Below, one piece after another: positions 1 through 64,000 of a DNA stretch of 64,000 nucleotides. Source of the DNA: Cenococcum geophilum 1.58 (taxonomy: Eukaryota; Ascomycota; Dothideomycetes; Gloniales; Gloniaceae); assembly GCA_001692895.1 (NCBI GenBank), contig KV748258.1, forward strand, positions 248,001-312,000, written 5' to 3'. Each line of letters opens with the position of its first letter. The stretch's first letter is position 1. Below the pieces are notes generated by a model. It was not told where the DNA came from, did not search any database, and saw only the letters and a program-made list of their open reading frames with translations. The position numbers were made by a program, and so were the translations under genes.

Positions 1-3000
1 TTTCTTAGCTACTACTAGCCGTTCCTAGTGCTTAAGTAGTCCGTTTTCGAGGGACTATAAGCTAGTAACATTCTTTACCTTTTTACGGTACTCCTATAAA
101 GAGGGGGTCGTTCGGTTAGCCTGTAGTAGTTTATTAATAAAGTTAAGTTTAGAGGAGTTAATAGAACATATCTTGGCGCCTAAGGAGTCTGTGCTTAGTT
201 CTACCTATATCTAGGGGTTAAGGTATTCTAGTTATAGTAGCGTCTAGGTCTATAATAAGATCTTCACAGCCATCTGGTTATCTAGGTCTTACTTACGCCT
301 TATAAAAGCGTCTACATAGTTCATAGCGCCTAGTTTATATATAATTAAGAAGTTAAACTAAGATAGGGTATCCGCCTAGCGTGCCTACTAGGCTATAAGG
401 GCCTTAGTTATTATAAAGTATTCTAGGGCCTTATAATCTAAAACTACCTTAATTAGCTTAGGGGTCCCCTCTAGCTGTACACGCTAGTGCTAAAAGCTAG
501 AGATAATAGCTAGCATTTCTTTGTTATAGATATGGTAGTTTAGCTCGGCATTTATTATAGTCTTTAAATAGTATATAATAGGGTGCCACTCTCCGCCCGA
601 TTGCTTTTAGGAAAAAACACCAGCTATTACGCCATTTAAGGCATTAGTTTCTAGCATTAAGGGCCGTTCTAGGTTAAAATAGGTAAGTAGGGGAGCCGAT
701 ACTAGCCGTTTCTTAAGCTTATTAAAGGCCTGCCTATATATAGCGTTAAAGTAAAAGGGCTGGTCTTTTCTAGTAAGACGGTTAAGAGGCCAGGCAATCC
801 TACTATAGTTCTTAATAAAGCGTTAGTAGAAGTTATAAAAACCTAAAAATAATTATACCCCCTTTATGGTCCGTAGGGGTGCCCACTGGTTAATTACGGC
901 TATCTTCTCTAGGTTGGTTTTAATTCCGTTTATACTAATAATAAAACCTAGGTACTTTATACGCTTAATACTAAATTCCAACTTCTTAATATTAACCTAG
1001 AGGCTAGCCTCGCGGAGCCGTTATAGAACTTTATAGACGTACTCCTTATATTCTAGCTCGTTCTTAGAGTAGATTATAATATTATCTAAATAGGCCGTAT
1101 AGAAGTCGTCAAGGTAGTTAAAAAGTACATTATTTATATACCGCTAGTACGTAGCTAGTCCGTTAGTTAGTCCAAAAGGGAGTACCTTATATTTATACGT
1201 TCCGTAACGGGTCCAAAATATAGTAAGATCTTTAGACCTAGGGTCTATTCTAATTTGGTAAAAGGCCTAGCGGATATTAAGCTTTATAAAGACCTTAGCT
1301 CTACTTATTTGGGCTAAAGTCTTATTAAGTAGGGGTAGCGGATAGCGGTCTTTATGGGTTATATTATTTAGCTTATAGTAGTTAATATAGAAGCGGAGTC
1401 TTCCATTTAGCTTTTTAATAAAGAAAATAGGCAAGGTAAAAGGGGCTTAGCTAGGCTTAATAAAGCCCTTATTTAGGTTATTAATAAGATACTACTTTAT
1501 AGCCTGCAATTCGGTAATGGATTACTTATAGAGGGGGCTAAAGCTAAGGGTGTTTTCCTTGCCCTGCTTAATCTTAATCTTATAGTTATATGGTCGGTAA
1601 GGTGGAAGTATATTAGACACTGCTTTAGAGAATACATCCTTGAATTTCTAGTATTAATAGGGCAGCTTTTGTTCTACTAGTTCCTTATCCATAAGCTTAC
1701 TTTTTTATCCACTAAGCTCGCTTCCCTTTTCCTTAATTATTCAATTAACTTTGTATAAGCTCGTCGTAAAGGCAATAGTATTAGGCTAAACTAAGTTCTA
1801 GTAAAATCCTACGGCATTAATATAGCAGACATTAACTAGTAGGAGGTCCGCTGGTTTCCTTACAGCTATTTTCTAAACCGTATTTTGCGGTTTAGGGTTT
1901 ATAATCTTTCTTAGCTCCTATTCTATTTTTCGCAAACTATCCCTCCAATCTATTAGTTTAGTATAACGTCTAACGTCCTTTACTATTCTTTATGGCTATA
2001 TAGGGCCTAAGCTCTCTATAAGGGGCTTTTTTAGGTCACTATTAACTTCCTAGGTCTTTAATGCGGGTAGTATAATATAGGTAGTTTAGGGGCGATATAG
2101 TATACGGATCCGTTATAAATTAAGCTATATATCTTTTTTAAAGGCCTGGTCCCTACGTATAGCATTAGCCTAGTAAATAGTATTAATCTAGGGCCGTATA
2201 AGGTTTTCTATTATAATACTAATTTCTTTTATAAAGGAAGGGGTCGGGGGTAGGGTTTTGGGCTAGATAAGCCGTTTACTCCGTACGTTAAGCTATAAGC
2301 CTAAATAGGCTAGCCATTTTCGCCCTAAGATTATATTATAGCTATCTAGGTCCATAATAAGGAAGGGGACGTTATACTACCTTCGTCTGTTAACATGGAG
2401 GTAAATCCATAAGATAGTTATAATAGGTGGCCCTATCCGCCCATTATACCCGCGAATAGGAATTGGTTTAGGCAGTTCTTTAATAAGTGTATTTAAAAAG
2501 TTAGCCAGCTTTACGGCATACTAGGTGTCTATTAAGGCAAAGGCATTTGCTTTAGAGTTAGCTAAAGCAGAGGTTAAAACTTAGTATCTATTACGGAATA
2601 AAGTATAAGGGATAGTGCAGCTTCTTTTACTAACTAGCTGACCTAGATTAATATCTAATATGTTAATCCCTTTTGACCCTAAAGAGGAGTCTTCCTCTAG
2701 GGTTCCTCTTTTTTTTAACTCCGCGCTATCCTTTTAGATTAATAGAACCTCGTCCGCTCTTATACCTATTAGGTAATCCTTTATATAGTGACCTTTCTGG
2801 CCGTAAGAGAAGTAAGCTCCTTAATCACTAAGGGCCTATATACAGGAGTTGCTATACATAGGCCGAGCATTTGCTAGATCTATGGTAGGGCTAGCCGTAC
2901 GGCTAGCTGCTAAATTGGCGGCGGGCTGTATAGGTAGTGCTGCGGGGGTTACTAATTATGCCAGGGCATTATGGGCCGTTTTTATATTGCTTATAGTCTG

Positions 3001-3275
3001 ATTTAAAGGGTTTCTGGCTTTATACCGTTCGGCGCGTGCCTTAATTCAGCAAAGGCCTTAGTTAATAGCTAAGCACTAGTCCATAAGTTCCTTTAGCGTC
3101 TATATAGTAGTAAAAACTAGTAGTACGGCTCGCTATAAGTTTAGGGTAAGCTTGTTAAATAGGTCTGGCATTAAATCTTTCTAGGGAATTTAAGCCTAGC
3201 CGGCTAGGTATAGAAAGCGGGTCTAAAAGGCTAAGAAGGTCTTTATTATTTTTATATTTAGGCTTTTATAATTAA
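1..3275 (-). pseudogene. Family A gag-pol relic (gag C-end, PR, RT, RNase H, IN)
   Basis: Reading the minus strand rightmost first gives the Gypsy order. A zinc knuckle lies near 2830-2775 (FSYGQKGHYIKDY, where Cys of the CCHC box has become Tyr). A retropepsin-like stretch lies near 2540-2290 (ALIDT, then IILGRKWLAYLG). The RT catalytic block is near 1130-1070 and reads TAYLDNIIIYSKN in place of the expected YLDD, so the second catalytic Asp is Asn. RNase H and integrase follow to the left. Many in-frame TAG/TAA codons stand at Gln or Trp positions. The gag N-terminal half continues at 16565-17312 beyond the B1 insertion. Family assignment rests on motif order and the matching full-length copy A2. 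Confidence 0.88.
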
Positions 3276-3281
3276 GTCAGG
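1..3281 (-). mobile_element. Family A chromovirus copy A1, pol-side fragment
   Basis: This is the larger visible piece of a Ty3/Gypsy LTR retrotransposon. It aligns throughout with 29828-33105 of the complete family A element A2 further right, in the same minus orientation. The 3' end (integrase C-terminus, chromodomain, 3' LTR) lies left of the window. At 3277-3281 the element is cut by B1; the duplicated TCAGG reappears at 16565-16569, where A1 resumes. The element is heavily RIP-mutated and cannot be active. Confidence 0.93.
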
Positions 3282-3473
3282 TGTTACGGTACGGGGGCAG
3301 TGGCTATAAGCGTATGTATTCGAGGAGTCTATAAGACGTTGCGCGATCGATCGTAAGGGTCGAGGGCGTAAGGAGGTGATATACCTACGCGTAGCTGACA
3401 TAAGCTGTACGCGAGGTGTACGCAAGAGCACGGGGCTCTCCTATAGAGGCCCCTACGGTAGGGTTCCGTAATA
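3282..3473 (-). repeat. LTR of family B (3' LTR of B1)
   Basis: It begins TGTTACGGTACGGGGGCAG and ends CCGTAATA. The terminal CA of a normal LTR has become TA, as expected of RIP. It matches 16373-16564 over its full length and 27709-27901 closely. It contains a short self-complementary GCGATCGATCG-type block and is richer in GC than the surrounding internal sequence. The open reading frame crossing it has no counterpart in a known protein and is not treated as a gene. Confidence 0.95.
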
Positions 3474-3487
3474 CTACCCCCCCTCCT
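3474..3487 (-). other. Polypurine tract of B1
   Basis: A C-run followed by CTCC directly abuts the left LTR. On the minus strand this is GGAGGGGGGG, the standard primer for plus-strand DNA synthesis next to a 3' LTR. It fixes the element's direction. The same arrangement is seen in A2 at 28384-28396. Confidence 0.8.
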
Positions 3488-3592
3488 ATAAAGGCGGAGC
3501 TCCGGCGACGCTGTAGTTACTATATACATATAAAAGGGACACTTAAGGTATAGAAAAAGAAGAAAGGGGGGTATTACTAAAGGCTTAAAACA

Positions 3593-3677
3593 ACGTTATG
3601 TAATAGGGCTTGGCATCTAAGAATCCGACTAATTAGATAACTTTAACCGCCGGTTAAAGTTCCTAAACATCTTAACG
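3593..3677 (-). other. Shared 3'-terminal hairpin module, partial (B1)
   Basis: It contains an inverted repeat with 10-base arms AACTTTAACC and GGTTAAAGTT around a 3-base loop (3639-3661). It is preceded by GACTAATTAGATAAC and followed by CATCTTAAC. The same block occurs in element C (9027-9077), Copia D (55666-55718) and, inverted, at 37388-37440. It lies between the end of the integrase frame and the polypurine tract. B1 keeps only the coding-side third of the module; the longer hairpin seen in C and D is absent. Confidence 0.75.
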
Positions 3678-3789
3678 ATATTCCGGTCACGTAATCGCAC
3701 TTTACCGCAATTTAACGGCAATTTGCCCTTACGTAGTAATGTATAACGGTTTAACTCTATAAGGGCTCCTATAGAGGATTAGGTATAAA

Positions 3790-6700
3790 ATCTCTACTTA
3801 AGCCCGGTTTCTATAGGTTCGCGTAGTAAAAGTCGCTAATTAGATCCTTTGCATTTTTAAAGTCTTTCCATAATTACTATTCTGGCTAATCTATATTAAA
3901 TCCTGTGTATATAGCTCTGTAGTAGAGCCGTCGTCCTCTACCTTTGCCAAAGTATTTAGAGTCGATAATTCGTTTAACAGTCCACTCCTTATGGTTTTTG
4001 TCTTTGTTCTTATCTCGGATTAGTACTAGTAGGGGTTTAGGCTATATCTGCCCTAATAAGGGGTTGGGCTAATAGAGGTGTAGTAGCCATGGGTGAAATA
4101 TAGGCTATATCCTATGGGTGGCTAGGGTAGGCGGGAGTTCTAGCTTATATGCGGCTCCTTTATTAATAACTTATTTAATTGGATAGGGGCCGAGGTTCTT
4201 ATAATTAAGTAACTTTATAGGTTTCTATATAGAGATATTACGTATATCTAGCTATACCTAGTCGCCAACACGTATCTCCGGTAGTGGCGTTCTATAACAG
4301 TTGGCGAAGTAAGCCTACTTTACTTAAGCCCAGGCCATTTCTCCCTTATAGTAGTTAAGTAGATTTTTTATACGGTCTGCATGCTAGTCGGCAAGTAGCA
4401 TCTTAAGGCGTTTTCTATATAGCAGTTTCTTATTAATAGGTTCTGGTGGCTCTATGCCGGATTAGGGGTAATAACCCTTATTTGCGAAGAACGGGGTAAG
4501 TCCTGTGGTGGTTAAGACATGGTTATTTGCTACGAATTTACCTAGTAGGAGGTAATCTACCCAGTTATCTTAACTATAGGCGACTACCTGTCATAGGTAC
4601 GCTTTTATACTGGCATTAGCGTTTTCCGGTTACCCGGCAGTTTTATAGTAGAAGGATATAAATATCTTAACGGAGATGCTAAGGCGTTAATAGATTCATC
4701 TCTATACATCGGAGTTAAATTATATGCCTCGGTCGGACGTAATTAAGTTAGGTAACCTATGTAGTCAGTAAACTTTACGGAGGAAGGCGTTAGTAATATC
4801 GCTAATAGCTACGCCTTCGGTTAGGATGTAGTGGCGCTCTTTTATAAGTCGGCATATTATCATAAGGATATTCTTATAGGTACGGCCGTGTCGTTTGTAG
4901 GGTAGTAGGTTAACAACGAAATCTATGGCGATATCCGCCTATCGTTATATAGGTACTAGTAGGGGGTATAATAATCCTTGGTACTTTATATTAAAGGCCT
5001 TAGCACGCTTATAACTATGGCAGGTACCTATAAAGCATTTAACTAAGTTTGTTATCTTAGGCTAGAAGTAGTATTAGCTAAGGAGCTTATAGGTTCCTCC
5101 TTTGCCTGGGTGGCTACTTAACCAGAGGTCGTGGGCCATTTAGATTAGTTGCCGTTATAAGTTTTCTAAGTTAGGGATAAATAGGCGGCCTCTGTAGTAG
5201 AGTCTGTTCTCTTTTACTTCTAAGGCTACTATATTAATCTAGCCTAGGCTTTAGAGGTTAGTAGATAGCGTACAGGCGCTAGCGGTCTTTGCGGTAATGA
5301 GTTAATATAGTAATGAGTTAATGTAGTAATAAGTTAATAGAGGTATTATATGCCGTAGTAATAAGCTTATTGATCTTAGGAGGTAACTCTAGTTCTGTAG
5401 TACAAAGCTAAGGTACTATTAGCTCTATTATGGGTAGTATACCTAGGGCCAAATTCCGTGCTTTTAGGATTATCTATTACTAGAACTGATTTTAGGGGTC
5501 TTCTTTTAACTAAGGGAGGTCTTATAAGCGGCGTGTTAGGCTATCCGGCTTAGTATTTTATACTCCCAGTCTATATACAATTTTAAAGTTAAAACTAGAG
5601 AGGAACTCGTTCTAGCGTGCTTGGCGTTGGTTTAGCTACTTTATAGTTATAAAGTATTTAAGGTTACAATAGTCCGTAAGGACTTTAGTTGGCTAATTAA
5701 GTTCTGCTAAGGAGAGTTCCGGTTAGAATTCCTTAAATATTTATATAATTGTGAGAAGTTCCTTATTATAGATCTTATAGTTATACTTTTATAGTATAAG
5801 CTTAGACGAGTAGAATGCGACTAGGTAGAGGAGGCCGTTGTCGCCTATTTGGGAAAGGATGCCTGCGTTAACGTGGTCTAAGGAGTCGGTTTTAAGGTAG
5901 AGTTATTATCCTGGTGCGAAGTAAGCTAGGATAGGTGCTTTAGTAAAAGCATTTTTAAGGTCTTAGAACGCCTTCTTGTATTTAGGCGTCTAGGTAAAAC
6001 GTAGGTGCGTTTTTCTTCCTTTTGCAAAAAGGCCCTTTATTCACATTATTGCTATAAGTGGTGCTACCACGCCTAAGAAGTTGTATATAAATTTCTAATA
6101 GAAGTTAGCAAAACTAAGGAAGGCTTATACGTCCTTAATGTAGTTAGGGGCTTGCTATTTAGTAATTGTGTATACTTTCTTAGGGTCTATACGGACACCC
6201 TTAGTAGTAATAATTAGTCTAAGGTATTTTACTTCTATGATTAAGAATTTACACTTTTTTAAATTAATATGAAGTCCTGTGTCCCTAAGGCGCTCTAGGA
6301 CTTTTTAAACGTGCTTAGTATATTTAGAAGGGTCGTCTCTGTAGATAAGTATGTCGTCTAGGTACGCAAAGTAGAAGTCATTAAGGTAGTCCTATAAGGC
6401 GTTATTAATGTAGCTTTAGAAGGTGCCTGGGCTGTTATATACACTAAAGGGTATAACGGTATATTCGAATTAGCCGAAGCGTAATGCGAATGCGGTTTTC
6501 CATTTATTACCTTCCCGTATTCGGAGATAGTTAAAGGCGGTAATAATATTGAGCTTAGTATAGATTTTAGCTTAACTAAGCCGCTTAAGAGTTTCACGTA
6601 TGAGCGGTACGGGGTATCGGTTCTTGATTGTGATAGCGTTAAGTTCTCTATAGTTAATATAGAATTAGATACCTCCTCCTAGCTTCTTAGTAAGAAGGAT

Positions 6701-8590
6701 AGGGGCGGCTGCTAGGGATATGCTGGGACGAATAAATCCTTTATTAAGGTGTTTGTTGATATACTTTTTTATAATTAGAAGTTCGTCTTTAGATATTAGG
6801 TAGGGTCTCTTATAAGGTGGCATTTTTCCTTATTTAATATTAATAGTATAGTTATCGGGTTAATGTGGGGGGAGTGTATCTGCGCTTTTTTGTAAGCATA
6901 TATTAATAAAGTCGTGGTATCTCTTAGGGAGGAGCTTACGGAGTTCTTTATTAGTAAGTCCTTTTTTAAGTTTTATAAACTTCTTAAAGTCTAAAGGTAA
7001 AGTCTGTGGAGTTCCGCAGGGGCGTTGTCTTTTAGAAGGTTAACTATATCTATTTTATTACTATAGAGGACGTGGTCTTATTCTTTGTTAAGCTTATATA
7101 GTTATAATTAGGAGGCTATAGCAACGGTCTAGCTTTTTCTACGTGCTATACAGTAGAAGGCCGCGGCACTTATATAGTGGTAGTTGGTTATAGGTGGGGT
7201 AATAAGGGGTTTCTTAGGTTAATATCCTGGTGAGTAAATAGCGGCGGCTAGGCTATGTCCTAAGCAAGTCTCTCTATAGTATTTAGAGTTAAAGGTTACT
7301 TCTCTCTTTTCCTAGTTAATAGCGGGGTTATATTATTTAAGCCAGCTTATTTTAAGGATAATAGGGTAGTTGGCAAGTAGTATAATATAGGCCTAGAGCT
7401 CTTTCTGGTGCCCATTTATATCTAAGTAGAGTTATACTACGTAGGTAATCTTCTATGCGGTAGAACTACCGTTAGTAAGTTATAGGGCGCGGGCTTTAAT
7501 AAGGGGTAAGGTAGATAGGCTATAAGTGTACACGAATTAGGTATCTATAAATTTATTAATAGCTCCGCAGTTAATTATAGAACGGCTTTTATATTATTTT
7601 TTAGCAGTAGTTCCTATTATAGGTAAAACTATCTATTTCTGTCCGTTTATCTTTACTAAGTTATCTATTAAGCAGGCCGATATATAGATCCCTCTATTAT
7701 TAGGGCGTCCTAACCCGCGACTTAGGGTAGGGACTTAGCGTTTTTCGCTTCCGTATCCGATTCTACTACTATTACTGCATCTTCGTCTTATACGGTAGTG
7801 GCGCGTAGTGACGTATTTAGTGTTCGGGGCATTAGGTTAGGTATTAGACGGCGGCTTTTAAACCTAGCTATTGGGTAGTTTAGGTTATCGCAATGATAGC
7901 CTTTTTGACGGCATCTATAGCAGCGTCCTAGTTTCTAAAGTAGCTCGCGCTCTCCATCTAGGAGTTTTTGCGGAAAGGTTAGTATAGAGAGGTCGATATT
8001 AGCTCCCGTGGTACTTAAGGTAGTAGGCGTTGGTAGCTTAGTATATATAGGTTTAGTAGGCCTAGAGGGCTTCTATAGAGAGGTCTTTAGGTAAGAGTTA
8101 GCGGTAGTAATCTAATTTAGTCGTTGTTTGATTTTCTGTAGAGCTGCTACTATATTATAAATGTTGTTGTAGTTATAGCTAGCGGCTGCGTAACTAAGGC
8201 AATAAGTAACTTTTTTAAGGAGGTCCTCCTAGTCTTTAATATTGTCTTAGGCGAGGGCTCTGGTATATTTCTAGAATTTAATATAGAATTCGTTAAATAA
8301 TTTGGTAGGGCTTATCTTTAGGGCACGTAGTTTAGCTTAGTTAGTAGCTAGTAGGTCGTGGTTACGGTACATTAGGTTAAGATTATTAAGGACTTCTTAG
8401 TAGAACTGCTACTTCTAGGGGCTACTAGTCTCCTATTAGGCGAAGAGTTTGTTAAATAGTATACCTTTTATTCGCCTAATAATGTAGCCGATCTTAGTGT
8501 CTTCCGTAGGAAAAAGGCAGGCGCTCTAAATTAGTTTCTTGCGGATTTATATCTTCTAGTGGCTATATTCCTTGCGGTTTCCCTAAAAGA
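3790..8590 (-). pseudogene. Family B pol relic with chromodomain integrase
   Basis: In minus-strand order there is a gag zinc knuckle near 7910-7860 (CYRCRQKGYHCDN, with the third and fourth zinc ligands changed), then protease. RT has its catalytic block near 6395-6330 (FAYLDDILIYRDD; the Asp pair is intact here). RNase H and integrase follow. The C-terminal chromodomain is near 3990-3800: EWTVKRIIDSKYFGKGRGRR, then LYYRAIYTGFNID and a KDFKNAKDLISDFYY helix. In-frame stops are frequent and mostly TAG/TAA at Gln positions. The chromodomain places family B among chromoviruses, which integrate into modified chromatin. The gag 5' part continues right of element C at 15515-16372. Confidence 0.88.
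5290..5345 (+). repeat. Short tandem repeat inside B1 integrase
   Basis: Three tandem units resembling AGTTAATATAGTAATG lie within the integrase frame. The corresponding position in B2 (17925-17955) has only two units, so copy number varies between family members. The unit is short and probably arose by slippage. Confidence 0.6.
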
Positions 8591-8595
8591 CTAGG

Positions 8596-8782
8596 TGTCA
8601 CAGTGCTGCAATAAAGTAGACTGAATAACTACGTTGTGGTATAAAGAGGGGAAGAAGGTGGAAAGGGGATATTGTATATAAATAGTAGGGCCGGCCGCTA
8701 AGTCGCTAGTGGTGGGCTAGCTAATAGTAGGGAACAGTACGAGACAGTATGAAATAGTATACGTTAGGTCAGTGCTATAACA
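8596..8782 (-). repeat. LTR of family C (3' LTR)
   Basis: It begins TGTCACAGTGC and ends GCTATAACA, keeping TG...CA termini. It matches 15323-15509 base for base except for scattered C/T and G/A transitions of the RIP type. The shared GGGCCGGCCGCTAAGTCGC block is GC-rich. Confidence 0.95.
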
Positions 8783-8870
8783 GTACTCCTCTCCCCCAGA
8801 TGGTTTAGTCCCTAAACTAAATAGATAACTTAAAAATAGGCAGTGTATGGGGTTGTTTATTTTCTACCGC

Positions 8871-9077
8871 AAAGATATTAGTTCTGCTTACCGCCCTTAA
8901 CTAAGCTAATGGCGATTTTCTATGCCGGGCATGGAAAATCCTAATTGGTTAGTTTAGTGAGTAAGGTTGGCAGAACTCTATACCGCTACCTAAATTGGTC
9001 CGTGTGGCGTTTCTTGGCAAAAATTTGGCTAATTAGACAACTTTAACCGCCGGTTAAAGTTCTATGACATCTTAACT
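8871..9077 (-). other. Shared 3'-terminal hairpin module, full (element C)
   Basis: Three inverted repeats follow one another. The first is an imperfect fold of about 97 bases, 8881-8977, with arms AGTTCTGC and GCAGAACT and a tip of GATTTTCTATGCC against GGCATGGAAAATC. The second is a weak one around 8980-9010. The third is AACTTTAACC/GGTTAAAGTT at 9039-9061. The block ends in ACATCTTAAC. It lies in the 3' untranslated part between chromodomain and polypurine tract. Copies: 55517-55718 in Copia D, partial in B1, inverted at 37388-37515. No protein is suggested. Confidence 0.8.
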
Positions 9078-9124
9078 ACCACAAATTTTAATGCGGTGGT
9101 CGGCCGCGACCTTAGCGTGACTTT

Positions 9125-12100
9125 TCCTTATCTTATACCCAGTCTGGGGGTTCTGGCTTCTTAAGGTATTGCTTATAAAAGTATTATACAGCTTATTTAT
9201 AACCCTTTAGGTCTTCCTCTAGCTGCTAGGTTATATCCTTATAATATTTCCATTTAATCTTATAAGTTAGGCCCTAGGGGTCTTTGTCGTGTACATTAAG
9301 GATTTTCTTAAACTCCCATTTATCTTCTATGTTGCCGTTATTGTCTCTCTCTACTACTTGTCCTTGTATATTACGGCGCTCTATAGTATTAATATTTGCT
9401 TAGCTAGGGATCTCTTTAGTAGCTTAGAGGCGGACCTTAGATGTATAAAAGGATTTATTTACTTAGATATAGTCTAGGAGGTCTACTATAACTGCCCCTT
9501 AGTATACTGCAAGTACGGGGTATAGGCTGTCCCATTTATTATCCTATTTCTTCTTAGGTCTATTTATCTTTATATTTTCTAAGCTAACTATAACTATATT
9601 ACCTTTATAGAATAACGCGCTCTTATCCCTATGGGTATTAGTATTATCTTTATAGCGTTACTATGAAATTTGGGCTAGGGCTTTAAGCTGTATTAATATC
9701 CGCTTAAAGCGGTTGGCCATAGAGTCTACGTGGAAGAACTCCTTCTTTACTTATGCTAATAGTGTTAGTGGGCGGGGGCTAGTAGGCTTAATTCTAAGGC
9801 GAGGGTTAAAGCTATAGTTTGTAAAAAACAGGGAGATGCCTATACTCTTGTTAACTTAGTTATTCGTAGCAAACTTAGCGAGCGGTAGGTAGTTAACCTA
9901 GTTATCCTATATAAAGCTAATAAAAGCATAAAGGTATTTATTTATGGCGGCGTTAATAATTTTAGTTTGGCCGTCCGTTTCTGGGTACTAGGCTAAGCTT
10001 AGTTATAAGGTTATTTTAAAGCGTTTACTTAGTTATTGCCAGAAGTCGCTAATAAATTATATGCCGTAATCGGAGATAATTGTGCTTAGTGCACCGTGGA
10101 GCTTATATACGTTATTAATAAAGCTATTAACTAACTTCTCTATTAAGAGTTCTGTTACTAGAACGAGGTGTTATATTTTAGTTAGGCGGTCTATAATAAT
10201 AAGGATATATTTATATACCTTACCGTGGCGTTAGTATACTAGTAGCGTTATAATATAGTTAATTAAGATATTGGTCTATAGGCGGGCGGGTAATTCTAGT
10301 AGCTTTAAAAAACCAGGCGGGGTAGAATAGGGGGTCTTAGTGCGAAAGTATAGGGCATAGTTTTTAATAAAGGTAGCCGTAAACTAGGAGATTCCTAGCC
10401 ACTAGTATATTCGGTTTAAGAGGTTAAGAGTTTTAACCTAGCTAGGGTAACTAGCGGGGCCGCTGCTATAAGAGCGATGGGTAACTTTTAGGTGGAGGTC
10501 TAAGGCGTTAGGGATAAAGAGATGTTAGTGGAAGTAGATCTATCTGTTAACGATACTATATTCTAACTTATCGCAACAGAGTAATTTCCTAATTTTCTTT
10601 AGCTAACGGCGAGCTTTCCGATTACGTAGGGCTGCTACTATATCTCTTATGAGTTTATTCTCCTAGTATCCTAGCCAGATTAACTCGTCTAGTAACTTTT
10701 TAGCTATTTTAGGGTCTAGAGCGGCTATAAACTCCGCGTCATTAGAGTTACGGGACTTGTATAGTAATTCTTCTAAGATTATAGGGTTAACTTTCTGGGG
10801 CGGTATAACGACTTGGGCTTAGTAGCGGAGGCGTTTGTTATTAGCGTCCTTAGGCCTTATTCCTGGTAGCTAGCTTAGGGCGTTAGGGAGTATAGCTTTG
10901 CTACTAGGTCTATATATAATTATAAAGTTAAACTATAAAAGGAACTCTGCCTACTAGACTTGGCGCTAGTTTAGCTGCTTAGTAGTTATAAACGTCTATA
11001 GGTTCTTATAGTTAGTAATAATTTTAAATAGCTCCTTAGTCCCTTGCAGCTTAGGACGCTATTCCTCTAAAGCCTTAATAATAGCTAGGAGTTTTTTATT
11101 ATAGATCTTATAGTTATATTCTGGCGCGGAGTGCTTTATAGAGAAGAATGCGACTAGTTTTAATTTTCTATTATTATTGTGCTGGGAAAGAACTCCGCCG
11201 GAAGCCCAATTTAATACATCTATCTCTACTACTGTTTTCTTCGTGTAGTTATAGTATGTTAGTACTAGTGCTAAAGTAAAGGCTCCCTTAAGGGCCTTAA
11301 ACGATTTGGCTTGTTCTAGTCCCTATAGCCATCTAATATTCTTCTTTAAAAGTTTTATTATAGGTATAGCGATAGCAGAGTAGCCTTAGATAAATTATTA
11401 GTAGAAGTTCGCGAAGCCGAGAAATTATTATAGTTCTTTAATTAATGTCGGGTCCTTCTATTCCTATAAGGCCTATATCTTCTTAGGGTCTATAGTTATG
11501 CTATTAGTTAAGATAATTAAGCCAAGGTATTTTGTTTTAGTAGAGTAGAACTTAGACTTATTAATATTAATCTAAAGTCCAGCATTGCCAAGTCTTTAGA
11601 TGACTTTATTTATATACTTAGTATACTTAGCGCGTATTTTAGAAAAGATAAGGACGTTATTAAGGTAGGCAGTACAGTAGTTATTAAGGGCGTTGTGTAG
11701 AATATGGTTAATATAGTTTTAGAATATAGTAGGTGCGTTATAAAGGCTAAATAGTATAACTAGTATCTTATAGAGTTTAAACCGGGTAATAAATGCTATA
11801 AGCTACTTATAGCCCTCTGTAATCCGGATCTGGTTAAACGCAGCAATTATATTAAGTTTAGTAAAGTACTTAGCGCTATAAAGTGCGTTAAGTGTCTCAC
11901 GGATTAGTAGCAGTAGGTATTAATTCTTAATAGTAACTGTGTTTAGGCCTTAGTAGTTATAGCAGATTTATACACTACCGCTAGGCTTAGTAGCGAGGAG
12001 GAGTAGTGCGGTAGCTAGTNAGGTTNATTNGCGGATAAAACCCTTATCTAGCATCTTATTAATCCACTTCTTTATATACCTAAGTTTAGTAGGTAAGAGT

Positions 12101-15100
12101 GATCTATTTTTATAATATAGGGCCTAGTTTCTAGGGGTGATTTTAATTTTATAGTCCTATAGTTGGTAAGGGGGCAGCTTATCTATATTTTTAGGGAGGA
12201 AGTGCTTAATATATTTACTAAACTCCTTTAATAGGCGTTGTAGAATGTCTTCGCGGGTTAATCCTGGTTTACCTTTTAGAAAATTTTTAATATTAGTGTT
12301 AACTATCTTCCAACGTAAAAGCTCGGGTTTAGTTTTTAGATTTATCTTAAGGAAGTTATAGAAATAGGGGGGAAGCGCTTTATAGGCTTCCTTTATTATA
12401 TAGTTGCCTTCCACCAGCCGGCGGAAAGACCTTTTTAATAGGTTCGGTACTTCTATTAGGCCTATAGGCAGCTCTTTAAGCAGCTGTCGGTGTTTATCTT
12501 ATTTAACTAGTTCTACTAGCTCCGCTATATAGATCCTTATTACCTTTATGTCTTTTTATTTATAGAACTGGGTAAAATTAATAGTATAAGTGTATTTAAT
12601 ATCGTCTAGGTTAGGGCGTGTCTAGCTCTCTAGTGCTATGGCTAGGCTAGTACGGCTCGGTCGGCCTAGGGGGGCGGAAACAAGGCGGCGGCCCTGTACG
12701 GTACGCGCGGGAGATAGGTGTGAGGTTGGGCGTTACGGTGGCGCGGTTTTTATTATCTAGGTCTTAGTAGTTCTATAGCCAGTCCTTACTATAACGCGAG
12801 CTATAGTATATGTATATAGTATATAGCTTAGTTTTAGGTGTCGGGCTAGGCGGCTAGGGTTTAAATAGTGCCTAGGTTAGGGTTAGTTTCTTAGTAATAG
12901 CGGCGCGAAGCGGATCTTCTTCCTTAGTCTCAGCAGGGCTAGCTAGCCCGTCGTTTTAGTCTTAAGTACTAGGTTAGTCCAGTCTTCTACTATCTTATTT
13001 CTTTGCAGCTGTATAAGCTCCCCTTTATTAGGAACGTCTTTTACTATTAGGGCTTTATATATAGTTCTAGGCACTAGGCTTAGTAGTGCTAAGTGTCTAT
13101 ATAGGGCGTCCCTGCTAACGTCGGCTATCCCCTATAGGAGGTAGTGACTAAAGTAGTAGTCTAAGTTAAAGTAGATCTTAAGTTTCCTAAAGCTGGGACG
13201 GGGCTTATGCTTCTGAAGCCAGGGTATACCTAAGATAATTAGGGTAGTAGGCGAGAGTTTAGTAATAAAAAAGAGCATGGCTTTAGTATAGAGGCCAATT
13301 AACATTTAGGCGGTGAAGTAGTCTGTAATAAGCGAAGTTAAGATACTGTCTATAAGGCGCAGTGGCCTAGGTGCTAGCAGCTTCTTAGTTATAATATTAT
13401 ACTTTTTTATAATAGACTCTGTATTAGCAAATGCTATTATAATACTACCGGAGTTTACTAGACTTACTATATTAATATAAACTTAGGGGTATAGGTTATA
13501 TAATAAGGAGAGTTGGGTTTAAATAAGGATTAATTTTTTATTACTATTTGCTGATCTAAAATTAAGTAGTAGTTTACTAATAGAAAGGACTAATTAATCT
13601 AGTAATAGGGACCTAATCTTCTCGTCTTCCTCCTTATATGGTTTAGACCCTTGGGCGTAACTTAGTCTAAGGGTCTGCCTTTTAACGACTAGGGTATAGA
13701 GCTGTCTTGGCGGGGCGGTCTAGTGTCCGTCTAGCTAGCGGTGTCTATTTCTGTTTTGGTTAGGGTATAGGAAAATAATACCTTACTAATAACGTGGCCG
13801 TATTTATATTCGCTAGCGCGAAGTCGCTAATACTAGGCGTTATTAACGGGTTAGGCTCCTATATAGGGTATAGTTTGGAGTAACTAAGCCATAGGATTAA
13901 AGGGGGGGGGTTATCCGCCGCGGCTATAATAGGCTCCGCGGTTACCGCGTTTATAATGGACTCTATAATTACCGCGTCCATGGTTATTTATTTACGTTAT
14001 TTAATAGGGTAGTATTAGGACTGGGTTTACTATCTTAGTAGGGTTATAGGCATCCTTTTAGTAGCCGGGTAGGCTATAGGCAAGGTATAGTCTATTATTA
14101 ACGCGGCGCTTGCGCTCTATATCTAAGATTCTATTAAGGTCTATAGGTTTTCTAGTTACTACTAGGGTTAGGGTTAATATAGGGGCAGGGGCTTAGGCAG
14201 GTAGGCGGTAGTTAACGTTCTTTTTAAGATTAGCTTAGTATATATGGTTTGCGAGGTTCTTAGCGAATATATCTATCTACTTACTCCAACCTATATAGTT
14301 ACTATCGTTAATTTTATAGGCTAGTTTAAGTACTAGCTCTTCTATCTTTGGAGAGATAAACTTTTAAAGTAGGTCCACCTTCTATTTATCTGTTTTCTTG
14401 GCGCGGACTATTAGCTTATTAAGCTCTCCCTTCTAGGACTAGTAATTACGCTCGCCTTAGGGGAAATAGTTAAGCTTATTTTTTGCGACCTAGGTTATAT
14501 TAAGGACCTTATAGTGGGCAGTAAGGTCTTTAAGCATATCTTCCTTAGTAGGCCATTTCCACGTAGATATATTATTTGGGTTCTTATATATAAGCTCTAG
14601 GCCCTACTTAATAAACTCATAGGCCTTGTCCTTTAGTATGTCCGAGATATAAAGGATCTAGAACTAAACTATGTTAAAGTAGTCCTAGTCCCGGTTAAAG
14701 ACTCCCTTAATCTTAATATGCCAGGTCTTAAAATTAGCTTATCATTTTAGCGGGGTGCCTTTTCCGCTAAATATTGGCGGGTCTTTAGATCTCCGTTTTT
14801 TTGCTAGGTTACTACCATTATTATAGGGGTTGATTATTTTAGAACGGTAATAGTTTCTGCCTAAGAGTTAATAGTTCCTATCTAGGAAGCGGTGAGGGCA
14901 CTAAGGTTTTTATTAGCTTTCTTATTGGCGGTGTTTGTGTTATATATATACTATAATCCTGCTTTAATATTATTAAGGAACTTATTGGTATAGTCGACAA
15001 GGGTAAAGTAAGCTTTGCTGGGCTTAAAGGTCTTAAGGTATAATAGGGAGCGGCGGATTGTCTACATAATATTAGGGTATATCTCTGTAAATAGGTCTGC

Positions 15101-15290
15101 GAAAACGTTATAGGGGTTCTAGGTTTCGGCCATTTCGGCGTTATTAGTGTCGCCTATCTAGGCGCTAGGTAAAAACTAAGGATTGTTCTAAGACTATGCT
15201 AGGGACGTATCGGTTTTAGTAAAGGTACACATAGGTCGCGATTGCTCTGGGGTGGAGGTTAATTGGCTAGGGTATAGGGAATTAGTGATC
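9125..15290 (-). pseudogene. Family C gag-pol relic with chromodomain
   Basis: In minus-strand order, gag occupies roughly 15290-13300 and the protease region about 13280-12800. The RT N-terminal part is near 12420-12150, containing FLPKNIDKLPPY, the leader typical of Gypsy RT. The RT catalytic block near 11690-11640 reads CTAYLNNVLIFSK, so both catalytic Asp have become Asn. RNase H and integrase follow. The chromodomain near 9290-9140 includes DKWEFKKILNVHDKDP and LTYKIKWKYYKDIT and ends with LKKPEPP. Numerous TAG/TAA codons interrupt the frame. An 86-codon open piece at 12157-12414 is only the longest uninterrupted part of pol, not a separate gene. Confidence 0.87.
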
Positions 15291-15322
15291 GCGATAGGGC
15301 GCAAATTAAAGATACCACAAAC

Positions 15323-15509
15323 TGTTACAGTGCTGTAATAAAGTAGACTGAATAACTACGTTATAGTATGAAGAGGGGAAGAAGGTGGAAAGGGGGTATT
15401 ATATATAAATAGTAGGGCCGGCCGCTAAGTCGCTAGTAGTGGGCTAGCTAATAGTAGGGAACAGTACGAGACAGTATAAAATAGTATGCGTTAGGTCAGT
15501 GCCGTAACA
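15323..15509 (-). repeat. LTR of family C (5' LTR)
   Basis: This is the second copy of the 187-bp LTR, beginning TGTTACAGTGC and ending GCCGTAACA, followed at once by CTAGG, the right copy of the target duplication. Transcription of element C would start here and run leftward. Confidence 0.95.
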
Positions 15510-15514
15510 CTAGG

Positions 15515-16372
15515 GGATTAGGGTAGCGTATATTAGACCCTACGGTAGCAGTTTAGGTCTAATTATTATGGCTTTTATTATTGCTACTTTGGTAGGGGTT
15601 CTTATTAGGTAAAGCTGCTTAGCGCTAGCCCTCCGTTAAGCGTTAAGTAGGTAAAGTTACTAGGGGCGTAAAGACTTAGGTGGCGTTATATGTAGTAAAG
15701 AGGTATCTAGCGTTGTTATAAATGTACTTATTAAGCTAAGATTATAGGTATTTAATTATGCCTTCTTTTTTAGTAACTGTAGTAATTAGTACAATCTCAG
15801 CCTTCTTTAACTATTGGACGTCGTGTTTAGATACATAGAGGTTATCTTTAGTTTCTTAACGTGTGTTATCGGTGAGCGCCTTACGAGCTTATAGGTCTTA
15901 GATAATATCGCAATCTTAGGTAGTACGCATCTCGGCTTATATAAGCTTTAGGTAGTAGTTCTATAGAAGGCGGTAGTATTTATTAGGGTCTTGTGCTACT
16001 ATTTTTACAAACATCTTAGCGTCTTGTATTTTAATTTTAATAGGTAGTAGCCCTTCTGTTTACTTGTCCGTAGTTATATAGTTAATAAAAGATAAGATAT
16101 TATTAGTGTCCGTCTCCTTAGGGGTTAAGGCTAAGGCTAATAAATTAAATTCTCCTGGGATTGATTGGTGTTGTAGGTTAAGTATAGGTATTAGGTTATT
16201 CTTTAGGTTTAATATAGTAGCTAATAAGGAATATTGTCTTACTATTATGGGTTCCTTAGAGGTATAAAGTAAGGTAATTCGTAGACACGCTGCTTCTAGC
16301 AGCGCCTATAGTATTACAGAGACGTAGAATTGGTCGTAGGCTAAGCGTCGGTAGTAAAAAGGCGCAACGTAA
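15515..16372 (-). pseudogene. Family B gag N-terminal relic (B1)
   Basis: This is the 5' part of B1 beyond the C insertion. It aligns with 26855-27708 of B2 over its whole length. It would encode the start of the capsid-like protein and the leader. RIP stops are dense and no clean start codon can be defended. It ends at the 5' LTR at 16373. Confidence 0.75.
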
Positions 16373-16564
16373 TGTTATGGTACGGGGGCAGTGGCTACAA
16401 GCGTATGTATTCGAGGAGTCTACAAGACGTTGCGCGATCGATCGTAAGGGTTAAGGGCGTAAGGAGGTGATATACCTACGCGTAGCTGACATAAGCTGTA
16501 CACAAGGTGTACGCGAGAGCACGGGGCTCTCCTATGGAGGCCCCTACGGTGGGGTTCCGTAATA
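16373..16564 (-). repeat. LTR of family B (5' LTR of B1)
   Basis: This 192-bp copy matches 3282-3473. It starts TGTTATGGTACGGGGGCAG and ends CCGTAATA, followed by TCAGG (16565-16569), which pairs with 3277-3281. It is the promoter-bearing LTR of B1. Confidence 0.95.
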
Positions 16565-17312
16565 TCAGGCGTTTTATACTTTAAAGGGGTCCTTATAAAT
16601 AGAAGATAGGTACATAATTATCTCTTCTCTAGAGAGGAAGGGATCTGCTAAGTCCTATATATATTAAGGACGTAGGTGCGTCTATACGTCCCCGCCGGTA
16701 CGGCCGAAGACATAAGCCATTTTAGCCTAAGTAGTAGGGAAGTAGTCCGTATTAACTTCGAGCTTATCCTACAATTAAAGCTTCCAATTATTAAATATAG
16801 GGTTGGTTTTGTTTATAAGTAATAGGGGGTCCGCAACCTTCGCGGACCGCAATAATACTAATACTATACGTTAGGCTAGGGCCTTAAGGACTATAGCAAG
16901 TCTCTAGGTATCTAATAACTCTTCGCTAGGTATAAGGGGTTCTCTAGCTTTAAGCAGCTCTTAAAGTTATTTGATTTCGGCATTGGCTGCTATAAGCTTC
17001 ACCTAGGAGTTTAAGTCAGTTACTGTTTTACTATTAGAGGTATTTAAGGGTCCTACGGCTGCTTTGCCGGCCGCTGTAGTTCTTCGCATAGTGATACGGT
17101 TATTAGGGTAACTTTTAGTAGGATTCTGCAGGGGTTCTGGTCTATGCGTGTTCTATAGATCTTATTATTCTTTTTTATTCTTCTAGTTCTGTTTTATTCT
17201 TCGAGTTCTAGTAATAGTCTTTAGGTCTACTTCTATATTCTATTCTTATTTATAGTCCGTAGATATTTTTTAAGTTCCTTCTTAGGAAGAAGAGTAGACG
17301 AGCTTTAGATAA
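16565..17312 (-). pseudogene. Family A gag relic of A1, 5' part
   Basis: A1 resumes here after the B1 insertion. The stretch aligns with 33105-33830 of A2. In A2 the minus frame reads as a Gypsy capsid (NNWKL, then KVNMDHFPT, AYVFGRTGRD, IVYLSSIYKDPFK), and the same codons are visible here with additional RIP stops. The start of gag near 17100-17300 is not clearly defined. Confidence 0.8.
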
Positions 17313-17536
17313 TATTAGCGACTTAGTTAATCGAGGTATAAGTATAGCAAAAGGGTCGCGCAAGCCTGTATGATTGGATTGTCTATAAACGAGGATCTAA
17401 AGCTAGAGAAAGGAAAGGAGAAGAAGAGCAGCGCCGGTCGAAGTAGGGTTCTTTTATACGGTCCTCTAGTCACGTAACCGCGAAGTTCTGCCAGTTCTGC
17501 AACTAAGTTCTGCCAAGTTCTGCTAGTGCCGTAACA
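17313..17536 (-). repeat. LTR of family A (5' LTR of A1)
   Basis: It is homologous to the 202-bp LTRs of A2 but 22 bp longer, because an AGTTCTGCC-type unit is repeated near its end. The start reads TATTAGCGAC where A2 has TGTTAG, so the terminal TG was itself hit by RIP. It ends GTGCCGTAACA. The following GTAGG is the likely target duplication; its partner lies left of the window. Confidence 0.92.
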
Positions 17537-18107
17537 GTAGGTTAATAACGAAATTTATAGCAATATCTGCCTATTATTGTATAGGTACTAGTAGAGGGTA
17601 TAGTAGTCCTTAGTACTTTATATTAAAGGCCTTAGCGCGCTTATAACTATAGTAGGCGCCTATAAAGCGTTTAACTAAGTCTATTATTTTTAGCTAGAAG
17701 TAGTATTGGCTAAGAAGCTTATAGGTTCCTCCTCTACCTAGGTAGCCGCTTAATTAGAGGTTATAAGCCATTTAGATTAGTTGCCGTTGTAAATTTTCTA
17801 AGTTAGGGATAAATAGGCGACCTCTATAATAGAGCCTGTTCTCTTTTACTTTTAAGGCTACTATATTAATCTAGCCTAAGCTTTAGAGGTTAATAGGTAG
17901 CGTATAGGCGCTAGCGGTCTTTGCGGTAATAAGTTAATATAGTAATAGGTTAATAGAGGTATTATATACTATAGTAATAAGCTCGTTAATTTTAGGAGGT
18001 AACTTTAGTTCTGTAGTATAAAGCTAAGGTATAATTAGCTCTATTATAGGTAGTATACCTAGGGCCAAATTTCGTGCTTTTAGGATTGTTTATTATTAAA
18101 ACTAATT
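17537..18107 (-). pseudogene. Family B integrase relic, B2 segment left of the DIRS insertion
   Basis: It aligns with B1 4905-5490, the integrase core region. It keeps the same short tandem repeat with one unit fewer. Stops of the TAG/TAA type are frequent. It ends in AACTAATT directly before the DIRS-like element; the reading continues at 22725. Confidence 0.8.
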
Positions 18108-18261
18108 CTATCTCTTTATACACGTGATTTTTTGTCAATTTTTTAATTGGTGGCTGTAGCTTAGGGGCCTATAAATAGCGGGCTTATTTTCCAGCTTTTA
18201 TAAGCTGTTTTTACTGTAAAAAGGTAGGAAAAATAGCCCTAAACTTGCAAGCCCATAGTCC
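18108..18261 (-). repeat. DIRS split repeat B2 (outer)
   Basis: It is a near-copy of 18483-18635. It starts CTATCTCTTTATACACGTGA and contains the TAAATAGCGGGCTTATTTT block and the TAGCCCTAAACTT block. It forms the outer right end of the element in its own sense. Confidence 0.85.
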
Positions 18262-18344
18262 AACTAGCGAAGGTGCATACTTATAAGAAGTAGGGCATAA
18301 GCTATATATATAAGGTGAAGCAGCGAACGCTTAGGTAGGCGGGT

Positions 18345-18482
18345 AAATCAACAGCAGCTTTAATTAATAAGAACTAGCATATTTGAATTTAATTAAATGA
18401 TGTTATTACTGCTTAAAGTTCTTAATAAAGAGACTTTAAGCCGTGCGCCGTAGGTTACGTAACTCCCTATAGACCCTATTAT
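18345..18482 (-). repeat. DIRS split repeat A2
   Basis: It is a near-copy of 22586-22724, sharing AAGAACTAGCATATT, AAGTTCTTAATAAAGAGAC and CCGTGCGCCGT and ending CCCTATTAT. It directly abuts repeat B1 at 18483. An alternative reading is that 18108-18482 is a short non-autonomous sibling lying head to tail with the long element. Confidence 0.82.
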
Positions 18483-18635
18483 CTATCTCTTTATACACGT
18501 GATTTTTTGTTAATTTTTTAATTAGTAGCTGCGGCTTAGGGGCCTGTAAATAGCGGGCTTATTTTCTAGCTTTTATAAGCTATTTTTACTATAAAAAGGT
18601 AGAAAAAATAGCCCTAAACTTATAAGCCTATAGTT
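18483..18635 (-). repeat. DIRS split repeat B1 (inner)
   Basis: It matches 18108-18261, differing mainly by C/T and G/A transitions. It borders the recombinase end of the coding region. Its junction with A2 at 18482/18483 would be the circle junction sequence in the DIRS model. Confidence 0.85.
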
Positions 18636-18779
18636 TAAAGAGAGCGAAGTATAACCGCAGCTAAATTAGAAGAAAATGTGTGTAGAGAAATATATTTTAG
18701 GTGTTAGCCTTATACATAAGGCTAAGTTAAAGAGAACGCTAGTGAGGTACCTAGTTGAAACCTCCGTAAAAGGCGGAAG

Positions 18780-19740
18780 GCGTTAGCCTATAAGGTTAAG
18801 TAATAAAGGCGGAAGGTATCTAATAACCAGCAGCCTAGGCGTTAAACCTCCTTATTAGAGAAGCCGTGGTCTAGGGTATATTGGGCCGCGCCCCTACGGA
18901 AGCTATAACCTATATACTATACGGCTTAGATACTATAGAGGGTTAGCCTTAATTTAAGCATCCTCCGCGCGTATAAGGCGGAGAACGCCGCGCTACTAGA
19001 TGCGGTAAATAGCGGCGCGGAGGAAGCCTAGGGGTCTAGGAGAAAAAGCCTCTATAGTACTACTATAGGGCAAACCGCGTTAAACGTGGCGGCTACTATA
19101 ATTTAAATGCCCTGCTTGTCCTTATTGGTCTTACTCTATTTAAGACGGAAGGTAAGGTAATCTCTAAAGGGGCTAATCTGTACGTCTAAGCGGGTAGCCT
19201 TAGTTACGGCAAATAACGGTTTAGACCGTTGCTTATTAGTATAGAAGATCTCGCCTATATAGAGGCACCCTATAAAGGCGAGGCAGAAGGCGGCGTTAGT
19301 ATTTACCCCTTAGATTAAGTTGCTGCTAGTCGCGATCTTAGCGAGGATACTATATAAGATTAGCAACTTCGGAGTAGCTTCTTTTAGGCTAAGGTTAAGA
19401 GAGGTTGCCCTATTTAGTATACGATAAAGTAACACATTCTTAAATACTATAACTAGGAGAACGTAGTTAACGTATATAGAGCGGATCGCGGTAAGGTATA
19501 AGCGTATGGTCTTTAAAGCTACCCTACCTATATACGGAGAACTATTGCCATATATCCTCTGTACTACCTATTCTATAAGGTTAGGTAACTAGGCTAGGTA
19601 TAGCGCTACAGCCCTTATAGTATAGAAGAACTCCTATAACTTTATACCTAAGGTGTACGTCTTACAGGTGCTAGGCTTAATGCCGTGCTATAAGAGGCTT
19701 AAAACCAAGTGAGATTGGCCTAATTAGGTAATAAACGCAG
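18780..19740 (-). pseudogene. Tyrosine recombinase relic of the DIRS-like element
   Basis: The minus frame reads a fungal tyrosine recombinase C-terminal half. It includes FRDYLTFRLK, SKTNKDKQG, a LFTASSSAAFSALY stretch, the box II region GYSFRRGAAQYTLDHGFSN (about 18910-18850) and RLGCWLLDTFRLYY (about 18840-18795). The family expects GHSFRRGAAQ and RLGRWSSDAF..Y. The His of the H-x-x-R motif has therefore become Tyr, a C-to-T change, while the second Arg and the terminal nucleophilic Tyr are still readable. Stops are few but disabling. It would resolve and integrate the circular DNA intermediate. Confidence 0.85.
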
Positions 19741-19779
19741 GCGGCGGGCCCGGTAGGTCAATTAACGAGCCTAAAGATA

Positions 19780-21480
19780 AGCCGTTAGCACTAAGAGATC
19801 GATTTAAAGATAGAGATTTTTAGCTATAGCCCAGTTAAAGCGGGAGAGTACGTCAGCTAGTGTATTATCTTTAGATAAAATCTAGGAAGATTATAACTGG
19901 ATGTTAAATGCGGCAGCTTAGAGTAAGATTTATTAGAGAAGCAAATTAGTAGGGCCTTTAAGCACTATATTTTATAGGCCTATAAGGGCGATTATATTGT
20001 CTGTATGGACGTAAATAGATAAATATTACTAGGTAGGGCTCCATTTCACAAATACGTCAGTAATAGTAAGTACTTTAAGTATATTAATGTGGGCATAGAG
20101 GTGCTTAGGGGCAGGGGATACTATAAAGAGGTTATCTTATAGCAGCGCGGAAGCATAAGGGCGCTATTAACTATAAGGAGTAGAATAGGTCTTAGCGGAA
20201 AAGTAGCCTAGGCAGCTATAGAAGAAGCTAGCATAACCGTATTTAGATAAGGCGTCCGTAAAGAGATAGATTTAGGGGTAAGTGACGTCCTCCTAAAAGA
20301 AACGAACCCTATTTTAAAGCGCTAGGGCTTTACTCCACTAAGCTAGGTTAAAGATTACTGCCGGCAGGATAGGCAAAGTACGGCGGTTTATAAGAGAGAA
20401 AGCTATAATAAGGTCCCATAGCGATCTTAAGTAAAATCGCCCTAACTAGATAACTTTTACGGCCTAGGCGAGGCTGTCTCTAAATTACTAGCACTATTTA
20501 AGAGAGACTTAGGGCCTAAGGACAAAGGAGGTAAGTAGATCTTATAGTGCTATCTGCTTAGTAGGGCTAAGGGATAGAAAGAAGGTATTAGTATTAATCT
20601 AATAGCCTAATACATCTGACACCGTGCCATAAGAGTCTTTTATGGCGTTAAAAGGGAAACTAAGTAGTATAATTATAAAGTTATATACGCGAACTATCGG
20701 TGCATAGCTAGTATCTAGGCGTAAGATAAATATAAAGTTATTTAGATAATAAACTAGTGCAAAGAAGGCGATAATTGGATAGAGGCGGCGTTTAAGGACC
20801 TAATATAGGGCTTCTACAAAGAGGTTAAAGAGGAAGGGCGTAGTGGCTAGACTAAAGGGAAGGCAGCATTTAACGTATATTATCTTCTCCCACTTAAATC
20901 CTAGTAGGCGTTAATCGGTAATAGTAACTAGGATATTCCGAAAAGCGTCTTTAAGATCGCGTTTAAGGATAACGGCGCCTCTTCTAGCGAGGAGGATAAG
21001 CGCTAGAATGTCGTCTACGGTGCTATAAGCGAGGGTAGAGTGGGCCTCTAGGATAGCAGCGTTAATAAAAAGTCCTTGGCAAGGCTTAGGCGAAAAAAGA
21101 TTATAAATATAGCGGAAGGTTTTATCTAGCTTAGGCATAAGTCCTAAGGGGAAGTAGTAGGTCGCTTTAGGTAGACGAATAGTAATACGGCCAATGGGCA
21201 GATCGGTAGCAATCTTTATAGTAATTACCCTAGGGTCGGCATTAAAAGGGAGTTAATATAAACACGTATGCGCTAGTAGTAAGGCAGTAACTCTAATCCG
21301 CGCGCCATACATTAGGATACCCTTAATTAGGGGGCTAAGATCTCTAGGGTATAGGAGTAGCTTATCCCTCCAGGCTAATACGTTTAATAGCGATGGTGAA
21401 GTATAAAGTAGATACCCTAGGGTAAACGTCTTAAATCTTGGCGTTAAATTTAGGCGTAAAGGGGGTATAAATTATTACGG
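19780..21480 (-). pseudogene. Reverse transcriptase-RNase H relic of the DIRS-like element
   Basis: The longest open piece (21138-20911) contains PKPCQGLFINAAI and AVILKRDLKDAFRNILV. The latter is the DLKDAF..I block of DIRS-type RT. Downstream near 20757-20720 the minus frame reads LVYYLNNFIFILR, the catalytic block with both Asp changed to Asn. The RNase H domain should lie at about 20300-19800 and is only recognisable by position. RIP stops break the rest. Confidence 0.82.
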
Positions 21481-21489
21481 AGACCCCTT

Positions 21490-22585
21490 ATAGTTTTTTT
21501 TAATGTAATTCCCTCTATATATTTTATAGAGATATTAATAGGAACATAGTAATTTAAAGTATGGCTGGCCCGTATTCTAATTACCGCATATCTAGCCCTA
21601 TAGGGATAAGGTAGATATATCTACCTAAGGGCGTTTTAATAATAAGCTATTATAGGAGGATAATGGGGCCGGGCATAGAGTGGCAAAGTTATAATTAGCT
21701 GTTTATAGTTTAATAGGGATGGCCTAGTTAGTAGGGTTAGTTTAACTAAGCCTTATAGCTCTCTAGTAGATAACTATAGCTAAATTAAGGATGCTATTCC
21801 AGATAAACTGTGCGGAGAAGCCTATAATGGCTTAGTAAAATTTTGCCATTGTAATAGCTAAGGGGGTTAATATAGCCCAGAGGGTTTAGATAATAATACT
21901 ATAGTTAGTAAAGCCCTTAAGCTAAATACCTATGGAGGAGAAGTCCTTTCTAGAGCTATTACTGGAGGCAATAACTCTTCTATCTACCGTTAACTCTATT
22001 TAATTAGAGTTAATCCTAAACGGATTATTGCGTAGCTTTACAAGGTTCTCTAGAATAAATATACCCTTTTAGATTACGGCAACTTCGGAAACTAAGATCC
22101 CAGGAAGAAGCAGGTCTAGGCTCTTTACTATAGGAGAAAGAGAAGACTTACCAGAGTTAACCTCTACCGCGTTAATTATAGTAGGGTTCTTCTTAATAGC
22201 GGCGAGCCAAGCCTAGTATATTTCTTCTATGGCTAACTTTACCTAGGCTATAGAAGCAGTAAGTGCTTTAAGGGTAGCCTAGTTTAAAGCTGCCTTATAA
22301 GTACGCTCCTGCTTATAGTCTTTTAGCTCTTGTTTATAAATGTCCTATAGGCGCTTTTTGGCTACCGTTACGGCTATAGCAGAGGGCGTAGGGGCTATAG
22401 TCACGGAGGGGCGACATGTCTGCGAGCCTTTGCTATTGGGAACGCAAGAATAAGAGCATATGCTATATACGGGGGCGTCTTTAAAAGGGTCTGTTATACG
22501 GAGTAGACAAAGGGGAGTAATAGCAACGGCCTAAATTTGAGGCTTTAAGGGAGGAGACTCGATAGTTAAATAAGATTAGGATAAA
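21490..22585 (-). pseudogene. Presumed gag-like region of the DIRS-like element
   Basis: It lies between repeat A1 and the RT relic, where DIRS elements carry their gag-like frame. The minus frame is rich in Ala, Lys and Glu codons near 22370-22270, suggesting a helical or coiled-coil segment. I recognise no specific motif, so the label rests on position only. Confidence 0.45.
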
Positions 22586-22724
22586 TAAATTAACAGTAGC
22601 TTTAATTAACGAGAACTAGCATATTCGAATTTAATTAGATAATGTTGTTGCTGCTTAAAGTTCTTAATAAAGAGACTTTAAGCCGTGCGCCGTGGGTCAC
22701 GTAACTCCCTATAGACCCTATTAT
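22586..22724 (-). repeat. DIRS split repeat A1 (outer)
   Basis: It is a copy of 18345-18482 ending GTAACTCCCTATAGACCC then TATTAT. It is the start of the element in its own sense. Immediately right of it the B2 sequence continues with ATAGGGGTTATC. Confidence 0.85.
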
Positions 22725-25700
22725 ATAGGGGTTATCTTTAAACTAAGGAAGGTCTTATAAGCGGCGTATTAGGCTATTAGGTTTAGTACCTTATACTCCT
22801 AGTCTATATATAATTTTAAAGTTAAAACTAGAGAGGAACTCGTTCTAATATACTTAGTGTTAGTTTAGCTACTTTATAGTTATAAAGTACTTAAGGTTGC
22901 AATAGTCTGTAAGGACTTTAGTTAGCTAGTTAGGCTCTACTAAGAAAAGTTCTAGTTAAAATTCTTTAAACGCTCGTATAATTATAAGGAGTTCTTTATT
23001 ATAGATCTTATAGTTACACTCTTATAGTATAAGCTTAGCCGTCGAAATCGGACTCTGTACCTGTACGTGGTGACGGCTACGAACCTAGTCTTCGAAGTTC
23101 AGATCCAGAGCCAACGCAGAGACGTCGCACAGCGTGCGGACAGGACCGGTGGTGGTTGTAGGCGTTAAGGGCGGTGGTGAAAAATTTTCAGATGGTGAGA
23201 TCTTAAAAACCACTACTGTTGGCTCTCTACAGTACGATGACTACTACATTCTCCTATCTAGGGCACCTGTACAATCCAACATGGATACACAGTATTCGAT
23301 ATCATCCCCCGTCCCCTAGTAGAAAGTATTAACGACCTTATATTAACGAATAAGTAAACGTAAACGAATAAACAAACAAGCAAATATACGGCCCCTCCTA
23401 ACCCCTAGGGCGATCGCCCGCGGAGCATGCGGTCACTCGCCGTACTACTATAATACTACTAAAAGCAGTAGCTAGATAACCCCGTACGGTTTTCCTTATC
23501 TCCTCTTAACGGAGTAGTGCCCTTAGAGAGGGCCTAGTGACTAGGGCCTAGGCATAAAAGATACCTAGATACATACACACACATCCCGCTTTTGTCTTTT
23601 AGTATTAGGATAGTAGAACGGATAAATCCCCCTTACGCCTTCAATAGGCCTTAGGGGGGGGGGAGGCATGGCGTATATGGCAATGGTTAACAAGAGACAG
23701 TATATAGGGGGTGGTTAAGATATAGGGTATAACTATAAGCGTACAGCAATCGATCGGCAAGGCCTAGCTAGGACGTAGTGAACCCTAGCTCTGGATAAGC
23801 TAGAGAAGGAAGCAGTGGTTCCTAAGGAGTTCGAAACATCCAAGGAGGAGGACGTAGCTATAGGCCCGTAGGGCCGCGGCTACGTACAGGCATGGCAATT
23901 CGGGGTTTTTCATCCTACTAAGGTGGCTTATAGGGTTTTTCCTCCCCCAATATATTAGGGGTTTTCTTCCTGTAAATTTATAAGTTTCCCCTGTGTATAG
24001 AGTAGTCTGCGTGGGCCGCATAGGATCCGTATCAGACGTTAAGTAATAAATAAATTAATTATAGTATAAGCTTAGATAAGTAGAATGCGACTAGGTAAAG
24101 GAAACCGTTATTACCTATTTAGAAAAGGACGCCTACGTTAATGTGGTCTAAGGAGTTAGTTTTAAGATAAAGTTATTGTCCTAGTATAAAGTGGGCTAGG
24201 ATAAGTGCTTTGGTAAAGGCATTTTTAAGGTCTTAGAACGCCTTCTTATATTTAGGCGTCTAGGTAAAGCGTAGGTACGTTTTTCTTCCTTTTATAGAAA
24301 GGCCCTTTATTTATATTATTGCTATAAGTGGTGCTACTACGCCTAAGAAGTTATATATAAATTTCTAATAGAAGTTAGCAAAACTAAGAAAGGCTTATAC
24401 GTCCTTAATGCAGTTAGGGGCTTGCTATTTAGTAATTATATATACCTTCTTAGGGTCTATATAGACACCCTTAGTAGTAATAATTAGTTTAAGGTATTTT
24501 ACTTCTATAACTAAGAATTCGCATTTCTTTAAGTTAATATAAAGTCCTACGTCCCTAAGGCGCTATAGGACCTTTTAAACGTGTTNNGTATGCTTAAAAG
24601 GGTTATTANTATAAATAAGTATNTNGTCNAGGTACGCGGAGTAGAAGTNATTAAGGTAGTTCCGTAAGGCGTTATTAATATAGCTTTAAAAGGTGCCTGG
24701 GCCGTTATATACGCTAAAGGGTATAATAGTATATTTAAATTAGCCGAAGTATAATATAAATACAGTTTTCTATTTATTACCTTCCTGTATTCAGAGATAG
24801 TTAAAGGCAGCAATAATATTAAGCTTAGTATAGATTTTGGCTTAGTTAAGCCGCTTAAGGGTCTCCCGTATAAGCGGTACTGGGTATTAGTTTTTAATTA
24901 TAATAGCGTTAAATCCTTTATAGTTAATATAGAATTAAATACCTCCTTTTAGCTTCTTAGTAAGAAGGATAGGGGCGGCTGCTAGTAATATGCTAGGACG
25001 AATAAACCCTTTATTAAGGTGCTCGTTAATATACTTTCTTATAACTAAAAGTTTGTCTTTTAATATTAGGTAGGGTCTCTTATAAGGTAGCGTTTTTCCT
25101 TATTTAATATTAATGGTATAGTTATTAGGTTAATATAGGGGGAGTATATTTACGCCCTTTTATAAGTATATATTAATAAAGTTATAGTACCTCTTAGGGA
25201 GGAGCTTGCGGAGTTCTTTGTTAGTAAGTCCTTTTTTAAGTTTTATAAACTTCTTAAAGTCTAAAGGTAAAAGTCTGTAGAGTTCCGCAGGGGCGTTATC
25301 TTCTAGAAGGTTAACTATATCTATTCTATTACTATAGAGGATATAGTTCTATTTTTATTAAGCTTATATAGTTATAATTAGGAAGCTATAGTAACGGTTT
25401 AGCCTTTCCTACGTACTATACGGTAGAAGGCCGCGGCACTTATATAGTAGTAGTTAGTTATAGGTAGGGTAATAAGGGGTTTCTTAGGTTAATATCCTAG
25501 TAAGTAAATAGAGGTGGCTAGGCTATATTCTAGGTAAGTCTCTCTATAGTATTTAGAGTTAAAGGTTGCTTTTTTCTTTTCCTAGTTAATAGTGGGGTTA
25601 TATTATTCGAGCTAGCTTATTCTAAGGATAATAGGGTAATTAGTAAGTGGTATAATATAGGCTTAGAGCTTTTCCTAGTGCTTATTTATATCTAAGTAGA

Positions 25701-27708
25701 GTTATACTATATAGGTAATCTTCTATATAGTATAACTACTGTTAGCGAGTTATAGGGCGCAGGCTTTAGTAAGGGGTAAGGTAGGTAGGTTATAAGTACG
25801 TATAAGTTAGGTATTTATAAATTAGTTAGTAGCTCCGCAGTTAATTATAGAACGGCTTTTATATTATTTTATGGCAGTAGTTCCTATTATAGGTAAAACT
25901 ATTTATTTCCGTCTATTTATCTTTACTAAGTTATTTATTAAGCAGGCCAATATATAGATCCCTCTATTATTAGGGCGTTCTAACCTATAACTTAGGGCTA
26001 AAACTTAGCGTTTTCTATTTCCGTATTTAATTCTACTACTATTACTATATCTTTATCTTATATAGTAGTGGTATATAGCGACGTATTTAGTGTTTAGGGT
26101 ATTAAGTTAGGTATTAGGCAGCAGGTACTAAACCTAGCTATTAGGTAGTTTAGGTTATCGCAATAATAGCCTTCTTAATGGTATTTATAGCAGCGTCCTA
26201 ATTTCTAAAGTAGCTCGCGCTCTCTGTTTAGGAGTTTTTACGAAAAGGTTAATATAGAGAGGTTAATGTTGGCTCTAGTGGCACCTAAGGTAGTAGGCGT
26301 TAGTAGCTTAGTATGTATAGGTTTAATAGGCCTAAAGGGCTTCTGTGGAGAGATCTTTAAGTAAGGGTTAGTAGTAGTAATCTAATTTAGTTGTCGTTTA
26401 ATCTTCTATAGGGCTGCTACTATCTTATAAATATTATTATAGTTATAGCTAGCGGCTGCATAACTAAGGCAATAAGTAACTTTTTTAAGGAGATCCTCTT
26501 AGTCTTTAGTATTATCTTAGGCGAGGGCTCCGGTATATTTCTAGAATTTAATATAAAACTTATTAAATAATTCGGTAGGGCTTATCTTTAGGGCATATAG
26601 TTTAGCTTAGTTGGTAGCTAGTAGGTTATAGTCGCGGTATATTAAGTTAAGGACTTTTTAGTAAGACTACTACTTCTAGGGGCCACTAGTCTCCCATCGG
26701 GCGAAGAGTCTGTTAAATAGTGTACCCTTTATTCGCCCGATAATATAGCCAATCTTAGTATCTTCCGTAGGAAAAAGGCAGGCGCTCTAAGTTAGTTTTT
26801 TGCGGATTTATATCTTCTAGTAGCTGTATTCCTTGCAATTTTCTTAAAAGACTAGGGGATTAGGGTAGCGTGTATTAGATCCTATAGTAGCAGTTTAGGT
26901 CTAATTATTATAGCTTTTATTATCGCTGCTTTAGTAGGGGTTCCTATTAGGTAAAGCTGCTTAGCGCTAACCCTCCGTTAAGTATTAAGTAGGTAAAGTT
27001 GCTAGGAGCGTAGAGACTTAGGTGGCGTTATATATAGTAAAGAGGTGTCTAGTATTATTATAAATATGCTCGTTAAGCTAAGATTATAGGTATTTAATTA
27101 TGCCTTCTTTTTTAGTAACTGTAGCAATTAGTATAATCTTATTCTTCTTTAACTATTAAACGTCGCGTTTAGATACGTAGAGGTTATTTTTAGTTTTTTA
27201 ATATATATTATTGGCGAGCGCCTTATAAGCTTATAGGTCTTAGATAATATTATAATCTTAGGTAGTACGCATCTTAGCTTATATAAGCTTTAGGTAGTAG
27301 TTCTATAAAAGGTGGTAGTATTTATTAGGGTCTTATGCTACCATTTTTATAAACGTCTCAGCGTCTCGTATTTTAATTTTAATAGGTAGTAGCCCTTCTA
27401 TTTGCTTATCCGTAGTTATATAGTTAATAAAAGATAAGATATTATTAGTGTCTATCTCCTTAAGGGTTAGGGCTAATAAATTAAATTCTTTTAAGATTGA
27501 TTGGTGTTATAGGTTAAGTGTAGGTATTAGATTATTTTTTGGGTTTAATATAGTAGCTAGTAAGGAATATTATCTTACTATTATGGGTTCCTTAGAAGTA
27601 TAAAGTAAGGTAATTTATAGACATGCTGCTTCTAGCAGCGCCTATAGTATTATAAAGATGTAGAATTGGTTATAGGCTAAGCATTAGTGGTAAAAAGGCG
27701 CAACGTAA
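22725..27708 (-). pseudogene. Family B gag-pol relic, B2 right part
   Basis: It aligns with B1 5485-8595 and 15515-16372, apart from the 1-kb insertion at 23039-24058. RT lies near 24700-24590, where N calls hide parts of the FAYLDD block. The zinc knuckle region is near 26180-26130 and gag lies to the right. The stretch around 26855-26870 preserves the empty site of element C. RIP damage is heavier than in B1, with more TA dinucleotides at matching positions. Confidence 0.85.
23039..24058 (+). mobile_element. SINE-like or short LINE element, copy 1 (1.0 kb)
   Basis: This 1020-bp insertion in B2 is flanked by a 17-bp target duplication, TTATAGTATAAGCTTAG (23022-23038 and 24059-24075). It ends in the A-rich tail TAATAAATAAATTAA. 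Long duplications and a 3' tail indicate insertion by a LINE machinery. It starts CCGTCGAAATCGGACTCTG. A second complete copy lies inverted at 35334-36360 and fragments lie at 34410 and 52877. It is less RIP-damaged and more GC-rich than its host. The 61-codon frame at 23134-23319 (begins RTGPVVVVGVKGGGEKFSDG) recurs in part in copy 2, but I recognise no protein family. Confidence 0.82.
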
Positions 27709-27901
27709 TGTTATAGAACAAGGGCAGTGGCTATAGAGCGTATATATTCGAGGAGTCTACAAGACGTTGCGCGATCGATCGTAAGGGTTAAGGGCGTAAG
27801 GAGGTGATATACCTACGCGTAGCTGATATAAGCTGTACGTGAGGTGTACGCGAGAGCACGGGGCTCTCCTATGGAGGCCCCTGCGGTAGGGTTCCGTGAC
27901 A
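27709..27901 (-). repeat. LTR of family B (5' LTR of B2)
   Basis: It is homologous to 3282-3473 and 16373-16564, begins TGTTATAGAAC and ends CCGTGACA, so it still has TG...CA termini. It marks the right edge of the nested complex. Confidence 0.92.
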
Positions 27902-28176
27902 CTTAGACGTGATTTTGCAATTTAGAAAATGGTGTAGGTTATTCCAACACTAGCTAAAAAATCACGTCGAAGCTCGCTAAGGTAACTAGCTAACAGCTCG
28001 CCGTCTTAGCGGTAAGATTTAATGGTAAGTTAAAGCTTTTGGTAGAAGTTAAGGATATTTAGATCTTTAGCTAAGATCTAGTTAGTTAATTATACGCCAA
28101 GCAATAAGAAGCCCATAGGAATCTCTCGCTTAGCTATAGTAAATAAAAAATTTCCCTAATATCCCTATTACGCGCC
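27902..28176 (+). other. 275-bp spacer between B2 and A2
   Basis: No gene is visible. An inverted repeat GACGTGATTTT (27906-27916) and AAAATCACGTC (27957-27967) encloses 40 bp and starts 4 bp after the B2 LTR. The motif resembles the CACGTGATTTTTT end of the DIRS-like element, but the remainder shares nothing with it. It may be a fragment of a DNA transposon end. Confidence 0.4.
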
Positions 28177-28181
28177 ATAAC

Positions 28182-28383
28182 TGTTAGCGACTTAGTCAAT
28201 CGAGGCACGAGCACGGCAAGAGGGACGCGCAAGCCTATATGATTGGTAGTCTATAAACAAAGGATCTAAAGCTAGAGAAAGGAAAGGAGAAAAAGAGCAG
28301 CGCCGGTCGAAGTAGGGTTCTTTTATGCGGTCCTCTAATCACGTAACCGCGAAGTTTTGCTAAGTTCTACCAGTGCCGTAATA
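28182..28383 (-). repeat. LTR of family A (3' LTR of A2)
   Basis: It starts TGTTAGCGAC and ends GTGCCGTAATA, with the terminal CA mutated to TA. It is the same length as the partner LTR and differs from it by transitions only in the stretches compared. Confidence 0.95.
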
Positions 28384-28418
28384 TTACCCCCCCTCCGCAA
28401 AAGCCTGCCCTCAGGCTT
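28384..28418 (-). other. Polypurine tract and small hairpin of A2
   Basis: TTACCCCCCCTCC (28384-28396) is the complement of a polypurine tract. It is followed by a perfect hairpin AAGCCTG / CAGGCTT (28401-28407 and 28412-28418) with a 4-base loop. It occupies the 3' untranslated end, as the hairpin module does in families B, C and D, but the sequence differs. Confidence 0.7.
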
Positions 28419-28539
28419 TATAGTCCGTATTATGCTTATAGGGCGTTCTTATCTTTATGTTCTTTCGGTAGCTTGTCATCTTCGCTATGCTAGCACTCTA
28501 TTTACTCGTCTAGGTACTTTAGGGGTCCTAGTTTATTAG

Positions 28540-31500
28540 GGTAGCGGTTATAGAATTCTTAAAGCTTATAGGGACTACCAATAAAGTTCTATACTGGGTA
28601 CTAGGTAGGATCTAGGTTATAGCCTTTCTAACTAACGCGGTACTTTAGCGTTTTCCTTACTAGTTTATAGGCTAGTACTTCTTTAATTTCCTATTCGTTG
28701 TCGCCATTAACTTAAATTAGTAGGGGAGGTTCGTTCTTTTGTCCAGGTAATAGGTCGTTTATAGCTTTCCGTAGCTTATCTAGCGAGAAAACGGGGTAAA
28801 CCTTAATTAAATCCGGGAGCTTTACTTTATATAAGTTACCTATCTTCTTAAGGACCTTATACGGTCCCGCTATCTAATAGTCTAGCTTATAGCTAGGCCG
28901 TTCCGTCTTCTAGTTATTTATTATAACCTAGACTATATCACCTACGGTAAAGTCGGGTTCGCGCCTATACTTATTTGCCTACTATTCCATTAATTTCTAG
29001 GCCTTTTCTAGATTTGTACGGGCTACCGTCTAGGCTTCCTCTAAGCGCTTGGCGTACTGCTAGGCTTCCTTATAAGATAGTTTCTTACGTATAGTCTGTG
29101 GTCCTTTTAGTCTATCCCAGTTAAAGCTTATTTAGAGTAAATACTCTATTTCTAGTTAGATAGGTGCAAATCCTATAGAGTTATAGGGTAGGGTCGCCTA
29201 GGTGTAGTTTATTAGGGGTAGCAGTTCACCCTAGTTATTCTAGAAGTAGTTAACAAAAGGCCAGAGTCTCTAATCTAAATATTAATTTACAATCTCCGTC
29301 TAGCCGTCTATCTAGGGGTGGTATACTATAGAGAGCTTTAGCCTAATACCTAGGATCCGGGTAAACTCGTTCTAAAAGGCTAATATAAATTGCGGGCTAT
29401 AATTAGATATAATAGTATCTAGTGGTCCGTAAATACGGTAGACGTAGTAGATATACAGTTAAGCCACCTCCTTAGTATTAATATTCTTATAACAGGGAAT
29501 TAAGAATAGGCGCTTGCTAAAGTGGTTAACTAGAATTATAACCATATTATATCCGTCGCGGTCTGTTAGTAGCTTATAAAAGTCTATAAAAATATGCTAC
29601 TAGGGGCGGTTAGGTATTAAGAGAGGTTTTAATAATCCTAGGGTCTTATCTCATGGAATTATAGATCTACAGCAGCTGTTATAGTTCTATATATAACGGT
29701 TAATATCTATAACTATTCCGGGCCAGTAGTAGCGGTTACCAATAATCTTACAGGTTTTATTTTTTTTAGGGTAGGCCGTAGAGACCTAGGCATGAGCTTT
29801 AGCAATAAGCTAGGTCTATAAGTTCTGTTCCTTAGCTACTACTAGCCGTTCCTAGTACTTAAGTAGTCCGTTTTCAAGGGACTATAGGCTAGTAACATTC
29901 TTTGCCTTTTTACGGTATTCCTATAGAGAGGGGGTCGTTTAGTTGGCCTGTAGTAGTTTATTAATAAGGTTAAGTTTAAAGGAGTTAACAGGACATATCT
30001 TAGCGCCTAAGGAGTCCGTGCTTAGTTCTACCCATATTTAGAGGTTAAGGTGTTCTGGTTATAGTAGCGTCTAGGTCTATAGTAAGATCTTTACAGCCGT
30101 CTAGTTATTTAGGTCTTGCTCACGCCTTATAAGAGCGTCCGCACGGTTTGTAGCGCCTAGTTTATATATAATTAAGAAGTTAAACTAAGATAGGGTATCT
30201 ACCTAGCGTGCCTACTAGGCCGTAAGGGCCTTAGTTGTTATAAAGTATTCTAGGGCCTTATAATCTAAAACTACCTTAATTAGCTCAGGGGTCCCCTCTA
30301 GCTATACACACCAGTGCTAAAAGCTAGAGATAATAGCCAGCATTTCTTTATTATAGATGTGGTAATTTAGCTTAGTATCTATTATAGTCTTTAAATAGTA
30401 TATAATAGGGTGCTACTCTCCATCCGGTTACTTCTAGGAAAAAACACTAGCTATTACACCATCTAAGGCATTAGTTTTTAGTATTAAGGGCCGTTCCGGG
30501 TCAAAATAGGCAAATAGGGGAGCCAATACTAGCCGTTTCTTAAGCTTATTAAAGGCCTGCCTATATATAGCATTAAAGTGGAAGGGCTAGTTTTTTCTAG
30601 TAAGATAGTTAAGAGGCTAGGCGATCCTGCTATAGTTCTTAATAAAGTGTTAGTAGAAGTTACAAAACCCTAAAAAGGATTATACTCCCTTTACGGTCCG
30701 TAGGGGTGCCCACTAGTTAATTACGGCCGTTTTTTCTGGGTCGGTTTTAATTCCGTCCGTACTAATAATAAAACCTAAGTACTTTATACGCTTAATACTA
30801 AACTCTAACTTCTTAATATCAACCTAGAGGCTAGCCTTATAGAGCCGTTGTAGGACTTTATAGACATACTCCTCGTGTTCTAGCTTATTCTTAAAGTAGA
30901 TTATAATATTATCTAAATAGGCCGTATAGAAATTGTTAAGGTAGTTAAAGAGTACATTGTTTATATACCGCTAGTACGTAGCTAGTCCATTAGTTAGTTT
31001 AAAAGAAAGCACTTTATATTTATACGTTCCGTAATGGGTCTAAAATATAGTAAGATCTTTAGACCCGGGGTCCATTCTAATTCGGTAGAAGGCCTGGCGG
31101 ATATTAAGCTTTATAAAGACCTTAGCTCTACTTATTTAGGCCAGAGTCTTATTAAATAGGGGTAGCGGATAGCGATCCTTGCGGGTTATATTATTTAGCT
31201 TATAATAGTTAATATAGAAGCAGAGTCCTCTATTTAGCTTTTTAATAAAGAAAATAGGCAAGGCGAAAGGGGCTTAACTAGGCTTAATAAAGCCCTTATT
31301 TAGGTTATTAATAAGATACTACTTTATAGCCTATAATTTGGTAATAGACTGCTCGTAGAGGGGGCTAAAGCTAAGGGTATTTTCTTTGCCCTGCTTAATC
31401 TTAATCTTATAGTTATATAGTCGGTAAGGTAGAAGTATATTAAACGCTACTTTAGAAAATATATTCTTAAATTTCTGGTGTTAATAGGGCAGCTTTTATT

Positions 31501-33790
31501 CTACTAGTTCCTTATCTATAAGCTTACTTTCTTGTCCACTAAGCTCGTTTCCCTTTTCCTTAATTATTTAATTAATTTCGTATAAGCTTATTATAAAGGT
31601 GACGGTATTAGGCTAAACTAAGTTCTAGTAGAATCTTACGGCACTAATGCAGCAAATATTAACTAGTGGGAGGTCCGCTGGTTTTCTTATAGCTATTTTC
31701 CGGACCGTATTTTACAGTTTAGGGTTTATAATCTTTCTTAGCTCCTATTCCATCTTCCGCAGGTTATCCCTCTAATCTATTAGTTTAGTATAACGTTTAA
31801 CATCCCTTACTATTCTTTGTGGCTATATAGGGCCTAAGCTCTCTATAGGGGGCTTTTTTAGGTTACTACTAACTTCCTAGGCCTTTGATGCGGGTGGCGT
31901 GACATAGGTAGTTTAAGGGCGACGTAGTATACAGATCTATTACGAATTAAGCTATATATCTTTCTTAAAGGCCTAGTCCTTATATATAGCATTAGCCTAG
32001 TAAATAGTATTAATCTAGGGCTATATGAGGTTTTCCATTGTAATGCTGATTTCTTTTATAAAAAAAGGGGTTGGGGGTAGGGTTTTAGGCCAGGTAAGCT
32101 GTCTACTCTATATATTAAGCTATAAGCCTAAATAGGCTAGCCATTTTCGCCTTAAGATTATATTATGGCTACCTAGGTCCGTAATAAGGAAGGGGGCGTT
32201 ATACTACCTTCGTCCGTTAACACGGAGGTAAATCCGCAAGATAGTTGTAATGGGTAGTCCTATCCGCCCATTATACCCGCGGATAGGAATTAGTTTAAGC
32301 AGTTCTTTAATAGGTGCATTTAGAAAGTTAGCCAGCTTTACGGTATACTGGGTGTCTATTAAGGTAAAGGCATTTACTTTAAAGTTAGCTAAAGCAGAGG
32401 TTAAAACTTAGTATCTATTATAAAATAAAGTATAAGGGATAGTGCAGCTTTTTTACTAACTAGCTGACCCAGATTAACATCTAATATATTAATCCCTTTT
32501 AACCCTAAAGAGGAGTCTTCCTCTAGGGTTTCTCTTTTTCCGACTCCGCGCTATCCTCCTAGATTAATAGAACCTCGTCCGCTTTTATATTTATTAGGTA
32601 ATCCTTTATATAGTAACCTTTCTATCTATAAGAGAAGCAAGCTCCTTAATCACTAAGGGCCTATATATAGGGGTTACTATATATAGGCTAAGTATTCGCC
32701 GGACCTATAGTAGGGCTAGCCGCACGGCTAGCTGCTAAATTGGCAGTAGGCTATACGAGTAGTGCTATAGGGGTTACTGATCGTGCCGGGGCATTACGGG
32801 CCGTTCTTATATTACTTATAGTCTGATTTAAAGGGTTTCTGGCTTTATACTATTCGGCACATGCCTTAATTTAGTAAAGGCCTTAGTTAATAGCTAAGCA
32901 CTAGTCCGTAAGTTCCTTTAGCGTCTATATAGTAGTAAAAACTAGTAGTACGGCTCGCTATAGGTCTAGGGTAAGCTTATTAAATAGGTCTGGCATTAGA
33001 TCTTTTTAGGGAATTTAAGCCTAGCCGGCTAGGTGCAGAAAGCGGGTCTAAAAGGCCAAGAAGGTCTCTGTTATTTTTATATTTAGGCTTTTATAATTAA
33101 ATTAGGCGTTCTATACTTTAAAGGGGTCCTTATAAATAGAAGACAGGTAGACAATTATCTCTTCTTTAAAGAGGAAGGGCTCTGCTGAGTCCTATGCGTA
33201 CCGCGGACATAGGTGCGTCTATACGTCCCTACCGGTACGGCCGAAGACATAGGCCATTTTAGCCTAAGTAGTAGGGAAGTGGTCCATATTAACTTTAAGC
33301 TTATCCTATAATTAAAGCTTCCAATTATTAAATATAGGGTCGGTTCTATCTATAAGTAATAGGGAGTCCACGACCTTTACGGACCGCGATAATACTAATG
33401 CTATATATTAGGCTAGAGCCTTAAGGACCGTAGTAAGTCTTTAGGTATCTAATGATTCCTTACTAGGCGTAGGGGGTTCTCTAGCTTTAAGCAGCTCTTA
33501 AAGTTGTTTAATTTTGGCATTAGCTGCTATAAGCTCCACTTAGGAGTTTAAGTCAGTTACTGTTTCACTATTGGAGGTATTTAAGGGTCCTATAGCTGCT
33601 TTGCCGGCTGCTATATTTCTTAGTATTATGGTACGGTTATTAGGGTAACCTTTAGTAGGATTCTATAGGGGTTTTGGTCTGTGCGTATTCTATAAGTCTT
33701 ATTGTTCTTTTCTATTCTTCTAGTTCTAGTAATATTCTTTAGGTCTAATTCTATGTTCTATTCTAGTTCGTGGTCCGTAAATATATTTAA
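28540..33790 (-). pseudogene. Family A gag-pol relic, full length (A2)
   Basis: The capsid-like gag is near 33500-32800 (AYVFGRTGRDV, IVYLSSIYKDPFK, LAFQTRFLHL). The zinc knuckle near 32650-32590 has Cys and His changed to Tyr. The protease region is near 32400-32050. RT lies at about 31600-30700 with YLDNI in place of YLDDI near 30920. RNase H and integrase follow to about 28800. The integrase C-terminus reads ERPSYKLDY, AGPYKVLKKIGNLYKVKL and VFSLDKL (28990-28780). The chromodomain near 28725-28545 has EIKEVLAYKLVRKTLKYRVS, KGYNLDPT and FIGSPYKL. Scattered TAG/TAA codons fall at expected Gln and Trp positions. The order defines a chromovirus Gypsy polyprotein. Confidence 0.92.
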
Positions 33791-33830
33791 GTTCCTTCTT
33801 AGGAAGAAAGGGTAGTTAAGCTTTAGATAA

Positions 33831-34032
33831 TGTTAGCAACTTAGTTAATTAAGGCACGAGCACGGCAAGAGGGACGCGCAAGCCTGTATAATTGGTAGTC
33901 TATAAACAAAGGATCTAAAGCTAGAGAAAGGAAAGGAGAAGAAGAGCAGCGCCGGTTGAAGTAGGGTTCTTTTATACGGTCCTCTAGTCACGTAACCGCG
34001 AAGTTCTACTAAGTTCTGCCAGTGCCGTAACA
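33831..34032 (-). repeat. LTR of family A (5' LTR of A2)
   Basis: It begins TGTTAGCAAC and ends GTGCCGTAACA, with intact TG...CA. It is followed by ATAAC. The open frame crossing it on the minus strand is a by-product of GC-rich LTR sequence. Confidence 0.95.
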
Positions 34033-34037
34033 ATAAC

Positions 34038-34409
34038 CCGTTCTCCGTGCTACCTATATAAAATGCAATGTATATTATATTTTACGCGTTAGCTAGGCAG
34101 TAGAGCTTCTTCCTCTACTTCTTCCTTATTAAATTTACAATCTACGCCAAGCGGTACGTGGAGACTCTATTTAATAACTATATTAACGACTAAGTAGACA
34201 AGGAAGATTAGGAACTAGTTAAGCCACGATATAGGAAGATTCCTTATAAATCTAACGACAATTTAGCTGACGAATATATATAGTCCTTGGTCGTAAATAA
34301 GAGCCTCACTTCCTCAAAGCACAATTAAAAGTAGGGATGTATATAATTAGTGCAATTATAATCAAGCCATAGATTTTAATTCTTATACAATTATCGCATC
34401 TAGGGCTCT
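34038..34409 (+). other. Gene-free stretch
   Basis: No recognisable frame, repeat or RNA gene. Base composition is moderately AT-rich with fewer TA-stop clusters than the retrotransposons, so it may be old unique sequence into which A2 inserted. Confidence 0.4.
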
Positions 34410-34620
34410 ATAAAATCGGCCTCTGCACCTCTATGCGGTGGAGCCCGGGAACCTGGTTGTACTATTGGCGTTCTATTAGGATCGTGCCATTAAACTACCA
34501 GAGCAAACACAGAGACGTGTGTACAGCAGCTGCGCGCGTCGGCGCTGCGACGTGGTGGTGGCGTGGAGAATTTTTTCGCTAGGAGGGATGCTTTAAAAAC
34601 GGCCATACCATCACGTCTGT
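34410..34620 (+). mobile_element. SINE-like family, divergent 5' fragment (copy 3)
   Basis: The block starting AATCGGCCTCTGCACCTCTA and continuing through GGGAACCTGG, AACACAGAGACGTG and TGGTGGTGGCGTGGAGAATT follows the same order of landmarks as 23045-23200. Divergence is higher than between copies 1 and 2, and the downstream two thirds of the element is missing. It is GC-rich and little affected by RIP. Confidence 0.6.
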
Positions 34621-34705
34621 ACGCATTTAATAGCTTTAAATCAACGGCATCCACCTCCGGCGTCCCCCCTTCCTCCCGTAAAATAGGAGCAAGGTAGGAT
34701 AACAT

Positions 34706-35319
34706 TAAGTTCTCGGTATTCTCAATTTAATTCAAATGGAAGCATGGTACGAGCGGTAGATAGGGCAAGATAAGCAATTAGGATACTACCTAAGTAATTA
34801 CATTAATTATAAACCTACAATTATAAGTAAAAGATTGGTTTTAATTTTGGTTAATTAGATTATATATTAATTATAACTTATATAACTATTATATATATCC
34901 CTAATTAAAAGTGTATTAAGCTTGCTAGTGAGCTTAACCGCTACTATAACGCAGGCCTTAAGTTTATTAAGATCCGTTCTAACAACGGTAATAAGCGGAA
35001 CGGCGTCATTACTAATCCTCTTAACTAGTGGCTTAAAATCAGTCAAATCCTTTATCTAATACTTGCTAAGATTTCTTTTATAAAGGAAAACACTATACTA
35101 GGATTTATAAAGGAAGCTATTCTTTTTCTCTTAAAGCCCCTAAGAATAGATACCCTAAAAAGCTATAATTAGCTTTCTTCCAGCTAAAGCTAAGAAAAGG
35201 CTATTCTAAATCCTTTTCTAAAACAGTAGGGAAGGATAAAGAAAGTAGATGTTTTAGGGAATGCAACGCTCTATAAACCCCTAATTATTTACTACTAGAC
35301 TATAGCCTATATAGTGAAA
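34706..35319 (+). other. Unassigned AT-rich relic
   Basis: The plus frame around 35040-35290 reads partly open with TAG/TAA interruptions (for instance KGKTILGFIKEAILFLLKPL in one frame), suggesting a decayed coding sequence. I recognise no family. It may belong to the LINE whose 3' end lies at 36511-36850, the two being separated by the SINE-like insertion. Confidence 0.3.
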
Positions 35320-35333
35320 AGAGAAAGAAAATA

Positions 35334-36360
35334 ATAATAATAATAATAATTCTTCTTTGATTAACGTCTGATACGGATGCTATCTAGCCCCACGCAGACT
35401 ACTCCGTACACAAGGGAAAAGTAATATTGACGGGAAAAAACCCTTGCTGCTGGGGGGGAGGAAAAACCCTATGAGCCACCTCAGTAGGATGAAAAACCCC
35501 GATTTGCTATGTCCGTCCGTAGCGGCGGCCCTGCGGGCCTACGGCTACGTCCTGTCCTCCTTGGATGTTCGAACTNCTTNGNAACNACTGCTTCCTTNTC
35601 TAGCTTATNNAAAGCTAGGGTTNACTACGTCCNAGCTAGGCCTTGCTAATCGATTGCCGTACGGTCGTTTCCCATATCTTNACCACCCCCTGTATGCTAT
35701 CTCCTATAACCATTGCGTTGCCATATACGCCTTGCCTCCCCCCCCCTAGAGCCACCGAAGGCGTAAGGGGGATTCATCCGTTCTAACCACCGTAATACTA
35801 ATAAGCGAGCGGGATATGTTGTATTTGGGTATCTTTTNTNCCTANGCCCCAGCTAGGCCCTTCCTAAGGGTTACNACTCCGTNGAAAGAAGACAATGGGG
35901 AAAACCGTGGGTCGCAATCTAGGCTGCTAGGTAGTATTTGGTAGTAAGACGGCGAGTGACCGCATGCTCCGCGGGCGATCGCCCTAGGGGTTAGGAGGGG
36001 CCGTATATTTGCTCGTTCGTTCNTTNNTTCGTGCGCGCGTTCGTTNNTNNATNTGAGGTCGTCGATGCTTTNAGTCNAGGTTTGGGGATGTTTATTNAGT
36101 NCCACATATCCACGTTGGATCGTATAGGTGCCCNAGATAGGAGAATAGTNGTAGTCGTCGTATTNTAGAGGGCCAANAGTAGTGGTTTTCAAGATCTCAC
36201 CATCCGAAAATTTTTCACTACCGCCCTTAACGCCCACAACCACCACCAGGTCCTGTCCGCACGCTATGCGACGTCTCTGCGTTGGCTCTGGGTCTGAACT
36301 TCGAAGACCCAGGTTCGTAGCCGTCACCACGTACAGGTGCAGAGTCCGTTTTTGACGGCC
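35334..36360 (-). mobile_element. SINE-like or short LINE element, copy 2 (1.0 kb)
   Basis: This complete inverted copy of the element at 23039-24058 has the target duplication AGAGAAAGAAAATA (35320-35333 and 36361-36374). The 3' end carries a (TAA)n tail (plus-strand left side). The 5' end reads GGCCGTCAAAAACGGACTCTG. The 3' region shares CGTCTGATACGGAT and the CACGCAGACTACTC block with copy 1. Many single N calls (35577-36147) interrupt it. The conserved peptide GVKGGSEKFSDGEILKTTT appears again, then frame-shifts relative to copy 1. This shift argues against a maintained protein. Confidence 0.82.
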
Positions 36361-36510
36361 AGAGAAAGAAAATATAAAGGTAATTAAGCTCTTCTCTCTT
36401 TCTAAAGAAGTTATTTTGCATAGGGAAAGGAAGAGAGGCACTTTTTCTATTTCTAGATAGGACAGAAATAGCTACTAGAAAGTGGCTAAAAGTAGTAAGA
36501 TCTTTAGAAG

Positions 36511-36850
36511 GAGGCAACTCCTACTAGGCTCCTAGTAATAAATATTAAAGAGTAAAAATCTAGAAATAAATTACAAAAGGATAAAGATAGGCGTTAGGAT
36601 CTATTATTTCTTAGTCTTTTTTACTATTTTCTTACTATCTAATAGTTAGTAGCAACTTAGTATTTTACTAAGGAGCTATAAACCCCTAGTTTAGGGGTTT
36701 ATAAACTACTAGGCTATAGTTACTAGTATATATTAAGCTGCTTAGGAAGGATTTATATATATAGAGCTATAGCGCCATAGCCTAGAGGCTATATGCGTAG
36801 TATTATACATAGTATAATATAACGGATATATTAAAAAAAGATTTTTTTTA
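36511..36850 (+). mobile_element. LINE 3' end (5'-truncated copy)
   Basis: It matches the 3' untranslated end of the LINE at 45994-48147, from AGAAGGAGGCAACTCCTACT through CATAGCCTAGAGGCT to an A-rich tail at 36829-36846. It is more RIP-mutated than that copy. The sequence just upstream (36375-36510) does not match the gag-bearing LINE, so this copy may derive from a longer, RT-bearing relative. Confidence 0.75.
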
Positions 36851-37385
36851 AATATGTTCTCTATACCGGTAGTAAGATCTATATATAAATAAACCTTTAG
36901 TTAAGCTAAAGGGATTATTACTAGTAAACGTAATAGACTATTAATTAACACGATTAAAACAGATTAATATTAGAAGTAGTAGTTAATTAAAGGCCTTTTT
37001 ATTAAGTAGTTTATATAAGGTTAGAATATAGATAAGGAGTCCAATTAATAGAATAATAGGGTATATTATATATATAGACAAATCCTTAAGGAAAAGGAGG
37101 AGTCTATATATAAGGTAAGGAAGGGTTTTCCCTAAGTATATATAGCTTACGTACCTTATAAGTAGGTTATATATAAGTTACTTATGCCTTAAAGCAATAT
37201 AACTATCTACTTAGGTTTTACCTAATAATGCCCCCCTCCCTCTTTTAAAAGGCTTGTTCTAATTCTTTATATACTTAGGCCTTAATAAAACCCTATAGAC
37301 ACCTTAATAAGGAAAAAAATTAAAGGGGAAAGATTGTTCTAATTTTGTGTATAAGGAGATAGGCAGTATATATACGCGGCGCGAA
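36851..37385 (+). other. Gene-free AT-rich stretch
   Basis: No coding signal that I recognise. It contains a C-rich run, GCCCCCCTCCCTC, near 37229-37241, which could be a polypurine tract complement of a lost element. Nothing else is supported. Confidence 0.3.
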
Positions 37386-37387
37386 GA

Positions 37388-37515
37388 TATTAAGGAACTT
37401 TAACTGCTAGTTAAAGTTATCTAATTAGTTAGATTTGCCTTACCTAGACTTCTCTGCATTTAACTAAGCTAATAGCGATTTTATAGCTGGTATATAAAAT
37501 CCTAATTAGTCTATT
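37388..37515 (+). other. Shared hairpin module, inverted copy
   Basis: Relative to elements B1, C and D this copy is reverse-oriented. The AACTTTAACT/AGTTAAAGTT hairpin comes first (37394-37416), then CTAATTAGTTAG, then the GCTAATAGCGATTTTAT...ATAAAATCCTAATTAGTC fold (37463-37510). If the module marks a retrotransposon 3' end, it belonged to a plus-strand element now lost. Confidence 0.65.
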
Positions 37516-37519
37516 TAGG

Positions 37520-38090
37520 GCTCGCCTAAATTTAATAGACTATTAGAAATATTCTAAAAGCTTACTTATATAGGTAGATCGCGAGTACCTTTTAGGTAGG
37601 TTATAGGTTATTTATATATAGCTAGACTTATAGGCGGTAAAATAGTATACCTATTAAATCTACCACTAACCCTATACTTTAGCTTTACGCTATACTAGTA
37701 TAGTGTTATATATACCTTATATTACGGCACTATAAAATACTCTATAGGCTAACCGCGGTTTACTTATAATAGAGGTCCCACTAATAGAGCTTAGAAGGTT
37801 AAATATCCTTAAAGAGATATAGCTATCCTAGAGGCTATCTAGTTGCTATTTAATGGCTATCTAAAGAACTAACGGCTAGCTTCTAAAGCTATAGCTACTA
37901 CTATATACTTCCAGATTAAATATAATTAAGGGCTACGGCCTAATTAGTTAAAGGGCTGCCGAGACTAAACTATAGGTGGTTATCTCTTAAAGCTATAGCT
38001 TACCTTAAGCTTTAGCTTAGAAATCCTATATAATTTTATAAACCACTACATTAGGAAAAAATTTACCAGTATCTGATTTTACTTTTCTGC
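37520..38090 (+). other. Decayed coding relic, family not certain
   Basis: Part of the plus strand (37800-38080) reads with RIP-type stops as helical, transposase-like sequence (for example LASKAIATTIYF in one frame and LEILYNFINHYIRKKFTSI in another). This faintly recalls the helix-turn-helix N-terminus of pogo/CENP-B transposases. The match is too weak to name. Confidence 0.25.
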
Positions 38091-38091
38091 C

Positions 38092-38245
38092 ATTTTAGCA
38101 TTTTCTAGCATTTAGCAGCTAAATGTGGCATTTATTACTAAGTACTAGCATTTAGCCGCCAAATGCCGCATTTATAATTAAGTATTAGCATTTAGCTGCA
38201 TTTATAATTAAGTATTAATATTTAGCTGCTAAATACTAGTGTTCG
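38092..38245 (+). repeat. Tandem repeat of about 50 bp, three degenerate units
   Basis: Units contain GCATTTAGC, AAATG and GCATTTAT(A/T)ATTAAGTA in fixed order. They decay to shorter units toward the right and end at CTAAATACTAGTG. The inner GCATTTAGC..GCTAAATG(C) pairs can fold. Confidence 0.7.
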
Positions 38246-38389
38246 TACTAACTTAATAGCACGAGTAAGTCGTATCCACGGGCACGAAATACATGTAGTA
38301 TCGTATGCTTGTTTAGATGGTGACTGTCAATTATATAAAGCAGACTACGTAGTCTATATACTAATACGCCTCCCCCCTAATTAGTTAGT

Positions 38390-38490
38390 GCTTTAAAAGT
38401 GCACCAAACGCGTAAGCGGGTGGTTAGTGCACCAAACGCGTAAACGCGTACTCGGCGTACCGAACGCGTAAGCACGCGGTTAGTACGACA
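38390..38490 (+). repeat. ACGCGT-bearing tandem repeat
   Basis: Three units of about 28-35 bp read TTAGTGCACCAAACGCGTAAG, or variants with CGTACCGAACGCGTAAG. ACGCGT occurs four times in under 80 bp. It is CpG-rich in a window otherwise poor in C, so it escaped or resisted RIP. It could be a subterminal repeat or the LTR of the adjacent Copia relic. Confidence 0.65.
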
Positions 38491-38667
38491 GGTGCTGTAA
38501 TTATACACTAGCGGTACTTAGAAAATGAAACCACTTATATATAGCCTCCGTAATTGTCTTAATAGAACTATAAAACACATAAGAAAATACATAGGAAATC
38601 CCTCCTAAGGTGCCTTCTAGGTTGCCTTCCAAATGGTACTCCAAGCTGGCCGTAAGTCCTGCTTACA

Positions 38668-38745
38668 GTCCGTAAAATGAACTATACGGCCTTTTGACGG
38701 GCCGTAAATGCACCGTACGGCCTTCTAACGGGCTGTAGCTGAACC
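38668..38745 (+). repeat. 31-bp tandem repeat, CCGTAAA-ACGGCC type
   Basis: Two full and one partial unit: CCGTAAAATGAACTATACGG then CCTTTTGACGG; CCGTAAATGCACCGTACGG then CCTTCTAACGG; and a degenerate third. GGCCGT and ACGGCC blocks within and between units are complementary, so it can fold. It lies just left of the Copia RNase H relic and may be part of its 3' LTR. Confidence 0.6.
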
Positions 38746-38749
38746 ATAA

Positions 38750-40332
38750 ATACTCCGTTAGTCTCGCTCTACCTATTCTATAACCTTTAGATTAAGCTTA
38801 TTCGTATTAATTAGGGTTTTAAAAGCTTAACACGGCTTTGCCTTAGTTATAGCGTCTACTAGGTTATCTCCGCTGCTAATCCATTTAACCTCTATAATCT
38901 TACGTCGTTTATAGGCCTAATATAAGCACATTAGGTCAACCATAAGCCTCTTCTCTTATATCGTACTTAGTTTAACTAGGCAGTTGTAAAGGGACTTTAA
39001 ATTAGTATATAAAACTAGGGGTAACTGCTCCAGTTATAGAATCTTCTAAACCGTTAATTTAATTACGGCTACTATATTAAATCCATAAGCTAGTGCATAT
39101 AGTTTAGAAGCTAGTACACTACGGGTTACTTATTTGCACTTAATTAAAGACCAGTATATTATATTTGCGTCCTAATTACGGTCCGTAAGTATAATTATAA
39201 AGCCAATTTGTGATAATAGGTCTTTATTATTAGCAAAAGATACGTCCGTAAATACTAGTAGGCTAAGGGAATTTAGGTCTAGTGGTATAAAAGTAAATCC
39301 CCTTGCTACATTGTTAATTTGCCACTAGATGCGCTTATTAAGCTACTTAACATTTTCTTCTTACAGGTCTACTGCCTAGGCCGCAAAGGACAGATCGTAG
39401 GCAGATTTAGGTTAATAGACTATAGCAATATAGGCGCCTCTTACACGCTATACAGCGTATTAGTCCTTTATATTTACGGTCTTATAGGTCTCTCTACGGG
39501 AACTAGTGAGGTCCGTAGGCTTTACTATAACAAGCTTTAGGTTTTAAGCTTAGCGTTCCTAGGTTAGCTAGATTAAGTTGCCCTTTTATATAATTAAGCC
39601 TCCGTTAAACTTAATTGGAGTTTACTTAGTTAACTACTCTTATAGCTTTACCAGGAACTTAGCTTCTTGCAGTTTAGTCTCTTCAGCGTCCGCAAATGTC
39701 CGGTCTGCTAAGAAGAGGGTATTATTTGTTTAGAGTCCAACAATACTAAGGCCGTTTAATAGGCTGTATAGGAGGTAGGGGTTATAGGTCGACTGCTCTA
39801 TTTTAAGTTTATTAACGTGGTGCTAGTGGTATATCTTAAACCAATAGTTTCCGGCTTCTAGTACTCCGTAAAGAGGTTTTATAACCCGTAAAATTGTTCC
39901 TAGTTGTAGGTTAAGCTTATAGGGTGGTCGTATAAAGATATCCCTACTTAGGTAGGTATTAGACTGCACGTAGGCTTATAAGATATCCCGTAAGTAAAGG
40001 GCTACGGATTTAGTTTACTATAGTCCAGGCGTAAGTGCGAGTATAATCCGTTAACTAACCCGTTAAATTATAGGCGATTGCGTAAGGACTAGGTTCTTTC
40101 CCTAGTCGTTATAAGCTTATATAACGAGCCTTAATTTCTTAAAGGCTTTGTCAGTACTAGGGTGCTTAATCTTGTTAATAAAGCGTAAGTTAAATATACG
40201 GACGCCTTGCAGAACGTCTCTCTCCGTTATAATCGCAAAGACACCCTTTTTAAGTAGTCCGTTATATCGGGAAAATATTCGCAGGATAAGATTTAAGTAG
40301 ACTTTATTTTTCGCGTTTCGCGTAATTAACAT
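38750..40332 (-). pseudogene. Copia pol relic: RT and RNase H
   Basis: The minus strand begins at 40332 inside the RT: YNGLLKKGVFAIITERDV, then GVRIFNLRFINKIKHPSTDK, the start of fungal Ty1/Copia RT. Near 39730-39640 it reads TNNTLFLADRTFADAEETKL. The DD of the catalytic block has become NN. The end near 38890-38830 reads KWISSGDNLVDAITKAKP, the terminal RNase H motif. The gag, protease and integrase portions are missing, cut off exactly where the minisatellite at 40329 starts. It is related to, but clearly different from, the D element Copia. Confidence 0.85.
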
Positions 40333-40640
40333 GCAATTTAACTAACTTAACACGCAATTAACCAACTTAACACGTAATTAACCAACTTAACATATAACTT
40401 AACCAACTTAACACGCAATTAACCAACTTAATATGTAACTTAACTAACTTAATACGCAATTAACTAACTTGATATATTTAAAAGTTAAATAATACACAGT
40501 TAACCTACTTAACAACTTTAAAAGCTAACTGCATATTCCTTAACATACAATTAACTAACTTAAAATTTAAATAACACGTAGTTAACTAACTTAACAACTT
40601 TAAAAGCCAACTACACATTCCTTAACATATAATTAAGGTA
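40329..40640 (+). repeat. 20-bp minisatellite (AACACGCAATTAACCAACTT)
   Basis: About seven units of 20-21 bp run from 40329 to 40470. They alternate between an ACGCAATTA and an ATATAACTTA type. Two longer degenerate units of about 76 bp, each containing ACTTAACAACTTTAAAAGC, follow to 40640. It separates the Copia relic from the Plavaka relic. Confidence 0.85.
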
Positions 40641-40750
40641 ATATAATATATTATTTTAAAGTTATATGCCAATTACACAAATAAATTTTTACTATTTTCT
40701 TAGCCTATAGTATGCTAGCTTATAATATATATTAGGATTAAAATAATTTT

Positions 40751-40830
40751 ATATAATCTTATACAATCTTATACAATCTTATACAATCTTATACAATCTT
40801 ATATAGTCCTATATAGTCTTATATAGGTTC
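40751..40830 (+). repeat. 10-bp tandem repeat (ATACAATCTT)n
   Basis: Eight consecutive 10-bp units, four of them identical, are phased close to one helical turn. The ends are degenerate (ATATAGTCCT, ATATAGTCTT). No function can be assigned. Confidence 0.85.
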
Positions 40831-40899
40831 TATACTAGCTTAGCTACTTTTGCTATTTGTCCTAGCTTCTATATAATAACGCGATACGGGTTCCTTTTT

Positions 40900-43800
40900 T
40901 AAGAAAGTTGTCCGAGTATAGAGTATTATATTAGTCCCAATTAATATAATTATTAATATAGTATAAATCTAGATAAGAAGTAGCGGCTAAAATAATATGC
41001 GCGCTTTATAGAATAGATGGCATTAAATAAAAGCGACCACCTTTAAGTACTTACCTAGTATTTACGCTCGAGCACAGCCACCTTTTCACCTCAACCATGC
41101 CGTGTGTTAGATGCGGCAGTCTATAATTTAATAGCTAAAGCAGCTCTACTATAGCTCTAGTATACTACACGTATACACCATACTTATCTAACCTTTCAAT
41201 ATCTAGAACAGTAATAATTAGCTAAAGCTAGCCTACAAGTCTTCCACCTAATGGTGTGCGGCCCTTTCCAATACAGTCGTCGTTATCTATATACTCTTGG
41301 ACCCATACGTAATTACGCCTTCACTAGTTAAAACATTGCCAATCTAGTGCGCAACATACTACCTCACTAATTTAGGCCTTAAGGTCGGTTACATTTTTTC
41401 CGTCTCGTTTCTAACAGCGGATAGATAGATGTATTTTAATAAGTAGGCGCTTAACCCATAAAGGATCCTTCTCTTTCCGGTCTATATCAGAGTTCTAGGC
41501 ACATTCACCTTATAGTTTTCGCCTACACTCTTAAACAAATACCGTAATGCCGTCTAGAAACCCTAGGATTTCGCAACAGTTTGCTATATAAGATATATAA
41601 AGCCACGTCTTTAACCTAAAACGCCTTTAAATAAGATTTATTACCCTATCTATATCTTCTAAAGGCCACCAAAGCTTTACAACTACTAAATGCTATATTA
41701 GTTAAGTAACTTATACCTCTAAACATTAGGAAAACTGTAGTATAGAATCACTATTTATAAAAGCTATTTCATCTTCTATTGCTAGTACTGCTACCTATCT
41801 TAAATTATAAGAGCAGATTTAAGATAGCAAATCCTATTTATTTATTAAGTTATAAAACGCCTTAACAATGTAACGGTGTCTAGCTTCGCCATTTACGCCA
41901 GTACAGTACCTATCTGCGCATCCGTATAGGCGGATATTTTCCTTAAAATATACAAGGGTATAGAATTTTAGTATATTAAAATGGCCCGTATTAGAATCCT
42001 TTACCTTTAAACGGAAACTTTAAAACACGCCTTTAAGTATATCAATTTAATATAGGGCGTGGTACATATATTATAGTATCTCCTTATTATAGGTATAATA
42101 CTAAGCTATAATAATGAAGTTATATACGGCTCTTGTAAAATACATAGCATATAGTTCCCTAGACAACAGTAGTAGGGCTAGTATAGCAACAAGTTAACGA
42201 ACTATAGCTTTTTATTCATTTCCTATCCATTAAGTAACTTTACTAAATAACAGATTATTAAACCGTTTTAGCCCCATAAAAGCCAGGACTTATCTAAAAC
42301 GCTAATCAAGCTAAGCCTCCGCAGATATATTTATTGTAGTTATCTTCGTCCCTCTTCTCTTTCTTTTTAGCTGGATAATATCGCCTACTAGTTTCCGTAC
42401 CCATTCAATAAGTCACATAACGATACCCTTTAGAAGCTAATATAGAATATCTACCATTATACCCTTATAGATATTAAATAGGCAATAGTGCCACGTAAAA
42501 CATTCTATTAGGTATACCCAGTTATTTAAAAATAGAAGAATGTTCTCTAGTTACTAGCGTTTAATCTATCTTCTTATCTCCTTATAGGTGCGTAGCGGGT
42601 ATTATTTCTTAGTTAAGTTCTTACGCTTTAAAGGGGGGACCTAGCACATAGTGCAGTGCTATCGGCTTTTAACACCTATAAGCAGCACTTGTTCTTTATA
42701 GTCTGCTATTATTCCACATATAATTAAATAACATCATTACACAAAATTATCCGCATATTAAAGGTCTATGCCGCTTTCTATAAGATACTTAATTATTATT
42801 ATATTTTAGTTTATAGAATATAGCGTTAGAATACTAAAGCAGGACTTACGTTTAAGTATAGTTCTTATCACCTTATAATATGCTTTACTTTTTATATTAT
42901 TATTCTTTTCTTTAATAACTGGCATAAAACCAATAAGAATATTTGCGGGGGATATCTATCAGCGTTAAACTTATCAGTTAAGATTACCGATAGTAAGATA
43001 TACCGGCCAGGCCAATTTATTACTATAGTGCATTATTAGCTAGGTCTTATTGACTGCTATAAGTATAGGAACTACTATAGCACCGCTAGGAACCTTACCT
43101 TATATCTTTTACCACCAGTCACCGCTATATAGCTTATTATAGACTTAATAGTTATTAGCATTATAGAGTCTCTTTAATATATATACTAGTGCATCTTTAA
43201 AGGGTTAATGGCTAATTAGAAAGGCAATTACATTTATAATATCCTAGTAAAGAATATAGTATTTCCTCTACTTAGAGCCTTTAATATTTAATTCCACCTT
43301 ACACTCTAATTAGAGCTATTATTCGTCTTATATACCAAATAAAATAGCGGTAATTAGTTCCTCCTATTAATTTATAAATTAGAAACTAAGTAGGCTATAA
43401 AGTGGGCTAAGGCGGGTGTCTTTAAGTAGTGCGTTAACGTCTCCCTTTATACAGCAAATGCAGTGCAGCTATATTAAAAAGGCGTAATTAAACTCTGAAT
43501 AAAAAGGATTATATAGTATACTTTAGCTATTATCGTGTTATTATATAGTAATATCTAAAATTGTCTAGTTAACTTACTATACATTATTATCGGTCTCGCA
43601 CGAAATTAGTTCACCCGCCTTTATATTCTTAGTTGCTTTAAATGTCTCTACTCTAAGTAATAATAATAACAATAGGACACTTTTCTAATGTGGTATACCG
43701 CACAGAGGCACCAGGTAGGTATTCTACTTGTATTTTACCGCCACTAGAGCGTACTTATTAGTATCCGTATTTATACTATCTAGTTACAATTACGCGTTAT

Positions 43801-44150
43801 CTAACTAGTTAGAGTAATAAAATTAATCGCGAATTATAAGTAGTTGGGCCGCAATAAACGTGTAAGTGTTATATCTCTCTTTACATGTTTTTTTATAGAC
43901 GTGTTAGTGGCTAGATAGCCGCCTTTTACAGCACCGTAGGTGTTAGTAAAGGCCGCCGTAACTCTTAGGGGTATAAGAACACTATAGACAGCTCTGCTGC
44001 ATTGTCGCTAATTATATATTAAACAATATAGTATTATTTCTAGGCGCAAAGAGTGCGTATTATAGTACTAACGGTTAATTACTAGTATTTAATCTAAATA
44101 GCTTGGCTTTATAGCTACTAAGAGTATACCTTTTATTTTCTCACTAGAAC
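40900..44150 (-). pseudogene. Plavaka-type (CACTA-related) DNA transposase relic
   Basis: In the minus strand, near 43135-43000, the frame reads LYSGDWW followed by KVPSGAIVVPILIAVNKT and AWPVYL. This matches the GDWWW..Q..LP.GATVVPIILASDKT...WPVYLTIGN core of fungal Plavaka transposases. Further left it reads LLIGVKSR and HCTMC (42690-42640), then GIMVDILY*LLKGIV (near 42450), the D-LHQ-LKG block, then FNILKFYTLVYFKENIRLYG and GVNGEARHRYIVKAFYN (42000-41850). In-frame TAG/TAA codons fall at Gln and Trp sites. It would be the transposase of a CACTA-superfamily element; terminal inverted repeats could not be identified. The N-terminal limit is uncertain. Confidence 0.8.
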
Positions 44151-44156
44151 TAGTTA

Positions 44157-44335
44157 TGCTAAAGCGTAAGTATAATTAGCTTAACACTAAGTTTAAAGAC
44201 TTAAGAGTCTAAGGTAATTAAACTAGACGCTAAAGCTTAAGTATGACTAGCTTAATACTAAGCTTAACACTGAGTTTAAGGACTTAAAAGAGTCTAAAGC
44301 AGCTAAACTATAAACTAAAGACTTAATAGTACCTA
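44157..44335 (+). repeat. Degenerate 80-90 bp direct repeat
   Basis: Two copies of a block containing GCTAAAGC(G/T)TAAGTAT, TAGCTTAA and GACTTAA(G/A)AGAGTCTAA lie end to end beside the Plavaka relic N-terminus. They could be subterminal repeats of that transposon. The TAAGACTTAAGAGTCTAA core is nearly palindromic. Confidence 0.5.
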
Positions 44336-44379
44336 AAAAACCTTTATCCGTTTAAATAACAATATATAGTATTTTTAGG

Positions 44380-45630
44380 CGATAGCTATAGAACTATAGC
44401 TATAGCGAAGATATTATTTACCACTAATATTATAGAGCCCGACGATATTAGCTATCTAGACCTATAATTCCGTTATTTCTATATAAGCCATAATAAGAAA
44501 AAAGGGAGGATTAAGGGTAGTGCTAGTTAAGTTAAGATAACTAAATAAGTTAGCACTTAGAACTATAACATCCAGTTTTAGGTATATAAAGTTCTAACTA
44601 ATATCTAACTTAAGCTGCCACCCGGAAGTCTTATATTCATTATTAGGGTAACGCTAGAGGGTTAGGCCAGATAATAGGTATTAGCAATAATATAGATAAT
44701 TTAAAGCCCGCGAAGTAACTAAATAGAAAGCCCATATCTTACAGGCTAACTACTTATCTTTAACGGCTTTCAAAAGTTTATTTCTAGAATTCCTTTTAAC
44801 ACCTCCGGTTTCCTATTAAACAAACATATTAGTATAAGCCTATATACTACTAGGGTGCGGAGAGCTAAAATACAGTTAGAGCTCTTCAAATAATTTAGCA
44901 GAAAAGAACGGGTTATTTAGGTTAGTCTATAGATCGGCCAGCTTAACCTTAATATCCTACCCTAGCTTACAAAGATTAGGGCCATCTCCACCCAGTATGC
45001 TACCGTCAATCTATATATTAGCATCTCCCTTATTTACAGCGGCTAAAGAAGCTTTAGGTGTCTAGTCTCTAGAAGGCATTATAATGTAGCTTTTAAGAGA
45101 GCCCGCTCCGCGCTAGGGCACTAGACGCTATATTATAGGTAGAGCTTATAGTAGTCATACAAGGCAGAATATATTTCTAGGCAGTATGCGTTTAGAGAAA
45201 TTAAGGCTGAGGCAAGCTTAACGTAGCTGTGTTTTTAAAGAGAAATTAAGGCTAAGCTAAGCTTAACGTAGTTATGTTTTTAAAGACAAAGAGGCTATAG
45301 TATCAGTTTAGGCGGCTATAGAAGTTTAAAAGATTAAGCGGACAATAGTAGGAAATAGAAGAAAAAGGTATATAAATAAAAGTACAGTGTTATAGGGCTA
45401 GAGTAATAATAGCTATATTGTGGATAGCTTAATATACAATTCGGACTACGGGACCTATATACAAATAAGTCTAGCAAATATCTTTAATATAAGGTGTAGT
45501 AGCTATAAGTAGGATCTAGGATACTAGTTTTAGGTTGCCTATACAGTAGACGTAATAGCTTACCTAAAAAAAAGTTGCTTTGTCAGTGATATAGCTTAAA
45601 AATGGGTTATATTTTAGGTGAAAGGGTATC
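44380..45630 (+). other. Unassigned RIP-damaged coding-like region
   Basis: Plus-strand frames stay readable for long stretches between TAG/TAA codons, for example RLVYRSASLTLISYPSLQRL near 44920-44990 and SLANIFNIRCSSYKQDLGY near 45470-45530. No family is recognised. A 45-bp in-frame tandem duplication (AAATTAAGGCT...TTTTTAAAGAG) occurs at 45199-45290. Confidence 0.35.
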
Positions 45631-45631
45631 C

Positions 45632-45970
45632 TAAAACCTTATCTTGCGCTTATGGGATAAAATACCATATTATATTTTACTTTGTTTCATATAATCTTAG
45701 ACTTTTTATAATATCTTAGATTATCCCCCTACCTCTCTCTACTATACACTTTACCTTATTTTACGCTTATAGGATAAAATACTATATTATATTTCACTTT
45801 TTTTCATATAATCTTAGACCTTTTATAATGTCTTAGATTATCCCCCTACCTCTCTCTACTATGTATTTTGCCTTACCTTACACTTACGGAATAAAATGCC
45901 ATATTATATTTCACTTTTTCATACAATCTTAAACATTTTTTAATGTCTTAGATTGTCCTAACTTGTTTCC
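45632..45970 (+). repeat. 117-bp tandem repeat, about 2.9 copies
   Basis: Units start near 45647, 45764 and 45881 and share CGCTTATGGGATAAAAT, CCATATTATATTT(T/C)AC, CATATAATCTTAGAC and ATTATCCCCCTACCTCTC. Differences are largely transitions. The array ends 10 bp before the LINE insertion site. Confidence 0.88.
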
Positions 45971-46891
45971 CCACCTCTTTAGAGCTGCTTTACAAAGTTA
46001 CACCACACATGCAACCTTACCAAAAGGTAGCGCCACACTTCAAAACTTATGCATACCCATCTTACCATCAAAAACAATCGATTTCCCAACTTTTAAGACC
46101 TAATTCCTACTACCTAGCGAGCTAGAGGTGGATTTATTTGTCGTTTTACCCTCTTTTCCCAACAGAAAATTTTCTCTAAGGGTGGCCCTAGCTTATAAGC
46201 GAGGCACGGACGGGAACACCAAAGCTACTACTACTACTACCACAATACCATAACTGCAAAATAGGAGCTAGTTTTTCTACTACCTTTTAGCCTAATCTCC
46301 CCAGAAATCTTCTAGTAGGATTAGTAAGGAAAAAGGGTATAAGGATAGTAAAAACTAGGGAGCCTTTCAATAAGATGCCGAAGCCTAGTAGGCATAAAAA
46401 AAACAACAACCTCCTATAGAAATAAGTGACAATAAGTCTACTTTCACTTTCTCTGCCCCTTCTCCTTCTCCTGGCTATTTGGGGACAGGAGAAAAAAGAG
46501 GACATCCTTAGTCTTCTACTGAAAAAGAAAACCAAAAACCTGCAAAAAAGATAACAAAACTTATAACTTTTACGGCTGGTTAACCTTAGTATATCCTTCC
46601 CTCCCCTTTCTCCAGAACAACACCTACAAAAGGGCCTTAGAAAGCCTAACCCAGGCCTATAAAGGGCCTAGAAGAAGGAAGAAGAAGAAAAAAAAAAGAA
46701 CAACGTTAAACACACGGCTAGAGGACTAGTACACCGCAGTTATATCCTATGCAGGAGAAAACTTCCCTTTATACAAGGGAAAGAAAAGACAAAAGAATCC
46801 CTAAAAAGGACTAGTCGAAAGAAGATAAGAGCTCCTCGTAAGGATAGGTGGCCCCTACCTATAAAGCCGAAACACTACCGCAGAGAGGTAA

Positions 46892-47794
46892 GGACAGGAC
46901 CTCCCTTCTTTATACCTCACTACCGGTTTGGTTCCTCATCAGCTTACCTTCTGCCTACCCCTTATCTACTGTCTACTAGAAGTAAGCGAAAAAGCAGCTA
47001 CAAGAAAGAAAGCTAGTCCTAAGTTAACAGCGAAAAGACTAACCTTCTAGACTACCATCTCCATACGAAATAAAGTCAATAACTATAATTGCATCAAATT
47101 GGCAAGTAAAAAAGTTTTAGCATCGATAGCTAGAACAAAAGGAAAACAAAATATTCTCCTTATAACTACAGAAGAGTATAATGCAGATTTCTTAGTCAAA
47201 TATAAGGATATCTAGTATAACTGCTTTACCTTTCAAAGAGAACAAAAACTAGAACTATGGGTTCAAATTATAGCCCACGGGGTTCCTACCCTACCTTTCC
47301 TAGGAGAAGGAGGCTCTAAGCTCTTAAAGGAAGAAATCGAGACCTTTAATCCTATANGGATACAAGGACTACCTAGATGGATCTTATCTAGTGAAAAAAG
47401 ACACAATCCACAGACCAGATTTGGCTCTATAGTTTTTACTATAGAGAACGAAGAAAAAAGACAAGAAATCCTTAAGCAAAAAGAGATATCAATTGCAGGT
47501 ACAGCTACTAAGGTAGTAAAATATCTCGAAGTCTCTCCTACTACGCAGTGTACGAGCTGCCAAAAATTTGGCCATATAGGAGACAGGTGCTCTACTAGGG
47601 CCTGCAGATACTGTGCAGCTGCACATTTATCTAAAGACNATTCCTGTTCTACCTGTATAATAACAGGCAAGCCTTGCCAGCATACCACCCCTCTTTGCAT
47701 TAATTGTAAAGAAAAACACTTTGCTAATAGTAAAGACTGCAAGACTCTTAAAGCAGCTAAACTAGTACGCGAAGAAGATTCTATGGAAGAATAA
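46892..47794 (+). pseudogene. Tad1-like LINE ORF1 (gag-like, three zinc knuckles)
   Basis: The frame ends at TAA 47792-47794. From 46892 there are only two internal stops, TAG at 47048 and at 47213; the latter stands where the family has Trp (KDI-W-YNCF). Readable parts: TTISIRNKVNNYN, NILLITTEEYNADFLVKYK, LWVQIIAHGVP, LPRWILS, GSIVFTIENEEKRQEIL. The knuckles follow: CTSCQKFGHIGDRC (about 47551-47592), CRYCAAAHLSKDxSC (about 47602-47646) and CINCKEKHFANSKDC (about 47698-47742). N calls fall at 47357 and 47639. ORF1 proteins of this kind bind the element RNA. The frame continues upstream with further stops (46889, 46862, 46826), so the true start is uncertain. Confidence 0.88.
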
Positions 47795-47811
47795 AACAGA
47801 TAGGATTCTAG

Positions 47812-48120
47812 AAGGAGGCAACTCCTACTAGGCTCTTAAAAAGATATTAGAGAGCAAAAGAATAGAAATAAATTGCACAAGGACAGGGACAGGTGTTAGG
47901 ATTTCCTATGGTTTTTCCTACCGTTTTCTTATTCCCTAGTAGTTGCAGTACCTTAGTGTTTTATTAAGGAGCTATATACCCTTAGGGGTTTATAAACTAC
48001 TAGGACATAGCTACTAGTACATATTAAGCTGCCTAGAAAGGATTCATGTATATAGAACTATAGCGCCATAGCCTAGAGGCTGCATGCGCAGTATTGTACG
48101 TAGTATAATACAACGGACCT

Positions 48121-48147
<27 letters not shown>
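47812..48147 (+). other. LINE 3' untranslated region and poly(A) tail
   Basis: It runs from AGAAGGAGGCAACTCCTACT to the A-run at 48120-48147. It contains the inverted repeat GGAGGCAACTCC and the conserved TAGCGCCATAGCCTAGAGGC block seen in the two other LINE tails. A LINE reverse transcriptase acting in trans would recognise such a tail. Confidence 0.8.
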
Positions 48148-48152
<5 letters not shown>

Positions 48153-48160
48153 TGCTTTAC

Positions 48161-48540
48161 TAACTAGTCCCAATATAAAGAATAGAATTATCAGCTCTCT
48201 TATTGTTATTCACTTAATTAGTAGCACAAATCTTATATCTCGTCTCGCTATGCACCTTTTATTCCGTTTCTTACTTTAAGTCTTATATTTCGTTCTACTG
48301 CCTATATTAAAAGCTTACATCTTATCCTACTTCTTATATTAAGACTCGCATTCCGTTCTATTTCTTATATCGCTTTTAGATTACTCTTATTAGCATCCAC
48401 TATTATTTTAAGTTAACACTATTAGCATACCTTCTTATTATAACTGTTAGGATTATCTTATTATATTATTGTTAATTGTCTAATATATTATCCGCTCTAC
48501 TGTCTTTATAAGTCACTCTATATTATTCTATATTAAGCTT
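48161..48540 (+). other. Stretch before the helicase relic
   Basis: It contains two or three degenerate copies of a TCTTATATTNCGTTCTATT unit (48227-48375) and otherwise no recognisable feature. It may hold the promoter and N-terminus of the following pseudogene, but no start codon is convincing. Confidence 0.35.
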
Positions 48541-51500
48541 TTACCCGCTTATAAATATATAGGGTCCCTAACTATAATAGCGGCGCCATATCCAGAATCT
48601 AGTTGGTACTTAACTACTACGACTAATAAGAACTTATTATAAATAAGTGGTCCAAAGCTGCAGCAAGGACTTATAATTAATAAAAAAACATATAGCGAAA
48701 TCCTCTAATACTGTGCTAGCGAAATTAATAAAGCGTCTAGCGGTAGGTTGTTAACGTCTAAACCCGTGCAAAATGGAGTTAAGCGCATAGTCTTTAACCT
48801 TCTTAATACTAAGTATGGGCACGTGTTCAAGAGATCCGATCTACTATTAGAGTTTAAAGCTTTCGCTATCGCCGCCAAAAAATCTATATGGCGACACATA
48901 ACGACCAACAGACGTAGAGGCGTGGAGGTTATAATAACTAATGCTGTTCAAAAGCGTAGCGCCTTATCTTCTAGAGAGCAGTTTATCGACTTATCTAGAT
49001 TAAGGGCAACCTCCGAGGCTGCCTAGGTGCTCGGTAATCTGTCTATTAAAGCCCTATAACAGCTAAATACTACACCTACACCATTCTATAAAATAAGCTT
49101 TACTGTGTACAGTTACCTAAACAAAACGCCATTTACTGGGGCCCCTATTCTATATAGATTCGCATTAAAAACTAAGCATAAGTATCTGTTATCCGATTCT
49201 CCAGAGAAAATTAATGTATATTACTATGGATATAACAAGCTGTAGGCCGCGATAAGTAAAAACTTCTTAGCGGATAAATACAGGGATGGCTAGACTATAG
49301 TAGATCTGACTACTGGTATACTAATTCTTAACTACATAAACCTAGCATTTATAGTGCTTTCTGTAAAGAAGGCCAGACTTAATATAATTATAATTAGAGT
49401 TAAAGATCCTAATTGGATTATAAAGTGTAAGAGACTTTATAATTTATAAGATTATATAATATTATATAGAGTTGTCTAACGTATATTTATAGGCACAAGA
49501 TTTAATAAGGGTAATTTTAAGTCTAACTCTAACCCTAATATTATACGACTAGTGCCGACTAGGAGAAGAATAGATATACCTGCCCTGGGTTAAAGTAGTT
49601 ATAAGTAGTTAACCCTAAAGTCCACGCTACCTATACCTAAGCAGTTAAATCCAAAGCCTACGTTAACCCTAAAGTCCACGCCACCTATACCTACTAATGC
49701 ATTATTAGCCGTACGGCCAGCTATAATTAAAACTGCTTGTAGCTGGACCCGTAGTAGTAAAGACCAGCCCTTACTAGATAAATTAGAGCTCTTAAAAGGC
49801 GTAGATCTAAATAAAGTATAAACATTTAAAATAATGCCATAGGATGAAATAAAAGGATAGTGTAATAAATAGCTAAAGTCTAATCGCGAAATGTTTATTA
49901 ATATATTATTTAAGGATATAAATAATAACCCTAACCTAATTTATATTAGGGAAATTAATTTTAACCGCATATAGGAGCGCCGCCACTTTAACGCCTTAAT
50001 TAACCCTATTTTAACTAATAAGGAACTAAAAGACAAGCATAAAAATAAAATTAAGGAGGTTAATTAGGAAGTTAATCACCTAAAGGACGTATAAGAAGCA
50101 CATATTAACCTAATATTATGGGTAAAGGCGTTATAGTTCCTCTTATTTCCGTTAACTATTCGCAATACTCTTTAAGACGCAACCTTCTACTTACACGGCA
50201 TGAAAAAGGGTAAAGCTATGTGGATATATTAGCTGCTTAGTATTACCTATGCTCTTCTTAATTATGCAACCCTAGGTAGAACCTTTCTTGCGGATACGAT
50301 GGGTTTAGGTAAGATACTTTAAATGCTTTTAATCTGGTACACCGGTGTATTAATAACTAAGATTAACCTTAACTGGCTTAATTAGAAAAATTAAAAAGGT
50401 AGAGATGAAAGTCTTTACCTTGCCCCTAGTACGGATAAACACCCACAGCCGCCTAACGCCTAATACCCGAGTTAAATAGATAGCATGCCATAGTGCTATT
50501 ATGTTAAGGGAAGTATCGCCAGAAAATTTCTTAACCGGCCAGTAGGACCAACTATATATATTACTAGATAGAATCTACTACCCTAAGCAGTTAAAGATAT
50601 TAAATTATGGTTTAAGACCTTAGAACTAAATAATTTTATTTCTAGAGGCAAACTATAAATCCGCGTGCGCTATATGGCTTTTATTAGGTCTAGTATAAAG
50701 AAGTATAATTTTATAGATAAAGATAGGGATATTCTTAAACCTATAAAATATAAAGGAGAAGGTAAAGTGGTCTGGTGGAAAATGGACCTAAAATTGGCTT
50801 TATATCTTATAATTATAACCTTATAAACTTAGGCAACAACCTAGACCGCTTAGAAACAGTATAAAACCATTTTTAATCTCTATAGAGACGGTGGTCCTTA
50901 TTATATCGTTAGTGGGATTTTTACTAACAAGTTCTATACAGATAGGTTAGAGATAGGTTATTTAATAAAAATCGCTAAATAAGTGTATAATAATTAAGCA
51001 GTATTTCCTCGCTTCTAATGCCCGGGCCAGTCTTATAAGGACGGTAATAGTAAAATAACCTACTACACCTCTTAACCTTTAGTAGTGTTTACTTCCGGTA
51101 TGCTAACTAGCAAAGGTTTTACGAGTCTAATTCCCGCCTTAGAAATTTTTAGGGCCCCTAATTGGACGGATTCCCCAAATGCAAAATTAATTAATAATTG
51201 TAATATTAAAGCGTTAATTAAATATAAAAAGCTAGGAGCAGTTAATTGCTCTTCTTTTCCAAATAAGGTTATTACGGGCTTTAAAAAATGCTCCTCTTTA
51301 ATTATAAAGGTTTTAATTATGCGTAAGATAGGGGAAAACCGATAGTTTAATGGGAGGGTAATTAATAAGCTACCACTAGTCATTTACTAAGACTGCTATA
51401 TAACGAACGATTTAATATTTAAACCGTATATTAAGAAGCTCTGGCGTAGAGTATCCCTAGAAGCTTTTAAACAGCTAAATAAAGCTTTTAGACACTAGAA

Positions 51501-52420
51501 AGCTAAAGGAAGAAAAGGAGAAAAACCCGTTTTTAATATAGATCAATTTCTAGAGGGAGCCGATCGCTTATTAAAAATTTTTGCTATCTTTCTAGGCCTA
51601 GCTAAGGTAGGAGATAAGTGGTAGGATGCGTAGTGGAAGGATAAAACAAAAGTTAGAATAAAGCCGAGGTAGATAGTTAATAAGTTCCGTAGCAAAAAAT
51701 GGGATAAACCTTTAGACAAGAATCCACTTTAGAAGAATTAGAGTATAATTACTAACTCTAGGAAACTAAATAAAATTATAAAATATATTAATAAAGTACT
51801 TAAAAGGAATCCTAATAAAAGACTACTGTTTAGCAGTTACGAACTAGCGGCATATACGCTATTACGCCTCATAAGTTAGCTATTAGACTAATAGTAAACT
51901 ATTACTAATAATATAATATAGTATTTCTATAAAAGGCTCGGCCAGTCTAAATATTTAACTATTTGCTAGATAGAGTCCAGGACATCCCTAAAAGACTAGG
52001 AGGATATTTATAAAGCGTTTCGTATTCTAATAGGCGGTCCTTACTAGAATAACATAGTCTAGTTTCTCATTATTAACCGAAGAGTTAAAGGAGAGGGTTT
52101 AAATTTGGTCTCTACGTATAGAGTTTATCTACTTAAACTAGCGACAATAGTAGATATAGAGGTATAAGTGTTTGGCCGAGCTGCTAGATCTAGACAGCCA
52201 GCGCTGGTAGTTGCTGCGTTAATAACGTATAGTATAGATAAGTGGAACCCGATTAATATGGTTATGTTAGCAAGGCGTATAATAACTAAAAGGATAATAA
52301 TTAATAAGTTTTATAAAGTGTTTAAAGCCCAACCTATTTAGTAGGCTAATAATAATATAATAGAAATAGCGTAGCTAGTATAGTTGGAGCAGCAACCCCC
52401 TATAATAAGAGTATGTCTTA
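48541..52420 (+). pseudogene. SNF2-family helicase relic in one frame
   Basis: A single plus-strand frame can be followed for about 3.9 kb through more than 40 TAG/TAA codons, nearly all explainable as mutated Gln or Trp. The Walker A region at about 50281-50330 reads TFLADTMGLGKIL, the SNF2 motif I signature (LADxMGLGKT). Near the C-terminus (52070-52210) it reads VKGEGLNLVSTYRVYLL and VFGRAARSRQPA, matching helicase motifs V and VI. The N-terminal 500 codons (for example GVKRIVFNLLNTKYGHVFKR at about 48775) belong to no family I recognise. It would be a DNA-translocating ATPase. Whether it was a host gene copy or transposon cargo is unknown. Confidence 0.82.
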
Positions 52421-52423
52421 ATA

Positions 52424-52447
52424 TAATATATATATATATATATAGAC
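52424..52447 (+). repeat. (TA)n microsatellite
   Basis: A run of alternating T and A lies directly beyond the helicase frame. There are other AT-rich tracts in the following 400 bp, with no gene visible between 52448 and 52870. Confidence 0.8.
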
Positions 52448-52876
52448 AATATATAACTATTTAATATTTTATAATATATTATCTTAGTATTAACCACCTT
52501 ATAACTAACTAAACCTTAAAAAGTTTAAATTTTATCCGGATTAATATTACTCTAGCTACTAACTACCTTAACACCTATTAAGTAATCTAGCCTATAACCC
52601 TACCAACTCTTATTCCTAATATACATTAACAATTCCTATTAAGGTATATCCTCTTTACTAATAGACTATATATATATGCCATCTTTATTATTCCAAAAGC
52701 CTAATCGGTATATAAGAGGATTATCTTATAACTAAAGCTCCCTCTATATCTCAAATTATTATAAGAAGTAAGATAGCATTAGAACAGATAAACTAATATT
52801 TATAACTACCGCTTTCGTCCACCAATTACACAGTTATAGCGTATATACGTAGTTGTCTACTATAAGGGGGAACCAT

Positions 52877-52990
52877 TAGTGGTAGTTTTCGAGATCTTAC
52901 TATCCTGTATAAAACTTTCACTACTACCTATAATGTCTTAACGACTACTAGCTCCTACCCGCACGCTATATAACATCTATACAAAATCTC
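52877..52990 (-). mobile_element. SINE-like family fragment (copy 4)
   Basis: Its minus strand follows the 5' third of the SINE-like element (equivalent to 23110-23225): CGTGCGGGTAGGAGCTAGTA, then TAGTAGTGAAAGTTT and AAGATCTCGAAAACTACC. Unlike copies 1-3 it is strongly RIP-mutated, implying greater age. Confidence 0.65.
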
Positions 52991-53530
52991 TAACGGTAAA
53001 GAAAAGCGTACCCTAATTATTTTATTTAATCTGCCTTTTACCTTTTTTTATTAGTATAAGATATCGAATTAACCTATAATATAATACTAACTAGAATAAT
53101 TGGCAAACCTAGCTCCGCTAGATAAATATACTTAATTATAAGGACCGAAACCCCGTTACTATTAAGCTTGTTATACTATAAAATAAAAGGGCTATTATCG
53201 ATATTGGTATGTTTTAAAGGCACTTTATTAGCCGGCACTAATAGATATAAGTTAATGGACTACCTACTACTTTGTGTTTAATGGTTTTAAGAACAATAGG
53301 GTAAAATATGCTGTTATTTGTCGTGCTCTTACTAACTATAACATTTAATTTATTATAGGCTAGAAATTTAACCTTAAAGACAAGCAAAAGGCAGACTTTT
53401 AGGATATATTAGATATGTTACAGATAAAACCTTTATATAACCTACCTGTATTAGAACACCTTAATAGCAGTACTATACCGTTAGATTTCGCTATTAGGCA
53501 TTAGTAACTGAGCAACCTTAAATCTTCCCC
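52991..53530 (+). other. Gene-free stretch
   Basis: Short readable pieces exist on the plus strand (for example ARNLTLKTSKRQTF) but no family, start codon or length supports a gene. It is probably an old transposon fragment. Confidence 0.3.
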
Positions 53531-53544
53531 TCGTTGCCTGGCCC

Positions 53545-53785
53545 TAAGCCTTATTACGTCGCTAAGACTTATTACATTATTAAGTTTTATTGCATTACCG
53601 CTAAGCCTTATTACGTTGCCGAGCCTTATTACATTATTAAGTCTTATTACATCGCCAAGCCTTATTACGTCGCCGAGCCTTATTACATCATCAAGTCTTA
53701 TTATATTGCTAAGTCTTATTATATTGCCGTCGAGCCTTATTACGTCATTAAGCCCTATTGCATTGCCGCCGAGCCTCCTAGCTAG
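53545..53785 (+). repeat. 18-bp minisatellite (CCTTATTACRTYGCCRAG)n
   Basis: About 13 units of 18 bp, with some of 15 or 21 bp, all multiples of three, so frames stay open on both strands. The translations are hexapeptide repeats (AKPYYV on plus, IRLDDV on minus). Because both strands and several frames are open, this is a property of the unit and not evidence of a protein. Confidence 0.88.
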
Positions 53786-53794
53786 ATTAAGCAA

Positions 53795-53858
53795 TTGGAC
53801 GTCGCGTATTTAACTTCTAGGCGTGGCGGGTTCGATTCCCACTTGTCGCGCATCAAAA
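53795..53858 (+). pseudogene. tRNA-like 3' half with B box
   Basis: GGGTTCGATTCCC (53829-53841) is a canonical T-arm/B-box sequence for RNA polymerase III. It is followed by CACTTGTCGCGC, which would be an acceptor strand. No matching 5' acceptor strand or clear anticodon arm is visible upstream. Directly after it come three ATCAAAAAT-type units (53851-53877), like the tail of a tRNA-derived SINE. It is a tRNA remnant or SINE head, not a functional tRNA. Confidence 0.45.
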
Positions 53859-53889
53859 ATATCAAAAATATCAAAAAAGAAGGTCGTTT

Positions 53890-54840
53890 CCTATTAAATC
53901 AGGCGTTAGTAAGGCTCTAAATTGAGCTTGTATTTTCGTACGTGTCCCGCAACACCTAAAGTCATTAACGAAATCTCAGCACTATATACTAAGCATGTCG
54001 GCTCTTCTATGTTGAGTTTTAATTACGTTAGGCTAGCTCTAAATTATAGCAAGAGGCAGAACGCACCATACTACTACGCCACAAGGACTTTGAAATGTAA
54101 TTTTATAAATTTAACTAAATTATAACCCCTTTTTAAACCTTATGATTAAACCAGATCCTTAGGGAGAGATCCCTGTATCAAATTTTAGGGAACGTTTGGT
54201 TACGACTTTAGATTAAATCTAAAGGCCATAGAATATATCCGAGCTAAAGCTCAAATCTAATTCTAATATAATCATTTAGTTAATTTAGCGACTTTCTGAT
54301 CCGAAAGCTTCTCCAGATCGGTAAGCGCGTTAAATTCGCAAGCTATACCGTATATAGAATCTAAATTTATAAATATAGGGTATCTTTATTACTATAGTGG
54401 CTACTATAGCAACGGGGGCGCCATATTTCAGTGAGCAGTTAATCTGCTATGTCTCTGCCACTGCAGTAGCAAGGCATCTTAAGTTTAATACCACGCCAAG
54501 TATTATAACTTTCCTGCAGTAACTAAGCAACCCTAAACTAAAGTGATTATAGAACTTACCATACTACTACGCCGTAAAGGCCCTTAGTTATAGTCTTATA
54601 AATTTAATTAAAATATAAACACCTTCCTAAATCTAATAATTAAATATTTCCACGTGCAACACTATGCTAAGAATCACAATATAGATTGCTTAGACATAGC
54701 TTTACTATAATACAACGGCTCTACGCTAATTAATTAATCTATAAGAGATTTAGGTAGTAAAATTACTGCTAAAAGTTACTGCCCAGATCCTGGCCGACAA
54801 ATACCCACAACTATAATCTTAGTAAATGGCAAAAAGTATA
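53890..54840 (+). other. Non-coding stretch with a diverged duplication
   Basis: Two related blocks about 480 bp apart (near 54057-54125 and 54540-54618) share CCATACTACTACGCC and TATAAATTTAA(C/T)TAAA. They suggest an old tandem duplication. The 67-codon frame at 53922-54125 lies partly in the first block and resembles nothing known. No gene is supported. Confidence 0.4.
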
Positions 54841-55201
54841 TAGCAGTATTAAGACAATAGTAGGACAATATAAGATAATAATAGGATAATATAATATAAT
54901 GGTAGGATAATAATAGGATAATATAATATAATAGCAGGACAATAATAGGATAATATAATATAATGGCAGGATAATAGTAGGATAATATTAGGACAATATA
55001 ACACAATAGTAGGGCAATAATAGGACAATATAACACAATAGTAGGACAATATAACACAATGGTAGGATAATGTAATATAATAGCAGGATAATATAACATA
55101 ATGGCAGGATAATGTAATATAATAGCAGGACAATGTAATATAATAGCAGGACAATATAATATAATGGCAGGATAATATGGGATAATATGGGACAATATAA
55201 C
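54841..55201 (+). repeat. Minisatellite of 11- and 21-bp units, left part
   Basis: Units of the type GGAYAATATAATATAATRGCA and GGAYAATARTA alternate for 360 bp. Element D is inserted in the array; 61279-61325 is its right remainder. A 150-codon minus frame of YPAIILHY-like repeats spans it but arises from the unit and is not treated as a gene. Confidence 0.85.
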
Positions 55202-55374
55202 TGTTGGTGTCATAGGGTAACTTACCAATGCTACTTAAGTAGACACAGTGAATGTTAATTATAATGCTTATTGTTAAGAATCAGGGGGTGGGTGAGGAAC
55301 CTAAGGTTCCTCACCACGCTAGTGCCGCGGCGACACGTGACGACACGTGACGACCGCTTGCCTCATTCCCGACA
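55202..55374 (-). repeat. LTR of Copia D (3' LTR)
   Basis: It begins TGTTGGTGTCATAGGG and ends TTCCCGACA. It contains a hairpin with 11-base arms GTGAGGAACCT/AGGTTCCTCAC (55292-55314) and a tandem CGACACGTGA repeat (55331-55350) with CACGTG cores, a typical bHLH/bZIP factor site. Unlike the internal region it keeps many CpA and CpG sites. Confidence 0.95.
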
Positions 55375-55516
55375 CTAGCAACTCTTCTTTTATAGTTGCC
55401 ATCTATATACACTTGTAGATTGCTACTATATAAAGATACAAAGCTAAGGAAAAGAAGAAGAAGAAATAAAGGGGAAGAAATAGCGTAGGTAGATGTACGG
55501 GTTTATGTAAAGATGT

Positions 55517-55718
55517 TAGTTCCGCTTACCGCTCTTAGCTAAGCTAATGGCGATTTTCTATCCTGGGGATAGAAAATCCTAATTAGCCAGCTTAATAAAT
55601 AGCGTTAGTAAAACTCCACACCGCCACCTAAATTAATTAGGTATGGCGCTCTTAGCAAGAATCTAACTAATTAAATAACTTTAACCGGTGGTTGAAGTTT
55701 TATAAGATCTTAACTTCT
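55517..55718 (-). other. Shared 3'-terminal hairpin module, full (Copia D)
   Basis: Same order as in element C. There is a long imperfect fold with arms starting AGTTCCGCTTAC and ending GTAAAACT, with a tip GATTTTCTATCC/GGATAGAAAATC (near 55550-55577). Next comes a hairpin CGCCACCTAA...TTAGGTATGGCG, then AACTTTAACC/GGTTGAAGTT (about 55677-55699), ending AGATCTTAAC. It sits between the RNase H end and the 3' LTR. Confidence 0.8.
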
Positions 55719-55759
55719 CTAAATTTCCCTTTTAACCTAACCTTTAACTTATATATATA

Positions 55760-58700
55760 GAGTATTTATATTAACAAACGTCTCTAGTACCTTATTTGGG
55801 TTTACCTTTATTATTATATCTACTAGGTTATTTTAGCTATTAATCTATCGGATCTTAAAGAGTTTTTAATACTTATAGGACTGCTAAAGTACTATAATAT
55901 TAATTATAAGGCGCTTCTCCTTTATAGTACTAAGCTTAACTAAATACTTATAAAGGGAATATAAGTTAGTGTATATAATTATAGGGATAATAGGAAGTTT
56001 AAGTTAATCTATAATTATCTTAAGGGTAGTTCCAATTGCAATTGCTATATTAACTCCACTAACCATTTTATATATCTTTAACGCTAGAACGCTTTAAGTA
56101 ACGCGTTTACTCTTAGTTAAGCTCTAATAAATAAGATTACCATAGATTATAAAGTTATTCTCTCCGGTAGATTCGTTCGCTATAATAATCTTATATCCTA
56201 GCTAGGAGCTAAAATCTTTATTATTTATAAATAATCTATTAACAAATATAAATAGCTTAGTAGTAGGAAGATTAATAGGCATATAGAGTAGTCCCCAATT
56301 AAGATGGCTCATTTACTAGGAAAGACGCTTATTTAGGTTAAGAATATTATCCTTAGTTGGTTCCTAGTGTTAGGCAGCAATAGAGAGATTAAAGGAAGCC
56401 TTAGGTTAATAGATAGAAGTAATATAAGCTCTATAAGCGCGTTACTCTATATATCCTTACTTTAGAGAATTAACGTTAATAACGTTAATTTTCTTGCCTT
56501 AACCCTTCTGGCGTAAAGTAATGGAATTCTTATTTAGGGAGAGGATACATCTATTAAAGAGCAATAGTGTTATTAAATTAAGTCTTTCCTTTGGCTTTAC
56601 TATAAGGTTTACCTTTACTAGCTTATCCTCTTTAAGGGCTAAGAATTAGTCGTCTCCTAAGATAATTATATTATTAGTTTATATGCCAATAATTCTAAAT
56701 AGAGTTCCTATAGTTATAATAAGGAAGCAGGGATTAAACGTAGAAGTAGTTATTAAAAGCTTCTCTTTATGGTGCTTACTGTAAGTAGCCTACTAATAGA
56801 TTCCTGCCTTTGCGATTCCGTATAATAGCTTAAGCATAACCATAATCGTATCTTTAGGATATTAGTGGCGAATTTACTCTAAAAGGTATGCTAATATTAA
56901 GCGCTAAAGGTGCGTCTCTAATTAGGTATAGGCCTAAGTAATATCTCGCAAATAAACCGCTATTCTATTCTTTATTAAGGAGGGAGCTAGCGTAACAATA
57001 ACTCGCTGACTAGCTCGTTAAATTATAAAAGATTGTGTAAGAATTACCTTCTTACTATTATCGTTATAACCTTAGATAATAAGTCTTAATTTCTTAAATA
57101 GGGCGTTAGTAGTTTTGCCCTTAATCTTGTTAACTATTCTTAACTTAAAGATACGAACTCTATTAAACTTAGTAGGGTTATATTTCTTAAATTTAAAGAC
57201 TCCTCTTATAATAAGACCGTTAATCTCCTATTTATTAGATACTTAGAAAGGAGCTCCTAAAGTTATAATACGGCCTTCTTTTTAGAGCTGTTTTGCGAGC
57301 TTAAAGTTATTCTTCTCTTTAGCTATTATAAAAGCCATTAATAACTCGTCTTTACTCTTAATAGCGGTAATAAATTGCTCTTCGAAATCTATAAGATATT
57401 GGCAATTCCGTAATCCCTTTAGGCGACCTCTACCGCGTTATAGTTGCGGCATATCTACTACAATTATATTAGAATTATTGTTGCCTTCTAAAGCACGTTA
57501 ATTATAGTTCTCCTTTAGGGTATCCTTTAGGGCATCCTATAAAGGCTTGGAGCTATTATTTTTATAATAGGGCTTAATAACGGTTAAGCGGAATTAAGTG
57601 GGTCTATAGGGCATCTAGAGAGTGTAGGTTTAACTATTAATTATAATAAGTTTATGTGGGCCTAACTATCCTCCCTTTTTACGCTATACGCGTACCTTAG
57701 ATTGGAGCGGCAGATTAAGCGTAGTTAAGGTATTTAGGCCATTTCTTATTCCTAGTGCGTTATTAACCTAGTGTGTAGCATAGAGACATTATACCTCCTT
57801 TATTGCTTTATAGATAGCCTTAGCTTATTATATAATAGAGGGAGATAGTAGAGAATTGCTAGTTATTTAAGGGTAGGCGCTAAAGACTAGTAACGTGGGT
57901 ATAAGCCTATCTAGACTAGCGAAATTGTTAATAGCCTTAATAGCTATCTATAAGATAAGCTCTTTACTAGTATCCTCTAGTTCTAAAGAAATAATCTAAT
58001 ATACTTGGCGTAATAGTGTATAGTATTATTCTACTTTTCTAATACTATTATATGCCTTAATAGGGACTTCCTTAACCTTAATTTCTATTACCTTTACCTA
58101 TTACCGAAACTCTATAAATAAGAAGTTCCTTCCCATATTATAAATAATTTAATTAGGGGGTCCTAGATAGACATTAATCTAATATAATTAAAGAGTATTC
58201 TATACGTTCCTAGCTAATATATCCTTTAAAAAGCATACGGCTTAGAAGAATATTAAGAAGTTAATAACTTAGAGTACTGGCTTGCCGCTAAGATATATAA
58301 TGTTAATAATAATACAGAAGTTAAAGTCATAGTTATCTTTAAGGGTAAACTTAAATTGGCTAGGGAACTTCTAGTTTATTTGGTAGTGATAGTAGTACTT
58401 TATAAGATGCTTAATTATCTTAACCTTAACTTTATAACCTGCTTGCTAAAGAACCCTAAGCAGTTAGTAAATAAATAGGTAGCTAAAATGACGGTATAGT
58501 TAACGTAGCTCTAACTTAGTTAAGTGGCTTTAAGTAATACTCCTTTCTAGCTGTTAAAGGAGCAACTAAGGGTAACCCCACTTGCGTATAACGGGCACCT
58601 AATTATCTCCCTAAATAAGCATATTCTTAAGGTTATCGAGCTTAACGCCTAATTTATCTATATTTTAGATGCAGAATAGAAACGGGGTATTCGCGGGAAT

Positions 58701-60950
58701 AATATAGAAAATAATATATCCTAATAGGGTTTGGACCTTAATTATGCTAAGAGAGATTATAGTACCCTTACTAAAGCAAATTATATATTGGCCTGCCGTT
58801 AATTAGTTAATCTAGACAGAACTATTAAGCTACTAAAGAGCTCGGACTTAAGGTTCTCCTACTATAGATACTCCTGCGGCTCTAATATCTAGCATAATAC
58901 TATAAAAGACGTTCGCCAAGTATCTATTATTAAAGGAGAACGCGGAACTTTCCTTTAGCTTATTAAAGATATCTAACCTTATAACAGAATGGAGCGTAGA
59001 TTAGTTATTAAGGATAGCAACGGTTTATGCGCCATTTACCTCACCATACTTAGTGAAGTATTAGTTAGGAGAGTAGTCCTTAATTTCTATATCTATAAGG
59101 AGCTATTTAGCCTCATTAATCTCACCCTTAAAATCTTCTTCGCCTTTATATTAAACCAGAAAGCTTTAGAAGTAGGCTATAGTAACTTCTTAGTTTCCGA
59201 CATTTTGTGCGCTATAGCGAAACTTATTATATGCCTCCTTTTATCTATTAAGGGGGTGTCTAGTTAACTAGCAATTTGGCTTCTTATAAACGTAGCATTT
59301 CTTCTACTAATTATTACAAAATAAACCTCCATAAGAACCTCCACGATTACTTTATAGTTAACGTTAATTATACCCTCTACTATATCCCCTGCCATGACCA
59401 CCATATATTCAATTAGTCCAGTTATAATTATATTAGTTAGCCGGGTTAATTAAAGTAGGTTAAAGTTAGGCGTTAAATTACTATACTTCTTAAGAGCGTA
59501 GGGTAGTGCCAATAGAGGATCTTAATTAAGTATATACTCCTTTATAAGTACTTATAGGGTTAAAGAGAGTAAGGTTATATTCTTTAACACCTCGGCATAC
59601 GCTAATGACTTAATCGCGTAGGCTAAAGTCCTTTTAATATAATTCGGATAAACCACGCTAAATTATCTAGAGTTAATTAAAGAGCTTTTAAAGATAATTA
59701 AGTCGAGAGGTACCTGGGTTTATAGCAATAATTCTTAGGAAGGTAGTCTCTCTCTACTCTAATATATACTACTGCTTATTCTCCTCTGTTTTAAAATAGT
59801 ATCTTATTTTATATATTATTCGGTTAAAATCATATCCTTTTTCTACCAAACGATTATAATAGAAGGTACTAGCTTAGCCCTTAAGTATAACTAAATAAGT
59901 AATATAGTATTAATTAGGTTCTAGTCTAACCTTCTAGCAATAGTTATAGAAGATATATAACTTTAAATTAAGGATATTATACAGTTCTCCGCTAAACTTC
60001 TTCTCCTATTCTAAATAGAGCTTTATAAGCTCTATAAGCATTTTTAAAGTACCTCCAATTAGTATTTAGCTGCATTATATTATAGGCTATAATAGTAACA
60101 TAGATCTAGTCGGTGGAGTTTAAAGGTTGTTAGACCGCAAAGCAAGGGGATCTTGCGCTTATTAGGGGTTGTTAATTAAGGCTGTAGGTTAAGCTAGTTA
60201 ATATAGGGGAGTTAAAGATAAAGGTAGAGGCGATGGATGTAGAATATTAGAACTTGTGCCTAGAGCAATAGAGTTAGAACGCGTCTCTAGTAGTATATTA
60301 CTTAGGTTTTATTGTAATTTAAGCTTCTTTATAGTGCGTAGTTAGTGCTTAATCTCTTATAGAGTCCATTTATGCTCTTCCTTTATATTAATAACGTGTT
60401 CCTAAATATTGTCCCTAATACTACCCCCATCCATAGGGACAAATACTCTATACTCCCAAAGGAAGTTACGGAAGTCCTATACGATATCTTTATTTATAGG
60501 AACCTATGTTTCCTTTATCTATCCAATAAAGTCCTTCTTTATATAATACTATAGCGCGGTATCATTATATTCGCTATCTTTATAGTGTTCTATACGGTAT
60601 ACTAAGAATCTATTTAGGTCTTATTGCTTAGCGGTTACAAAGTTAGTTATGGCTCTATCCCATATCTCCGGGTTAATATCTTTCTCGTACTTCTTTAGAT
60701 AGGTTAACGCCATAGTAGGTAGAATCGACGAGGTATTATACATCAAAGGTAGGCAGGATTTTCGGTTTTATAGGATCTTGTAGGTTTACTGTCCAAAGGT
60801 AGGCAATTTAAGATGTTATTCGACGCGTTTTAGACGTTGACTTGGGACCTTAGGTTTAGTAATACTTCTAACCTAAAGTACTTAACCAAATCTTCGTAAA
60901 CGTGATTGTTCTATATAATGGACGCAACTTAGTATCTCCTAGTACTCAGT
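55760..60950 (-). pseudogene. Copia D gag-pol relic (gag, PR, IN, RT, RNase H)
   Basis: The protease block near 58900-58850 reads SIMLDIRAAGVSIVGEP (family LDTGAAGVSTAGE; Thr-Gly changed). The integrase zinc region and core lie near 58490-57990: KYYYHYQIN, QFKFTLKDNYDFNF, IIYLSGKPVL, QINVYLGPPN, NMGRNFLFIEFR. The RT N-terminus near 57240-57010 reads EINGLIIRGVFKF, NRVRIFKLRIVNKIKGKTT and KKVILTQSF. The RT catalytic block near 56690 reads TNNIIILGDD, with DD changed to NN. RNase H near 55845-55790 reads NNLVDIIIKVN. The gag region (about 59100-60950) is only positional. Plus-strand frames at 58989-59267 and 60372-60554 are antisense shadows. Confidence 0.9.
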
Positions 60951-61105
60951 GATACTTCTGTTACTAGTTTTCCGCAAGTTTAAGGTAGCACAGTATCGCC
61001 GGGATCCATTCTATATAAGCGCATATAGCACCCCTATACGAGACTATCTCTTCTATTAAAAACCTTACTGTTCTGTAGTTAACTGTATATTCAACCACTA
61101 ATCAG

Positions 61106-61278
61106 TGTTAGTGTCACAGGGTAACTCACCAATGCTACTCGAGTAAACACAGTGAATGTTGGTTGTAATGCTTATTGTTAAGAATTAGGGGGTAGGTGAG
61201 GAACCTAAGGTTCCTCACCACGCTAGTGCCGCGGCGACACGTAATGACACGTGACGACCGCTTGCCTCATTCCCGACA
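61106..61278 (-). repeat. LTR of Copia D (5' LTR)
   Basis: It matches 55202-55374 with few changes, starts TGTTAGTGTCACAGGG and ends TTCCCGACA, then ATAAC. The GTGAGGAACCT hairpin recurs at 61196-61218. This LTR would drive leftward transcription. Confidence 0.95.
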
Positions 61279-61325
61279 ATAACACAATGGTAGGATAATA
61301 GCAGGACAATATAAGATAATATAAA
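61279..61325 (+). repeat. Minisatellite, right remainder
   Basis: This is the continuation of the 54841-55201 array after the target duplication (ACAATGGTAGGATAATAGC and GGACAATATAAGATAATAT), ending at AAAAAGAGGGAG. It confirms that D landed within an existing array. Confidence 0.85.
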
Positions 61326-61329
61326 AAGA

Positions 61330-62586
61330 GGGAGCCCTAATACTTCCTTTTCTTCCCACTTTTATAGCCCTGGCGCCTAATATAGTATAATATCGTCTAT
61401 CCGTATAAGCGATAGTATTAAGACGGTTAAAAGTACTAGGAAATTTTATAAAGTATATATTACTTTAAGCAATATACCTAAATAACTAGTTTAGCGCATG
61501 GTTTATATAATATATAACAATAATAGGGGGATCTCCTATTGTTATATTGCTAAGCAACGCTTTTAAAGCTACGTTTTTCTAGTGCCTAGAGGTCTTTAGA
61601 TTATTATAAGACGCTTTATAAGAACTTGTTTTAGTGCAGTAGCTTAAGATTTATTAAGCCCTATAGTAGTCATATCTAACTAGTCTTTAAGAATGTGAAC
61701 ATTCTTAAATAAGGAAGTATCCTTAATAGCTACAATTAAACTAAGATCCGTATAAGGCTCATTTATAACGTATTATAGTGCTTTAACATTCTGTTAAACT
61801 TAAACAAGGTGTTCTAATAACGGGAATCTATTAATAGTTAGATATCTTCTTATTTAGAAAACATTACACACTTACGGCTCTCTTATTAGCTTTTATAATG
61901 CCAATATAGTGTAGCAACTAACTTCGTAAAATCTAGTTCGTTCCTTAACCATCGTCTATAATACGGATAAGTTAATCTTAATATCTTTAGGTCTTAAAGA
62001 ATAAGTTAACTTTTAGGGGATTCTGTTCTAATGCGGCTAATAGTCTCGCCGCCACTATCATAAGTATATATTTTATTTAAAAATTGTTAGTTTTAGGAGT
62101 TAAAGCAACTAGAGACCTGGTAACTAGTCTTTTTAACTAATTCTAACGGATTATCTTCCCTACTTTCTTAAGTAAGAACGCCACGTAGATTACTAGCCCT
62201 TAAGGTAAAAATATTATTGAGCTAGTATGGACCTTGCAGATATTAGGGGATGACTACTTTAGAATTATAGCATGCTTACCTATTTATATATACCGACTCT
62301 ATTACTATATCCAGATTCCGGCAAACTAAAAAGGGTCTGCTCTAATTTAACCTACTACTTCTCTTAACGGTTTAATTATATCTTCTCTTAAAAGATTATA
62401 TTAAGAGCTTAGATACTTCTTTATCAAGCCATATAAACCTAAGATCTTATTAACTTATAGTGGAATATCTCCGTTTTTACTAATGATATTCTAGCCCTTA
62501 TTAGGGATATTAAGTATTTTGGTGGAGGTCGGGACCTCCAATTATACTAACTAGGCTTTACTAGTTATGGGCTAACTAGGCGTCTT
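61330..62586 (+). other. Unassigned decayed repeat region
   Basis: AT-rich with frequent TAG/TAA in all frames. Pieces of plus-strand frame look protein-derived, but I cannot match them to Tc1, pogo, hAT or Gypsy with confidence. A perfect inverted repeat, GGGGGATCTCC flanked by AACAATAAT and ATTGTTATA, lies at 61520-61545. Confidence 0.3.
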
Positions 62587-62595
62587 AAAGTATTA

Positions 62596-62734
62596 GTAAA
62601 CATAGTTACTAGTATATATTAAGCTGCCTAGAAAGGATTTATATATATAGAACTATAGCATTATAGCCTAGAGGCTGTATGCGCATTATTATACGTAGTA
62701 TAATATAATAAATATATAAAAAATATATTAAAAA
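62596..62734 (+). mobile_element. LINE 3' end, severely 5'-truncated
   Basis: Only the last about 139 bp of the LINE tail is present (CTACTAGTACATATTAAGC-like start, CATAGCCTAGAGGCTG core, A-rich end). It is flanked by the target duplication AAAGTATTA (62587-62595 and 62735-62743). Extreme 5' truncation is typical of incomplete reverse transcription. Confidence 0.78.
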
Positions 62735-62743
62735 AAAGTATTA

Positions 62744-62988
62744 ACGAATCCGGGTATTAAATCGAGCTTATAAATAGAGACGTAAAAGGGATAGGAGGTT
62801 GTAAGTCTGGGTAGTATGGCGGGTAAAGAAGCGTTCGCTAATACGCTCATTTATTTCTTATAAGACATTTAACCAATTGTTTTATATAATAACTAAATAA
62901 TATACCTGTCTATACAATTCTATATATTGGTTTTAGCGCGTAATTAAGACGTCTTTCCTACCGCACCTCCCCTAACGCTTCTAGAATT
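62744..62988 (+). other. Spacer upstream of the terminal frame
   Basis: 245 bp between the LINE tail and the next reading frame. No promoter element or RNA gene could be recognised. Confidence 0.35.
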
Positions 62989-64000
62989 ATGGCACTAATA
63001 ATAGACCTAAGCTATGACACTAAAGACACTCTTAAGCGAGATCTAGGGCTTATAAACGAACAATATAATACGATCTACTATAATATTAAAATCAAAATAT
63101 TAACGCGCGGGCTCCTTAGACAGCTACTACGCTCCCTTATAAGTAAGGCATAAATACGGCAAATATTAAACGAAATCTTTAACGAATTCCTATCCGTGTT
63201 TCTAGGTTTACCTAAGAACCTATATACTAAATATATTAAACAGCTTGCCTAGCGCTGTAGCTATAACGCGACGCGTTAAATAAATAAAACGGCTTTTACT
63301 AGGCAAATTATAATAGGCAACTTAGTACTTCTATACTCCGCTATTACGTATTATCCACTAGCCGGTATACTAAAGGCAATAAGGCAGGAGGGAATACTAA
63401 GGTTATATAGAATAATAACAATACTAATCCGGTGGGCAGCTGACGAAGAGCTAATAATTATCCTAACCTAAAAGCTAGTGACTGGCAAAAATAACGCTCT
63501 AGATATACATATTAATAATCTAAGCTTTAATATATTTGTAGACATGCTAAGCTAGGATATTAACTTTAACCCTAAGAGCAAAACGCTTTGCTATTACGTT
63601 AGTAATAAGATAGCTAGAGGACGAATTTAGCTTATAAATAAAGAGAAATGGCGCAGTGCGGTTAAGGATATGTTTCTATAAGAAATGGATAGGTTTTTAT
63701 TTATAATAGAATAAAAAAGAATAAGTAGGTTACTGCTTAAAGTTAAGCTAGTGTTACTAACTCGTATTTATAGTCTGCGCTACTAGCTAAAAATAATATA
63801 ATTACTTACCCTCTATTTCCGCACCCTTGCCTTTACTAGATAACTCGCACTTTATACGTACAAGAATAGGTAGAACTGGTAAATAGGTTAATACTAAGGC
63901 GATACTTAACCTATAGCTATCCCAAAAAACCTCTCCTAGTTAAAAAAGAGCCCTTACTTTACGCCTTAACCTATAATAGAAAAGGCGAAGGCAACTATAA
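62989..64000 (+). pseudogene. Unidentified protein relic, cut by window end
   Basis: An ATG at 62989 opens a frame readable for 337 codons to the window edge. It starts MALIIDLSYDTKDTLKRDLG and continues with LLRQLLRSLISKA, FNEFLSVFLGLPKNLYTKYI and YYPLAGILKAIRQEGILR. Interruptions are almost all TAG/TAA where Gln would fit, becoming denser after 63700. The protein looks helical, basic and soluble, without membrane segments. I do not recognise a family; candidates are a transposon-borne protein or a helicase N-terminal region. Confidence 0.55.

Follow-up and report, generated by a model that had tools for sequence, protein, structure and literature searches.

The block of hairpins that recurs in the window, a stretch of 64 kb on contig C83 of a 177-Mb genome (177.19 Mb), is probably a 3'-terminal cassette of LTR retrotransposons, which consists of two palindromic parts and has been moved between element families, most likely by template switching. 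The block lies at the 3' end of its host elements, it is common to Gypsy and Copia, one transfer with a fixed junction is apparent, and no solitary copy occurs in our genome sample. The reality of a shared 3' cassette and its transfer between one Copia and one Gypsy family are well supported.

The genome carries a RIP signature (TpA/ApT 1.73; (CpA+TpG)/(ApC+GpT) 0.51), and the window contains only 10 frames of at least 110 aa between stops in its 64 kb. Differences within families are nearly all transitions, with 9.8% transitions vs 0.2% transversions in the module of the copies of element C. Therefore, transversions were taken as the main yardstick, which is the cleaner one here; the transfer is testable in other isolates. 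The sets of related loci used for the window elements comprise the nearest 40 of 1835-3372 candidates and are silent on rarer contexts. For Cenococcum geophilum, the accessible text of PMC5445492 gives an entry of 177.57 Mb with 10.4% GalEa. The few named hits of a kinase piece include ascomycete ones.

The block and its host elements in the window

The block spans positions 8871-9075 in element C and 55509-55713 in element D, is represented in element B by its tail part only, and is found once more in inverted form at 37384-37518. It is built of two separable parts, P1, which forms one long imperfect hairpin, and P2, which consists of small hairpins around CTAATTAGATAACTTTAACCGSCGGTTAAAGTT. 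In element C, P1 occupies 8871-8992 (plus strand, antisense to the element) and P2 9010-9075 (plus strand), and in element D the two parts lie at 55509-55630 and 55649-55713, both on the plus strand. Element B possesses P2 (3606-3675, plus strand) without P1. In family I, P2 lies on the minus strand at 37384-37451, inverted relative to the copies in C, D and B, and is accompanied by a remnant of P1 at 37460-37518 on the plus strand, in the orientation opposite to that of the family I P2.

The modules of C and D match at 78% over 219 alignment columns. A P2 profile yielded four strong matches in the window (3607-3674, 9010-9074 and 55647-55712 on the plus strand and 37449-37384 on the minus strand) with E ≤ 8e-16, values that are flattering since the four window copies are among the 44 rows of the profile; the next matches were the same palindromes on the other strand, followed by one at E 0.005. 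The first-pass annotation had described a block present in three elements with an inverted fourth copy, and both the alignment and the profile confirm that it is real. It had also treated the module as a single unit, which does not hold, since P1 and P2 are found apart and in differing relative orientations. The order of P1 and P2 is the same in C and D. P2 occurs without P1 in B and in the Gypsy families F1b, H and J; in G and I the two parts are present in opposite relative orientation, and M has P1 alone. As judged by eye, the part shared by C and D is exactly the P1-P2 unit between short inverted ends, the 9-bp AAGATRTTA, which is missing at the other side in the families with P2 only. The tips quoted earlier (ATGCC/GGCAT in C, ATCC/GGAT in D) are correct. 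No match to Rfam at the gathering score was obtained in the window. Both P1 and P2 contain CTAATTAG, which at the same time forms the core of the GalEa hairpin motif; it occurs 12 times in the window vs 8.1 expected, which is no notable enrichment.

The limits of the host elements were derived from self-comparison and related loci, and each LTR pair is accompanied by 5-bp duplications. Gypsy element C extends from 8596 to 15509 on the minus strand (LTRs 8596-8782 and 15323-15509, target duplication CTAGG) and is nested inside Gypsy element B (3282-16564, minus strand; LTRs 3282-3473 and 16373-16564, target duplication TCAGG). Copia element D occupies 55202-61278 on the minus strand (LTRs 55202-55374 and 61106-61278, target duplication ATAAC). 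All three elements are minus-strand, and each module is adjacent to the left LTR of its element, at a distance from the module start of 88 nt in C, 134 nt in D and 132 nt in B. With this orientation, the proposed position of the module between the end of the coding region and the 3' LTR stands. A layout with the elements on the plus strand and the module beside a right-hand 3' LTR was refuted by the LTR pairs, the duplications and the domains. The reversed polypurine tracts on the minus strand, read here as the C-rich strand, are located at 8786-8797 in C, 3 nt away from the left LTR, and at 3474-3486 in B, where the tract abuts the left LTR; D shows no comparably clear tract.

Element C codes for a Gypsy RNase H (PF17919) at 11062-11322 on the minus strand (E 2e-21). 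The corresponding match in B (5792-5902, minus strand; E 7e-5) reaches 23.3 bits and is below the Pfam cut-off of 29.8. Since such sub-threshold Pfam matches are joined by an RNase H sharing 45% identity with the C domain over 82 aa (E 8e-14), B is very probably a Gypsy element. D is likewise coded on the minus strand, as seen from a reverse transcriptase piece and the 5' leader. Over 49 aa, this piece shares 49% identity with another at 40 kb, whose frame shows a weak alignment (E 0.008) to an RVT_2 protein of the same genome when stops are masked. The open pieces of D gave no match to Pfam, and a comparison with the RNase H of C yielded no match in D up to an E-value of 1. The 5' end of D carries the GalEa Conserved Hairpin Site, CTGATTAGT followed after 20 nt by ACAGAACAG, with one mismatch beyond the known A/A. 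On account of the link to the RVT_2-like piece, the absence of a match to the C RNase H and the GalEa hairpin, D is assigned to Copia. Its LTRs of 173 bp (TGT...ACA) with the 5-bp duplication ATAAC also agree with the description of fungal GalEa Copia elements in the accessible text of PMC5445492 (LTRs of 138-311 bp with TGT...CA and a 5-bp duplication). A further Gypsy element, X1 (28182-34037, minus strand), is a relative of F1b without P2 and served for comparison only. The Gypsy RNase H (PF17919) of an X1 relative at 610-822 scores 32.7 bits, above the cut-off of 29.8, and the integrase SH3 domain of X1 (28715-28873), at the 3' end of pol, scores 29.4 bits, just under its cut-off of 30.

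Occurrence of P1 and P2 in the genome

In the whole genome, the pattern of the P2 hairpin matches 2689 times in forward and 2701 times in reverse direction, vs once each for the reversed control; since the pattern is nearly palindromic, most sites are counted on both strands. We sampled 57 distinct sites among the matches listed, all in the first 3 Mb of contig C1 and the last listed ones on the plus strand only; 56 of them were extracted, and the remaining one is a family D site (L035). Ten repeat families account for 53 of the 57 sites, and the other four belong to two unclassified repeats, K and N. All 53 family sites are 3'-terminal, 47 in LTR elements and 6 in the LTR-like family G. Assigned by flank, 52 of the 56 extracted sites fall into the ten families (Copia F1 and D together 12, F1b 7, G, I and B 6 each, J 5, C and Cp 4 each, H 2). 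K and N contribute two sites each, which match one another at 87% over 75 columns in K and at 73% over 444 columns in N, the latter having no match among the references. The ten family labels rest on the flanks; in the comparisons of P1 and of the 18 nt before the hairpin they were set by hand, with a split between F1 and D of 11/1 instead of 10/2. The invariance of the hairpin across the 57 sites reflects their choice, as the search pattern fixes the hairpin.

None of the 57 sites in this sample is solitary, which disfavours a currently mobile MITE. Family G has an LTR-like end, with no LTR pair among the 40 matches listed, and in family I an LTR-like stretch was recognized by eye after a purine tract, 3' of the module. 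Sampling from the other side, we considered 20 of the 547 matches to a pattern of LTR end plus polypurine tract: P2 is present in three, 14 belong to the X1 type and lack it, and three are others. The absence of P2 from 17 of 20 ends sampled in one Gypsy group indicates that the cassette is dispensable. The left end of P1 has 729 matches in the genome, and 20 such loci, assigned by flank and by eye, comprise 14 of C type or Cpp, one D, three or four G and two M.

Transfer of a 3' end between a Gypsy and a Copia family

Gypsy and Copia are regarded as anciently separate superfamilies. The best case of sharing between them lies outside the window, in the Copia family F1 and the Gypsy family F1b, which have in common a block of about 100 bp around P2, from -34 to +65 relative to the hairpin. 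In one pair of copies it matches at 95% over 100 columns with sharp ends. Over about 82 columns in six F1 and five F1b copies, transversions amount to 0.7% between the families, 0.0% within F1 and 1.0% within F1b, and they rise to 7.9% and 8.3% between F1b and its Gypsy relatives J and H. In the 100-300 bp beyond the block, F1 and F1b are unrelated (19.7% transversions, 24.5% gaps). The block pattern has 922 matches in the genome (three mismatches allowed), the Copia junction 589 and the Gypsy form 301 (two mismatches allowed in each), and the reversed controls have none.

The pol of F1 is that of D, as the distance from the D pol piece to the F1 junction downstream is 1339-1343 bp in 10 pairs picked by eye. 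The coding end of F1b matches X1 at 79-83% over 345-364 bp in four of five copies and over 236 bp in the fifth, and since the X1 type carries Gypsy domains, F1b is classed as a Gypsy family of the X1 type. Vertical descent is excluded for this one pair. Of the earlier statements, that the module is common to Gypsy and Copia elements was borne out. The recurrence of one and the same junction in hundreds of copies indicates a single event with subsequent amplification, so that a single crossing of a 3' cassette between the superfamilies appears well supported, and the very close match suggests that it took place fairly recently. In our reading of the sequences, the block begins in F1b with the apparent last codons of the Gypsy pol, which run on in frame to a stop. 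Gypsy was therefore the likely donor, and the direction of transfer would be from Gypsy to Copia. The block is limited, by eye, at the end of pol and, in the longer F1 form, beside a polypurine-like tract. X1 and F1b were also considered as a clean pair of empty and occupied site; by eye, about 20 nt of X1 take the place of about 110 nt of F1b, which is a replacement and not an insertion.

The sharing between C and D is open to more than one reading. Compared with the D module, transversions are 3.8% in C, 2.8% in Cp and 1.9% in Cpp (a single copy), and these values are in a similar range to those among the Gypsy families C, Cp and Cpp themselves (2.3-4.6%). In the sequence towards the coding region, transversions reach 10.2% between C and Cp and 10.3% between C and Cpp, and only 2.6% between Cp and Cpp. 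For the LTR side the values among the three families are 1.1-4.9%, no more than in the module, and the module is therefore not specially conserved there. In a tree of 31 full modules, Copia D and Gypsy Cpp are placed together, apart from C and Cp (100/99), and D as the outgroup also fits. An older exchange, the insertion of one unit and constraint would all be compatible with these data. There are also short likenesses of Copia 3' ends to pieces of Gypsy LTRs (D and H 81% over 47 columns, F1 and Cp 91% over 34). From such short matches, which are weak evidence, the Copia 3' ends look like patchworks.

According to the explanation that we prefer, the P1-P2 cassette would be copied within its host element and not on its own, and cassettes would pass between families, as between Gypsy and Copia in the case of F1b and F1. 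The likeliest route would be that reverse transcriptase switches template between different element RNAs near their 3' ends, and the resulting chimera would then be amplified, giving an identical junction in hundreds of copies. We infer this RNA route in preference to a recombination of DNA copies, and the palindromes may bring some benefit or serve a function. Two observations speak against this explanation, the reversed orientation in family I and the one Gypsy group in which P2 is missing from most sampled elements. It is also less well founded for C and D, where the exact P1-P2 unit would fit an inserted unit as well, the tree permitting D as outgroup.

It appears improbable to us that the exchange occurred between DNA copies by nesting, deletion and gene conversion without an RNA step, although nesting is dense, with C inside B inside an X1-type element, and a copy of Gypsy H (L087) has apparently been inserted in the middle of a P2 hairpin. 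Against it, the limits of the F1/F1b block at the end of pol and by the polypurine-like tract favour reverse transcription, an argument that is suggestive only. Recombination of nested DNA copies would lead to much the same end state as the transfer of cassettes through RNA. An extension of the cassette explanation, which we put forward tentatively, regards the 3' ends of LTR elements as a common pool, with the palindromes as exchange points where reverse transcriptase switches between co-packaged Gypsy and Copia RNAs, and kept for a shared step of the life cycle. If this were true, Gypsy and Copia families would renew their 3' ends from each other.

Pairing, alternative origins and known systems

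The modules of C (z -4.94) and D (z -3.94) fold better than their shuffles, and the inverted copy is not clearly better (z -1.68; 14 of 200 shuffles as good). Covariation of P1 was analysed in 27 copies with 34 stem pairs. Pairing is found in 90.0% of the cells vs 88.0% in shuffles and 50.0% with the partners slid by one column. Pairs changed on both sides number six of 34 vs 6.6 in shuffles (405 of 500 as high); double-changed cells number 26 vs 13.6 (0 of 500 as high), an excess that related sequences may show over shuffles without any structure. Half of these cells (13 of 26) belong to one pair, alignment columns 54/60, at which 13 copies have G-C, A-T or G-T, 14 have C-G or T-G, and none has lost the pairing. 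This pair is the only one of the 34 that crosses between purine and pyrimidine, the others showing C/T and G/A changes. Such double changes are no proof of structure, since RIP can alter both arms of a palindrome without selection; the tip difference between C and D was rejected as structural proof on the same ground, as each CA of one arm lies opposite TG in its partner. The earlier claim that the arms are preserved by compensating changes is thus not upheld, there being no more double-changed pairs than in shuffles and only one that is RIP-proof. The crossing at 54/60 could be due to selection or to palindrome correction, and the structural claim as a whole is weak.

These observations bear on the doubtful explanation that function came first and that the palindromes are a selected cis-acting signal of the life cycle, an RNA hairpin or a DNA-binding site, kept or regained by many families. 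It would account for the folding of C and D and for a stem pair that flips from G-C to C-G and is unbroken in all 27 copies. In the 18 nt before the hairpin, which are outside the search pattern, B, C, D and N likewise differ by no transversions; nine of the twelve families differ from one another by 2.0% transversions at most, where D is represented by one site and H, K and N by two each. However, H, Cp and K diverge more in these 18 nt (4.6-19.4% transversions), and the conservation could reflect constraint as well as recent spread. Moreover, standard pairing is missing at two stem positions in 18 of the 27 P1 copies and at another in 13, the module is not specially conserved among C, Cp and Cpp, and most sampled Gypsy ends do without P2.

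MITEs in LTR retrotransposons are short palindromic repeats of high copy number with short inverted ends, and the module resembles them in its palindromic make-up and high copy number and, as far as the ends read by eye in C and D go, in the short inverted ends. P1-P2 might thus have begun as a MITE of about 205 bp with the ends AAGATRTTA, which was inserted several times into 3' non-coding sequence of LTR elements, the least damaging place, and multiplied along with its hosts, the partial copies being products of decay. The exact P1-P2 unit shared by C and D and the orientation that varies between families, as expected of independent insertions, argue for this origin. Nevertheless we regard it as unlikely. 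Unlike MITEs, the module is never solitary at the 57 sampled sites, and the flanking matches of 5 nt in C and 3 nt in D, the candidate target duplications, do not exceed chance, as 72 of 300 random spans reach 5 nt. P1 and P2 also occur alone, each with its own constant limits, and the F1/F1b block extends about 30 bp beyond the P1-P2 unit. The suggestion of a small hairpin transposon is therefore not supported as far as present activity is concerned, and as a distant origin it is possible.

A precise transfer of 3' ends across superfamilies, present in hundreds of copies, would mean that Gypsy and Copia meet during copying, at least occasionally. It would also mean that non-coding ends can have a history other than that of pol, which matters for classification. 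A literature search, with subscription papers mostly outside it, found no transfer of 3' ends between Gypsy and Copia. In the accessible text of PMC5668417 and PMC1950507, chimeras of LTR retrotransposons that arise through reverse transcription are described within one family or in Angela-like Copia complexes. They resemble the chimeric elements proposed here, but they do not join Gypsy to Copia. In plant Sireviruses, conserved motifs are found by the 3' LTR, along with an inverted repeat and multiple polypurine tracts (PMC2829016). The likeness to P1-P2 lies in the conserved motifs adjoining the 3' LTR and in the inverted repeat; however, the Sirevirus motifs belong to one Copia genus only and consist of polypurine tracts together with an inverted repeat that spans the LTR border, and the accessible part of the source describes no sharing with Gypsy. 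As far as it could be consulted, PMC5445492 places the Conserved Hairpin Site of fungal GalEa Copia elements in non-coding sequence directly after the 5' LTR, with 33-62 bp conserved in five species and even across element families. It is similar to our module as a short hairpin in a non-coding part of fungal Copia elements, and D carries this site as well. In contrast to the GalEa hairpin, which follows the 5' LTR within GalEa Copia elements, P1-P2 is located at the opposite end and is found in Gypsy too.

Small hairpins of the 3' cassette

The small hairpins (P2) that form one part of the 3' cassette of the LTR retrotransposons may themselves serve as an insertion target. At one genomic locus (L087, positions 1-35), inspection by eye suggests that a P2 hairpin is interrupted mid-way by a copy of the Gypsy family H, and ATAACTTTAAC abuts directly on the LTR of this copy. 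A complete P2 is also present in the unclassified repeat family N (L161 and L162).

3' ends and LTR motifs

Judged by eye at the loci L103, L070, L076, L095 and L100, L072, the short form of the Copia family F1 resembles the long form without the stretch between the AGAAT repeats, i.e. a deletion, and the Copia 3' end of the long form contains a second polypurine-like tract. In the LTRs of the Gypsy element C, weak matches to the profile of the long imperfect hairpin (P1) correspond to a GGCCGCTAAG..CGCTAG.. motif (8689-8728 and 15416-15455), which was found again in the F1 3' end and in the LTRs of the Gypsy family J.

Inverted pair and surroundings of element D

The window also contains an inverted pair of 1 kb with 80% identity (23038-24042 and 35361-36359), whose G+C content exceeds that of its surroundings (0.465 at 23-24 kb). 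The Copia element D is inserted in a 21-bp tandem array (54820-55207) that resumes at 61279, past the element. Adjoining its 5' LTR, D carries on the minus strand (61068-61105) the hairpin site of the fungal Copia group GalEa, consisting of CTGATTAGT, 20 nt and ACAGAACAG.
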